Positions 1 to 40,625 of a DNA stretch of 40,625 nt are shown one piece after another. The translations under genes and the position numbers were made by a program. Source of the stretch: an uncultured Eubacteriales bacterium (GTDB lineage: Bacteria > Bacillota > Clostridia > Oscillospirales > Acutalibacteraceae); contig ONDU01000027.1 of NCBI GenBank assembly GCA_900316615.1, positions 1 to 40,625 of the forward strand, given 5' to 3'. The notes under the pieces are model-generated. The model made no database searches. It was not told the origin of the DNA and was given only the letters and a program-made list of their open reading frames with translations. The number at the start of each line of letters is the position of its first letter. The stretch's first letter is position 1.

Positions 1-33
1 GGTCTCTTTTATTCAGTTTTAGTATCAAATCAG

Positions 34-55
34 TGATAAAAATTATCATTATACT
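34..55 (+). promoter_or_regulatory. Possible promoter/operator ahead of TIR gene
   Basis: A short dyad TGATAA-AAA-TTATCA (34-48) is followed at once by a -10-like TATACT (50-55). No convincing -35 hexamer is visible. This would place a transcript start near 62. The role as operator is inferred only from symmetry and position. Confidence 0.25.
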
Positions 56-78
56 AATTTGCATTTGCAATGTATTGA

Positions 79-876
79 TTTATTCAGTGTTTCCTTAACT
101 ATAGCCCATCCAACTATTTTTATAACAACACTTTCAACCAACATCTTACAAAAGGGAGCGAGCTATTCAGTCAACATGAAAAGGAAGTACAGGATTGCTT
201 ATCCCAATATATAACAGAAGATGGTGTAATTAACGGTTCCGACTTAAAAGAACATTGGTTTTCGATTTCTGATAAGGATATTTTTATATCACATTCACAC
301 AAGGATATAAATAAAGTAAAGGCGTTTGCAGGCTGGTTATATGATACTTTTGGATTAAAAGCCTTCATTGATTCTTGTTCATGGGGATACTGTGATAAAT
401 TACTAAAAAAAATAGACAACAAATATTGCTACAAACCCAAAAGTAAAACATATGATTATGATTTACGCAACTATACAACAAGCCACGTTCATATGATGTT
501 ATCAACTGCTTTAGCTGAAATGCTGAACAAAACTGAATGCGTTATTTTTTTTAATACTCCAAATTCAATAAGCATGAGCGATGAACTTACAAAAATAAAA
601 AAAAGGGAAGCAACGCTATCACCTTGGATTTATTACGAATTGTCAATGATGACATTAATAAAATCGACACAACCCAGAAAAATCATTTTAGAACACTCTG
701 CATATAGTGATATTAATATAAAATATGATGTTTCTAAAATCCTTAAAGAACTTACACAAATAGATGATTCTACTTTATTGTCATGGAGAGATAAATGGAA
801 TAATCGCTCTATTATGTGCAAGGAAGAACCATTAGACGTTTTATATGAAATCATCTATCCAAAATCATCAAAATAA
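79..876 (+). CDS. TIR-domain protein, start codon not identifiable
   Basis: The frame is open from just after the TGA at 76-78 to the TAA ending at 876, about 265 codons. It carries a TIR-like box 1 (DIFISHSHKD), then AFIDSCSWG, a second core strand (TECVIFFNTPNS) and a helix with SPWIYYEL, whose Glu is the best candidate for an NADase catalytic residue. Bacterial TIR proteins cleave NAD or signal in anti-phage defence; that role here is inferred from the family. The protein-like sequence begins well before the first usable ATG (493), which would delete box 1. The only earlier in-frame ATG (70) meets a TGA two codons later. So either a non-ATG start is used or the 5' end is damaged. The gene is AT-rich compared with its neighbours, which suits an accessory gene. 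No partner effector is visible because the window begins here. Confidence 0.6.
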   Translation, partial: FIQCFLNYSPSNYFYNNTFNQHLTKGSELFSQHEKEVQDCLSQYITEDGVINGSDLKEHWFSISDKDIFISHSHKDINKVKAFAGWLYDTFGLKAFIDSCSWGYCDKLLKKIDNKYCYKPKSKTYDYDLRNYTTSHVHMMLSTALAEMLNKTECVIFFNTPNSISMSDELTKIKKREATLSPWIYYELSMMTLIKSTQPRKIILEHSAYSDINIKYDVSKILKELTQIDDSTLLSWRDKWNNRSIMCKEEPLDVLYEIIYPKSSK

Positions 877-883
877 ATTGAAA

Positions 884-914
884 AACCGCTGAGGAAGCAC
901 ATCACTCAGCGGTT
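884..914 (+). terminator. Hairpin after TIR gene
   Basis: A 10-bp perfect stem AACCGCTGAG / CTCAGCGGTT with an 11-base loop lies 8 bases after the TIR stop codon. There is no T-tract after it, so it may be an mRNA-stabilising or weak terminator hairpin. Confidence 0.45.
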
Positions 915-926
915 CAGACTGTAGAT

Positions 927-1091
927 ATGAATCTTAAAACAATTATTCCTATTATATCTATTTTATCCGTTGCTGTAATGGTACTTTGGGGATTTCTCGG
1001 AAATGGTTGGAACTACAGCTGGCTGGCGGTATTCGTAGGCGGCGTTGTGATTGCCATTCTGAGCATCATCGACAAGAACAAGAAACAATAA
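927..1091 (+). CDS. 54-residue two-helix membrane protein, unknown function
   Basis: This short ORF encodes 54 residues beginning MNLKTIIPIISIL and ending DKNKKQ. It has two hydrophobic segments: about residues 5-24, then after a Gly/Asn/Trp turn (GNGWNYSW) about 32-48, and a Lys-rich charged end. It resembles the small hypothetical two-helix membrane proteins found in gut Clostridia; I cannot assign a function. No good ribosome binding site is visible before the ATG. It lies on the same strand as the TIR gene, separated by the 884-914 hairpin, and is followed by a terminator-like hairpin, so it may be an independent unit. Confidence 0.6.
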   Translation: MNLKTIIPIISILSVAVMVLWGFLGNGWNYSWLAVFVGGVVIAILSIIDKNKKQ

Positions 1092-1108
1092 CTGAACTAA
1101 CGAATTTC

Positions 1109-1142
1109 AAGGCATTTGCCATTGCGGTGAGTGCCTTATTTT
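1109..1142 (+). terminator. Probable terminator of the small membrane protein gene
   Basis: AAGGCATTT pairs with GAGTGCCTT over 9 positions, two of them G-T wobbles, and is followed by ATTTT. It begins 17 bases after the stop codon of the 54-residue gene. Confidence 0.5.
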
Positions 1143-1189
1143 ACGCAGAAAAATGGAATTTATACGTCGTTTATGTATTAAAAATAACT

Positions 1190-1363
1190 TTAGTTCACAT
1201 GAAGGAATGTTCCTGCCGCCATCATCGGAAAGTGCAAAACCTGCTGGCAGGCCGCATTTTTGATGGCTCTGCTGTCAAGAGTGCTTTTGCGGTTTTGAGG
1301 CTTGCGGAAAATTCCACGAGATGCTGCAATCACCAAGACTTTTATGTTTTCTTTAAATTTCAT
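1190..1363 (-). CDS. Doubtful 57-residue antisense ORF
   Basis: An ATG-initiated frame of 57 codons begins MKFKENIKVLVIAASRGIF. No clear ribosome binding site precedes it, only an A-rich run, and I recognise no family. It fills most of the otherwise empty 1143-1377 stretch, which also contains the small inverted repeat CCTGC-TG-GCAGG. It may be a real small gene or a non-coding relic. Confidence 0.2.
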   Translation of the reverse strand: MKFKENIKVLVIAASRGIFRKPQNRKSTLDSRAIKNAACQQVLHFPMMAAGTFLHVN

Positions 1364-1377
1364 CTTGATTTTTTATC

Positions 1378-1405
1378 TTGACTTTAGGATTGCGTATGAT
1401 ATAAT
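1378..1405 (+). promoter_or_regulatory. Sigma-A type promoter for dusB
   Basis: TTGACT (1378-1383), a 16-base spacer, and TATAAT (1400-1405) preceded by TG one base upstream, an extended -10. Transcription should begin near 1412, about 36 bases before the chosen dusB start. Confidence 0.75.
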
Positions 1406-1447
1406 AACCCAAAGTAAAAGCATAACTTTGATATGAGGGCGTTTTTT

Positions 1448-2416
1448 ATGATGATAGGTAATGTTGAGATAAACGGAATTGCGGGACTTGCACCGATGGC
1501 AGGAGTTGCCGACAGGGCTTTCAGAGAAATATGCAGGGAAATGGGAGCATGCTATGTTGTAAGTGAAATGGTAAGCTCCAAGGGGGTTTCATATAAAAAC
1601 GAACGCTCAACCGAGCTTATGGCGGTTTCCGATTACGAACACCCCTGTGCAGTACAGATTTTCGGAAATGAGCCTGATACTATGGCTTTAGCCGCAAAAA
1701 CCGCACTTGAATTCAAGCCTGATATTTTAGATATAAATATGGGCTGTCCTGCACCTAAGATAGCAGGAAACGGAAGCGGCTGTGCATTGATGAAAAATCC
1801 TAAGCTTTGCGGTGAAATAGTCAAGGCTGTTGTAAAGGCATCGGATATACCTGTAACTGTAAAGATACGGAAAGGCTATGATGATGAACATCTTAATGCT
1901 TTGGAAGTAGCTCAGTATTGCGTTGAAAACGGTGCTTCGGCAGTCGCAATACACGGCAGAACAGCAAAACAAATGTACAAGCCGTATGCAGATTGGGAAA
2001 TAATTGCAGAACTGAAAGAGAAACTCCCTGTTCCGGTTTTGGGCAACGGTGATATTACGGACGGAATATCTGCAAAAAAAATGCTCGACATGACAGGCTG
2101 CGATTTGCTTCTCGTTGGAAGAGCAAGTATTGGAAATCCTTGGATATTCAAACAGATTAATGAATATATATTCAGCGGAGAAAGTATTATCCAGCCTTCC
2201 TACGATGAACGGCTTGAAATTATGGCAAGGCATGTAAGAAAGATATGCATCTACAAGGGAGAATACATAGGTATGAAAGAAGCCCGAAAGCATATAGCAT
2301 ACTATCTTAAAGGCTTTCACGGTGCAGCAGCTTTCAGGAATGAAGCAGGCAGACTATGCACCTATGACGATATGTTAAAGCTTATTGAAAATGTGAGAAA
2401 AACATTTGAATTATAA
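1448..2416 (+). CDS. dusB: tRNA-dihydrouridine synthase (DusB/NifR3 family)
   Basis: FMN-dependent enzyme that reduces specific uridines in tRNA to dihydrouridine. The N-terminal barrel opens with LAPMAGVADRAFRE, and the catalytic-cysteine motif MGCPAPKI is followed by GNGSGCALM. KIRKGYDD, AIHGRTAKQMY and the phosphate-binding GNGDI and GRASIGNPWIF complete the FMN/tRNA-binding barrel; the C-terminal helical part ends near ENVRKTFEL. The length of 322 residues is normal for DusB. An in-frame ATG lies at 1433, but the ribosome binding site GAGGG (1435-1439) overlaps it and is correctly spaced for ATG 1448, giving MMIGNVEI. A strong promoter lies just upstream. It stands alone here, without the ntrB or lysS neighbours seen elsewhere. 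Confidence 0.93.
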   Translation: MMIGNVEINGIAGLAPMAGVADRAFREICREMGACYVVSEMVSSKGVSYKNERSTELMAVSDYEHPCAVQIFGNEPDTMALAAKTALEFKPDILDINMGCPAPKIAGNGSGCALMKNPKLCGEIVKAVVKASDIPVTVKIRKGYDDEHLNALEVAQYCVENGASAVAIHGRTAKQMYKPYADWEIIAELKEKLPVPVLGNGDITDGISAKKMLDMTGCDLLLVGRASIGNPWIFKQINEYIFSGESIIQPSYDERLEIMARHVRKICIYKGEYIGMKEARKHIAYYLKGFHGAAAFRNEAGRLCTYDDMLKLIENVRKTFEL

Positions 2417-2438
2417 CGCAGTGCAGTCAGAGAAAAAA

Positions 2439-2528
2439 CATAAAGCTCAGGTCAAGTTTTTTTAAAAGGCTTACGGCTGCCAACGGCAGAGCCTTTGGCA
2501 GGATTTTCAAGGTCAATGCCCCTGAACT
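2439..2528 (+). repeat. Decayed copy of a three-hairpin intergenic repeat
   Basis: This stretch aligns along its length with the reverse complement of 35590-35678. Shared blocks include CATAAAG, GGTCAAG, AAAGGCTT, GGCAGAGCCTTTGG and GGATTTT. In the other copy the three hairpins are perfect; here the arms carry unpaired substitutions (for example CCAACGGC opposite GCCTTTGG), so the copy appears to be degenerating. It begins 22 bases after the dusB stop. Confidence 0.65.
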
Positions 2529-2536
2529 CATAGTTA

Positions 2537-2587
2537 TTAAGGCAACACCGCACAATTTGCTTAGCAAATTGTGCGGTGTTGCCTTAA
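2537..2587. repeat. Perfect 24-bp palindromic hairpin with 3-base loop
   Basis: The left arm (2537-2560) starts TTAAGGCAACACCGC and the right arm (2564-2587) is its exact complement, closed by a TTA loop. It is far longer than a terminator stem and has no T-tract. It may be a solo repetitive palindrome or a minimal MITE; no second copy occurs in this window. Confidence 0.7.
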
Positions 2588-3055
2588 AACTTACTATCCC
2601 GGCGGCACGATTGCGTTCGATTTAAGGTTTGTGTCAAAAAGCGAGACCGGAACGTTTAACAGAGCTTTAAGAACTGCAAAAGACAACTGTTATGTCTTTG
2701 AATAATCAAAAATGGGGCTGTCACGTTATGACCCGCTTACATTTTATGCCTCTCTCGGAGGGAGGAAAAACGGTGAAGGGAGTATCCGTTCTAAAAATTG
2801 CTTTCCGTGTGATAACGATTTCAGAAAAAGCAAAAATTAATGAGTCTTTATACCTTGTTAAATTGTAATTTTTAAAATACAGCATAAAATTATGATTAAT
2901 AAAAAAAACAGATGTCAATATTAAGCTATATGAGCAAATTATATATTTTTTATGTTAGTAAACACCTTATAATTTGTAAAAATATCAGAAATATTTAACA
3001 AATTACAAATTTTATCGTAATTCATAAAAAAGGGATTTTATTTTTCAGGGAAAAG
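2588..3055 (+). other. Noncoding stretch with a possible gene remnant
   Basis: A short open frame at 2589-2705 reads TYYPGGTIAFDLRFVSKS and ends at a TAA without any start codon. It could be the tail of a lost gene; I cannot name it with confidence. From about 2820 the DNA becomes strongly AT-rich with no coding signal until the penicillin-binding protein gene. Confidence 0.25.
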
Positions 3056-3064
3056 TGATATAAT
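3056..3064 (+). promoter_or_regulatory. Extended -10 element ahead of the PBP gene
   Basis: TGATATAAT matches an extended -10 element exactly. The -35 position holds only a weak TTTTAT. Transcription from here would give a leader of about 150 bases before the PBP gene; I recognise no riboswitch in it. Confidence 0.45.
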
Positions 3065-3218
3065 AGCTGAGGTTGTATTTATATATAAAGAATGTCGTAT
3101 TATTAACAGTGGGTAATCATAGTAAGCAGAAGCACCGAAAAGGTAAAAATAAACATACTATACTCACGGTAATAACTTAAAGATGTTAATTGCAAGATTA
3201 ATGGAGGTTTGAATTCTT

Positions 3219-5687
3219 ATGGGAAAAATAGGAAATCAATATGACAGCCGAATAACTCCGGGCAGCGTAGCAGCAGCAGGAATAAAAGGATTTTTTTCTT
3301 TAATATGGAAGCTGCTCTCCACATTATTTATGGTAATGCTGGTGTCCGGAGGAATAGTAGCTGTAGCTATGTGCATATATCTGTACGGACTGGCTTGTCA
3401 GCCGACGGGTATAGACTTGGCAAGTGAAAAGCAGGAGCAGACATCATTTTTATATATATACAATGATAAAAATGAGCCTGTAGAATATCAGAGACTTCAC
3501 GGTCAGGAAAACAGGGTATGGGTAAGTCTTGACAATATTCCTAAGGCTATGATAGAAGCTCAGGTTGCAATTGAGGACAAGCGTTTCTATGAGCATTCGG
3601 GAGTTGACTGGGTAAGAACAGGCGGAGCCATATTAAATCTCGGTTCGGATTCCAGCTACGGAGGTTCAACCATAACTCAGCAGCTCATAAAGAATATCAC
3701 AGGAAAAAATCAGGTAAGTATAACCAGAAAGCTTTCTGAGATATTCAAGGCACTTAATCTTGAAAAAGAATACACAAAAGACGAGATTCTTGAAGCATAC
3801 CTTAATATAGTAAATTACGGAAGCGGCTGTCAGGGAGTACAGGCAGCAGCAAACCTTTATTTTGCAAAGGACATAAAGGATTGTTCCATAGCTGAGTGTG
3901 CCGCAATCGCAGGAATAACTCAGAACCCTGCCGCATACAATCCTCTCGCTTATCCGAAGGAAAACAAAAAAAGACGTGATACCATTATATGGGTTATGTA
4001 TGATTTGGGAAAAATAAGCAAAGAGGAATATGAGCAGGCACAGAAGGAATCCGATGAAATGAAGTTTGTCGGATACGAGAACAACGAAAAGGAAAAGGAA
4101 AAGGAAGAGAAAAACGCAAACAGCAAGCAGGGCTATATATCCAACTGGTATGTTGAAGCAATGTTCAGAGATTTGGAAAAGGAGCTTGCTCAGGAGCTTA
4201 ATATAAGCGAAAGCCTTGCTTCCAACAAGATATATTCAGGCGGTCTTAAGATTTACAGTGCTATGGACTTGGATTTTCAGAAATTTTGTCAGAACTATAT
4301 TCAGACCGTAAGCACTCCATACGACCCCAACTGTCAGATAGCAGTTGTTATGACGGGTCTTGACGGACGTGTGATAGCATCTGTCGGCGGAAGAAACAAG
4401 AAAGATTCAATGTTTATCTGGGACAGAGCGAATATAGCAATTCTCCAGCCCGGTTCATCAATCAAGCCTATAATCCCTTATCCGCTGGCTCTTGAGAAAA
4501 ACATATATCACTATTCCTCAATGGTAAAGGATCAGCCTATAGAACACTGGGCAACAAATGCAGACGGAAGCGTAAAATCGGGTCCTGACAACGTATACGG
4601 CTCATATCTCGGAGAAATTACCCTCCCTGATGCAATAGAAAGGTCATCAAACGCAACCGCTGCTCAGACTATGGAGCTTGTAGGTCCTAAATCAGGCTAC
4701 AGTCAGGCTATAAACAAAATGTATTTCAGACATCTTTCAACGGAAGATGCAACAAACCTCGGAGCACTTTCTATAGGCGGTCTTAACGGCGGTGTTACCG
4801 TAAGAGAAATGGCTACCGCATATCAGTATATGGGCAATGGTGGAAAAGTCTACGATACCTACACATATTATTATGTAGAGGACGCATCGGGAAATGTTAT
4901 AATTGACCACCGTGACCAGATACCTATACAGGCATATTCATCACAGACAGCAAGTATGATGAACAGACTGCTTAACTACAACGTTGTAAACAACAATCCC
5001 GCACATACAAGTGCAGGACTTGCAAGAATACCCGGCTGGGATATTCTCGGTAAAACAGGTACGACCGACAGCGGTAAAGACCACTGGTTCTGCGGACTTT
5101 CACCTTATGCTACCTGTGCAGTATGGACAGGTTACGATACTCCTTCTGCTTTGTCAAACTCAACATTTCCTGTTGCGGCTGAGATATTCCATGACCTTAT
5201 GGCTGAATACCTCAAAAACAAGGAAGCAAAGGAATATTCCATCGACGATACTCTGGAAAGACACGAATTCTGTTCCGTAACGGGCTTGCTCGCAGGCTCC
5301 TATTGCTCAAAGACCTATACGGGTTACTACAAAAAGGATAATGTTCCCGAATACTGCTCAGGCTATCACGGCGGATATACCTCATACAGCAACAGTAATT
5401 ACTACAGCAATTATTATAATTCATACAGCAATTATAACAGCTATAACAGCTACAGCAGCTCTGACGATGATGACGATGATGACGACAGCAGCTCATACTA
5501 TTCTTCCGATACGTCATCTGATGATTACAGCAGCTCGGATACGTCATCTGATGATTACAGCAGCTCCGATACGTCTTCAGATACTACAAGCTCAGATACC
5601 TCTGGCGGCGGTACGGATACCTCGGGCGGAGATGTTGTATCGGGCGGAGATGTTACACCCGGCGGCGACTCTGCATCGTCAACCTAA
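3219..5687 (+). CDS. Class A penicillin-binding protein, bifunctional
   Basis: Membrane-anchored peptidoglycan glycosyltransferase/transpeptidase (PBP1A/1B type) of 822 residues. A cytoplasmic segment is followed by one membrane helix (about 32-58). The GT51 domain contains the catalytic Glu in EDKRFYEHSGVDW (118-131), plus GGSTITQQL. A Lys/Glu-rich linker near 285-300 leads to the transpeptidase domain: S413-x-x-K416 in PGSSIKP, S476-S-N478, and K612-T-G-T-T. After about residue 715 comes an unusual tail rich in Tyr, Ser and Asn, then eight consecutive Asp, then repeats of SSDTSSDDYS, then Gly/Asp/Thr-rich sequence. The tail is probably extracellular and disordered; its role is unknown. The ribosome binding site GGAGG lies 12 bases before the ATG. 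The gene appears monocistronic and is followed by a cloverleaf repeat. Confidence 0.93.
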   Translation: MGKIGNQYDSRITPGSVAAAGIKGFFSLIWKLLSTLFMVMLVSGGIVAVAMCIYLYGLACQPTGIDLASEKQEQTSFLYIYNDKNEPVEYQRLHGQENRVWVSLDNIPKAMIEAQVAIEDKRFYEHSGVDWVRTGGAILNLGSDSSYGGSTITQQLIKNITGKNQVSITRKLSEIFKALNLEKEYTKDEILEAYLNIVNYGSGCQGVQAAANLYFAKDIKDCSIAECAAIAGITQNPAAYNPLAYPKENKKRRDTIIWVMYDLGKISKEEYEQAQKESDEMKFVGYENNEKEKEKEEKNANSKQGYISNWYVEAMFRDLEKELAQELNISESLASNKIYSGGLKIYSAMDLDFQKFCQNYIQTVSTPYDPNCQIAVVMTGLDGRVIASVGGRNKKDSMFIWDRANIAILQPGSSIKPIIPYPLALEKNIYHYSSMVKDQPIEHWATNADGSVKSGPDNVYGSYLGEITLPDAIERSSNATAAQTMELVGPKSGYSQAINKMYFRHLSTEDATNLGALSIGGLNGGVTVREMATAYQYMGNGGKVYDTYTYYYVEDASGNVIIDHRDQIPIQAYSSQTASMMNRLLNYNVVNNNPAHTSAGLARIPGWDILGKTGTTDSGKDHWFCGLSPYATCAVWTGYDTPSALSNSTFPVAAEIFHDLMAEYLKNKEAKEYSIDDTLERHEFCSVTGLLAGSYCSKTYTGYYKKDNVPEYCSGYHGGYTSYSNSNYYSNYYNSYSNYNSYNSYSSSDDDDDDDDSSSYYSSDTSSDDYSSSDTSSDDYSSSDTSSDTTSSDTSGGGTDTSGGDVVSGGDVTPGGDSASST

Positions 5688-5765
5688 ATCTTAGTTTATA
5701 TTTATGAAAAATTACAGACCCTTACAGGGTTGAATAAATACAAAGCTTCCGGCTTTGCTGACACG

Positions 5766-5860
5766 GCGATTGCAGCCGTAAAAAGACATACGTCTTTTTA
5801 CAGGGTTAAAGAGCATACGCTCTTTAACCGCCAATGCTCCGCATTGGCGGCTGCAATCGC
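5766..5860. repeat. Cloverleaf repeat element, copy 1
   Basis: Closing stem GCGATTGCAGCC (5766-5777) pairs perfectly with 5849-5860. Inside are three perfect hairpins: GTAAAAAGAC (5778-5787) with 5792-5801, loop ATAC; GGTTAAAGAGC (5804-5814) with 5819-5829, loop ATAC; and GCCAATGC (5830-5837) with 5841-5848, loop TCC. Only two bases lie between helices. CGGCTTTGC to the left and GCGAAGCCG to the right can extend pairing outward. The element lies between the PBP gene and hom. Confidence 0.85.
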
Positions 5861-5945
5861 ACGGGCGAAGCCGCAGACCTTTGCTCGGACGGAAAATATC
5901 TGTTCTGCGTTTAAAAAGTAAAGTAAAAATTTGAGGGGTGCAAAA

Positions 5946-7175
5946 ATGATACAGGTTGCAATTATGGGACATGGAGTAGTAGGCTCGGGAGTAGCCGAAA
6001 TACTGCTTACACACAAGAACAGCTTGAAAAAGAAGGTACATAACGATATAAGCATAAAGAAGATTCTTGATTTGAGAGAATTTCCCGGCTTGTCTTACTC
6101 GGATAAATTCACCAAGGATTTCAATGATATTGTAAATGACGAGGAAATAAAAGTAGTAGCAGAGGTAATGGGCGGAGTTCATCCCGCTTTTGATTTTGTA
6201 AAGCGTTGTCTTGAAGCAGGAAAAAGCGTAGTGACCTCAAATAAGGAGCTTGTTGCGAAAAAGGGAGCAGAGCTTCTTGCAATAGCAAAGGAAAAGAACG
6301 TAAGCTTTTTGTTTGAAGCAAGCGTAGGCGGCGGCATACCTATAATAAGACCGCTCAACAACTGTCTTGTAGCAAACGAGGTTGACGAAATCGCAGGAAT
6401 ACTTAACGGAACTACAAACTTTATACTTACAAAAATGATAACGGAAGCAATGTCATTCGAGGACGCACTTTCACTTGCACAGCAGCTCGGTTATGCTGAG
6501 CGTGACCCCTCCGCAGATGTAGAGGGTCACGATGCCTGCCGGAAGATATGTATTCTTGCGTCGCTTGCTTTCGGTAAGCACGTATATCCCGATAATATTC
6601 ATACAGAGGGTATAACAAAAATATCGCTTGAGGATGTCGAGTATGCAAACAACTGGGGAGGAGTTATAAAGCTTATAGGTGATGTAAAGCATATGGAAAA
6701 TAATATGCTTGATATATTTGTAGCACCTATGCTTATAAGCAGCGAAAGCCAGCTTTCCGGAATAGACGATGTTTTCAACGGAATTCTGGTAAGAGGCGAT
6801 GCAACGGGAGATGTTGTTTTCTACGGAAAGGGAGCAGGAAAGCTCCCCACAGCCAGTGCCGTTGTTGCCGATATAGTAGACTGCATAAAGCATATGTCTA
6901 CAGGAAAGTATCTTTTCTGGGAGGACTGTGACGGCAGTAATGTTATGCCTTATGAGGAAAGCGTATCCGCAATGTATGTAAGAGCAATCGGAGATATAAA
7001 GACAGCTGAAAAGGTATTCGGTGAAATTTCAAGGCTTACAAGGAAGAAGGCTCCCGATGACGAAATAGCTTTCACAACAGCTGAAATGTCCGTCAGGGAA
7101 TTTAAGTCAAAGCTTTCGGAGCTTGAGGAAAGCGGAGTAAGAGTAATTAATACGATAAGAATAGGCGACTTATAA
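5946..7175 (+). CDS. hom: Homoserine dehydrogenase
   Basis: NAD(P)-dependent reduction of aspartate semialdehyde to homoserine, the branch leading to threonine and methionine. The 409-residue protein has the Rossmann motif GHGVVGSG near residues 8-15, TSNKELVAKKG, the ILNGTTNFIL and GYAERDPSADVEGHDACRK catalytic-domain signatures, and a C-terminal region (about 335-409) whose spacing suggests an ACT fold but which lacks the usual DxPGVL signature. A TTG start at 5931 is possible, but GAGGGG at 5933-5938 is correctly placed for ATG 5946. It precedes lysC on the same strand, but a separate promoter and leader lie between them. Confidence 0.93.
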   Translation: MIQVAIMGHGVVGSGVAEILLTHKNSLKKKVHNDISIKKILDLREFPGLSYSDKFTKDFNDIVNDEEIKVVAEVMGGVHPAFDFVKRCLEAGKSVVTSNKELVAKKGAELLAIAKEKNVSFLFEASVGGGIPIIRPLNNCLVANEVDEIAGILNGTTNFILTKMITEAMSFEDALSLAQQLGYAERDPSADVEGHDACRKICILASLAFGKHVYPDNIHTEGITKISLEDVEYANNWGGVIKLIGDVKHMENNMLDIFVAPMLISSESQLSGIDDVFNGILVRGDATGDVVFYGKGAGKLPTASAVVADIVDCIKHMSTGKYLFWEDCDGSNVMPYEESVSAMYVRAIGDIKTAEKVFGEISRLTRKKAPDDEIAFTTAEMSVREFKSKLSELEESGVRVINTIRIGDL

Positions 7176-7235
7176 TAACAGCGAAGATACTAAAATTATA
7201 TATTACTGATTATGTACAATCTGACAAAATATACA

Positions 7236-7264
7236 TTGACTTTTATATTTTAATGTATTAAAAT
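7236..7264 (+). promoter_or_regulatory. Sigma-A type promoter for lysC
   Basis: TTGACT (7236-7241), a 17-base spacer and TAAAAT (7259-7264) lie between hom and lysC. Transcription should begin near 7271, giving a leader of about 60 bases. Confidence 0.65.
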
Positions 7265-7274
7265 AACCGATGGA

Positions 7275-7304
7275 TTCCCATTTCTGACTGTTTCAGAGCG
7301 GGAA
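7275..7304 (+). other. Leader hairpin upstream of lysC
   Basis: TTCCC (7275-7279) pairs with GGGAA (7300-7304), and TCTGA (7283-7287) with TCAGA (7293-7297), giving a two-part stem separated by an internal loop. It falls in the predicted lysC 5' leader. The leader is much too short for a lysine riboswitch or T-box, so any regulatory role is speculative. Confidence 0.35.
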
Positions 7305-7331
7305 CAATCTCAATAAGAAGGAGCTACACAA

Positions 7332-8540
7332 ATGAGCCTTATAGTGCAGAAATTCGGCGGAAGCTCCGTTGCAAATGCGGAGCGTGTAAACAATGTTGCA
7401 CGCATAGTAACGGATACCTACAAAAAAGGAAATAAGGTTGTAGTTGTTGTATCGGCTCAGGGAGATACAACAGACGATCTGATAGAAAAGCAGATGGAGA
7501 TAAATCCCAATGCTTCAAAGAGAGAAAGAGATATGCTTCTGGCAGCAGGAGAGCAGATTTCCATTGCATTGCTCGCAATGGCGATTGAGAAAATAGGCTG
7601 TCCTGTAGTGTCGCTGCTCGGCTGGCAGGCAGGAGTAAGAACAACTTCATCTCATACAAATGCAAGAATAAAGGCGATAGATTCCGAAAGAATACAGAGA
7701 GAGCTTGACCATAACAGAATAGTTATAGTAGCAGGCTTTCAGGGTATAACGAAGTACGGAGATGTAACAACGCTGGGACGCGGCGGCTCAGATACAAGTG
7801 CGGTTGCACTCGCATGCGGACTTCATGCCGACCTGTGTCAGATATATACTGATGTAGAGGGCGTTTATACTGCCGACCCCCGCAAGGTCAAGGACGCAAG
7901 AAAGCTTTCCGAAATATCTTATGATGAAATGCTTGAGCTTGCAACCTTAGGTGCACAGGTTCTGCATAACAGAAGCGTTGAGCTTGCTAAAAAATATAAT
8001 CTTGAGTTAGAGGTGCTTTCAAGCCTGACTTGTGCACCCGGAACAATCGTTAAGGAGGCAACAAGAGTGGAGAGTATGTTGATAAGCGGTATAGCAAAGG
8101 ATACCGACATAGCAAGAATTTCAGTTGTAGGTGTACCCGATGAACCCGGTCTGGCATTTAAGATGTTCTCAAAGCTTGCGGCAAAGGACGTAAATATAGA
8201 TATAATTCTTCAGTCTGTAGGTCGTGACGGAACAAAGGATATAGCCTTCACGGTAGCAAAGGATAAGCTCAATGACGCAAAGGCAGTTATTGAAGCATTT
8301 ATGCCCAGCTTAAAGGCTCAGAGAGTAATTTTTGACCAGAATGTTGCAAAGGTTTCAATAGTGGGAGCAGGAATGGAAACACATTCAGGCTTTGCTTCAA
8401 AGATGTTCGAGGCTCTTTACAATGCAAATATCAATATCCAGATGATTTCCACAAGTGAAATAAAAATTTCGGTTCTTATCAACAGTGAGGACGCAGACAG
8501 AGCTGTTTCCGCACTTCATGATAAGTTCTTTGAAAAATAA
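7332..8540 (+). CDS. lysC: Aspartate kinase
   Basis: Phosphorylates aspartate, the first step toward lysine, threonine, methionine and diaminopimelate. The 402-residue monofunctional enzyme has the KFGGSSVANAERV nucleotide/aspartate motif at residues 7-19, TLGRGGSDTSAVALA, and TDVEGVYTADPRKV. Two C-terminal ACT domains follow: about 265-330, beginning near ISVVGVPDEPGLAFK, and about 340-402, beginning near VSIVGAGMETHSGFA. They normally mediate feedback inhibition by lysine and/or threonine. The ribosome binding site AAGGAG lies at a normal distance. A long terminator follows the gene. Confidence 0.95.
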   Translation: MSLIVQKFGGSSVANAERVNNVARIVTDTYKKGNKVVVVVSAQGDTTDDLIEKQMEINPNASKRERDMLLAAGEQISIALLAMAIEKIGCPVVSLLGWQAGVRTTSSHTNARIKAIDSERIQRELDHNRIVIVAGFQGITKYGDVTTLGRGGSDTSAVALACGLHADLCQIYTDVEGVYTADPRKVKDARKLSEISYDEMLELATLGAQVLHNRSVELAKKYNLELEVLSSLTCAPGTIVKEATRVESMLISGIAKDTDIARISVVGVPDEPGLAFKMFSKLAAKDVNIDIILQSVGRDGTKDIAFTVAKDKLNDAKAVIEAFMPSLKAQRVIFDQNVAKVSIVGAGMETHSGFASKMFEALYNANINIQMISTSEIKISVLINSEDADRAVSALHDKFFEK

Positions 8541-8584
8541 TTCTGACAATATCTTAAAAATTTTTTCATGTTAAACTCTTTACG

Positions 8585-8638
8585 AAAGGCTGAGAGCTTA
8601 CCTCAATTTATGAGGATAGGTTCTCAGCCTTTTGTTTT
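8585..8638 (+). terminator. Rho-independent terminator of lysC
   Basis: AAAGGCTGAGA (8585-8595) pairs with TCTCAGCCTTT (8622-8632), with an inner CCTCA/TGAGG stem, followed by TTGTTTTG. It lies between the converging lysC and XRE genes and may serve both. Confidence 0.85.
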
Positions 8639-8652
8639 GCAGATAATTTTGT

Positions 8653-8931
8653 TCAATTATAACGCATATCGTCAATTATCTGTTGAATATGGGTTATTTT
8701 TAAATCTGATAAGCCTGTAATTTCAAGATAGCGTTTATTTTCAAGTCCTAAAAGATAATCGGTGCTTACGGAAAAAAATCCTGCTATTTTGACAAGCATA
8801 TCTATTGAGGGCTGTATATTATCGTTTTCCCAGTTTGAAACCGCCTGTTTTGATACCGAAAGGTGTCTGGCAAGCTCAACCTGAGTTATATTTCGCTGAT
8901 TGCGAAGAAGTTTGATTTTTTCATTAAGCAT
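8653..8931 (-). CDS. XRE-family transcriptional regulator
   Basis: A 92-residue DNA-binding protein with an N-terminal HTH (about residues 5-58). Its recognition region reads ITQVELARHLSVSKQAVSNWEND, followed by the standard PSIDMLVKIAGFFSVSTDYLLGL. A short C-terminal extension of about 30 residues holds no recognisable sensor. A TTG start at 8952 is possible, but AGGAG lies inside that extension and is spaced for ATG 8931. It is transcribed away from a promoter that reads to the right, and a 15-bp dyad lies between them, suggesting it controls itself and that promoter. Confidence 0.85.
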   Translation of the reverse strand: MLNEKIKLLRNQRNITQVELARHLSVSKQAVSNWENDNIQPSIDMLVKIAGFFSVSTDYLLGLENKRYLEITGLSDLKITHIQQIIDDMRYN

Positions 8932-8965
8932 AAGTAAAATCTCCTGTGTCAAAAATTACAATACC

Positions 8966-8980
8966 GTTGTATAAAACAAC
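8966..8980. promoter_or_regulatory. Candidate XRE operator
   Basis: GTTGT-ATAAA-ACAAC, a perfect 15-base dyad, directly abuts the -35 box TTGACA of the rightward promoter and lies 35 bases upstream of the XRE start codon. Its position suits a repressor site for both directions. Confidence 0.45.
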
Positions 8981-9009
8981 TTGACAATATATAAATACTG
9001 TGATATTTT
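8981..9009 (+). promoter_or_regulatory. Strong rightward promoter
   Basis: Consensus -35 TTGACA (8981-8986), a 17-base spacer ending in TGA, and -10 TATTTT (9004-9009), so an extended -10. Transcription should begin near 9016, about 225 bases before the next plus-strand gene. Confidence 0.7.
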
Positions 9010-9015
9010 AATAAT

Positions 9016-9184
9016 GGACAATGTGAATTTTTATTGTTTGCTTTTTCAGGGGTGCGGCAGATTTAAGGAATGATAAAAGTATTACAGAGCAGGTGTATAG
9101 TCTATAAATCAAAAAATGATTGCAGTAACGAAATAATCAGGCAGATTTTCAGATAAAAAGAAATTCTGCTTGATTTTTCTTTTT
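9016..9184 (+). ncRNA. Candidate short RNA or attenuated leader
   Basis: The stretch is bounded by a strong promoter ending at 9009 and a terminator-like hairpin at 9135-9184. It holds no convincing ORF: a 19-codon frame at about 9015-9074 lacks a ribosome binding site. The product could be a small RNA of about 165 bases under the divergent XRE regulator, or a leader whose termination controls the RpiR operon. I recognise no known RNA family. Confidence 0.3.
9135..9184 (+). terminator. Terminator-like hairpin upstream of the RpiR gene
   Basis: AATCAGGCAGA (9135-9145) pairs with TCTGCTTGATT (9165-9175) over 11 positions including one wobble, followed by the U-rich run TTTCTTTTT. Confidence 0.6.
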
Positions 9185-9240
9185 GGTAGTATTAAACTAT
9201 AATGTATATTCCAAAATCGTACCGAATGGGGGCGTTTAAA

Positions 9241-10155
9241 TTGGTTGAATCATTAATGCAGAGAATTGAAAGACTTCTTCCGAAGCTTTCCAAGGGTCAG
9301 AAGCTCATTGCAAAATATATTCAGACCGAATACGGTAAGGCTGCCTTTATGACCGCCGCAAAGCTTGGGGAAACAGTCGGAGTAAGTGAGTCCACCGTTG
9401 TAAGATTTGCCACGGAGCTTGGCTACAGCGGATATCCCAAAATGCAGCAGGCTATGCAGGAAATGATAAGAGATAAGCTTACCTCATTTCAGCGTATAGA
9501 GGTAAGTCAGGCGAGAATTGGCGGAGGAAGCGTCATTGAACACGTACTCAGCAGCGATATTGACAACATAAAGCAGACTATAGAAGAAATTTCTCAGGAT
9601 GATTTCGACAAAGCCGTAAAAGCAATATCAAATGCAAAAACAATATATATATACGGTCTGAGAAGCTCCTCCACTTTGGCAGGCTTTATGGGATATTATC
9701 TCAATCTCATATTCGGAAACGTAAAGGTTATATCTACTGCCGACAGGGCAAGACTTTATGAGGAGCTTTACAGAACAGGTGAGGAAGATGTTATGATAGG
9801 CATTACATTTCCAAGATACTCTCACCATGTATCAACAGCTATGAAATTTGCTATGGACAGACACGCCAAGGTAATAGCTATTACGGACAGTATGAATTCT
9901 CCCATAGCAAAAACCTCGGATTATGTCCTGCTTGCGAGAAGCGGTATGGCTACAATAGTGGATTCCCTTGTAGCACCGCTCAGTATCATAAATGCTCTTA
10001 TAGTTGCTACCGTTATAGAAAAAAAGGAAGATGTTGTAAAAACCTTTAAGGATTTGGAAATTATCTGGAATAATTACGGCGTATATAACCGTGATGACAG
10101 CGATGAAGCAATAGGTACAAATAAAGAAGATAAGGGGAAAGCAAATGCCTTGTAA
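9241..10155 (+). CDS. MurR/RpiR-family transcriptional regulator
   Basis: A 304-residue regulator with an N-terminal RpiR HTH (about 10-70; SKGQKLIAKYI, then AAKLGETVGVSESTVVRFATELGYSGYPKMQQ) and a C-terminal SIS sugar-phosphate-binding domain (about 115-250; IYIYGLRSSS near its start). Such regulators sense phosphosugars; the ligand cannot be read from sequence. I chose TTG 9241 because GGGGG (9228-9232) sits 8 bases upstream and homologues begin at this point. The earlier ATG (9202) lies inside a TATAAT sequence (9198-9203) that may be the gene's own -10 box. The stop overlaps the start of the next gene by 11 bases, so they are co-transcribed. Confidence 0.85.
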   Translation: MVESLMQRIERLLPKLSKGQKLIAKYIQTEYGKAAFMTAAKLGETVGVSESTVVRFATELGYSGYPKMQQAMQEMIRDKLTSFQRIEVSQARIGGGSVIEHVLSSDIDNIKQTIEEISQDDFDKAVKAISNAKTIYIYGLRSSSTLAGFMGYYLNLIFGNVKVISTADRARLYEELYRTGEEDVMIGITFPRYSHHVSTAMKFAMDRHAKVIAITDSMNSPIAKTSDYVLLARSGMATIVDSLVAPLSIINALIVATVIEKKEDVVKTFKDLEIIWNNYGVYNRDDSDEAIGTNKEDKGKANAL

Positions 10156-11377
10156 GGTTATAGTTGTCGGAGCAGGTGCGGCAGGAATGATGGCTGCGGG
10201 ATATGCAGGTTATTACGGCTGTGATGTTTTGCTTATTGAAAAAAATGCACGTCCGGGAAGAAAAATCCTTATAACAGGCAAAGGAAGGTGTAATGTCACA
10301 AACAACTGCGATAACGATACTTTTCTTGCAAATGTACCCACCAACAGCAGATTTTTGTACAGTGCAATAAACAGCTTCAATACACAGGATACTATGAGCT
10401 TTTTTGAAAGCAGAGGACTTCCGCTCAAAACCGAAAGAGGAAACAGAGTTTTTCCTGTATCGGACAAGGCTTCCGATGTTGCCGATACTTTGCTGAGGTT
10501 TACACATGAAAACGGCTGCCGTCTGATAAGTAGCGAAGTACATTCACTTATTATAAAAGACAATGCTGTATGCGGTGTAAAAACCTTATCGGGCGAGAGC
10601 ATATATGCCGACAAGGTAATAATTGCTACAGGCGGAAAGTCCTATCCTGCGACAGGTTCAACAGGTACAGGATATAAGCTTGCAAGGCAGGCAGGTCATA
10701 CTGTCATACAGCCGAAGCCGTCATTAGTTCCTGTTGTGTCCGACGATTTATTCTGTAAGGAGCTGCAGGGACTTTCGCTGAGAAATATTTCTCTGAAAGT
10801 CATTTCAAAAAAGGACGGTAAGGCTATATATTCCGATTTCGGGGAAATGCTTTTTACTCATTTCGGTGTGAGCGGTCCTGTTATCCTGAGTGCTTCAGCT
10901 TATCTTAACAATAAAAAACTCAGCGACTATTGCTTCTCAATAGACCTCAAGCCTGCTCTCAGCGAAAAACAGCTCGATTTGAGAATATTGCGTGACCTTG
11001 AAGCCTTTATAAACAAGGATATAAAGAACTCACTCGGAAAGCTGCTCCCGTCCAAGCTTATTCCCGTTGTTATAGAAAGAGCCGAAATTCCTATAAATAC
11101 AAAATGCAACTCAATAACTAAGGAACAGCGTCACAGACTGCTCGAAATACTGAAAAACTTTACCGTGAATATAAGTGGTTTCCGACCTATAGAAGAAGCC
11201 ATTATTACCTCGGGCGGTGTAAGTACTAAAGAAATAAATCCAAAGACTATGGAGTCAAAAATATGCAGAGGCTTGTATTTTGCAGGTGAGGTAATAGACG
11301 TTGATGCTTACACAGGCGGCTTCAATTTGCAGATAGCTTTCAGCACAGGCTATCTTGCAGGTACAGCCGTATATTGA
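10145..11377 (+). CDS. BaiN/HI0933-family FAD-dependent oxidoreductase
   Basis: A 410-residue flavoprotein of the HI0933/YhiN/BaiN family. It has an N-terminal FAD-binding Rossmann motif (VVGAGAAGMMAAGYAG, about residues 7-22), the family signature RKILITGKGRCNVTN, a second nucleotide-contact segment ATGGKSYPATGSTGTGY, LFTHFGVSGPVIL, and the C-terminal FAD-closing TSGGVSTKEINPKTMESK and GLYFAGEVIDVDAYTGGFNLQ. The physiological substrate of most members is unknown; BaiN reduces bile-acid intermediates, but that cannot be assumed here. The start overlaps the RpiR gene. In Clostridia this gene often precedes cmk-plsC-ispH, as it does here. Confidence 0.88.
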   Translation: MPCKVIVVGAGAAGMMAAGYAGYYGCDVLLIEKNARPGRKILITGKGRCNVTNNCDNDTFLANVPTNSRFLYSAINSFNTQDTMSFFESRGLPLKTERGNRVFPVSDKASDVADTLLRFTHENGCRLISSEVHSLIIKDNAVCGVKTLSGESIYADKVIIATGGKSYPATGSTGTGYKLARQAGHTVIQPKPSLVPVVSDDLFCKELQGLSLRNISLKVISKKDGKAIYSDFGEMLFTHFGVSGPVILSASAYLNNKKLSDYCFSIDLKPALSEKQLDLRILRDLEAFINKDIKNSLGKLLPSKLIPVVIERAEIPINTKCNSITKEQRHRLLEILKNFTVNISGFRPIEEAIITSGGVSTKEINPKTMESKICRGLYFAGEVIDVDAYTGGFNLQIAFSTGYLAGTAVY

Positions 11378-11433
11378 AGCCCTGAATTGTTCGGTTTAAA
11401 ATCCCGAACATAGCTTGCGGCATCGCTAAAACG

Positions 11434-11523
11434 GCGATTGCAGCCGTCAAAAGCTACGCTTTTGACAAGGCTTTCAAGGTTATAACCTTGAAAGCCCCTC
11501 GCATTGCGAGGGGCTGCAATCGC
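11434..11523. repeat. Cloverleaf repeat element, copy 2
   Basis: Closing stem GCGATTGCAGCC (11434-11445) pairs with 11512-11523. Three perfect hairpins lie inside: GTCAAAAGC (11446-11454) with 11458-11466, loop TAC; GGCTTTCAAGGTT (11469-11481) with 11484-11496, loop AT; and CCTCGC (11497-11502) with 11506-11511, loop ATT. The element lies between the flavoprotein gene and cmk, which are probably in one operon. Confidence 0.85.
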
Positions 11524-11586
11524 ATGGTGTACGCACAGACTTTGAATTGTAAGGTAAGAAATATAAAAATGAAAGGAAAGATAGAA

Positions 11587-12252
11587 ATGATTGCAGTAGC
11601 AATAGACGGCCCGGCAGGAGCGGGAAAAAGTACTTTGGCGAGGGCAGCGGCAAAAAGGCTTTCGTATATATATGTCGATACAGGAGCATTGTACCGTTCA
11701 ATAGCATTGAATGCGGTCAGAAATAATGTTGAAATATCAAATTCCGGGGAAATAGAAAAAATGCTCGAAAAAACAAAAATAGAACTGAAATTCATAAATG
11801 ATGAACAGCGAGTATTTCTTAACGGAGAGGACGTATCCGACAAAATAAGAACATCGGAAATTTCTATGGCAGCATCATCTATATCTGCACTGCCTGCTGT
11901 AAGAAGCTTTCTGCTGGAGCTTCAAAGAGAGCTTGCAAGAAAAAATAACGTTATTATGGATGGCAGAGATATAGGAACGGTAGTTCTTCCGAATGCACAG
12001 GTAAAGATATTTTTAACGGCTTCACCGGAATGCAGAGCAAAAAGAAGATATGACGAATATATTGCAAAGGGAAAACAGGAAAGCTATGATGACATATTGG
12101 AGAGCATAAAGCAAAGGGATTACAACGATTCCCACCGTGAAATAGCTCCGTTAACGGCTGCCGACGACGCTGTTACGGTAGATACATCTGATGATACACC
12201 GCAGCAGTCAGTTGAAAGAATAGTAAAAATAATAGAAGAAAAAGTGGTTTAA
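11587..12252 (+). CDS. cmk: Cytidylate kinase
   Basis: Transfers phosphate from ATP to CMP/dCMP. The 221-residue length is typical. It has the P-loop GPAGAGKST near residues 8-16, YVDTGALYRSIAL, the MDGRDIGTVVLPNAQVKIFLTAS core and a lid containing RAKRRYDEY. The frame stays open upstream to 11488 through the repeat, but that part is repeat-derived. AAAGGAAAGA precedes ATG 11587 and the protein homology starts there with MIAVAIDG. It is followed by plsC and ispH-S1 with short gaps. Confidence 0.95.
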   Translation: MIAVAIDGPAGAGKSTLARAAAKRLSYIYVDTGALYRSIALNAVRNNVEISNSGEIEKMLEKTKIELKFINDEQRVFLNGEDVSDKIRTSEISMAASSISALPAVRSFLLELQRELARKNNVIMDGRDIGTVVLPNAQVKIFLTASPECRAKRRYDEYIAKGKQESYDDILESIKQRDYNDSHREIAPLTAADDAVTVDTSDDTPQQSVERIVKIIEEKVV

Positions 12253-12314
12253 AATACAGCTTTTTCAAAAATAATACCGATTGTTAAACTGTCGGCAAAA
12301 ACAAGGAGGACAAT

Positions 12315-12959
12315 ATGGAGGGCAGCAAAAAGCAAATTCCATGGTTTTATTCATTTGCAAGGGGAGTGGTAACCCCCATAATATCTCTTTTATACAGGGT
12401 CAAGTTTACAAACAGAGACAATATTCCCAAAGACGGAGCCTACATTATAATATCAAATCACCTGTCAAATTTAGATCCCGTTATTTTGGGAATGGGGCAG
12501 CGTAAAAGAAAGCTTCGTTTTATGGCTAAAGCAGAGCTTTTCAAAAATAAATTTTTTGCAGGTCTTATAACTGCACTGGGAGCTTTCCCTGTTTTCAGAG
12601 GCGAGGGAGTTGACCGGGAAGCAATCAACACAGGAGAGGATATACTTAAAGAAGGCGGAGTAATGGTAATCTTCTTTGAGGGAAAAAGATCAAAGACAGG
12701 AGAATTTCTCAGACCTAAAACAGGAGCTATGCTTATAGCACATGCTACAAATACCCCTATAATCCCTGCGTGTATAACTCCCGAAAAAAAGCTTGTGAAA
12801 GCTTTCTGCAAAACAAGGGTTTCTTTCGGAGAGCCTGTAACGCTGGAAGAATTGGGAGTAGATGTAAATAATCCTGTTCCCAATCCGAGAGAACTCAGGA
12901 ACGCATCTAAAAAAGTAATGGAGAAGCTTGAGGAAATGCGTTCAAAGGAAGTATTTTAA
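12315..12959 (+). CDS. plsC: 1-acyl-sn-glycerol-3-phosphate acyltransferase
   Basis: Acylates lysophosphatidate to phosphatidate in membrane lipid synthesis. The 214-residue protein carries the acyltransferase motif I NHLSNLDP (H-x4-D), the FRGEGVDREA segment, motif III FFEGKRSKTG (variant of FPEGTRS) and IIPACI. A hydrophobic segment near residues 15-28 may be membrane-associated. The ribosome binding site AGGAGG lies 5 bases before the ATG. The gene sits between cmk and ispH, a common Clostridia order. Confidence 0.93.
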   Translation: MEGSKKQIPWFYSFARGVVTPIISLLYRVKFTNRDNIPKDGAYIIISNHLSNLDPVILGMGQRKRKLRFMAKAELFKNKFFAGLITALGAFPVFRGEGVDREAINTGEDILKEGGVMVIFFEGKRSKTGEFLRPKTGAMLIAHATNTPIIPACITPEKKLVKAFCKTRVSFGEPVTLEELGVDVNNPVPNPRELRNASKKVMEKLEEMRSKEVF

Positions 12960-12976
12960 AGCAGAGGAGTTTTTAT

Positions 12977-14947
12977 ATGAGTAAGGTAACTCTTGCAAAG
13001 ACGGCAGGCTTTTGTTTCGGTGTTAACAGAGCTGTAAATATGGTATATGAGCTTGCAGAAAAAGAAAAGGTATGTACTCTGGGACCTATAATACACAATG
13101 CTGAGGTAGTCAATGAGCTTAAAAAAAAAGGTGTTGTTATAGCGGACAAGCCCTGCGAGGTAAAAGAGGGCTATACCGTTGTAATACGTTCCCACGGCGT
13201 AGGCAGGGAAGTGTATGATGAAATATCAAGGCTTGGACTTAAATATGAAGATGCAACCTGTCCTTTTGTTTCAAAAATACACAAGACAGTTGCAAAGGCA
13301 GGAAAGGAAAATTCAACCGTAATAATAATCGGCGATAAAAACCACCCGGAGGTAAAAGGAATAGAGGGACATTGCTGCGGAGAATATTTTACAGTTAAAA
13401 ATTATGTCGAAATAGAAAATCTTATTGAAAAACACGAGGAATTAAAGACAAATAAGGTAACTGTGGTATCTCAGACAACGTTTGATGTGAGCGAGTGGAA
13501 AAAAAGTTTAAAAATTATCAAAAAAGTATGTACAAATGCCGTGATTTTTGATACAATATGTAATGCAACGGCAGAACGGCAAGAAGAAGCGAGGTCTTTG
13601 GCAGAAAAATCGGATCTCATGATAGTTATTGGCGACAAAACAAGCTCGAATACCTGCAAGCTCTACGATATTTGCAGGCGTGTGTGCAGCAGAACCTACC
13701 TTGTAGAAACAAGTAAGGAATTGTCCTCAATCGACTTTTCAAATGCTTGTGATATTGGCGTTACGGCAGGAGCGTCAGCACCTGCCAGGATAATAAAGGA
13801 GGTACTGGATACAATGGCAGAGAATCAGGTAAATTCCAGTGAAGAAAAAGAACAGGACTTTGCATCAATGCTGGAGGAGCATATGCAGAGCTATAATACA
13901 GACGGGAGGGTGCAAGGCGTAGTCGACAGAATAACACCTAATGAAATTTATGTTGACATCGTCGGAAAGAAACAGGCAGGCATTGTAAAGCTTGATGAGC
14001 TTACAAATGACCCTAATGCTAAAGCAGAAGATCTTGTAAAGGTCGGAGATGTACTTGACCTTCTTATTATGCGTACCAACGACCAGGAGGGAACAGTAAT
14101 GCTTTCCAAGAAGCGTGTAGATGCTCAGAGAGGTTGGGAGACAGTAAAGGCTGCTCTCGAATCCAAGGAGATACTTACAGGTGTGGTCACAGAGGTAAAC
14201 AAGGGCGGAGTAATCGCTGTAACAGATGGTACAAAGGTGTTTATTCCCGCATCTCAGGCTACAGCATCAAAGAACGATAAAACTGACGGCTTGCTCAAGC
14301 AGGAGGTTAAGTTCAGAATTATTGACATAAACGACCGCAGAAGACGTGCGGTAGGTTCTATCCGCTCCGTTCTTAACGAAGAGAAGAACAAGGCAAGAGA
14401 AGCTTTTTGGGCTGGCTGTGAGGTAGGCAAGGTTTATACCGGAACAGTAAAATCCCTCACAAGCTACGGTGCTTTTGTTGACATCGGCGGCGTTGACGGT
14501 ATGATACATATTTCAGAGCTTTCATGGAACAGAATCAAGCACCCCTCAGAGGTTGTCAAGGTTGGAGATGTAGTTGAGGTTTATGTTAAGGACATTGACG
14601 AGGAAAAGAAAAATATCTCTCTCGGCTATAAAAAGGCTGAGGACAATCCTTGGGAAATCTTGAAGAACAAATATCCCGTTGGAACAGTTGCCGAGGTTGA
14701 AATAGTAGGTCTTACTTCATTCGGTGCGTTTGCAAAGATTATCCCCGGTATAGACGGACTTATCCATATTTCTCAGATAGCTGACCGCAGAATTGAGAAG
14801 CCCGAGGATGAGCTTACGGTTGGTCAGAAAGTAAATGCTAAGATTACAGCTATTGATTTTGATAAGAAGAGAGTTAGCTTGTCAATAAGAGCTTTGCTTG
14901 AGGACAGTGAAGATGCTTCCGACGCTGAGGACGAGGACAACAAGTAA
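12977..14947 (+). CDS. ispH: IspH (HMBPP reductase) fused to four S1 RNA-binding domains
   Basis: Residues 1-285 form IspH/LytB, the 4Fe-4S enzyme for the last step of the MEP isoprenoid pathway. The cluster cysteines are C13 (AGFCFGVNRAV), C95 (DATCPF) and C195 (TICNATAERQ). Residues 308-638 hold four S1 domains (about 308-380, 396-466, 484-552, 567-638), the last two with SYGAFVDIGGVDGMIHISELS and SFGAFAKIIPGIDGLIHISQ-type signatures. The protein is 656 residues and ends in an acidic tail. This fusion is known from Clostridia, where the S1 part stands in for ribosomal protein S1. GAGGAG precedes the ATG. The gene begins 17 bases after plsC and ends the operon before a 15-bp terminator. Confidence 0.94.
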   Translation: MSKVTLAKTAGFCFGVNRAVNMVYELAEKEKVCTLGPIIHNAEVVNELKKKGVVIADKPCEVKEGYTVVIRSHGVGREVYDEISRLGLKYEDATCPFVSKIHKTVAKAGKENSTVIIIGDKNHPEVKGIEGHCCGEYFTVKNYVEIENLIEKHEELKTNKVTVVSQTTFDVSEWKKSLKIIKKVCTNAVIFDTICNATAERQEEARSLAEKSDLMIVIGDKTSSNTCKLYDICRRVCSRTYLVETSKELSSIDFSNACDIGVTAGASAPARIIKEVLDTMAENQVNSSEEKEQDFASMLEEHMQSYNTDGRVQGVVDRITPNEIYVDIVGKKQAGIVKLDELTNDPNAKAEDLVKVGDVLDLLIMRTNDQEGTVMLSKKRVDAQRGWETVKAALESKEILTGVVTEVNKGGVIAVTDGTKVFIPASQATASKNDKTDGLLKQEVKFRIIDINDRRRRAVGSIRSVLNEEKNKAREAFWAGCEVGKVYTGTVKSLTSYGAFVDIGGVDGMIHISELSWNRIKHPSEVVKVGDVVEVYVKDIDEEKKNISLGYKKAEDNPWEILKNKYPVGTVAEVEIVGLTSFGAFAKIIPGIDGLIHISQIADRRIEKPEDELTVGQKVNAKITAIDFDKKRVSLSIRALLEDSEDASDAEDEDNK

Positions 14948-14968
14948 TATTATTATTTAGAATTTTGC

Positions 14969-15011
14969 GGCAGGCTTTCTCAGATATGACTGAGGAGGTC
15001 TGCCCTTTTAA
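14969..15011 (+). terminator. Terminator after ispH-S1
   Basis: A 15-position stem, GGCAGGCTTTCTCAG with CTGAGGAGGTCTGCC (including G-T wobbles), loop ATATGA, followed by CTTTTAA. Confidence 0.75.
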
Positions 15012-15175
15012 TATGATGTGAATCGGATAAGGAAAATCATAGCTGGTAAGGTTAAGGTATATATACTGCATTATTCTACAGATTATTAGCTTTATATATG
15101 TGATAATATAAGTAAGAAGCACAGTTAATGATTTACGTGAATATATGCAGCAGTAAATTAAAGGAGTTTCAAAAA

Positions 15176-16060
15176 ATGAAAAAGATATTTACAGCAATAA
15201 TTATTTGCGGACTAATTCTGTCATTTACAGCATGCAGCGAAATTAATATTCCTGACAAGTCATCATCTAAGACCGAAGCTTCTGCTACATCTCAAGGCGA
15301 ACAAACAACGGAAGAAGGAAGTCAGCCGCCAAAAGAAAATGCTTCGGAACAGACGGACAGCACAGAGACTTATACTGAAGCAGAAACCGAAGCGGAAACT
15401 GAAGCAGAAACTCAGAAGCCTACAGAAGAACCTACGGAAATACAGTATAAAGCTGAAGACTATGTTTCCGTAGGAAAGGAAAAAAATTATAAATACAAGG
15501 ACAGAACGGACAATGAGTATGATGTAACACTGCGTATGCCAAAAGTGAATAATATAGGAGGTGCAGTATTTACCGAGGTTAACAATGCTATTGAAAATGA
15601 CTGTGAGCAGGATTTTACGGAAGCAGACATGAGTATGCAGGGAAGAACAAGCCTTATTGTTAGCGATATGGATTATAAGTACTATCTTAACGGAAATATT
15701 TTGAGTATAGTTATATCCCATAAGGTAAGTGCAGGCTCTTTTATAACATACGGAATATACAATGTTGATGTCAGGACGGGAGAAATGCTGGATAATCAGA
15801 GACTGGCTCAGGAACTCGGAATAACGGATTATGAAGAGCTTCGTGACAGAATTAAAGAGGCAATAAGAAAGGATTACGGAAGAAGGTATGCAGGAAAAAA
15901 CCTTTCCGAATATGACGAAACATTTGCAACTACTATGTCCGACAGCAATATAGATAATTCAAAGCTGTTCGTAGGAAAAGACGGTAAAATTATGGTTCAC
16001 TGCATCGAATACGTTCAGGCAGGCGGCGGAAGAAGTGCACAGATAATTGAAATAGACTGA
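15176..16060 (+). CDS. Secreted lipoprotein, DUF3298-like C-terminal region
   Basis: A 294-residue protein of unknown function. It has a lipoprotein signal: MKKIFTAIIICGLILSF followed by the lipobox TAC, so it should be diacylated at Cys and anchored outside the membrane. Residues about 22-95 form a Ser/Thr/Glu-rich linker with EAET-type tandem repeats. The C-terminal domain (about 100-294) contains SIVISHKVSAGSFITYGIYN, NVDVRTGEMLDNQRLAQELGIT and a final mixed beta region. This resembles DUF3298/RsiV-type extracytoplasmic domains; the match is by overall pattern only. AAAGGAG precedes ATG 15176, which I prefer over the earlier ATG at 15128. The gene is monocistronic between two terminators. 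Confidence 0.75.
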   Translation: MKKIFTAIIICGLILSFTACSEINIPDKSSSKTEASATSQGEQTTEEGSQPPKENASEQTDSTETYTEAETEAETEAETQKPTEEPTEIQYKAEDYVSVGKEKNYKYKDRTDNEYDVTLRMPKVNNIGGAVFTEVNNAIENDCEQDFTEADMSMQGRTSLIVSDMDYKYYLNGNILSIVISHKVSAGSFITYGIYNVDVRTGEMLDNQRLAQELGITDYEELRDRIKEAIRKDYGRRYAGKNLSEYDETFATTMSDSNIDNSKLFVGKDGKIMVHCIEYVQAGGGRSAQIIEID

Positions 16061-16070
16061 AAATAAGCTC

Positions 16071-16103
16071 AAATACAGTAAAAATACAGTAAAAATACAG
16101 TGC
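16071..16103 (+). repeat. Three tandem 11-base repeats
   Basis: AAATACAGTAA occurs at 16071-16081 and 16082-16092, then AAATACAGTGC at 16093-16103. The 11-base period is close to one helical turn, so the copies face the same side of the DNA. They lie 10 bases after the lipoprotein stop and before the hairpin at 16124. Confidence 0.7.
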
Positions 16104-16123
16104 ATTGTGGTAATAAAATAGTT

Positions 16124-16157
16124 AGGCAATCAAAATAATTTTTTATTTTGATTGCCT
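16124..16157 (+). terminator. AT-rich hairpin between the lipoprotein gene and fab operon
   Basis: AGGCAATCAAAATAA (16124-16138) pairs perfectly with 16143-16157, loop TTTT. Only TATAAC follows, so the T-tract is poor. It may terminate the lipoprotein transcript or attenuate entry to the fab operon. Confidence 0.55.
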
Positions 16158-16253
16158 TATAACAGTCGTTTAAAAATCTGTATCCGCTTGAAATCTGACA
16201 AATGCCTTATGCAAAAAGCCGGGTGGAGCAGGATAAGAATGACAGGAGGAGTT

Positions 16254-16745
16254 ATGGAGGATTTTTTTTGCAAAAAGTTTAATGATAACCTGTCTTTAAG
16301 CTATGTTCTGTTTAACAGAGTTGAGCAAAATGTCTTTAACAGCTCAAAAAGATTTAATCTGTCCATAAGTGAGCTTTCTATGCTTGAGGCAATAAACAGA
16401 AGTCCCGTACACGGAAAAATGGTGGGGGATATAGCATGCGAGCTTATGATTACGCCGTCATCTGTCACGATAGCTGTAAACAGGCTGGAAAAGAAAGGCT
16501 ATGTTTTCAGAAAAAGAAGTGAAAGCGACGGAAGGCAGGTCTACGTTAATCTGACGGAGAAAGGCAGACATGCCGACAGAATATATAAACGCTTCCGAAA
16601 GAATATGGCAAGGGATATTCTGGAGGGAATGAGCGACTGCGAAAAGCTTACGCTCATAAAGTGTGTTGAGAGAATGAACAATTTTCTCCTTAACAGGATA
16701 AACAAGAGCATATTGAACAGAGATGGTCTGAAAAATACGGCATAA
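16254..16745 (+). CDS. fabT: MarR-family regulator of fatty acid synthesis (FabT-like)
   Basis: A 163-residue winged-helix regulator. The MarR core includes LSISELSMLEAIN, the recognition region GDIACELMITPSSVTIAVNRLEKKGYVFRKRSESDGRQVYVNLTEKG, and C-terminal dimer helices. As first gene of a fab cluster it matches FabT, which in streptococci represses fab genes with acyl-ACP as corepressor; that function is inferred from position. The strong AGGAGG ribosome binding site ends 4 bases before ATG 16254, so the longer open frame from 16152 is not used. The fabH start follows 22 bases after the stop. I could not identify the promoter or a clear FabT-type operator upstream. Confidence 0.85.
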   Translation: MEDFFCKKFNDNLSLSYVLFNRVEQNVFNSSKRFNLSISELSMLEAINRSPVHGKMVGDIACELMITPSSVTIAVNRLEKKGYVFRKRSESDGRQVYVNLTEKGRHADRIYKRFRKNMARDILEGMSDCEKLTLIKCVERMNNFLLNRINKSILNRDGLKNTA

Positions 16746-16767
16746 CCGGAAAGGAACAATATAAAAT

Positions 16768-17730
16768 ATGAGCTTTAGCATTTTAGGTACAGGAAAGGCT
16801 GTACCAGAATATGTTTTGACAAATGACGAGCTTTCTACAATGGTAGAAACAAGTGATGAATGGATTTCGACAAGAACCGGTATAAAAAAACGTCACATAT
16901 GCAAAGAGGAAACAATAACGGAGCTTTGCGTACAGGCAGCAGAGGAGGCTATGAGCAACGCAGGTGTTACGGCAAAGGAGCTTGATTTGATTATATGTGC
17001 TACGCTCAGAGGCGAGTATATTACACCGTCGCAGGCTTGTGTAGTTCAGAAAGAGTTAGGTGCGACCTGTCCTGCATTTGATATAAATGCAGCATGCTCA
17101 GGCTTTATATATGCACTGGACGTTGCGGCAGGCTTTTTTGCAAGAGGCAGAGTGAAAAAAGTTCTTGTAATTGCACTGGACAACCTTTCCAATATAGTCG
17201 ACTGGAAAGACAGAAATACCTGTGTGCTTTTCGGTGACGGAGGCGGAGCGGCAGTTCTCGGAGAGGGTGACTCACTTCTTTCCATTGAGATTACCGCAAA
17301 AGGCGATACCGATGTCCTGAAATGTCCTCACGGAGAAAACACCTCTCCTTTTTATAAGCATCCGTCAGAACACCCCTATCTCTATATGAACGGCCCTGAG
17401 GTTTACAAGTTTGCAGTTGTTTCTATGGTTAAGGGAATAAAACGTGCAATAAAAAATGCAGGTCTTAAGGAAGAGGATATAGACTGGGTTATACCTCATC
17501 AGGCAAATATAAGAATAATAGAAACAGCCGTTTCAAAGCTGAAAATACCGTCCGAAAGGTTTATACGCACTATTGCGGAATACGGAAACACCTCAGGCGG
17601 AAGCTGTGCAATAGCACTGGCTGACAGCGTAAGTCAGGGAAAATTTAAAAAGGGTGACAATATAGTATTCTGTGCTTTCGGCTCAGGTCTTACAACAGGA
17701 AGCTGTGTTATAAGATGGGATAAGGACTGA
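16768..17730 (+). CDS. fabH: 3-oxoacyl-[ACP] synthase III
   Basis: Starts fatty acid synthesis by condensing acetyl-CoA or a branched acyl-CoA with malonyl-ACP. In this 320-residue thiolase-fold protein the catalytic triad is visible: C110 (NAACSGF), H244 (PHQANIR) and N274 (GNTSGGS). TSDEWISTRTGI, a FabH N-terminal signature, is at residues 28-39. GGAAAGGAA precedes the ATG. In the very similar streptococcal cluster acpP follows fabH; here fabK follows after 45 bases. Confidence 0.95.
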   Translation: MSFSILGTGKAVPEYVLTNDELSTMVETSDEWISTRTGIKKRHICKEETITELCVQAAEEAMSNAGVTAKELDLIICATLRGEYITPSQACVVQKELGATCPAFDINAACSGFIYALDVAAGFFARGRVKKVLVIALDNLSNIVDWKDRNTCVLFGDGGGAAVLGEGDSLLSIEITAKGDTDVLKCPHGENTSPFYKHPSEHPYLYMNGPEVYKFAVVSMVKGIKRAIKNAGLKEEDIDWVIPHQANIRIIETAVSKLKIPSERFIRTIAEYGNTSGGSCAIALADSVSQGKFKKGDNIVFCAFGSGLTTGSCVIRWDKD

Positions 17731-17775
17731 CTGACACTGTAGTTATAATTTTGATTTGAAAGGAATTTATATATT

Positions 17776-18726
17776 ATGATTAGTACCCCGATAAATGAGA
17801 AGCTCGGAATAAAGTATCCTATATTCCAGGGCGGTATGGCTTGGGTTGCAGATGCTTCTCTTGCTTCGGCAGTAAGCAACGCAGGAGGTCTCGGCATAAT
17901 AGCTGCTATGAACTCCAACGGAGAACAGCTCAGAGCCGAAATAAAAAAATGCAAGGAGCTTACGGACAAGCCCTTCGGCGTAAACATAATGCTTATGAGT
18001 CCGTTCGTGGAGGAAACAGCAAGGGTTGTTGCAGAGGAAAAAATTCCTGTTGTCACAACAGGAGCAGGAAATCCAGCCAGATTTATGAATATGTGGCTGG
18101 AAGCAGGTATAAAGGTTATACCTGTAACTCCCTCGGTAACGCTTGCTAAAATGGCTCAGAAAAACGGTGCCTTTGCAGTAATCGCAGAGGGCGGAGAGTC
18201 AGGCGGTCATGTCGGCGATATAACAACTATGGCACTTGTTCCTCAGATATGCGATGCTGTGGATATTCCCGTTATCGCCGCAGGAGGAATAGGCGACGGA
18301 CGAGGCATAGCGGCTTCGTTTATGCTGGGAGCAGTCGGAGTGCAGGTAGGAACACGTTTTCTGGTCGCAGAAGAATGTACTATCAGCCCCGAATATAAAA
18401 AGAAAGTAATCAAAGCTAAGGATATAGATACAGTAGTGACGGGAAAACGTCTCGGACACCCTGTACGCTCGATAAAGAACGCATTTACAAGAGCCTATAC
18501 AAAATGCGAATACAACAGCAGCGAATATTCGGATGAACAGCTCGAGCAGATGGGTGTAGGTGTTCTCAGAAAAGCAGCAAGAGAGGGCGATGTATCAAAC
18601 GGCTGTGTTCTTGCAGGTCAGATTGCAGGTATGATAAAGAAAGAACAGCCTGCAAAGGAAATAATAGAAGAAATGTTCACAGAGGCTGAACAGGTGTTAG
18701 GCGGTGCTTCAAAGTGGGTAAAATAG
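17776..18726 (+). CDS. fabK: Enoyl-[ACP] reductase II, FMN-dependent
   Basis: Reduces trans-2-enoyl-ACP, the last step of each elongation cycle, and is the triclosan-insensitive alternative to FabI. The 316-residue barrel of the nitronate monooxygenase/FabK superfamily shows YPIFQGGMAWVADASLASAVSNAGGLG at the N-terminus, PFGVNIMLMSP, VVTTGAGNP, AEGGESGGHVG (FMN/active-site His region) and PVIAAGGIGDGRGIAASFMLGAVGVQVGTRF. The fab cluster context separates it from true nitronate monooxygenases. Its last 13 bases overlap the fabD start, so translation is probably coupled. Confidence 0.93.
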   Translation: MISTPINEKLGIKYPIFQGGMAWVADASLASAVSNAGGLGIIAAMNSNGEQLRAEIKKCKELTDKPFGVNIMLMSPFVEETARVVAEEKIPVVTTGAGNPARFMNMWLEAGIKVIPVTPSVTLAKMAQKNGAFAVIAEGGESGGHVGDITTMALVPQICDAVDIPVIAAGGIGDGRGIAASFMLGAVGVQVGTRFLVAEECTISPEYKKKVIKAKDIDTVVTGKRLGHPVRSIKNAFTRAYTKCEYNSSEYSDEQLEQMGVGVLRKAAREGDVSNGCVLAGQIAGMIKKEQPAKEIIEEMFTEAEQVLGGASKWVK

Positions 18727-19616
18727 CATTTGTTTTTTCGGGACAGGGTGCTCAGTACACAGGTATGGGCAGGGAGCTTTACGAATGTTCACCTGCCGCA
18801 AAAGCGGTTTTTGATATGGCGGACAGCATAAGAGAGGGTACTTCAAATCAGTGCTTTGAAGCCGACAAGGAAACTCTCAGTATAACAGTAAATACTCAGC
18901 CTTGTGTATTTACGGCAGACCTCGCCGCTGCTGCGGCAGTTGCCGAAAAGGGAATAAGACCTGATTATCTTGCAGGATTTTCACTGGGAGAAATCGCCGC
19001 TTTAGGTTTCGGCGGAGTTATGAGCTATGAGGAAGCGTTCCGTCTTGTATGCAAAAGAGGCGAGCTTATGGACAAAGCCGCAAAGGAAAATGAGGGTGCT
19101 ATGGTAGCCGTTATGAAGCTTACGCCCGAAAGGGTTGAGGAGCTTGCAAGGCAGTTTGACAGCACATACCCTGTAAACTACAACAGTCCTGCACAGACGG
19201 TTGTAGCTACCACTAAGGAAAACGCTGATAAGCTTGTTGAAGCTGTAAAGGCTGAAAAAGGCAAGGGGGTTAAGCTTGCAGTAAGCGGAGCATTCCACTC
19301 ACCGTTTATGAGAAGTGCCGCAGAGGGCTTAGGAGAGTACCTTGCTGACAAGGAACTGAAAACTCCCGAAATTCCCATATACAGCAATGTTACGGCACAG
19401 CCCTACAGCGGAGATATAAAGCAGCTTATAAAAGCTCAGGCAGAAAGTCCCGTACAGTGGCAGAAAACAGTAGAAAATCTCATAGCTGAGGGTGTAGATA
19501 CCTTTATAGAGGTAGGTGTCGGAAAGACGCTTGCAGGGCTTATAAAGAAAATAAATAAAGATGTCAGGGTGTTCAATGTTGAAAACAGTGAAACACTGGA
19601 AGCGTTGAATATTTGA
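18714..19616 (+). CDS. fabD: Malonyl-CoA:ACP malonyltransferase
   Basis: Loads malonyl groups onto acyl carrier protein. The 300-residue protein contains FSGQGAQYTGMGREL at the N-terminus, the nucleophile Ser90 in AGFSLGEIAAL, and the catalytic His194 in GAFHSPFM. The usual GHSLGE motif has Phe in place of the His next to the nucleophile. Translation starts at a GTG inside the end of fabK with only a weak AGGCGG site, consistent with coupled translation. No acpP lies beside it. Confidence 0.93.
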   Translation: MGKIAFVFSGQGAQYTGMGRELYECSPAAKAVFDMADSIREGTSNQCFEADKETLSITVNTQPCVFTADLAAAAAVAEKGIRPDYLAGFSLGEIAALGFGGVMSYEEAFRLVCKRGELMDKAAKENEGAMVAVMKLTPERVEELARQFDSTYPVNYNSPAQTVVATTKENADKLVEAVKAEKGKGVKLAVSGAFHSPFMRSAAEGLGEYLADKELKTPEIPIYSNVTAQPYSGDIKQLIKAQAESPVQWQKTVENLIAEGVDTFIEVGVGKTLAGLIKKINKDVRVFNVENSETLEALNI

Positions 19617-19636
19617 ATTTGTGGAGGACGTAAAAA

Positions 19637-20380
19637 ATGAGTTTGGAAAATAAGACAGCGGTAGTAACAGGTGCTTCAAGGGGAATAGGTCTTGCTGTGG
19701 CAAAGAAGCTTGCCGGGCAGGGAGCAAATATCGCCATTCTTTACGTTGGAAAGGAAGAAGAGGGCGAAAATGCTAAAAAAGAGGTGGAAGCTCTCGGTGT
19801 AAAGGTTGGTCTTTACTACTGCGATGTTTCAGACTTTGAGGAATCAAAGGCAACAGTCGCTAAGATTATAGAAGAATTCGGACAGATAGATATTCTCGTA
19901 AATAACGCAGGTATCGTAAGAGATAAGCTTGTTCTCAAAATGGAAGAGGCAGACTTTGACGCTGTTATAAATGTAAACCTCAAAGGGACTTTCAATATGA
20001 TAAAGCACACTTACAGTCACTTTATGAAAAAGCGTGCAGGAAGAATTGTAAATGTAGCTTCAGTAGTAGGTATAAACGGAAATGCAGGTCAGGCCAATTA
20101 TTCAGCCTCAAAGGCAGGAGTAATCGCACTTACAAAATCCGTTGCAAAGGAGCTTGCAGGCAGAGGCGTAACCGTAAATGCGGTAGCTCCCGGCTATATA
20201 ATCACAGATATGACAAACGCTCTCAGCGACAAGGTAAAAGAGCAGATAGAAAGTGCTATCCCTATGAAGAAAAGGGGACTTCCCGAGGACGTTGCAAATG
20301 CAATTTCATTTTTATGTTCGGACGATGCCTCATATATCACAGGTGAGGTTATTCGTGTAGACGGCGGTATGGCAATGTAA
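19637..20380 (+). CDS. fabG: 3-oxoacyl-[ACP] reductase
   Basis: NADPH-dependent reduction of 3-oxoacyl-ACP. The 247-residue short-chain dehydrogenase shows TGASRGIG (about residues 10-17), NNAGIVRD, the catalytic Ser in NVASVVG, the YSASKAG Tyr/Lys pair, and APGYIITDMT. GGAGG lies at a normal distance from the ATG. It lies between fabD and fabF, with short gaps. Confidence 0.96.
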   Translation: MSLENKTAVVTGASRGIGLAVAKKLAGQGANIAILYVGKEEEGENAKKEVEALGVKVGLYYCDVSDFEESKATVAKIIEEFGQIDILVNNAGIVRDKLVLKMEEADFDAVINVNLKGTFNMIKHTYSHFMKKRAGRIVNVASVVGINGNAGQANYSASKAGVIALTKSVAKELAGRGVTVNAVAPGYIITDMTNALSDKVKEQIESAIPMKKRGLPEDVANAISFLCSDDASYITGEVIRVDGGMAM

Positions 20381-20415
20381 TATTATGCTTTGCCGTTTTG
20401 GAAAGGAGATTTGAT

Positions 20416-21648
20416 ATGAAGCGAGTAGTAGTTACGGGAATAGGGTGTGTTACACCTGTCGGAAACGATGTTGAAACAACCTGGAACAATCTTGTAAACG
20501 GAGTATGCGGTATAGGAAAAATAACCGCTTTCGATATAGGCGACTGCAAGGCTAAGGTCGCAGGTGAGGTAAAAGACTTTGACCCGCTTAAATATATAGA
20601 AAAAAGAGAGCTGAGAAAAACAGACAGATATGTTCAGCTTGCACTTGCTGCAGCTCAGCAGGCAGTTGACGACAGCGGTATTATGGGTAATGTAGATGAA
20701 AACCGTTTCGGTGTGTATGTAGGCTCAGGTGTTGGCGGTATGCAGACATTCTATGACAACAGTGTTGCATTCTATACGGGCGGTTCAAGAAAGGTTTCAC
20801 CTCACTTTATACCTATGATGATTTCAAACATAGCAGCAGGACAGGTTGCCATAAGATTTAAGGCTAAGGGTGTGTGTATACCTATAGTTACAGCCTGTTC
20901 AACAGGTACTCACGAACTCGGTGAAGCTTACCTTGCAATCAAAAACGGTCTTGCAGATGCAATTATAGCAGGCGGCAGCGAAGCAGCTATAACTCCTCTG
21001 ACAGTTGCAGGCTTTGCAAACTGCAAGGCTCTGACTCTTGTTGACGACCCCGAAAAGGCTTCCATACCCTTTGACAAAAACAGAAGCGGTTTTGTTCTGG
21101 GTGAGGGTGCAGGCATACTCGTTCTTGAGGAGTATGAACACGCAAAGGCAAGAGGTGCTAAAATTTATGCTGAATTTGTCGGTTACGGCAATACCTGCGA
21201 TGCTTACCACGTTACTCAGCCTGACCCCGATGCAGAAGGAAGTGCAAGAGCATTCAAGCTTGCTTTCGAGGACGCTGCTCTTAAAGATGACGAAAAATTA
21301 TATATAAACGCTCACGGAACAAGCACTCCCCTGAATGACAAGGGCGAAACAAAGGCTATAAAAATGGCTCTGGGTGACAAAGCTTACGATACTCTCATAA
21401 GCTCCACTAAATCCATGACAGGTCATATGCTCGGTGCTACGGGCGGTGTTGAGGCTATTGCGGCTGTACTGGCTCTGAAAAACGGAGTAATACCTCCAAC
21501 CATTCACCTCAATGAACCTGATGAGCTTTGTGACCTCAACTATGTACCCAACAAGGCGGTAAAGGAAAATATTGATGTTTCCGCATCGTCTACACTTGGC
21601 TTCGGCGGTCATAATGCCGTTATCGTATTCAGAAAGCTTTCAGAGTGA
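20416..21648 (+). CDS. fabF: 3-oxoacyl-[ACP] synthase II
   Basis: Elongating condensing enzyme. The 410-residue protein carries the Cys-His-His triad: C161 in TACSTGTHELGE, H300 in NAHGTSTPLND, and H337 in KSMTGHMLGATGG. The N-terminus is RVVVTGIGCVTPVGN. A TTG at 20398 is in frame, but AAAGGAG (20402-20408) lies between it and ATG 20416, so the ATG is the start. The next gene, accB, is 184 bases away, separated by a three-hairpin element that could act within the operon transcript. Confidence 0.95.
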   Translation: MKRVVVTGIGCVTPVGNDVETTWNNLVNGVCGIGKITAFDIGDCKAKVAGEVKDFDPLKYIEKRELRKTDRYVQLALAAAQQAVDDSGIMGNVDENRFGVYVGSGVGGMQTFYDNSVAFYTGGSRKVSPHFIPMMISNIAAGQVAIRFKAKGVCIPIVTACSTGTHELGEAYLAIKNGLADAIIAGGSEAAITPLTVAGFANCKALTLVDDPEKASIPFDKNRSGFVLGEGAGILVLEEYEHAKARGAKIYAEFVGYGNTCDAYHVTQPDPDAEGSARAFKLAFEDAALKDDEKLYINAHGTSTPLNDKGETKAIKMALGDKAYDTLISSTKSMTGHMLGATGGVEAIAAVLALKNGVIPPTIHLNEPDELCDLNYVPNKAVKENIDVSASSTLGFGGHNAVIVFRKLSE

Positions 21649-21673
21649 TTTATGCACTTTGCTGCGTCTTTTC

Positions 21674-21782
21674 GGTGCGACCCGCCTGACAATTTTCCAA
21701 GGAAAATTGTCGGAAGGAATTTTAAAAAAATTCCTTCCATAAAAAATTTTCAAAGAAAATTTTTTATACGGCGGGTCGCACC
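21674..21782. repeat. Closed three-hairpin element of different sequence
   Basis: A perfect 13-bp closing stem, GGTGCGACCCGCC (21674-21686) with 21770-21782, encloses three perfect hairpins: GACAATTTTCC (21688-21698) with 21701-21711; GGAAGGAATTTT (21712-21723) with 21727-21738; and ATAAAAAATTTTC (21739-21751) with 21755-21767. The plan matches the GCGATTGCAG family but no sequence is shared. It lies between fabF and accB. Confidence 0.85.
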
Positions 21783-21832
21783 TGTGAGGCGGTATATCAG
21801 ACCTAAATAAAAAATACAGGGGAATTGGAACA

Positions 21833-22285
21833 ATGTATAATATAGATGAAATAAAAGAGCTTATACAGGCTCTTGACAATTCAAAGCTTACAGATTTGGA
21901 GATTACAGGAGAAAAAGGGGAGAAGCTTTGTCTTAAAAAGAAAACAGAGAAAGCTTCCTCAACACCTGCTGCGGCAGTAACTTTGCAGGAGGTTCAGACA
22001 GCTGAAAATGCAGTAAGCGGAGCTGTTGAGGAAAAATCGGAAAAATCTGACGGCAGAACAATAGACTGTCCCATGGTGGGAGTATTCTATGCAGCGTCAT
22101 CACCCGATGCAGAGCCTTATGTAAGCATCGGCTCAAAAGTTAAGAAAGGTGACGTAGTATGTATAATAGAGGCTATGAAGCTTATGAATGAGGTAGTTGC
22201 TTCGGAGAGCGGAACAGTTACCGAAATTTTGGCTGAAAACGGAGATTTGGTTGAATTCGGACAGCCTTTATTCGTTATAGAATAA
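21833..22285 (+). CDS. accB: Biotin carboxyl carrier protein of acetyl-CoA carboxylase
   Basis: Carries carboxybiotin between AccC and AccD/AccA. The 150-residue protein has an N-terminal segment (IDEIKELIQALDNSKLTDLEI), an Ala/Glu/Ser-rich linker at about 38-75, and a C-terminal biotinyl domain with the biotin-accepting Lys116 in IIEAMKLMNEV. The ribosome binding site is a moderate AGGGGAA. It is the first gene after the three-hairpin element and is followed at short spacing by fabZ. Confidence 0.95.
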   Translation: MYNIDEIKELIQALDNSKLTDLEITGEKGEKLCLKKKTEKASSTPAAAVTLQEVQTAENAVSGAVEEKSEKSDGRTIDCPMVGVFYAASSPDAEPYVSIGSKVKKGDVVCIIEAMKLMNEVVASESGTVTEILAENGDLVEFGQPLFVIE

Positions 22286-22325
22286 TTACCGCAGTTAAAA
22301 ATAAATCTCAGAGGTAAACAAAGAT

Positions 22326-22745
22326 ATGAATCAGGAAGAAATAAAGAAGATAATTCCTCACAGGGACAATATGCTTCTTGTAGAGGAAGCCGAAAAGATA
22401 GACGACGTAACAGCAAAGGGAAAATATACGGTAAAGGGAGATGAATTTTTCCTTAAAGGACATTTTCCGGGAAACCCTGTAGTACCCGGTGTAATTCTCT
22501 GCGAGATGATGGCACAGGCAAGCTGCGTACTTATTTCGGGCGAGGGTGTAAGGTCTACTCCGTATTTTTCAAAGATGGACAACGTAAAGTTTAAAAACAA
22601 GGTTTTGCCGGGCGATACATTGGAAACTACCTGTACACTCACAAAGAGCAAGGGCGTATTTTATTTTATCTCAGCCAAGGGATATGTAAGGGATAAGCTC
22701 TGTGTTCAGGCAGATTTTACGGTTGCGGTTATTCCCGAGGAGTAA
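22326..22745 (+). CDS. fabZ: 3-hydroxyacyl-[ACP] dehydratase
   Basis: Dehydrates 3-hydroxyacyl-ACP to trans-2-enoyl-ACP. This 139-residue hotdog-fold protein has the catalytic His46 in KGHFPGNPVVPGV and Glu60 in ILCEMMAQA, plus PHRDNMLLVEE at the N-terminus. There is only one dehydratase in the cluster and no fabM-type isomerase beside it. It lies between accB and accC, as in streptococci. Confidence 0.95.
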   Translation: MNQEEIKKIIPHRDNMLLVEEAEKIDDVTAKGKYTVKGDEFFLKGHFPGNPVVPGVILCEMMAQASCVLISGEGVRSTPYFSKMDNVKFKNKVLPGDTLETTCTLTKSKGVFYFISAKGYVRDKLCVQADFTVAVIPEE

Positions 22746-22790
22746 CAAAAAATTATATCTGCGTCAATCTTAGTACAGTTGGGAGTGTAG

Positions 22791-24146
22791 ATGTTGTTTT
22801 CAAAGATATTGATAGCCAACCGTGGAGAAATTGCGGTAAGAATAATAAGAGCCTGCCGCGAAATGGGTATATCTACAGTAGCGATATATTCCGAGGCGGA
22901 CAGGGATGCAATGCATGTACAGCTTGCAGACGAAAGCTACTGTGTCGGGGGAGCGTCTGTTTCGGAAAGCTATCTGAATATGGCAGCAATACTGACTTTG
23001 GCAGTTGCTACGGGAGCACAGGCAATCCATCCCGGATACGGGCTGCTGTCGGAAAATGCAAAGTTTGTTTCGTTATGCGAGCAGTGCAACATAAAATTCA
23101 TAGGTCCTACTTCAAAAATGATAAGTCTGCTTGGGGACAAGGACACTGCAAGAAAAACAATGAGAGCGGCAGGAGTTCCCGTAACCCCCGGCTGCGATAT
23201 AGTTGAGGATTTAAGCACAGCCCGTGAAAAAGCAATGGAGATAGGTTTTCCGCTGCTTATAAAGGCACGTTCGGGCGGAGGCGGAAGAGGAATAAGGCTT
23301 GTAAATTCTATGGAGGAGTTTGACAATGCATATAATTCAGCGTCAAGCGAGGCACAGTCGGCATTCGGTGACGGTGCCGTATATATGGAAAAGTTCCTGA
23401 AGCCCGTAAAGCATATAGAAATGCAGCTTCTGTGTGACAGATACGGAAACGTTATCTGTCTTGGCGAGCGTGAATGTTCCGTCCAGAGAAAAAATCAGAA
23501 GCTTATAGAGGAAAGTCCGTCCCCCGCTGTTACACCCGACATCAGAAAGGAAATGATGGAGGCTGCAAAAAAAGCGGCACTCGCCGTAAATTACGAAAGC
23601 GTCGGAACAGTAGAGTTTCTGCTCGACAGCGACAACAATTTCTATTTTATGGAAATGAATACAAGACTTCAGGTTGAGCATCCTGTTACGGAAATGGTAA
23701 CAGGACTTGACCTTGTTCAGTGGCAGATACGAATTGCAGCAGGAGCTATTCTTACAATAACGCAGGACAGGGTATTCATTCACGGACACGCTATAGAATG
23801 CAGAATAAATGCCGAAAATCCCGATGAAAATTTCCGTCCCTCATGCGGAACAATAACGAAGCTTCATATTCCGGGAGGGCCTTCTGTAAGATTTGATACT
23901 GCCATATATCAGGATTATTCCATACCGCCGTATTACGATTCCATGATAGGAAAGCTGATAGTTCAGGCACGTACAAGGGATTACGCAATAAGGAAAATGA
24001 AAATGGCTCTCAGTGAGCTTAATATTCACGGAGTTGAGCATAACAGAAATCTGCAGATTGATATTTTGTCCGACAGGAAATTTGTGGACGGTACGTATAC
24101 TACAGATTTTATGGAAAATCGTGAAAATAACAAAAAGATGAAATAA
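22791..24146 (+). CDS. accC: Biotin carboxylase subunit of acetyl-CoA carboxylase
   Basis: ATP-dependent carboxylation of AccB biotin. The 451-residue ATP-grasp enzyme shows KILIANRGEIAVRIIRACRE at the N-terminus, the ATP-binding loop KARSGGGGRGIRLV, KHIEMQLLCDRYGNVICLGERECS, and the MEMNTRLQVEHPVTE active-site strand with the catalytic Arg. Its length is typical for a stand-alone AccC. Promoter elements are not evident in the 45-base gap after fabZ, so it is read as part of the operon. Confidence 0.96.
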   Translation: MLFSKILIANRGEIAVRIIRACREMGISTVAIYSEADRDAMHVQLADESYCVGGASVSESYLNMAAILTLAVATGAQAIHPGYGLLSENAKFVSLCEQCNIKFIGPTSKMISLLGDKDTARKTMRAAGVPVTPGCDIVEDLSTAREKAMEIGFPLLIKARSGGGGRGIRLVNSMEEFDNAYNSASSEAQSAFGDGAVYMEKFLKPVKHIEMQLLCDRYGNVICLGERECSVQRKNQKLIEESPSPAVTPDIRKEMMEAAKKAALAVNYESVGTVEFLLDSDNNFYFMEMNTRLQVEHPVTEMVTGLDLVQWQIRIAAGAILTITQDRVFIHGHAIECRINAENPDENFRPSCGTITKLHIPGGPSVRFDTAIYQDYSIPPYYDSMIGKLIVQARTRDYAIRKMKMALSELNIHGVEHNRNLQIDILSDRKFVDGTYTTDFMENRENNKKMK

Positions 24147-24196
24147 ATAATGCGTGATACATATTTATTTATATAATACAGATTGGATTGTGGATT

Positions 24197-25147
24197 ATGT
24201 TTAACAGTGATTTTTTTACGTTCCTTAAACCTAAAAACGAGCTTGAAAAAATACCGTCGGATAAACCGTCAGGCGATAACAAGCCGTATATTCCCGATTC
24301 GCTTCTGATAAAGTGTCCCGAATGCAAGAAAATGCTGCTTGTATCGGATTTGAACGAAAACAGCAAGGTATGCGTTCACTGCGGACATCATTTCAGAATA
24401 AATGCAAGGCGGAGAATTGAGCTGATAGCAGATGAAGGCACATTTGAGGAAAAGAACTCAGAAATGACCTCAAAGAATATTATAGGCTTTCCCGATTACA
24501 ACAGAAAGCTTGCTACGGCAAAAAACAGAAGCGGCGAAAATGAGTCCGTTATAACAGGCATATGTACCGTAAACGGCTATAAAACGGTTGTCTTTGCTAT
24601 GGAATCGGGATTTATGATGGGTTCCATGGGAACGGTTACAGGCGAAAAAATTACAAGGGCATTTGAGTATGCAACAGAGCATAGGCTGCCTGTAATAGCG
24701 TTTACTGTGTCAGGCGGAGCAAGAATGCAGGAGGGTGTTCTTTCGCTTATGCAGATGGCAAAGACCAGCGGTGCAGTAAAGCGTCACGGCGATGCAGGAC
24801 TGTTGTATATAACTGTCCTTACCGACCCCACGACGGGAGGAGTTACGGCAAGCTTCGCTATGGAGGGCGATATAATATTGTCCGAACCGGGAGCTTTGGT
24901 AGCTTTTGCAGGGCCGAGAGTAATAGAGCAGACCATAAGGCAGAAGCTTCCCAAAGACTTTCAGACGGCTGAATTCTTGCAGGACAAGGGCTTTGTAGAT
25001 GCAGTAGTTGACCGCCGTGAGATGAAAAAGGTACTTTCAGATTTGCTGCTTATGCACGGTATCAAAAAGACTGAAAAAGCTGAAACGGAAGAAAATACTT
25101 CGGAAAGCTCGGAGAGCTCTGAAAATAAGGAGGACAAGGTTAAATGA
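24197..25147 (+). CDS. accD: Acetyl-CoA carboxylase carboxyltransferase subunit beta
   Basis: With AccA, moves the carboxyl group from biotin to acetyl-CoA. The 316-residue protein has an N-terminal zinc ribbon (C40-x2-C43 and C59-x2-C62) and a crotonase-fold core with FTVSGGARMQEGVLSLMQMAK and DPTTGGVTASFAMEGDI. A Glu/Ser-rich tail (TENTSESSESSEN-like) follows the core. The ribosome binding site is weak; a TTG three codons earlier (24188) cannot be excluded. The stop overlaps the accA ATG in an ATGA junction. Confidence 0.94.
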   Translation: MFNSDFFTFLKPKNELEKIPSDKPSGDNKPYIPDSLLIKCPECKKMLLVSDLNENSKVCVHCGHHFRINARRRIELIADEGTFEEKNSEMTSKNIIGFPDYNRKLATAKNRSGENESVITGICTVNGYKTVVFAMESGFMMGSMGTVTGEKITRAFEYATEHRLPVIAFTVSGGARMQEGVLSLMQMAKTSGAVKRHGDAGLLYITVLTDPTTGGVTASFAMEGDIILSEPGALVAFAGPRVIEQTIRQKLPKDFQTAEFLQDKGFVDAVVDRREMKKVLSDLLLMHGIKKTEKAETEENTSESSESSENKEDKVK

Positions 25148-25935
25148 GAGCGTTTGACAGGGTTACTGCGGCGAGAGCGGCAGACAGGCTTACTACGTCT
25201 GACTTTATAAAAGTATTGTTCGGAGATACATTTTTTGAGCTTCACGGTGACAGAAGATATGCCGATGATAAGGCAGTCAAGGCAGGTATAGGAATGCTGG
25301 GAGATATGCCTGTTACGGTAATAGGTCTTGACAAGGGCAAAAATACCAGGGAGAGAGTTGAGAAAAATTTCGGAGCAGCTCACCCGGAGGGCTACAGAAA
25401 AGCTTTAAGGCTTATGAAGCAGGCAGAAAAGTTCAGACGGCCTGTGCTGTGTCTTGTAGATACAAGCGGAGCATTCTGCGGAATAGGAGCAGAGGAAAGA
25501 GGTCAGGGACAGGCTATAGCGGAAAACCTTATGGAGATGATGACGCTTAAAACTCCGATACTTTCCATATTTATAGGAGAGGGAGGAAGCGGCGGAGCAC
25601 TGGCACTTGCTGTAGCAAACGAGGTATGGATGCTTGAAAATGCCGTATATTCGGTAATATCTCCCGAGGGCTGTGCAAGCATACTGTGGAAAGACCCCGA
25701 GAAAATGGCAGATGCGGCACAGTGTCTCAGACTTACGGCTAACGACCTTTTCACAATGGACGTTATAGAGAGAATTATAAGAGAGCCTAAGTCTATAGAC
25801 AACCCCATTTTTGACAGCCTTAGAAATCTCATAGTAAATACCTTTAAACAGAGGTACAACCGTTTCAGAAAGTACGGACAGACAACAAAGGTTTTCAGCT
25901 TTGACGACAGCAAGGAAGAAGCCAAAGAAAACTAA
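25144..25935 (+). CDS. accA: Acetyl-CoA carboxylase carboxyltransferase subunit alpha
   Basis: Partner of AccD. This 263-residue form lacks the longer N-terminal coil seen in E. coli AccA, as is common in Gram-positive bacteria. It shows FFELHGDRRYADD, the CoA-binding core GRNTRE-like KNTRERVEKNFG, RPVLCLVDTSGAFCGIGAEERGQGQAIAENL, and the oxyanion-type GEGGSGGALA. The start overlaps accD, so the two subunits are translationally coupled, which suits their 1:1 assembly. It is the last gene of the fab/acc operon and is followed by a terminator. Confidence 0.95.
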   Translation: MRAFDRVTAARAADRLTTSDFIKVLFGDTFFELHGDRRYADDKAVKAGIGMLGDMPVTVIGLDKGKNTRERVEKNFGAAHPEGYRKALRLMKQAEKFRRPVLCLVDTSGAFCGIGAEERGQGQAIAENLMEMMTLKTPILSIFIGEGGSGGALALAVANEVWMLENAVYSVISPEGCASILWKDPEKMADAAQCLRLTANDLFTMDVIERIIREPKSIDNPIFDSLRNLIVNTFKQRYNRFRKYGQTTKVFSFDDSKEEAKEN

Positions 25936-25953
25936 GCAGTATATTTATATTGA

Positions 25954-26006
25954 AAACAAAAAGACATTGAGTGTGATATAAATTATCAACTCAATGTCTT
26001 TTGTTT
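25954..26006. terminator. Bidirectional terminator between accA and the protease gene
   Basis: AAAAGACATTGAGT pairs perfectly with ACTCAATGTCTTTT around a 16-base loop, with A-runs on the left and TTGTTT on the right. It can serve the converging accA and S8 protease genes. Confidence 0.85.
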
Positions 26007-26026
26007 AGGTATTTGAATATAAAAAT

Positions 26027-28948
26027 TTAATAGCGGTTAATTACATCAATGATTTCTTCTTTATTATAGGAATTTTCGGATTTGTCAGCTATATTTTTAT
26101 CAAAAATACTGTCGAGGCTATCGTTATACTCGTTTTCGCTTACCGAAATTCCGTTAATGAACCAACCCGGTTCCGAGATATTGGGAACGTTTTTGGTAAT
26201 CGTGCCTGCAAATAATTCAGATAAGCTGTTATTATCACTTAGTTCATACACACTGTCTATATGGACTGGTTCGTAATAATTTGTACAATAAAAACGATTA
26301 TTCTTTTTATAATATAAAAATTTACTATATCCGATTGACTGAGTTTCCACTTTATTGTTCGCAATCCAAGCAATACTAGTGCCAGGGAAATGACTTCCAG
26401 TGAAAAGCAGCAATTCAGGAATATCATCATTATTCACCAAAACAAGGTCATAGGTATTAGCATAGTTGGAAGTGTCACTGTTTATCATATCAATGTAAAG
26501 TTTTTTCCAGTTTACCATACGTATTTTGTCAATATAATTGACTCCGTCTGAGGTTATGGAAAACTGTCCATTATAATCTATATAGCCATTTAATTTTGCT
26601 GTAACAGAGTATTCTCCTTTGGGGAGAGCAACTTCAAAGTGTCCATGATTATCAGTCTTAGTCGGATATTTTTCAGATGTACTTTGGTTAGTAAAAGTAA
26701 TATCTACATTTGATAATGTTACATCATTGTTTGTTGAATCTACTACAAAAGACATTGCTATAACCGAATCTGGTGTGGCGGGAGTTGAATTATTATTTTG
26801 GTTAAAGGCTTTTTCTACAGCAATATGGGCATCAATCATTTTGCATGAGGTACAACGAGAGTTAGTAGATTCACAAATAATATCTTTTACATCTTTTCCA
26901 GTTAAGCTATTGTTTGCACTCCATACCATAGCAGCAACTCCTGCAACATGGGGTGCTGCCATTGATGTTCCGCTCTTAAAATCGTATCGATTATTGCTAA
27001 TTGTGGAATAAATATCATCACCAGGTGCGAAAATGTCTGTTCTTTTTCCTTCATTCGAGTACTCGGATATATCAAACTGCTTATTTACTGCACCTACAAC
27101 AATAATTCTGCTGTAGACATCAGGATAATCTTTTTCACCAATAAGATTATTCCAACTCATATACTTACTTTCAAGATGACCGATTGACGAATGAGAATCG
27201 TTACCTGCTGCATTTACAATTACAAAATCATATCCTTTTTTTAACATTCTATCAAGAAAATTAGCAGATATATTTGCCTCTTTTTCCATTTCAGAGAAAT
27301 CATTAGTTTTTATCCAATTTTCTAAAGCTTTATAATCTGTACCAATAACTTTATCATTTTCGTCTTTTATTGAAAATTTGTCAATATAGTAGTTAAATCC
27401 AAGACTTTCGTTGATTACTTTAACATTTCTTATAATTAATTCAGCGAAAGAAACTTTTTGATGCATAGATGATGTCGGCCAATAACCATTCTCTGAATAT
27501 ACCGTTACATTGCTTGACGATACAGCATATAAATTATTATTTCCATACGGATATATACCGCATATACCTGTATCGTTATCATTTTTAGCTCCAATAATAC
27601 CTGCAACATGAGTTCCATGTTCCTTTTCAGCCAATAAATTTAATACTTTAACAGCAACTGGTACTCGTAAATCTTTGGGATCATAGTCCATAATATTTTC
27701 TGTACCATTTTTACCATCTTCATAGAACCATGCTGCGAATCCAAGGTCTTCATGACGTACATCAAAACCACCATCTAATATACCAACTTTAACAGGGTGA
27801 ACTTGTTCAGAGTGAGAATTTAATAAATCCCATGCACCAAATGTATTGATAGCTTCTAATCCCCAGCTTTTTCCTTGTGCATCATTAAAGTTTTGTAAAT
27901 CACTTTCCCATTCCTTACCATAATAGAAATTATTTCTTTGTTTTACAATGTCACTATCACCATATTCTTGTATATAGTTTAATGATGAACTCTCTATAAT
28001 ATCTTCTTTTGCAATATTATCAATTAATTCATTTAATTTTTCAATAGTTGCATTTTCTTTTAATTTTAACTGATAATCTCCAGAAATTTCTATTCTGCCT
28101 ACGATTTCAGTATTGTACTTTTTAGCTAATATGTCGACTTGTTCTTTTGTTATGCCGTCTTTTGTAACAATAAGAATTTCATTATCTGCACAACTGATGA
28201 AATCATCAATTTGGCAGATATGTTCGGTGTCTACAGGAGAAAAATAAATTTCTCCTACATCATCAGGTGTATTGGGTTGAATTATATTATATTTCACAAT
28301 TGCCTTGATAGTGATATCTTTACTGTCAACTTTAATATTTTGTAAAAGTGAAAATGATTTTGTCATTTTTTCAGAAGTCTCCACAGCAAATGTGTCAAAT
28401 GGCATAGAAATTATTGCCATACTGCCAAAAATAGCAACAGCCAACAATATAGATAGAATTTTCTGTGATTTTTTGCTTTTCAGCATAACAGTGATTATTA
28501 CACTACAAACGCAAATTACCAAAAATAATATCATGATTGTACCAAATACATCACTTGTATTGACTACTTGATTATTGGTATTACTGTCGGTAGTTTTTGC
28601 ACTTGTATTGTTACCGTTACTGTTGGGAACATATACAGCATCTAAATTTATTGTTTCATTTGTTTTCAAAGTGTCGACTGCTTTCAAAGTCTGTGTGTTG
28701 TCTGCACGAGAATAACCGTCAGGGACTAAAGTCTCTAACACAACATTTTCAATATCAGTGCTGCTTGAATTTTTCACAATCAATGATGCAGAAATTCTAT
28801 CACTTTTACTGTAACTGTCTCTGTCTGTTTTAAGAGTTGCTTCTAAGCCGTCCTGTGTGGTTGAAGTCGCAAATACGCTGACACTGCTCAAGCATATTAA
28901 CATCAGCCAAATCAGCAACGCTGCAGATATTCTCTTGAAATTTTTCAT
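26027..28948 (-). CDS. Cell-surface subtilisin-like (S8) serine protease
   Basis: This 973-residue protein begins with a signal peptide (about 1-28, LLIWLMLICLSSVSVFA). Residues 35-110 form a beta domain like those of surface adhesins. Two hydrophobic helices (about 135-156 and 163-186) follow, separated by a Lys-rich loop. A second beta segment and a prodomain-like region (about 245-325) precede the S8 domain: D392 (GILDGG), H444 (KEHGTHVAG), oxyanion N583 (AAGND) and S662 (SGTSMAAPHVAG). Then come a carboxypeptidase-regulatory-like beta sandwich (about 728-810) and a C-terminal domain with DLVLVNNDDIPELLLF. It is probably anchored with the protease outside; substrates are unknown. AAGGAGG precedes the ATG. 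Codon use is more AT-rich than in its neighbours, and the gene stands alone, so it may be acquired. Confidence 0.88.
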   Translation of the reverse strand: MKNFKRISAALLIWLMLICLSSVSVFATSTTQDGLEATLKTDRDSYSKSDRISASLIVKNSSSTDIENVVLETLVPDGYSRADNTQTLKAVDTLKTNETINLDAVYVPNSNGNNTSAKTTDSNTNNQVVNTSDVFGTIMILFLVICVCSVIITVMLKSKKSQKILSILLAVAIFGSMAIISMPFDTFAVETSEKMTKSFSLLQNIKVDSKDITIKAIVKYNIIQPNTPDDVGEIYFSPVDTEHICQIDDFISCADNEILIVTKDGITKEQVDILAKKYNTEIVGRIEISGDYQLKLKENATIEKLNELIDNIAKEDIIESSSLNYIQEYGDSDIVKQRNNFYYGKEWESDLQNFNDAQGKSWGLEAINTFGAWDLLNSHSEQVHPVKVGILDGGFDVRHEDLGFAAWFYEDGKNGTENIMDYDPKDLRVPVAVKVLNLLAEKEHGTHVAGIIGAKNDNDTGICGIYPYGNNNLYAVSSSNVTVYSENGYWPTSSMHQKVSFAELIIRNVKVINESLGFNYYIDKFSIKDENDKVIGTDYKALENWIKTNDFSEMEKEANISANFLDRMLKKGYDFVIVNAAGNDSHSSIGHLESKYMSWNNLIGEKDYPDVYSRIIVVGAVNKQFDISEYSNEGKRTDIFAPGDDIYSTISNNRYDFKSGTSMAAPHVAGVAAMVWSANNSLTGKDVKDIICESTNSRCTSCKMIDAHIAVEKAFNQNNNSTPATPDSVIAMSFVVDSTNNDVTLSNVDITFTNQSTSEKYPTKTDNHGHFEVALPKGEYSVTAKLNGYIDYNGQFSITSDGVNYIDKIRMVNWKKLYIDMINSDTSNYANTYDLVLVNNDDIPELLLFTGSHFPGTSIAWIANNKVETQSIGYSKFLYYKKNNRFYCTNYYEPVHIDSVYELSDNNSLSELFAGTITKNVPNISEPGWFINGISVSENEYNDSLDSIFDKNIADKSENSYNKEEIIDVINRY

Positions 28949-29106
28949 TTGATTTAAGCCTCCTTGATAAATGTTTGTTTTTTGAATTTAGAATTTGTGG
29001 TTTATATTATCCTCTTACACTATCATTTTTAACATCTCCTTACTTTTTATTGTTTTTGCACTTATACAGGTTCAAAAACATAGTAACATAATTTTAGACT
29101 TAATTC

Positions 29107-29127
29107 AAGTATATTTTCAGTATACTT
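29107..29127. promoter_or_regulatory. Candidate operator upstream of the small XRE gene
   Basis: AAGTATA-TTTTCAG-TATACTT is a perfect 7-7-7 dyad about 30 bases before the XRE start codon. It is suitably placed for autoregulation, or for control of the divergent protease gene about 160 bases away. Confidence 0.4.
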
Positions 29128-29158
29128 TCAAAAAAATAACAAAGAGGAGAATATTTTT

Positions 29159-29383
29159 ATGAATGTTGAATATGAAAAGAAGCTTGGAAAAAATCTTAAA
29201 ATGTTAAGGGAAAATGCTAATTTAACTCAGGAGGTACTGTCGGTGCAGTTTCAACTGAGAGGGTGCGACCTGACAAGAAGTGCAGTTGCTAAAATAGAAG
29301 TGGGACAAAGGCACATATATCCTGATGAAATAAAGCTGTTCAAACAGATACTTAATGTAGCATATGATGATATTTTTATATGA
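29159..29383 (+). CDS. Small XRE-family regulator
   Basis: A 74-residue protein consisting of little more than a helix-turn-helix domain. It begins YEKKLGKNLKMLRENANLTQEVLSVQF and includes LTRSAVAKIEVGQRHIYPDEIKLFKQIL. The insertion QLRGCDLTRSAV between helices 2 and 3 is of the type seen in small Clostridia HTH proteins. AGAGGAG lies 12 bases before the ATG. It diverges from the protease gene and ends in a strong terminator, so it is a single-gene unit. Confidence 0.82.
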   Translation: MNVEYEKKLGKNLKMLRENANLTQEVLSVQFQLRGCDLTRSAVAKIEVGQRHIYPDEIKLFKQILNVAYDDIFI

Positions 29384-29388
29384 AAATT

Positions 29389-29436
29389 ACGGTGAAACTT
29401 ACTATAATATAAGTTTCACCGTGTATATTTTTATTT
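29389..29436 (+). terminator. Terminator after the small XRE gene
   Basis: ACGGTGAAACTT (29389-29400) pairs perfectly with AAGTTTCACCGT (29411-29422), followed by a T-rich tract. It also lies at the 3' end of the converging ypeB. Confidence 0.85.
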
Positions 29437-29438
29437 TG

Positions 29439-30760
29439 TCACATAACCAGCGTGCCGCCGTCACTTTGAAGAAGTATATAAATCTGTTCCTCCATAGCGG
29501 TTCCGGCGTTTATATAAACAATAACATTCTCGTTATCCTTGCCCCTGCACTTGAATTCATAACAAAGTATTTCCTTGCCGTCGGGCATTGGTATGAGTGC
29601 CTTCTGTGAGGAAATTATATCAAGCTCACCGCTTACGCTTTCACGAGCCTTTTGCTCCGGGATTAAAGTACTTTCAAACCCTCTGCGTTGCAGCTTACAA
29701 TATCTCCCGTTACAGTCGAAACGCCAACCTTTATCAAATCACCGTAACAGACAGTGTCGTTTTGACTGTACGCAAAATTTATTGTGCATACCGAATTATG
29801 AATAACGTAATAGCTGTCCTTCATATCATAAATCTTCTGACGCTTTAAAAAATCCTCTGCTTTTTTCAGAGCCTCCTCATACTTGATTTTACCCTCATCG
29901 GACGGATAATCGGTATTGTATACCTCGCATACATAACCGCCCTTTACCGTAACAGTACCGTAAAGATTATCACCTTCAAAAACGTATACAGGCAGAACTC
30001 CCTTTCGGGTTTCCCTGTAGGTTATGTCGCGGTAATTTCTGTTGACGAAATCAGCAAGAATTTTTCGTGCCTGCTCTGCGGAATATTCCTTAGCTTTTTC
30101 AGTAAGCTTCGGCTTCTTCTGCTGAACACTGTCGGCAAAGGGGCCGTCATAAATCAGACTCGGATAATCAACAAAGCTTTTGCTTACAGTCAGAAAGCTG
30201 TTGTCAAAGCTCGATTTTTGGTTTAAGTCTGTATCTGAGCCGACGTTGCTTTTTAAAGTATCAGCTTTTCCTATAGTTTCTTCACCATCTCCGAATCTTG
30301 CTGAAAGCTCCTCTATTTTTGGTGCTATATTGTCCGCATATTCCGAAAGCTTTTTAAGTGCTGATTTATTATCAGTGCTGAGCTTTTCGTTGCGTGAAAG
30401 CTTTCCTATGGAAAACGAAGCAAAATCTCCCACCTGAGTGAGATATTTCTGAATACCTTCGCCATCGTTTTGTGAAACGGGAAGCTGGCTTAGTGCATTT
30501 TTTGCACCCTCTGCCTCGACCATAAGCTTTGATGCAAGTCCGTACTGCTGGGGAGGGGTGTTTGCATAGGAGCTTTTTTCAAGTGTTGTCTTTATAGATG
30601 AGCAGTAGTCCGAAAGCTGACTGAGCGACCTCTGGTATGAATACTGCATTTTGGTTCTGTAGTTTCCTGCCATATTGAAGCCTACTATACCTGCTCCGAA
30701 TATAACAAGTACAGATGCACTTATATAGCTTATAAGCTTTACCTTGGCTCTTAATCTCAT
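29439..30760 (-). pseudogene. ypeB: ypeB spore germination protein gene, frameshifted
   Basis: YpeB is needed for deposition and control of the spore cortex hydrolase SleB. The first frame (30760 down to a stop at 29663) encodes 365 residues: a membrane helix (about 10-30), a helical N-terminal region, and PepSY-type domains with SAEQARKILADFVNRNY and KYEEALKKAEDFLKRQKI. It stops at GLKVL. One base out of frame, the sequence continues as FESTLIPEQKARESVSGEL through LCYEFKCRGKDNENVIVYINA to a natural stop at 29439, matching the missing last PepSY domain. Joined, the product is about 450 residues, the usual YpeB length. One lost T in the GGGTTTGAAA run (29676-29681, minus strand) explains it. 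GGAGG precedes the ATG. No sleB is adjacent. A sequencing error cannot be excluded. Confidence 0.8.
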
Positions 30761-30874
30761 TTTGTATAAACCTCCGTTTAATATATCTTCAGTGTTAATA
30801 TTTGCATAAAACTGAAATTTATTACGCTGAAATATCTTTAATTAAAATTTATAACGTAATTTGCGGCTTATATG

Positions 30875-30967
30875 GCGATTGCAGTCCACGGCAGCATTCG
30901 CTGCCGTGAAATTCAAAGCAAAGCTTTGAATTTGACAAAAGCTTAAGCTTTTGTCGGCTGCAATCGC
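30875..30967. repeat. Cloverleaf repeat element, copy 3
   Basis: Closing stem GCGATTGCAG (30875-30884) pairs with 30958-30967. Three perfect hairpins: CACGGCAGC (30887-30895) with 30900-30908; AAATTCAAAGC (30909-30919) with 30923-30933; and GACAAAAGC (30934-30942) with 30947-30955. The hairpin order is opposite to copies 1, 2 and 5. It lies between the divergent ypeB and yqzL genes; GCGAAGCCG follows on the right, as in copies 1 and 4. Confidence 0.85.
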
Positions 30968-31005
30968 AGCCTGAGCGAAGCCGGAAGTATTTTAAAAATA
31001 TCATA

Positions 31006-31034
31006 TTGACGTTGATATTGTTATTGTATATTAT
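31006..31034 (+). promoter_or_regulatory. Sigma-A type promoter for yqzL-recO
   Basis: TTGACG (31006-31011), a 17-base spacer and TATTAT (31029-31034). The leader to the yqzL-like start is about 140 bases and contains a weak TGTAATT/AATTACA hairpin near 31057-31082, but nothing I recognise as a riboswitch. Confidence 0.65.
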
Positions 31035-31182
31035 TTAGATAGAGGGCTGCAAAAAATGTAATTATTGCTTCCGAAAATTACACCCGATATTTCCGCAGTC
31101 AATGAGCAATACTGTAAATATAAGCTATTATAAATTCATATAGTTTTAATTGAGATTATTTATACAGGGGTGTGCAAATGAT

Positions 31183-31368
31183 ATGGATATATATGATGCT
31201 TGGTCGGGGTTTATTGAAACGGGAAGTGTTATAGACTACTTGAGGTATACTTCATTGAGAGATGCTCAGAAAGACAATCTGCCCGAGTATTTCAGAAATA
31301 ATAATGAAAGCACTTTTGTGCAGGAGGATAAAAATGAAGCTGATAACGGACGGACTGATAATAGGTGA
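31183..31368 (+). CDS. YqzL-like small protein upstream of recO
   Basis: A 61-residue protein beginning MDIYDAWSGFIETGSVIDYLRY. The pattern of a Trp, then F..TG.I/V..YL, matches the YqzL family, a short protein of unknown function encoded just upstream of recO in many Firmicutes. The C-terminal half is charged and poorly conserved in type. AGGGGTG lies 10 bases before ATG 31183. The 3' end overlaps the start of recO by 35 bases in another frame, so the two are co-transcribed and perhaps translationally coupled. Confidence 0.65.
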   Translation: MDIYDAWSGFIETGSVIDYLRYTSLRDAQKDNLPEYFRNNNESTFVQEDKNEADNGRTDNR

Positions 31369-32077
31369 ACAAAGCGTAGGTGAAAAGGATCGTCTTGTAA
31401 CGGTTCTGACGAGAAAATCAGGTGTTATAAGAGCCTTTGTTAAAAACTGTAAAAGTCTTAAAAGTGCAAAAGGAGCTGCTACAAGACTTTTATGCTATTC
31501 CCGACTTTCGATATACTGCGGTCGGGATACATATATAATAGATGATGCTGTCTGTGAGGAAATGTTCATTAATCTCAGAAATGATATTGAAGATATGTCG
31601 TTGTCGCAGTATTTTTGCGAGCTTTCGGAGCATTTTGCACCTAAGGAAACAGATGCCGAGGATTTTCTCAGGCTTATACTTAATGCACTTTATTTTTTAA
31701 ATAAGAAAAAACGCCCCGCAAAGCTTATAAAGGCTGTTGTGGAGCTTAGAATGATGTGTATAAGCGGATATATGCCCGATTTAGTATGCTGCAGCTTCTG
31801 CAAATGCTACGAAAGTGAAGAAATGTATTTTTTGCCGTATTCCGGAAAGCTGGTCTGCTTTGGCTGTATATCAAAATCAAATGAACACAGCATAAAAATA
31901 CCCCGCAGCGTTGTTACGGCTATGAGGCATTGTGTGTATTCGGAATTTAATAAGCTGTTCAGTTTCAAGCTTTCTCCAAATGGTACTGAGCTTCTGGAGC
32001 GTTGCTCGGAAGAATATATTTTATATACTTCCGAGCATAATTTCAAAACGCTTGCCTTTTACAAAAACATAAAATAA
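31334..32077 (+). CDS. recO: DNA repair protein RecO
   Basis: Recombination mediator that helps load RecA at single-stranded gaps with RecR (RecFOR pathway). The 247-residue length is typical. It has an N-terminal OB-fold with TDGLIIGEQSVGEKDRLVTVLTRKSGVIRAFVKNCKS, a helical middle, and a zinc-binding CxxC pair (C153-x2-C156 and C175-x2-C178). AGGAGG precedes ATG 31334; the longer open frame upstream reads through the yqzL-like gene in another frame. It converges on the alarmone synthetase gene only 8 bases away, with no evident terminator between them. Confidence 0.92.
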   Translation: MKLITDGLIIGEQSVGEKDRLVTVLTRKSGVIRAFVKNCKSLKSAKGAATRLLCYSRLSIYCGRDTYIIDDAVCEEMFINLRNDIEDMSLSQYFCELSEHFAPKETDAEDFLRLILNALYFLNKKKRPAKLIKAVVELRMMCISGYMPDLVCCSFCKCYESEEMYFLPYSGKLVCFGCISKSNEHSIKIPRSVVTAMRHCVYSEFNKLFSFKLSPNGTELLERCSEEYILYTSEHNFKTLAFYKNIK

Positions 32078-32085
32078 AATGTAAA

Positions 32086-32745
32086 CTAAAGCGGTGTTTC
32101 ATTTTTAAATTCAGAAAGCTGTCTGTTTTGTTCGGAATAGATAGCTTCCATTTTAAGGCTTATCGCATTAAGCTCTTCCGAATACTCCTGAAACTTTTTA
32201 CTTATTTTTCCCGAAAAATCGTTTTTCAGAGTTTTGTAGTGAAGCTGATGCTCTATATTTGCCCAGCAGTCCATAGTGAGTGTTCTTATCTGAACCTCAA
32301 CAGGGTAGTACTCTATACTTTTAAGATAATGTATGGGTACGACAACTATCATATGATAGCTTCTGTAGCCTGATGGCTTGGGATTTTTTATATAATCGCT
32401 TTCCTTTACAATATCAAGGCAGGATTTCAACGCACGGGCAACCTCGTATACGTCCTGCTGATAGTAGGTTATTACCCTTATTCCTGCAATATCCGTAAGA
32501 TATTCCCTTGCACTTTCAAGGTCTGCCTCATAACCACGCTTTGCAAGCTTTTTGACAATGCTGTCAAGGGATTTTACACGATGTATTATCTGATGTATAG
32601 GATTATGGCTGTGAAGATGTCCGTAGTCAGCGTCCAGTGCCTCCAGACGTATTCTTACAAGATTTATTGCATCTTTGTAAGGGCGTATAAATTCCGCATA
32701 TTCTTTAAGTGTTTCTATCATTTTGCAGGTATTATTTTTATCCAT
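32086..32745 (-). CDS. Small alarmone synthetase, (p)ppGpp synthetase (RelQ/YjbM type)
   Basis: A single-domain RelA/SpoT-type pyrophosphokinase of 219 residues, transferring pyrophosphate from ATP to GTP or GDP. Visible motifs are IAGIRVITYYQQDVYEVARALK, KPSGYRSYHMIVVVP (G-loop/substrate region), VEVQIRTLTMDCWANIEHQLHYK with the catalytic Glu, and a C-terminal helix. It lacks the HD hydrolase, TGS and ACT domains of long RSH enzymes, so it is a SAS. ATG 32745 (MDKNNTCKM) is preceded by GGTGGTG and preferred over an earlier ATG at 32781. It is a single gene convergent with recO. Confidence 0.9.
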   Translation of the reverse strand: MDKNNTCKMIETLKEYAEFIRPYKDAINLVRIRLEALDADYGHLHSHNPIHQIIHRVKSLDSIVKKLAKRGYEADLESAREYLTDIAGIRVITYYQQDVYEVARALKSCLDIVKESDYIKNPKPSGYRSYHMIVVVPIHYLKSIEYYPVEVQIRTLTMDCWANIEHQLHYKTLKNDFSGKISKKFQEYSEELNAISLKMEAIYSEQNRQLSEFKNETPL

Positions 32746-33049
32746 AGCACCACCATTTTGAAAATTAGTTAAAATACACAAAAATATAAATCAACAATTG
32801 TACAAGTTCTATTATGAAAATTGAATTTGTTCATACTTTATTAACATTTATGTATTATATTATACGTGTCACAGGAAAACAATATAAACCATTTATATGT
32901 TTTACTTTGTTTTCTCATTTTTTCTTCTTATATATTCTCAGACACAGGCAGTGCGTTTTTTCGCATTGCCTGTGTCCGCTTTTTGAAGGTCTGTAATTTG
33001 CAGCCGCCGCTGCATTGACGAACTTAACCGGGAAAAATAAAATATGCCG
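32746..33049 (+). other. Intergenic stretch with a plus-strand terminator
   Basis: This stretch is AT-rich and holds no convincing gene. It contains a bulged hairpin (about 32880-32903, AACAATATAAA/TTTATATGTT) and a strong terminator at 32941-32984. Because no plus-strand gene is nearby, a short untranslated RNA ending at that terminator is possible but unproven. Confidence 0.3.
32941..32984 (+). terminator. Strong plus-strand terminator without an obvious gene
   Basis: GACACAGGCAGTGCG (32941-32955) pairs with CGCATTGCCTGTGTC (32962-32976) over 15 positions, one of them a wobble, followed by CGCTTTTT. The T-tract is on the plus strand. Confidence 0.75.
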
Positions 33050-33259
33050 TTATTTTTTTCTCATATCCCTGACATTTGTTACAGAGCCGTCAGGGTTTTC
33101 TATAACCATATTGTCGAGCTGTCCCTGAAGATTGGCACGGAATTCCCCTATGTATTCTTTGTATAGAGCCTTTTGTTCTGCAAGCTCGTCATCAGTAAGC
33201 CCGACCGCTCTTTTCTTTTTTGCAAGCTGATTAATTCTGTTTATTTTATCATTTGTCAA
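33050..33259 (-). CDS. DUF896 (YnzC/UPF0291) small protein
   Basis: A 69-residue protein of unknown function matching the YnzC/DUF896 family: NDKINRINQLAKKKRAVGLTDDELAEQKALYKEYIGEFRANLQGQLDNM, then a short basic end. B. subtilis YnzC forms a two-helix structure and is linked to the SOS region there; nothing here shows a role. I chose TTG 33259 because GAGGTG lies 7 bases upstream and family members begin at this point; ATG 33274 lies before that site. It is monocistronic and transcribed away from groESL. Confidence 0.85.
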   Translation of the reverse strand: MTNDKINRINQLAKKKRAVGLTDDELAEQKALYKEYIGEFRANLQGQLDNMVIENPDGSVTNVRDMRKK

Positions 33260-33475
33260 ATCAAAACACCTCATTTTAAAGTAACTGTTGCAGAAATTAT
33301 ATCATATTCGGGTAAGATATGGTTTAATAATTTGTTAATAGAGGCAGGTAATTATATAGCAATTATAAAAATAAATTGATACGCATATATTGTATATTAT
33401 CCGGAGCTGAAAATTTGTCGAACGGAGCATATAAAGAAGAAATGTAAATAATTTATTAAAGAGTAAAAATAATGC

Positions 33476-33504
33476 TTGATTTTTGGAAGCAAAAGGTATA
33501 TCAT
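33476..33504 (+). promoter_or_regulatory. Sigma-A type groESL promoter
   Basis: TTGATT (33476-33481), a 17-base spacer and TATCAT (33499-33504). Transcription should start within the CIRCE element, which begins five bases after the -10 box. Confidence 0.7.
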
Positions 33505-33508
33505 ATCT

Positions 33509-33535
33509 TTAGCACTCAGGGTAAAGGAGTGCTAA
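33509..33535. promoter_or_regulatory. CIRCE operator (HrcA binding site)
   Basis: TTAGCACTC-N9-GAGTGCTAA, an exact match to the CIRCE consensus, lies at the predicted groESL start site and 33 bases before the groES ATG. HrcA represses from this site and is released on heat shock; hrcA itself is not in the window. Confidence 0.97.
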
Positions 33536-33568
33536 AAAATAACACTTAACCATTAGGAGGATAATATT

Positions 33569-33853
33569 ATGACTATCAAACCATTATTAGACAGGGTAGT
33601 TTTGAAATCTGCGAAAGCAGAGGAAACAACCAAGAGCGGTATTGTTCTTGCAGCATCGGCACAGGAGAAGCCTCAGTTTGCTAATGTAGTTGCAGTAGGC
33701 CCGGGCGGAGTTGTAGATGGTAAAGAGGTTACAATGTATGTAAAGGTTGGAGATAAAGTAATAACCAACCAGTATTCCGGAACAAACGTAAAGCTTGACA
33801 ATGAGGAGTATACTATAGTAAAGCAGTCAGATATACTTGCAGTTGTAGAGTAA
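33569..33853 (+). CDS. groES: Co-chaperonin GroES
   Basis: The 10-kDa heptameric lid of the GroEL chamber, 94 residues. It begins MTIKPLLDRVVLKSAKAEETTKSGIVL, with the mobile loop in the KAEETTKSGIVLAAS segment, then VVAVGPGG and the closing YTIVKQSDILAVVE. AGGAGG precedes the ATG. It is the first gene of the CIRCE-controlled operon, 54 bases before groEL. Confidence 0.97.
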   Translation: MTIKPLLDRVVLKSAKAEETTKSGIVLAASAQEKPQFANVVAVGPGGVVDGKEVTMYVKVGDKVITNQYSGTNVKLDNEEYTIVKQSDILAVVE

Positions 33854-33886
33854 GAGCAGAAGGTATTGTACTGTATACGATTTTGA

Positions 33887-35530
<1,644 letters not shown>

Positions 35531-35547
35531 TAGTTATTAATAAAAGC

Positions 35548-35585
35548 AAAAGCCGGCAGTCTTTTTTAAGACCGCCGGCTTTTTT
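35548..35585 (+). terminator. Terminator of the groESL operon
   Basis: AAGCCGGC-A-GTCTT pairs with AAGAC-C-GCCGGCTT around a short T loop with one internal mismatch, followed by TTTTT. Confidence 0.9.
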
Positions 35586-35589
35586 GAGC

Positions 35590-35678
35590 AGTTTAAGGGC
35601 TTTGCCCTTAAAAATCCCACCAAAGGCTCTGCCTTTGGAAACCGCAAGCCTTTGAAAAGGCTTGACCCAAACTTTATG
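35590..35678. repeat. Three-hairpin intergenic repeat, intact copy
   Basis: Three perfect hairpins: TTTAAGGGC (35592-35600) with 35604-35612; CCAAAGGC (35620-35627) with 35631-35638; and CAAGCCTT (35645-35652) with 35657-35664. A 5-bp AGTTT/AAACT closing stem is possible but competes with the first hairpin. An inverted decayed copy is at 2439-2528. It lies between the converging groEL and gerA-type genes, starting 4 bases after the groESL T-tract. Confidence 0.75.
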
Positions 35679-35704
35679 GTTTATTTTTTCCGATAATATA
35701 GAGG

Positions 35705-37228
35705 CTATTCGGCAACATCTTTTATAATGGTTCGTTTTTTACCAAGAATTTTCCAGTCGGCTCTTATCGCAACATCTCTCATGCCGAACATATTGAACGG
35801 AGCAACAGGCATAGTATACGGAACGCCTAAAACGGATTTTCCGCAGACATTTACTGTAAGGACGCAAAACAGAAGAACGATTCCCCATATTCCTAGAATA
35901 CCGCCTGCAAATATAAAAAGAATTCTGAGAACATACAGCTGGGGATACAGGTTTGGAATAACATAGGAGGCTATAGCAGTAATGGCTACAATCATAAGTG
36001 AAGGGGCTACTATAAGTCCTGCACTTACGGCGGTGTCACCTATTACCAATGCACCGACAATACTTACAGCGTGTCCGAGGGACTTTGGAAGTCTCAGACC
36101 TGCTTCACGCATAATTTCATACATAAACAGGACAAGAAGTATTTCGGTAACTAGGCTGAACGGTGTATTTCCGATAGAGGTTTCAAGCTGATTCAGAATT
36201 TGTTCGGGAAAAAGCTCAGGATTGAACAAAGCTACAGCAATGTATATTCCGGGCAGTAAAGAGGCGACAAAAAAGCACAGATATTTAAGCCATCTGATGA
36301 GCGTTGCGTAATACGGCTTGTAGGAATAATCTCCCATAGTCTGGAAATTTTCCACGAAAAGGTAAGGCACGATAAGTGCGGACGGCGTACCGTCTATCAG
36401 TACTGCTATTCTGCCCTCGTTTATTTTTCCGCCTACAGTATCCGGACGTTCGGTAATGCCAACTCCGCTGAAAAAAGAGCGGTCGTTTTCGTCCTCTAAA
36501 AAGCTTACAAGATAACCGCTTGCAAGAACTGTATCAATATCAATACTGTTTAATTTATCTTTAAGCTTTTTTAAAATACTGTCGCTCACAGCGTCCGTTA
36601 TATAGCAAAGGCAGATTTCGGTTTTGCTGAGTTCTCCTAAAATCATAGTTTCCATTTTAAGCTTTGGATTTTTAATTCTTCTTCGCAGAAGACTCATATT
36701 TATATGGAGAGGCTCGACAAAGCCCTCTCTGCTTCCACGCTCGGAAACTTCGCTTTCGGGTTCTGTAACGTTTCGGAAGCTGTATCCCTGAACTCCAATA
36801 CATATTGCAGTACTGCAGCCTTCTATGATTAAAACGGCAAAGCCTGACATTATCATCTGAAGCAAGTCCTCAAAATTGTCTGTACGTGAGATGTCAGATG
36901 CCGAAAGCACATATTTTTCGATATATCCCAGAAGCTCCAGCTTTTCTGTCTTATCAGGATAGAAGCTTTTTAGAAGAGGACTTATGACGCTCAGGGAAAG
37001 AGTTTCTTTGTCGCACATACCCTCTATTGTTACAACTGCACACCGCTTTTCGTTTACAGAAAGATTTCTTACGGTAAGGTCTGCCGAGCCGTCAAATTTC
37101 GCCTGAATATATCCTGTGTTTTTATCGGTGTTATCGTAAAGGCGGGTTTTGACGGTTTGTTTTTTTGTGTTGCCGCTTTGGGAGTCTGAAGCTGAAAAGT
37201 ATTTCCAAAGCTTTAAAAGCTCATTCAT
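35705..37228 (-). CDS. GerA/SpoVAF-family spore germination protein
   Basis: An A-subunit-type germinant receptor protein of 507 residues. The first roughly 300 residues are cytoplasmic and include the family segment ERGSREGFVEPLHINMSLLRRRIKNPKLK (usual form RGPREGF; Pro is Ser here) and GKINEGRIAVLIDGTPSALIVPYLFVENFQTMGDYSYKPYYATLIRWLKYLCF. The rest carries about five membrane helices, including LLPGIYIAVALFNPE and LRLPKSLGHAVSIVGALVIGDTAVSAGLIVAPSLMIV, as in GerAA and SpoVAF. No gerB or gerC partners are adjacent, so it may be a SpoVAF-like or orphan A subunit. AAAGGA lies 13 bases before the ATG. It indicates a spore-forming or recently spore-forming lineage. Confidence 0.88.
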   Translation of the reverse strand: MNELLKLWKYFSASDSQSGNTKKQTVKTRLYDNTDKNTGYIQAKFDGSADLTVRNLSVNEKRCAVVTIEGMCDKETLSLSVISPLLKSFYPDKTEKLELLGYIEKYVLSASDISRTDNFEDLLQMIMSGFAVLIIEGCSTAICIGVQGYSFRNVTEPESEVSERGSREGFVEPLHINMSLLRRRIKNPKLKMETMILGELSKTEICLCYITDAVSDSILKKLKDKLNSIDIDTVLASGYLVSFLEDENDRSFFSGVGITERPDTVGGKINEGRIAVLIDGTPSALIVPYLFVENFQTMGDYSYKPYYATLIRWLKYLCFFVASLLPGIYIAVALFNPELFPEQILNQLETSIGNTPFSLVTEILLVLFMYEIMREAGLRLPKSLGHAVSIVGALVIGDTAVSAGLIVAPSLMIVAITAIASYVIPNLYPQLYVLRILFIFAGGILGIWGIVLLFCVLTVNVCGKSVLGVPYTMPVAPFNMFGMRDVAIRADWKILGKKRTIIKDVAE

Positions 37229-37313
37229 AAAACATCATTCCTTTTTAGTTGTTTTTTGTTTTTGAAGCAAAATTTATGTATTGACGGAGAGTATATGCTG
37301 ATGTTTGTTGACT

Positions 37314-37353
37314 TTCAATATATTTTTATTGAAATTTCAAAAAATATATTGAA
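37314..37353. repeat. AT-rich inverted repeat
   Basis: TTCAATATATTTTT (37314-37327) pairs with the arm ending at 37353 across an ATTGAAATTTC-type loop. It lies upstream of the gerA-type gene on the minus strand. It could be an operator or a simple AT-rich hairpin. The rest of 37229-37529 is AT-rich DNA plus the cloverleaf copy at 37412. Confidence 0.45.
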
Positions 37354-37411
37354 TTTATCTATAAGCAGTCTGTACATTTAATGTTAAAAGCTGATTTTCA
37401 AAAACAGGTGC

Positions 37412-37506
37412 GGCGATTGCAGACCACGGCAGACAAAGTCTGCCGTGAAATTCAAAGCTATGCTTTGAATCCATCAAAAGCTATGCTTTTGATGTCTGCA
37501 ATCGCC
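37412..37506. repeat. Cloverleaf repeat element, copy 4
   Basis: Closing stem GGCGATTGCAGA (37412-37423) pairs with 37495-37506. Three perfect hairpins: CACGGCAGAC (37425-37434) with 37438-37447; ATTCAAAGC (37450-37458) with 37462-37470; and CATCAAAAGC (37472-37481) with 37485-37494. Copy 3 is its closest relative, with the same hairpin order but different loops and some different pairs. GCGAAGCCG follows on the right. It lies between the EamA permease gene and the gerA-type gene. Confidence 0.85.
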
Positions 37507-37529
37507 GCAGCGAAGCCGTAAGCTGAATT

Positions 37530-38423
37530 TTAATTTTCAGATGAATTTCTTTTCTTTTTGTTGTACAGAAACATAACTATTGCCATGGAACATATTATGA
37601 CATATCCTATCCAGCTGAGAATATCGGGGATTTGTCCGAAAACTATAAATCCCAGCGAAGCGGCAAAAATTATCTGAGAGTAATCGTATACGGAAATATC
37701 CCTTGCGGGAGCGTAACAGTATGCTGCCGTAATGGTAAACTGACCGCCTGCGGCGGAAAGACCGGCAAGAAGCAGAAATATAAGCTGCTGCAGGCTCATC
37801 GGTACAAATCCGAATATAAGAAAAGGCAGAGTCACCGCACAGGAAAAAGCGGAAAAGAAGAAAACGATTACCGCACCCTTTACGTTTTTTTGTCCGAGCA
37901 TTCTTACAAAGGTATATGCAATACCTGCACACATTCCGCCGAAAAGACCCGCAAAAGCAGGAACGGTATCGGCATTTGCAAAGCTGGGTTTTACAACAAG
38001 CATAGCTCCTGCAAAAGCCGAGGCTACTATAATAATCTGAGCAGGACGGATTTTTTCCCTGAGTAAAATTACGCTGAATATTATAGCAAAAAAGGGTGAC
38101 ATCTTATTAAGAATAGAAGCATCCGCAAGGTCAAGAGTACCCAGTGCATAGAAATTACACAAAACTCCTGCTGTACCGAAAGATGAACGCAGTATGAGAG
38201 GAAGCAACGCATTTTTAGGAATATTTATCTTTTCGCCGTCCCTTATAAGAATAATTCCTGCAAAAATGAAGGCTACAAAATTCCTGAAAAAGCTCTTTTG
38301 TAAAGAAGGCAGATTTCCCGAGAGCTGTACGAACATATTCATAAGAGCAAAGAAAAATGCAGACAGAATAATCAGTACAATACCCTTATATAACGGTCTG
38401 ATATTTTTAAATTTATCAATCAT
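37530..38423 (-). CDS. EamA/DMT-family permease
   Basis: A drug/metabolite-transporter-superfamily membrane protein of 297 residues with about ten hydrophobic helices in two EamA repeats. The first repeat starts near IVLIILSAFFFALMNMFVQLSG and includes LNKMSPFFAIIFSVILLREKI; the second starts near FAGLFGGMCAGIAYTFVRMLG and includes YSQIIFAASLGFIVFGQIPD. The substrate cannot be read from sequence. The ribosome binding site is weak (GGGAA). It follows panD by 19 bases on the same strand, so export or uptake linked to pantothenate or its precursors is possible but unproven. Confidence 0.85.
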   Translation of the reverse strand: MIDKFKNIRPLYKGIVLIILSAFFFALMNMFVQLSGNLPSLQKSFFRNFVAFIFAGIILIRDGEKINIPKNALLPLILRSSFGTAGVLCNFYALGTLDLADASILNKMSPFFAIIFSVILLREKIRPAQIIIVASAFAGAMLVVKPSFANADTVPAFAGLFGGMCAGIAYTFVRMLGQKNVKGAVIVFFFSAFSCAVTLPFLIFGFVPMSLQQLIFLLLAGLSAAGGQFTITAAYCYAPARDISVYDYSQIIFAASLGFIVFGQIPDILSWIGYVIICSMAIVMFLYNKKKRNSSEN

Positions 38424-38442
38424 AGCTTTGTTCCCGAAAAAG

Positions 38443-38841
38443 TCAGTTTAGCATATCTTCACTCAGTACACCGTATTTTTCGTAGCGTACTTTTTTAACT
38501 ATCCTGTTGTCACTGTCTACGAAAACAACATTTGGCTTGTGAGATGAAACAAGGCTGTCATCAAGCTGACAGTAGGACATAATTATAACGTGGTCGCCCG
38601 TCTGTACACATCGTGCGGCAGCACCGTTAAGACAAACCATACCTGAATTTTTTTCTCCGGCTATTGTATATGTTTCTAGTCGGTTTCCGTTATCGATGTC
38701 TACAACCTGTACTTTTTCGTACTCATAAATTCCTGCTGCCTCCATCAATACAGGATCTATGGTAATGCTTCCTATATAGTTAAGCTCCGACTGTGTTACA
38801 ACTGCACGGTGTATTTTTCCCTTTAACATTGTAATCTGCAT
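38443..38841 (-). CDS. panD: Aspartate 1-decarboxylase
   Basis: Makes beta-alanine for pantothenate. The 132-residue proenzyme self-cleaves at Gly24-Ser25 (in NYIGSITID) to form the pyruvoyl cofactor. Other family motifs are [51 protein letters not shown] and the C-terminal [13 protein letters not shown]. An AAGG site precedes the ATG. It lies 21 bases downstream of panC in the same operon. Confidence 0.95.
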
Positions 38842-38862
38842 ATATTTCAGCCTTTCGTAAAT

Positions 38863-39720
38863 TTATATTTCTTTGCCGTTCTCTATGATAAAATTATCTA
38901 TGAGTCTGGTTTTTCCGATATATACGGCTACAGCCGCAAGAATATCTCCTTTTATAACAGCAATCTTTTCAATATCGGGAAAGCTCACGATTTCAACATA
39001 ATCAATCCTTGCAAGAGGTTCGCTTTCAATAATATCAGATATACGCTTTTTAATATCAGAAGCATTTTTTTCTCCGCACAAAAGCATCTTTTTGCCTTCC
39101 TCAAGAGCCTTGTGAAGTATGAGTGCCGCATTTCTTTCATCCTTGCTGAGATAAACGTTTCTTGAGCTTTTTGCAAGTCCGTCTGCCTCTCTTACGATAG
39201 GACAGCCGACAATTTCTATGTCAAAGTTTAAATCTCTTACCATTCTTTTTATAACAGCAAGCTGCTGTGCGTCCTTCTGACCAAAGTATGCCTTGTCGGG
39301 AGAGGCTATATTAAACAGCTTTGAAACAACTGTGCATACGCCTCTGAAATGTATGGGTCTGCTTTTTCCGCAAAGCTCCTCGGAAGGACCTGTCATATTA
39401 ACAAATGTAGTTGCGTTCGGAAAATACATTTCTTCTGCTGACGGGTGAAAAATCAAATCTGCCCCTTCCTGCTCGCAGACCCTTGCATCTCTTTCAATAT
39501 CTCTGGGATAGCTTTCCAGATCCTCCGTAGGTGCAAACTGTGTAGGATTAACAAAATCGCTTACAATTACTCTGTCATTTTCCTTGCTTGCACGTCTTAT
39601 AAGGCTTGCGTGTCCCTCATGGAGATAGCCCATTGTAGGTACAAGACCTATAGTAAGTCCGTTTTTTTTCCATTCTTTGATAATATTTCTTGCTTCTGAA
39701 ACAGTGTTTACGATTTTCAT
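38863..39720 (-). CDS. panC: Pantothenate synthetase
   Basis: ATP-dependent condensation of pantoate and beta-alanine. The 285-residue protein shows the nucleotidyltransferase signature PTMGYLHEGHASLIRRA, VSDFVNPTQFAPTED, FRGVCTVVSKLFNI, and FGQKDAQQLAVIKRMV. AAGGAG precedes the ATG. It lies between panB and panD; a cloverleaf repeat (39763-39856) separates it from panB. Confidence 0.96.
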   Translation of the reverse strand: MKIVNTVSEARNIIKEWKKNGLTIGLVPTMGYLHEGHASLIRRASKENDRVIVSDFVNPTQFAPTEDLESYPRDIERDARVCEQEGADLIFHPSAEEMYFPNATTFVNMTGPSEELCGKSRPIHFRGVCTVVSKLFNIASPDKAYFGQKDAQQLAVIKRMVRDLNFDIEIVGCPIVREADGLAKSSRNVYLSKDERNAALILHKALEEGKKMLLCGEKNASDIKKRISDIIESEPLARIDYVEIVSFPDIEKIAVIKGDILAAVAVYIGKTRLIDNFIIENGKEI

Positions 39721-39762
39721 AAAATTATCTCCTTAAATTTTTACTCCCTGCCCACGTCAGCA

Positions 39763-39856
39763 GGCGATTGCAGGTGTCAAAAGATTTTCTTTTGACACGG
39801 TTTAAAGGTGAAACCTTTAAACGTACCGCAGACTTGTCTGCGGTACTGCAATCGCC
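39763..39856. repeat. Cloverleaf repeat element, copy 5
   Basis: Closing stem GGCGATTGCAG (39763-39773) pairs with 39846-39856. Three perfect hairpins: GTGTCAAAAGA (39774-39784) with 39788-39798; GTTTAAAGGT (39800-39809) with 39813-39822; and TACCGCAGAC (39824-39833) with 39836-39845. The hairpin order matches copies 1 and 2 on the plus strand, although the flanking panB and panC genes are on the minus strand. Confidence 0.85.
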
Positions 39857-39886
39857 GTATCTGCAAGCTTTAAGCCTGAGCAACGG

Positions 39887-40625
39887 TTATTTTAAACCAT
39901 CAACAATCTGACTGTCAATATAGTATGTATGCTCCTCACACGGAAAGCTTCCGTTGTTTATATCCTCGTGATAAGCCTTAAAGGCTTCTCTCATAGCATC
40001 TCCTACTGCTGAATACTTCTTTACAAATTTGGGAGTGAAATCCGAGAACATTCCGAGCATATCCTGATAAACCAGAACCTGACCGTCACAGTCAGAGCCT
40101 GCACCAATTCCTATTGTGGGGATTGTAAGCTCCTCTGTTATTTTTTTAGCAAGTTTTGCAGGAATACATTCCAGTACCAAGGCGAACGCACCTGCTTTTT
40201 CTACGGCACGAGCATCATCAAGAAGCTTCTGAGCTTTTTCTGCGGTCTTTCCCTGAACCTTAAATCCGCCGAAGGCGTTTATAGACTGCGGTGTCAATCC
40301 GAGATGTGCCATAACGGGAATACCTGCATTTACTATAGCGGTTATCTGAGGACATATCTCCAAGCCGCCCTCAAGCTTTACGGCATTTGCATTTGCTTCC
40401 TTGACAAGTCTGCCTGCGTTTACAACGGCATCATAAACAGAAGTCTGATAAGACATAAAGGGCATATCAATTACAACCATTGCGTTTTTGGCACCTCTTG
40501 CTACAGCGGCACCGTGATGTATCATATCCTCCATAGTTACTGCAAGAGTATTTTCATATCCAAGCATAACATTTCCAAGTGAATCACCGACCAGTATGGC
40601 GTTTATTCCGGCTTCGTCAATAAGC
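39887..40625 (-). CDS. panB: 3-methyl-2-oxobutanoate hydroxymethyltransferase, partial
   Basis: Transfers a hydroxymethyl group to 2-oxoisovalerate to make ketopantoate, the first committed pantothenate step. The 5' end runs off the window; 245 residues are visible and about 30 are missing. Visible motifs include [15 protein letters not shown] (substrate/Mg site), [49 protein letters not shown], the catalytic-Glu region [14 protein letters not shown], and [23 protein letters not shown]. The first residues visible at the window edge are [10 protein letters not shown]. It is upstream of panC and panD in the same operon. Confidence 0.95.

What the first reader, a model, noticed from the sequence alone, without database searches (positions are those of the whole stretch)
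5766..39856. Family of five cloverleaf-forming intergenic elements with covarying hairpins
Elements at 5766-5860, 11434-11523, 30875-30967, 37412-37506 and 39763-39856 share a closing stem (GCGATTGCAG / CTGCAATCGC) and are all 90-95 bases long. Each contains exactly three perfect hairpins packed end to end. Most hairpin positions differ between copies, yet both arms change together, so pairing is preserved. Allowing for inversion (copies 3 and 4), the order is constant: an AAAAG-type hairpin, a middle T-rich/AAAG-type hairpin, then a GC-richer one. This is seen directly. A constraint on structure, as RNA or as a cruciform/four-way DNA junction, is inferred, as is spread by a transposase acting in trans (compare REP/RAYT systems). 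I cannot name a described family.
Basis: partly seen in the sequence, partly recalled or inferred. Interest (0 to 1): 0.8.

Follow-up and report, generated by a model that had tools for sequence, protein, structure and literature searches.

The report
Flipping DNA cloverleaf repeats between genes
This bacterium and a sister species each carry well over a hundred short DNA cloverleaves between genes, whose hairpin arms stay paired while some hairpin tips flip over, which suggests that DNA copying itself, and not only selection on an RNA, keeps the structure.

Summary
All five window elements fold as described: 144 of 144 hairpin pairs are Watson-Crick. They belong to a family with 134 exact-stem copies in this genome and 135 in one sister species (RUG158), with none in the other four genomes of the genus. 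A sixth cloverleaf with a different stem lies in the window (21674-21782), and another genus (G096) has its own set.

Comparing 41 orthologous elements between the two species:
- arms usually change together: 43 compensated against 17 broken pairs
- 14 of 123 hairpins have an exactly inverted tip (permutation mean 0.4); 0 of 198 other hairpins do
- one whole element is inverted.

G-U pairs are no commoner than A-C mismatches, in element or transcription orientation. This points to DNA-level maintenance, most simply replication template switching, and away from a structured RNA. Stems also diverge more slowly than flanks (4% against 18%), so selection on the structure is likely too. REP/RAYT fails in its defining feature: no Y1 transposase match in either genome. 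Origin, mobiliser and host function remain unknown.

The parts
5766..5860 (+). cloverleaf 1 (order AAAAG hairpin, middle, GC-rich); hairpins 5778-5801, 5804-5829, 5830-5848
   Evidence: fold; parse; ortholog L051 2596-2694 differs at all three tips
5746..5765 (+). outer flank of cloverleaf 1 on the AAAAG side (CTTCCGGCTTTGCTGACACG)
   Evidence: flank listing; flank motif counts
11434..11523 (+). cloverleaf 2; hairpins 11446-11466, 11469-11496, 11497-11511
   Evidence: in ortholog L020 5845-5934 the two arms of the middle hairpin changed together at two pairs
11414..11433 (+). outer flank of cloverleaf 2 (CTTGCGGCATCGCTAAAACG)
30875..30967 (-). cloverleaf 3, inverted relative to 1; hairpins 30887-30908, 30909-30933, 30934-30955
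   Evidence: ortholog L011 2276-2368
30968..30987 (-). outer flank of cloverleaf 3 (reads AGCCTGAGCGAAGCCGGAAG on +)
37412..37506 (-). cloverleaf 4, inverted relative to 1; hairpins 37425-37447, 37450-37470, 37472-37494
   Evidence: state in the sister species unresolved
37507..37525 (-). outer flank of cloverleaf 4 (GCAGCGAAGCCGTAAGCTG on +)
39763..39856 (+). cloverleaf 5; hairpins 39774-39798, 39800-39822, 39824-39845
   Evidence: in ortholog L103 9346-9437 the middle tip is exactly inverted, GGTGAAACC to GGTTTCACC
21674..21782 (.). sixth cloverleaf, different closing stem GGTGCGACCCGCC/GGCGGGTCGCACC, three perfect A+T-rich hairpins
   Evidence: stem-agnostic scan; fold (coordinates counted from that output)

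Best explanation
These are copies of a lineage-specific, non-coding, intergenic repeat of about 95 bp (in many copies with an outer flank of about 20 bp) that acts at the level of DNA. Each copy can form a four-helix structure (closing stem plus three hairpins), as single-stranded DNA at the fork or as a cruciform. Shown here: arms are almost always perfectly paired; between two species arms mostly change together; about one tip in nine is exactly inverted, and one whole cloverleaf of 41 is; there is no preference for G-U pairs on either strand; most copies that could be compared sit at the same site in both species. Inferred: replication forks switch template within these hairpins, copying one arm from the other. 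This makes mutations symmetrical in one step, and when the switch is to the other strand it flips the tip. Also inferred: because stems diverge about four times more slowly than flanks, and the five tip-proximal pairs hardly at all, selection also acts on the structure of individual copies. How copies first spread, and what they do for the host, is not shown; use as structural (cruciform) sites behind gene ends is my best guess.
For: Copy number: 134 and 135 exact-stem copies in two sister species, 0 in the other 4 genomes of the genus and in the other 298 of 300 family genomes. Pairing: 5454 of 5499 stem pairs Watson-Crick in 184 oriented elements, G-U 12, A-C 10, other 23; in transcription direction G-U 8, A-C 8 in 126 elements. 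Orthologs, 41 element pairs: 1137 pairs same, 43 changed on both sides with pairing kept, 17 broken. Compensated changes are 20 transition-type and 23 transversion-type (my sum from the type table), like flank substitutions, 393:436, so no G-U route is visible. Tips: 14 of 123 exactly inverted; 2000 permutations give mean 0.40, maximum 4; 0 of 198 control hairpins. Against control hairpins with stems of 9 or more (n=45), compensated:broken is 43:17 against 21:65, p=1.5e-8; with stems of 10 or more (n=21) 16:29, p=3e-4. Whole inversion: L143 3483-3577 against L072 3480-3576. The yeast study PMC8604942 (abstract and the section on spacer inversion read) reports arm homogenisation and spacer inversion by template switching, spacer inversions only with arms over 9 bp and 2-5 bp substituted, the dimensions seen here. 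Context, by my own crude gene calls: tandem 118, convergent 27, divergent 8 (17 overlapping a predicted frame and 14 at contig edges left out) against baseline gaps 280:75:70, p=3e-4; no orientation bias, 67:51.
Against: Unbiased arm-to-arm copying alone should leave stems diverging about as fast as flanks. They do not: 4.3% per base against 18.1%, and tips 31%. Compensated changes concentrate away from the tip (4 of 607 pairs within five of the tip, 39 of 590 beyond), which template switching does not predict by itself. The comparison with controls is not fully even: cloverleaf orthologs had to be recognised as cloverleaves in both species, control hairpins had to be perfect in one only. Matched controls are few: 45 hairpins with stem 9 or more (inversion contrast p=0.02) and 21 with stem 10 or more (0 inverted, too few to tell). 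No mutation was watched; L191 and RUG158 (99.7-99.9% identical) share three identical cloverleaves (compared by eye). No mobiliser and no host function were found.
Confidence: 0.6

Rival explanations
1. A structured RNA element (3' UTR or small RNA) whose base pairing is kept by selection on the transcript, with classical compensatory mutations.
For: Strong covariation: 23 of 34 consensus pairs show changes on both sides in 45 sequences; stems diverge less than flanks; elements sit close behind gene ends, median 42 bases by crude gene calls.
Against: No G-U tolerance on the element's own strand (12 against 10) or on the transcribed strand (8 against 8); 23 of 43 compensated changes are transversion-type with no G-U intermediate; tips and one whole element invert; no orientation bias to genes (67:51, p=0.17); no Rfam match in the window.
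Confidence: 0.15
2. A transposon-derived miniature element (MITE, or REP/RAYT-like) still mobilised in trans, with the hairpins needed for transposition.
For: Inverted-repeat closing stem, over a hundred copies, intergenic, two clean empty sites in the sister species (L016 5841-5868, L075 5033-5057).
Against: No Y1 transposase match in either genome; among 56 copies with a sister flank held, 41 are paired with an ortholog and 2 more are present but missed by the detector, against 2 empty sites found in the six unpaired sites read; no clear target duplication at the two empty sites (by eye). Other transposase families were not tested.
Confidence: 0.12
3. A dedicated structure-specific enzyme (hairpin or junction processing) acts on these sites, and the flips are its products rather than replication errors.
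For: Inversions and co-changes are more frequent here than in other hairpins of the same genomes; slow-changing pairs next to the tips.
Against: No such enzyme identified; short perfect palindromes in yeast flip, explained there by replication template switching (PMC8604942); closing stems also vary with compensation in some copies, so there is no invariant recognition sequence. The copies were collected by their stem, so its apparent constancy is partly by construction.
Confidence: 0.12
4. Bidirectional intrinsic transcription terminators.
For: Position behind genes and avoidance of divergent gaps; a T run of 5 or more within 60 bases downstream in 42 of 126 against 23 of 126 upstream.
Against: Only 7 of 126 have 4 or more T in the first 8 bases after the closing stem; three hairpins plus a closing stem are more than a terminator needs; no strand preference.
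Confidence: 0.05

Closest known systems
Template-switch (quasipalindrome) mutation at inverted repeats: PMC8604942 (yeast; abstract and one section read), PMC8794818 (RNA hairpins; abstract and opening read)
   Same: Arm homogenisation and exact inversion of short spacers between arms of about 10 bp; multi-base compensatory changes not needing wobble intermediates.
   Different: The yeast cases are scattered hairpins in genes; here one repeat family carries three hairpins and a closing stem in over a hundred places, with events seen on all three hairpins.
REP / REPIN elements with RAYT transposases (PMC3733652, PMC3116915, PMC2817692: search-listing titles and abstract starts only)
   Same: High-copy intergenic palindromes.
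   Different: About 95 bp with four helices rather than a 20-40 bp palindrome; no RAYT match in either genome.
bcr1 of the Bacillus cereus group and stem-loop families catalogued in PMC2267715 (search listing only; details of bcr1 recalled)
   Same: Repeated intergenic sequences able to fold.
   Different: I saw no report of a cloverleaf, tip inversion or arm co-change, but read none of these papers beyond the listing.
Parvovirus inverted terminal repeats (recalled, no call)
   Same: Stem with internal hairpins whose order flips (flip/flop) because hairpin ends are resolved by copying.
   Different: Those are ends of a linear virus genome; these are internal chromosomal repeats with no known nickase.
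Integron attC sites (recalled, no call)
   Same: Folded single-strand shape conserved while stem sequence varies.
   Different: One hairpin with extrahelical bases, used by IntI; a cloverleaf of three hairpins is a different shape. An integrase was not searched for.

Membership tests
REP/RAYT | Y1 (RAYT) transposase in the genome | tested here: not met
   PF01797: 0 matches in G000 (90.9% complete) and G001 (100%), positive in 7 of 20 relatives searched
REP/RAYT | 20-40 bp palindrome (size from the abstract start of PMC3733652) | tested here: not met
   elements are about 85-109 bp, one of 150 at 121, with four helices
REP/RAYT | GTAG or CGTC tag at one end (title of PMC3733652) | tested here: inconclusive
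   no such tag stood out in the flank consensus of 184 copies; no dedicated test
MITE | short, terminal inverted repeats, high copy | tested here: met
   134 copies with 10-bp inverted ends
MITE | target-site duplication at filled against empty sites | tested here: inconclusive
   two clean empty sites, flanks diverged, no clear duplication
MITE | related autonomous transposon | not tested
   only the Y1 family was searched
Structured RNA family | covariation of paired positions | tested here: met
Structured RNA family | G-U wobble on the RNA strand commoner than A-C | tested here: not met
   12 against 10 and 8 against 8
Structured RNA family | match to a described Rfam family | tested here: not met
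   0 matches in the window at gathering threshold
Structured RNA family | transcription of the elements | not testable with these tools
   no expression data
Template-switching inverted repeats | arms homogenised between relatives | tested here: met
   43 compensated against 17 broken; controls with stem 9 or more 21:65
Template-switching inverted repeats | exact spacer inversion | tested here: met
   14 of 123; 0 of 198 controls
Template-switching inverted repeats | dependence on replication factors or nucleases | not testable with these tools
   SbcD not found in either cloverleaf lineage, but absence is common in the family
Intrinsic terminator | T tract directly after the hairpin | tested here: not met
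   7 of 126

The most novel reading that the evidence does not exclude
A chromosomal DNA-cloverleaf system: over a hundred four-helix sites behind genes, maintained copy by copy because the cell uses their extruded DNA shape, and processed by a structure-specific enzyme that cuts and recopies them, so that tips and whole elements flip much as viral hairpin ends do. It has arisen or persisted in at least two lineages in which SbcCD was not found.
Probability: 0.14. Interest if true: 0.93.

Novelty: new variant of a known kind. Interest (0 to 1): 0.72.

Why it matters
Covariation is usually read as proof of a functional RNA structure. Here is a natural family with very strong covariation in which direct tests (no wobble preference, tip inversions, strand symmetry) point to DNA-level copying between arms. 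With 130 or more copies per genome and two species to compare, it makes the proposal that template switching maintains hairpins measurable in a bacterium, and shows a case where covariation alone could be misread as an RNA. If the slow stem divergence reflects selection, it would also be a genome-wide set of sites selected as DNA shapes.

Tried and rejected
REP/RAYT origin: no Y1 transposase match. DNA-uptake-like single motif: the 10-mer is mostly paired, 38 pairs against 7 singles in 347 kb. Strand-specific RNA: wobble test failed. Terminator: no T tract directly after the stem. Large outer stem as a regular part of the structure: only 21 of 184 copies have paired outer extensions of 6 bp or more (127 at 0-2, 36 at 3-5, 6 at 6-8, 15 longer), and 40-nt outer arms pair only slightly better than permuted ones (p=0.02). 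Phage carriage: of three IMG/VR hits two have no hairpin cluster, and L191 is 99.7-99.9% identical to RUG158. SbcCD loss as the cause: SbcD was not found in either cloverleaf lineage while the other four genus members have it, but only 60 of 150 family genomes have SbcD over the cut-off and 40 of 150 have no match at all. The genomes G200 and G271 (same genus as G096) also lack it and show no cluster in 80 and 30 kb. So it is at most permissive. For SbcC no genome of 20 passed the curated cut-off; strong partial matches were in the four genus members, none in G000 and one weak in G001. Literature: searches gave nothing useful.

My detector needs GCGATT at the stem foot, so stem constancy is partly by construction, as it is in alignment A1, whose members were chosen by that stem. 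Orthologs: of 92 elements, 43 were paired and 2 dropped as mispaired (rows 16, 79), leaving 41; 36 had no held sister flank; 13 had a flank but no detected element. Of those 13, six were read: two empty, one site with another repeat type, one with a wholly different cloverleaf, two present but missed through a stem mutation. Seven were not read; for one of these (row 74) the flanks lie about 95 bases apart, so the element is probably present.

Full report
WHAT WAS CLAIMED AND WHAT IS THERE. The five elements exist as described. Each folds on either strand into a closing stem with three hairpins, and all 144 hairpin base pairs in the five are Watson-Crick. A stem-agnostic scan found a sixth cloverleaf in the window at 21674-21782 with an unrelated 13-bp stem. 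Rfam (gathering threshold) and tRNA searches of the window were empty. The ten neighbouring proteins scanned look like ordinary core genes: penicillin-binding protein, homoserine dehydrogenase, HI0933-like, cytidylate kinase, YpeB, RecO, GerA, EamA transporter, pantoate ligase, ketopantoate hydroxymethyltransferase.

COPY NUMBER AND RANGE. The exact pattern GCGATTGCAG-N60..90-CTGCAATCGC occurs 134 times in the window's genome (control 0) and 135 times in one of five other genus members. The other four genus members have none, and the pattern was found in 2 of 300 family genomes. A covariance model built from 45 copies gave the same two genomes in the genus (candidate cap reached). In 150 family genomes it gave only this genome and G096 of another genus (RUG158 was evidently not in that draw); in 147 genomes of the order only this one. 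Stretches of G096 (143 kb) hold 22 three-hairpin clusters, 17 with closing stems of 7 or more, built on different stems such as GGCGGCAAGCC/GGCTTGCCGCC. In these 22 clusters 662 of 669 pairs are Watson-Crick, with no G-U. So the architecture exists in two lineages. The 18 non-RUG158 hits of the collection scan have no three-hairpin structure. Samples of other relatives had no closed cloverleaf, except one cluster with a closing stem of 7 or more in G002; these samples are small, 3.5 to 120 kb per genome.

ANATOMY. In 184 oriented elements the order is an AAAAG-type hairpin, a middle one, then a GC-richer one (my orientation rule), most with 9-12 pairs and a tip of 3-4 bases. On the AAAAG side a flank (consensus near CTTGCGGCTTCGCTCAGGC) was found in 78 copies on that side only, 14 on the other side only, 6 on both, and 86 had neither at my threshold. 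At 3 mismatches or fewer the motif occurs 24 times beside an element and 4 times elsewhere in 917 kb, and those four are broken copies still carrying GCGATTGCAG. Closing stems vary too, with compensation: GCGATTTCAG, GCGATTGCAT, GCGGTTGCAG, GTGATTTCAG, GAGATTGCAG. Paralogous arms in this genome are only 55%, 42% and 37% identical for the three hairpins, yet nearly all pairs are kept.

DNA OR RNA. In 5499 stem pairs there are 45 non-Watson-Crick pairs: 12 G-U, 10 A-C, 23 other. An RNA under selection should tolerate G-U on its own strand; it does not stand out there, nor when 126 elements between co-directional genes are turned into the direction of transcription (8 against 8). Elements show no significant preference for gene direction (67:51, p=0.17) and avoid divergent gaps (8 of 153 against 70 of 425, p=3e-4). 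Only 7 of 126 have a T tract directly after the stem; a T run of 5 or more lies somewhere within 60 bases downstream in 42 and upstream in 23.

EVOLUTION BETWEEN THE TWO SPECIES. Flank matching gave 43 orthologous elements, two of which were dropped as mispaired. In 41 element pairs, 1137 stem pairs are the same, 43 changed on both sides and still pair, and 17 are broken; in the closing stem 404 are the same, 2 compensated, 4 broken. 23 of the 43 are transversion-type by my sum from the type table. 37 of the 40 runs of such changes are single pairs. Of 123 hairpins, 44 are identical over the tip and four bases on each side of its centre and 14 are exact reverse complements, against a permutation mean of 0.40 and maximum of 4 in 2000. 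One element is inverted as a whole (row 67). Control hairpins elsewhere in the same alignments: 0 of 198 inverted, and 19 compensated against 255 broken pairs; with stems of 9 or more, 0 of 45 inverted and 21 against 65; with stems of 10 or more, 0 of 21 inverted and 16 against 29. Against the 45, the cloverleaves differ at p=1.5e-8 for co-change and p=0.02 for inversion. The controls were required to be perfect in one species only, whereas cloverleaves were detected in both, which favours my reading somewhat. Between L191 and RUG158 (99.7-99.9% identical) three shared cloverleaves are identical (by eye).

READING. Template switching at inverted repeats is documented to homogenise arms and to invert spacers; the yeast paper PMC8604942 (abstract and the section on spacer inversion read) reports spacer inversions only for arms over 9 bp. 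PMC8794818 (abstract and opening read) proposes that such events create and maintain RNA hairpins. The present family shows both marks in quantity, so this is the best-supported mechanism for how the hairpins stay perfect. It is not the whole story. Stem bases differ by 4.3% between species, the adjoining 60 bases by 18.1% and tips by 31%, and the five pairs next to the tip hardly change (4 of 607 compensated, against 39 of 590 further out). Unbiased copying would not slow divergence, so I infer selection on the structure, perhaps on the step of hairpin formation, at individual loci. What is selected is unknown.

ORIGIN AND TURNOVER. Of 56 copies with a sister flank held, 41 were paired with an ortholog (two further pairings dropped). 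Of six unpaired sites read, two are clean empties, two hold the element with a mutated stem, one holds a wholly different cloverleaf and one a different repeat. Remnants consisting of the flank plus GCGATTGCAG without hairpins also occur. This suggests an old expansion with slow turnover. No mobiliser was found; only the Y1 family was tested. SbcCD, the nuclease known (recalled) to cut hairpins, was not found in either cloverleaf species: no SbcD in G000 or G001, no SbcC in G000 and one weak match in G001. SbcD was not found in G096 either, but is present in the other four genus members. Since it is also below cut-off in 90 of 150 family genomes, and SbcD-less relatives of G096 show no cluster in 110 kb sampled, this is a permissive factor at most.

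VERDICT. The RNA-or-DNA question leans to DNA; REP/RAYT is rejected as a membership. It is a new family with an unusual architecture and a known kind of mutational mechanism. Function and spread are open.

Noticed in passing
window 35591-35663 (and the inverted 83% match at 2460-2528): A second, modular multi-hairpin repeat (GTTTAAGGGYTT..., CCAAAGGCTCTGCCTTTGG, GCAAGCCTTTGAAAAGGCTTGACC modules), well conserved and without closing stem; by eye 46 of the 51 other clusters in 917 kb of this genome are of this kind, and G002 has 42 clusters in 112 kb, the 12 printed being of a similar kind.
   Followed up: partly
L200-L207 (G096): An independent-looking cloverleaf family with other stems in another genus of the family, about one per 6.5 kb in the sample.
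   Followed up: partly
41 ortholog pairs: Base pairs within five of the hairpin tip are almost frozen while tips themselves and outer pairs change; not explained by template switching alone.
   Followed up: partly
L143 6625-6716 against L072 232-320: Same intergenic site holds two quite different cloverleaves in the two species.
   Followed up: no
L156 7208-7299 against L031: Where one species has a cloverleaf, the other has the second repeat type.
   Followed up: no
window 2537-2587: A perfect 25-bp inverted repeat with a 1-base centre (TTAAGGCAACACCGCACAATTTGCT).
   Followed up: no
window 5477-5594: Short direct repeats (units of 30-36 bases) near the 3' end of the penicillin-binding protein gene.
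   Followed up: no
L191 (IMG/VR contig): Labelled viral but 99.7-99.9% identical to RUG158 contigs over its length; probably bacterial DNA.
   Followed up: partly
184 elements: 5' arms are A-rich and 3' arms T-rich (A-T 1988 against T-A 965 pairs) while C-G and G-C are equal (1254, 1247); since hairpins are their own reverse complement in the arms, this holds on both strands.
   Followed up: no
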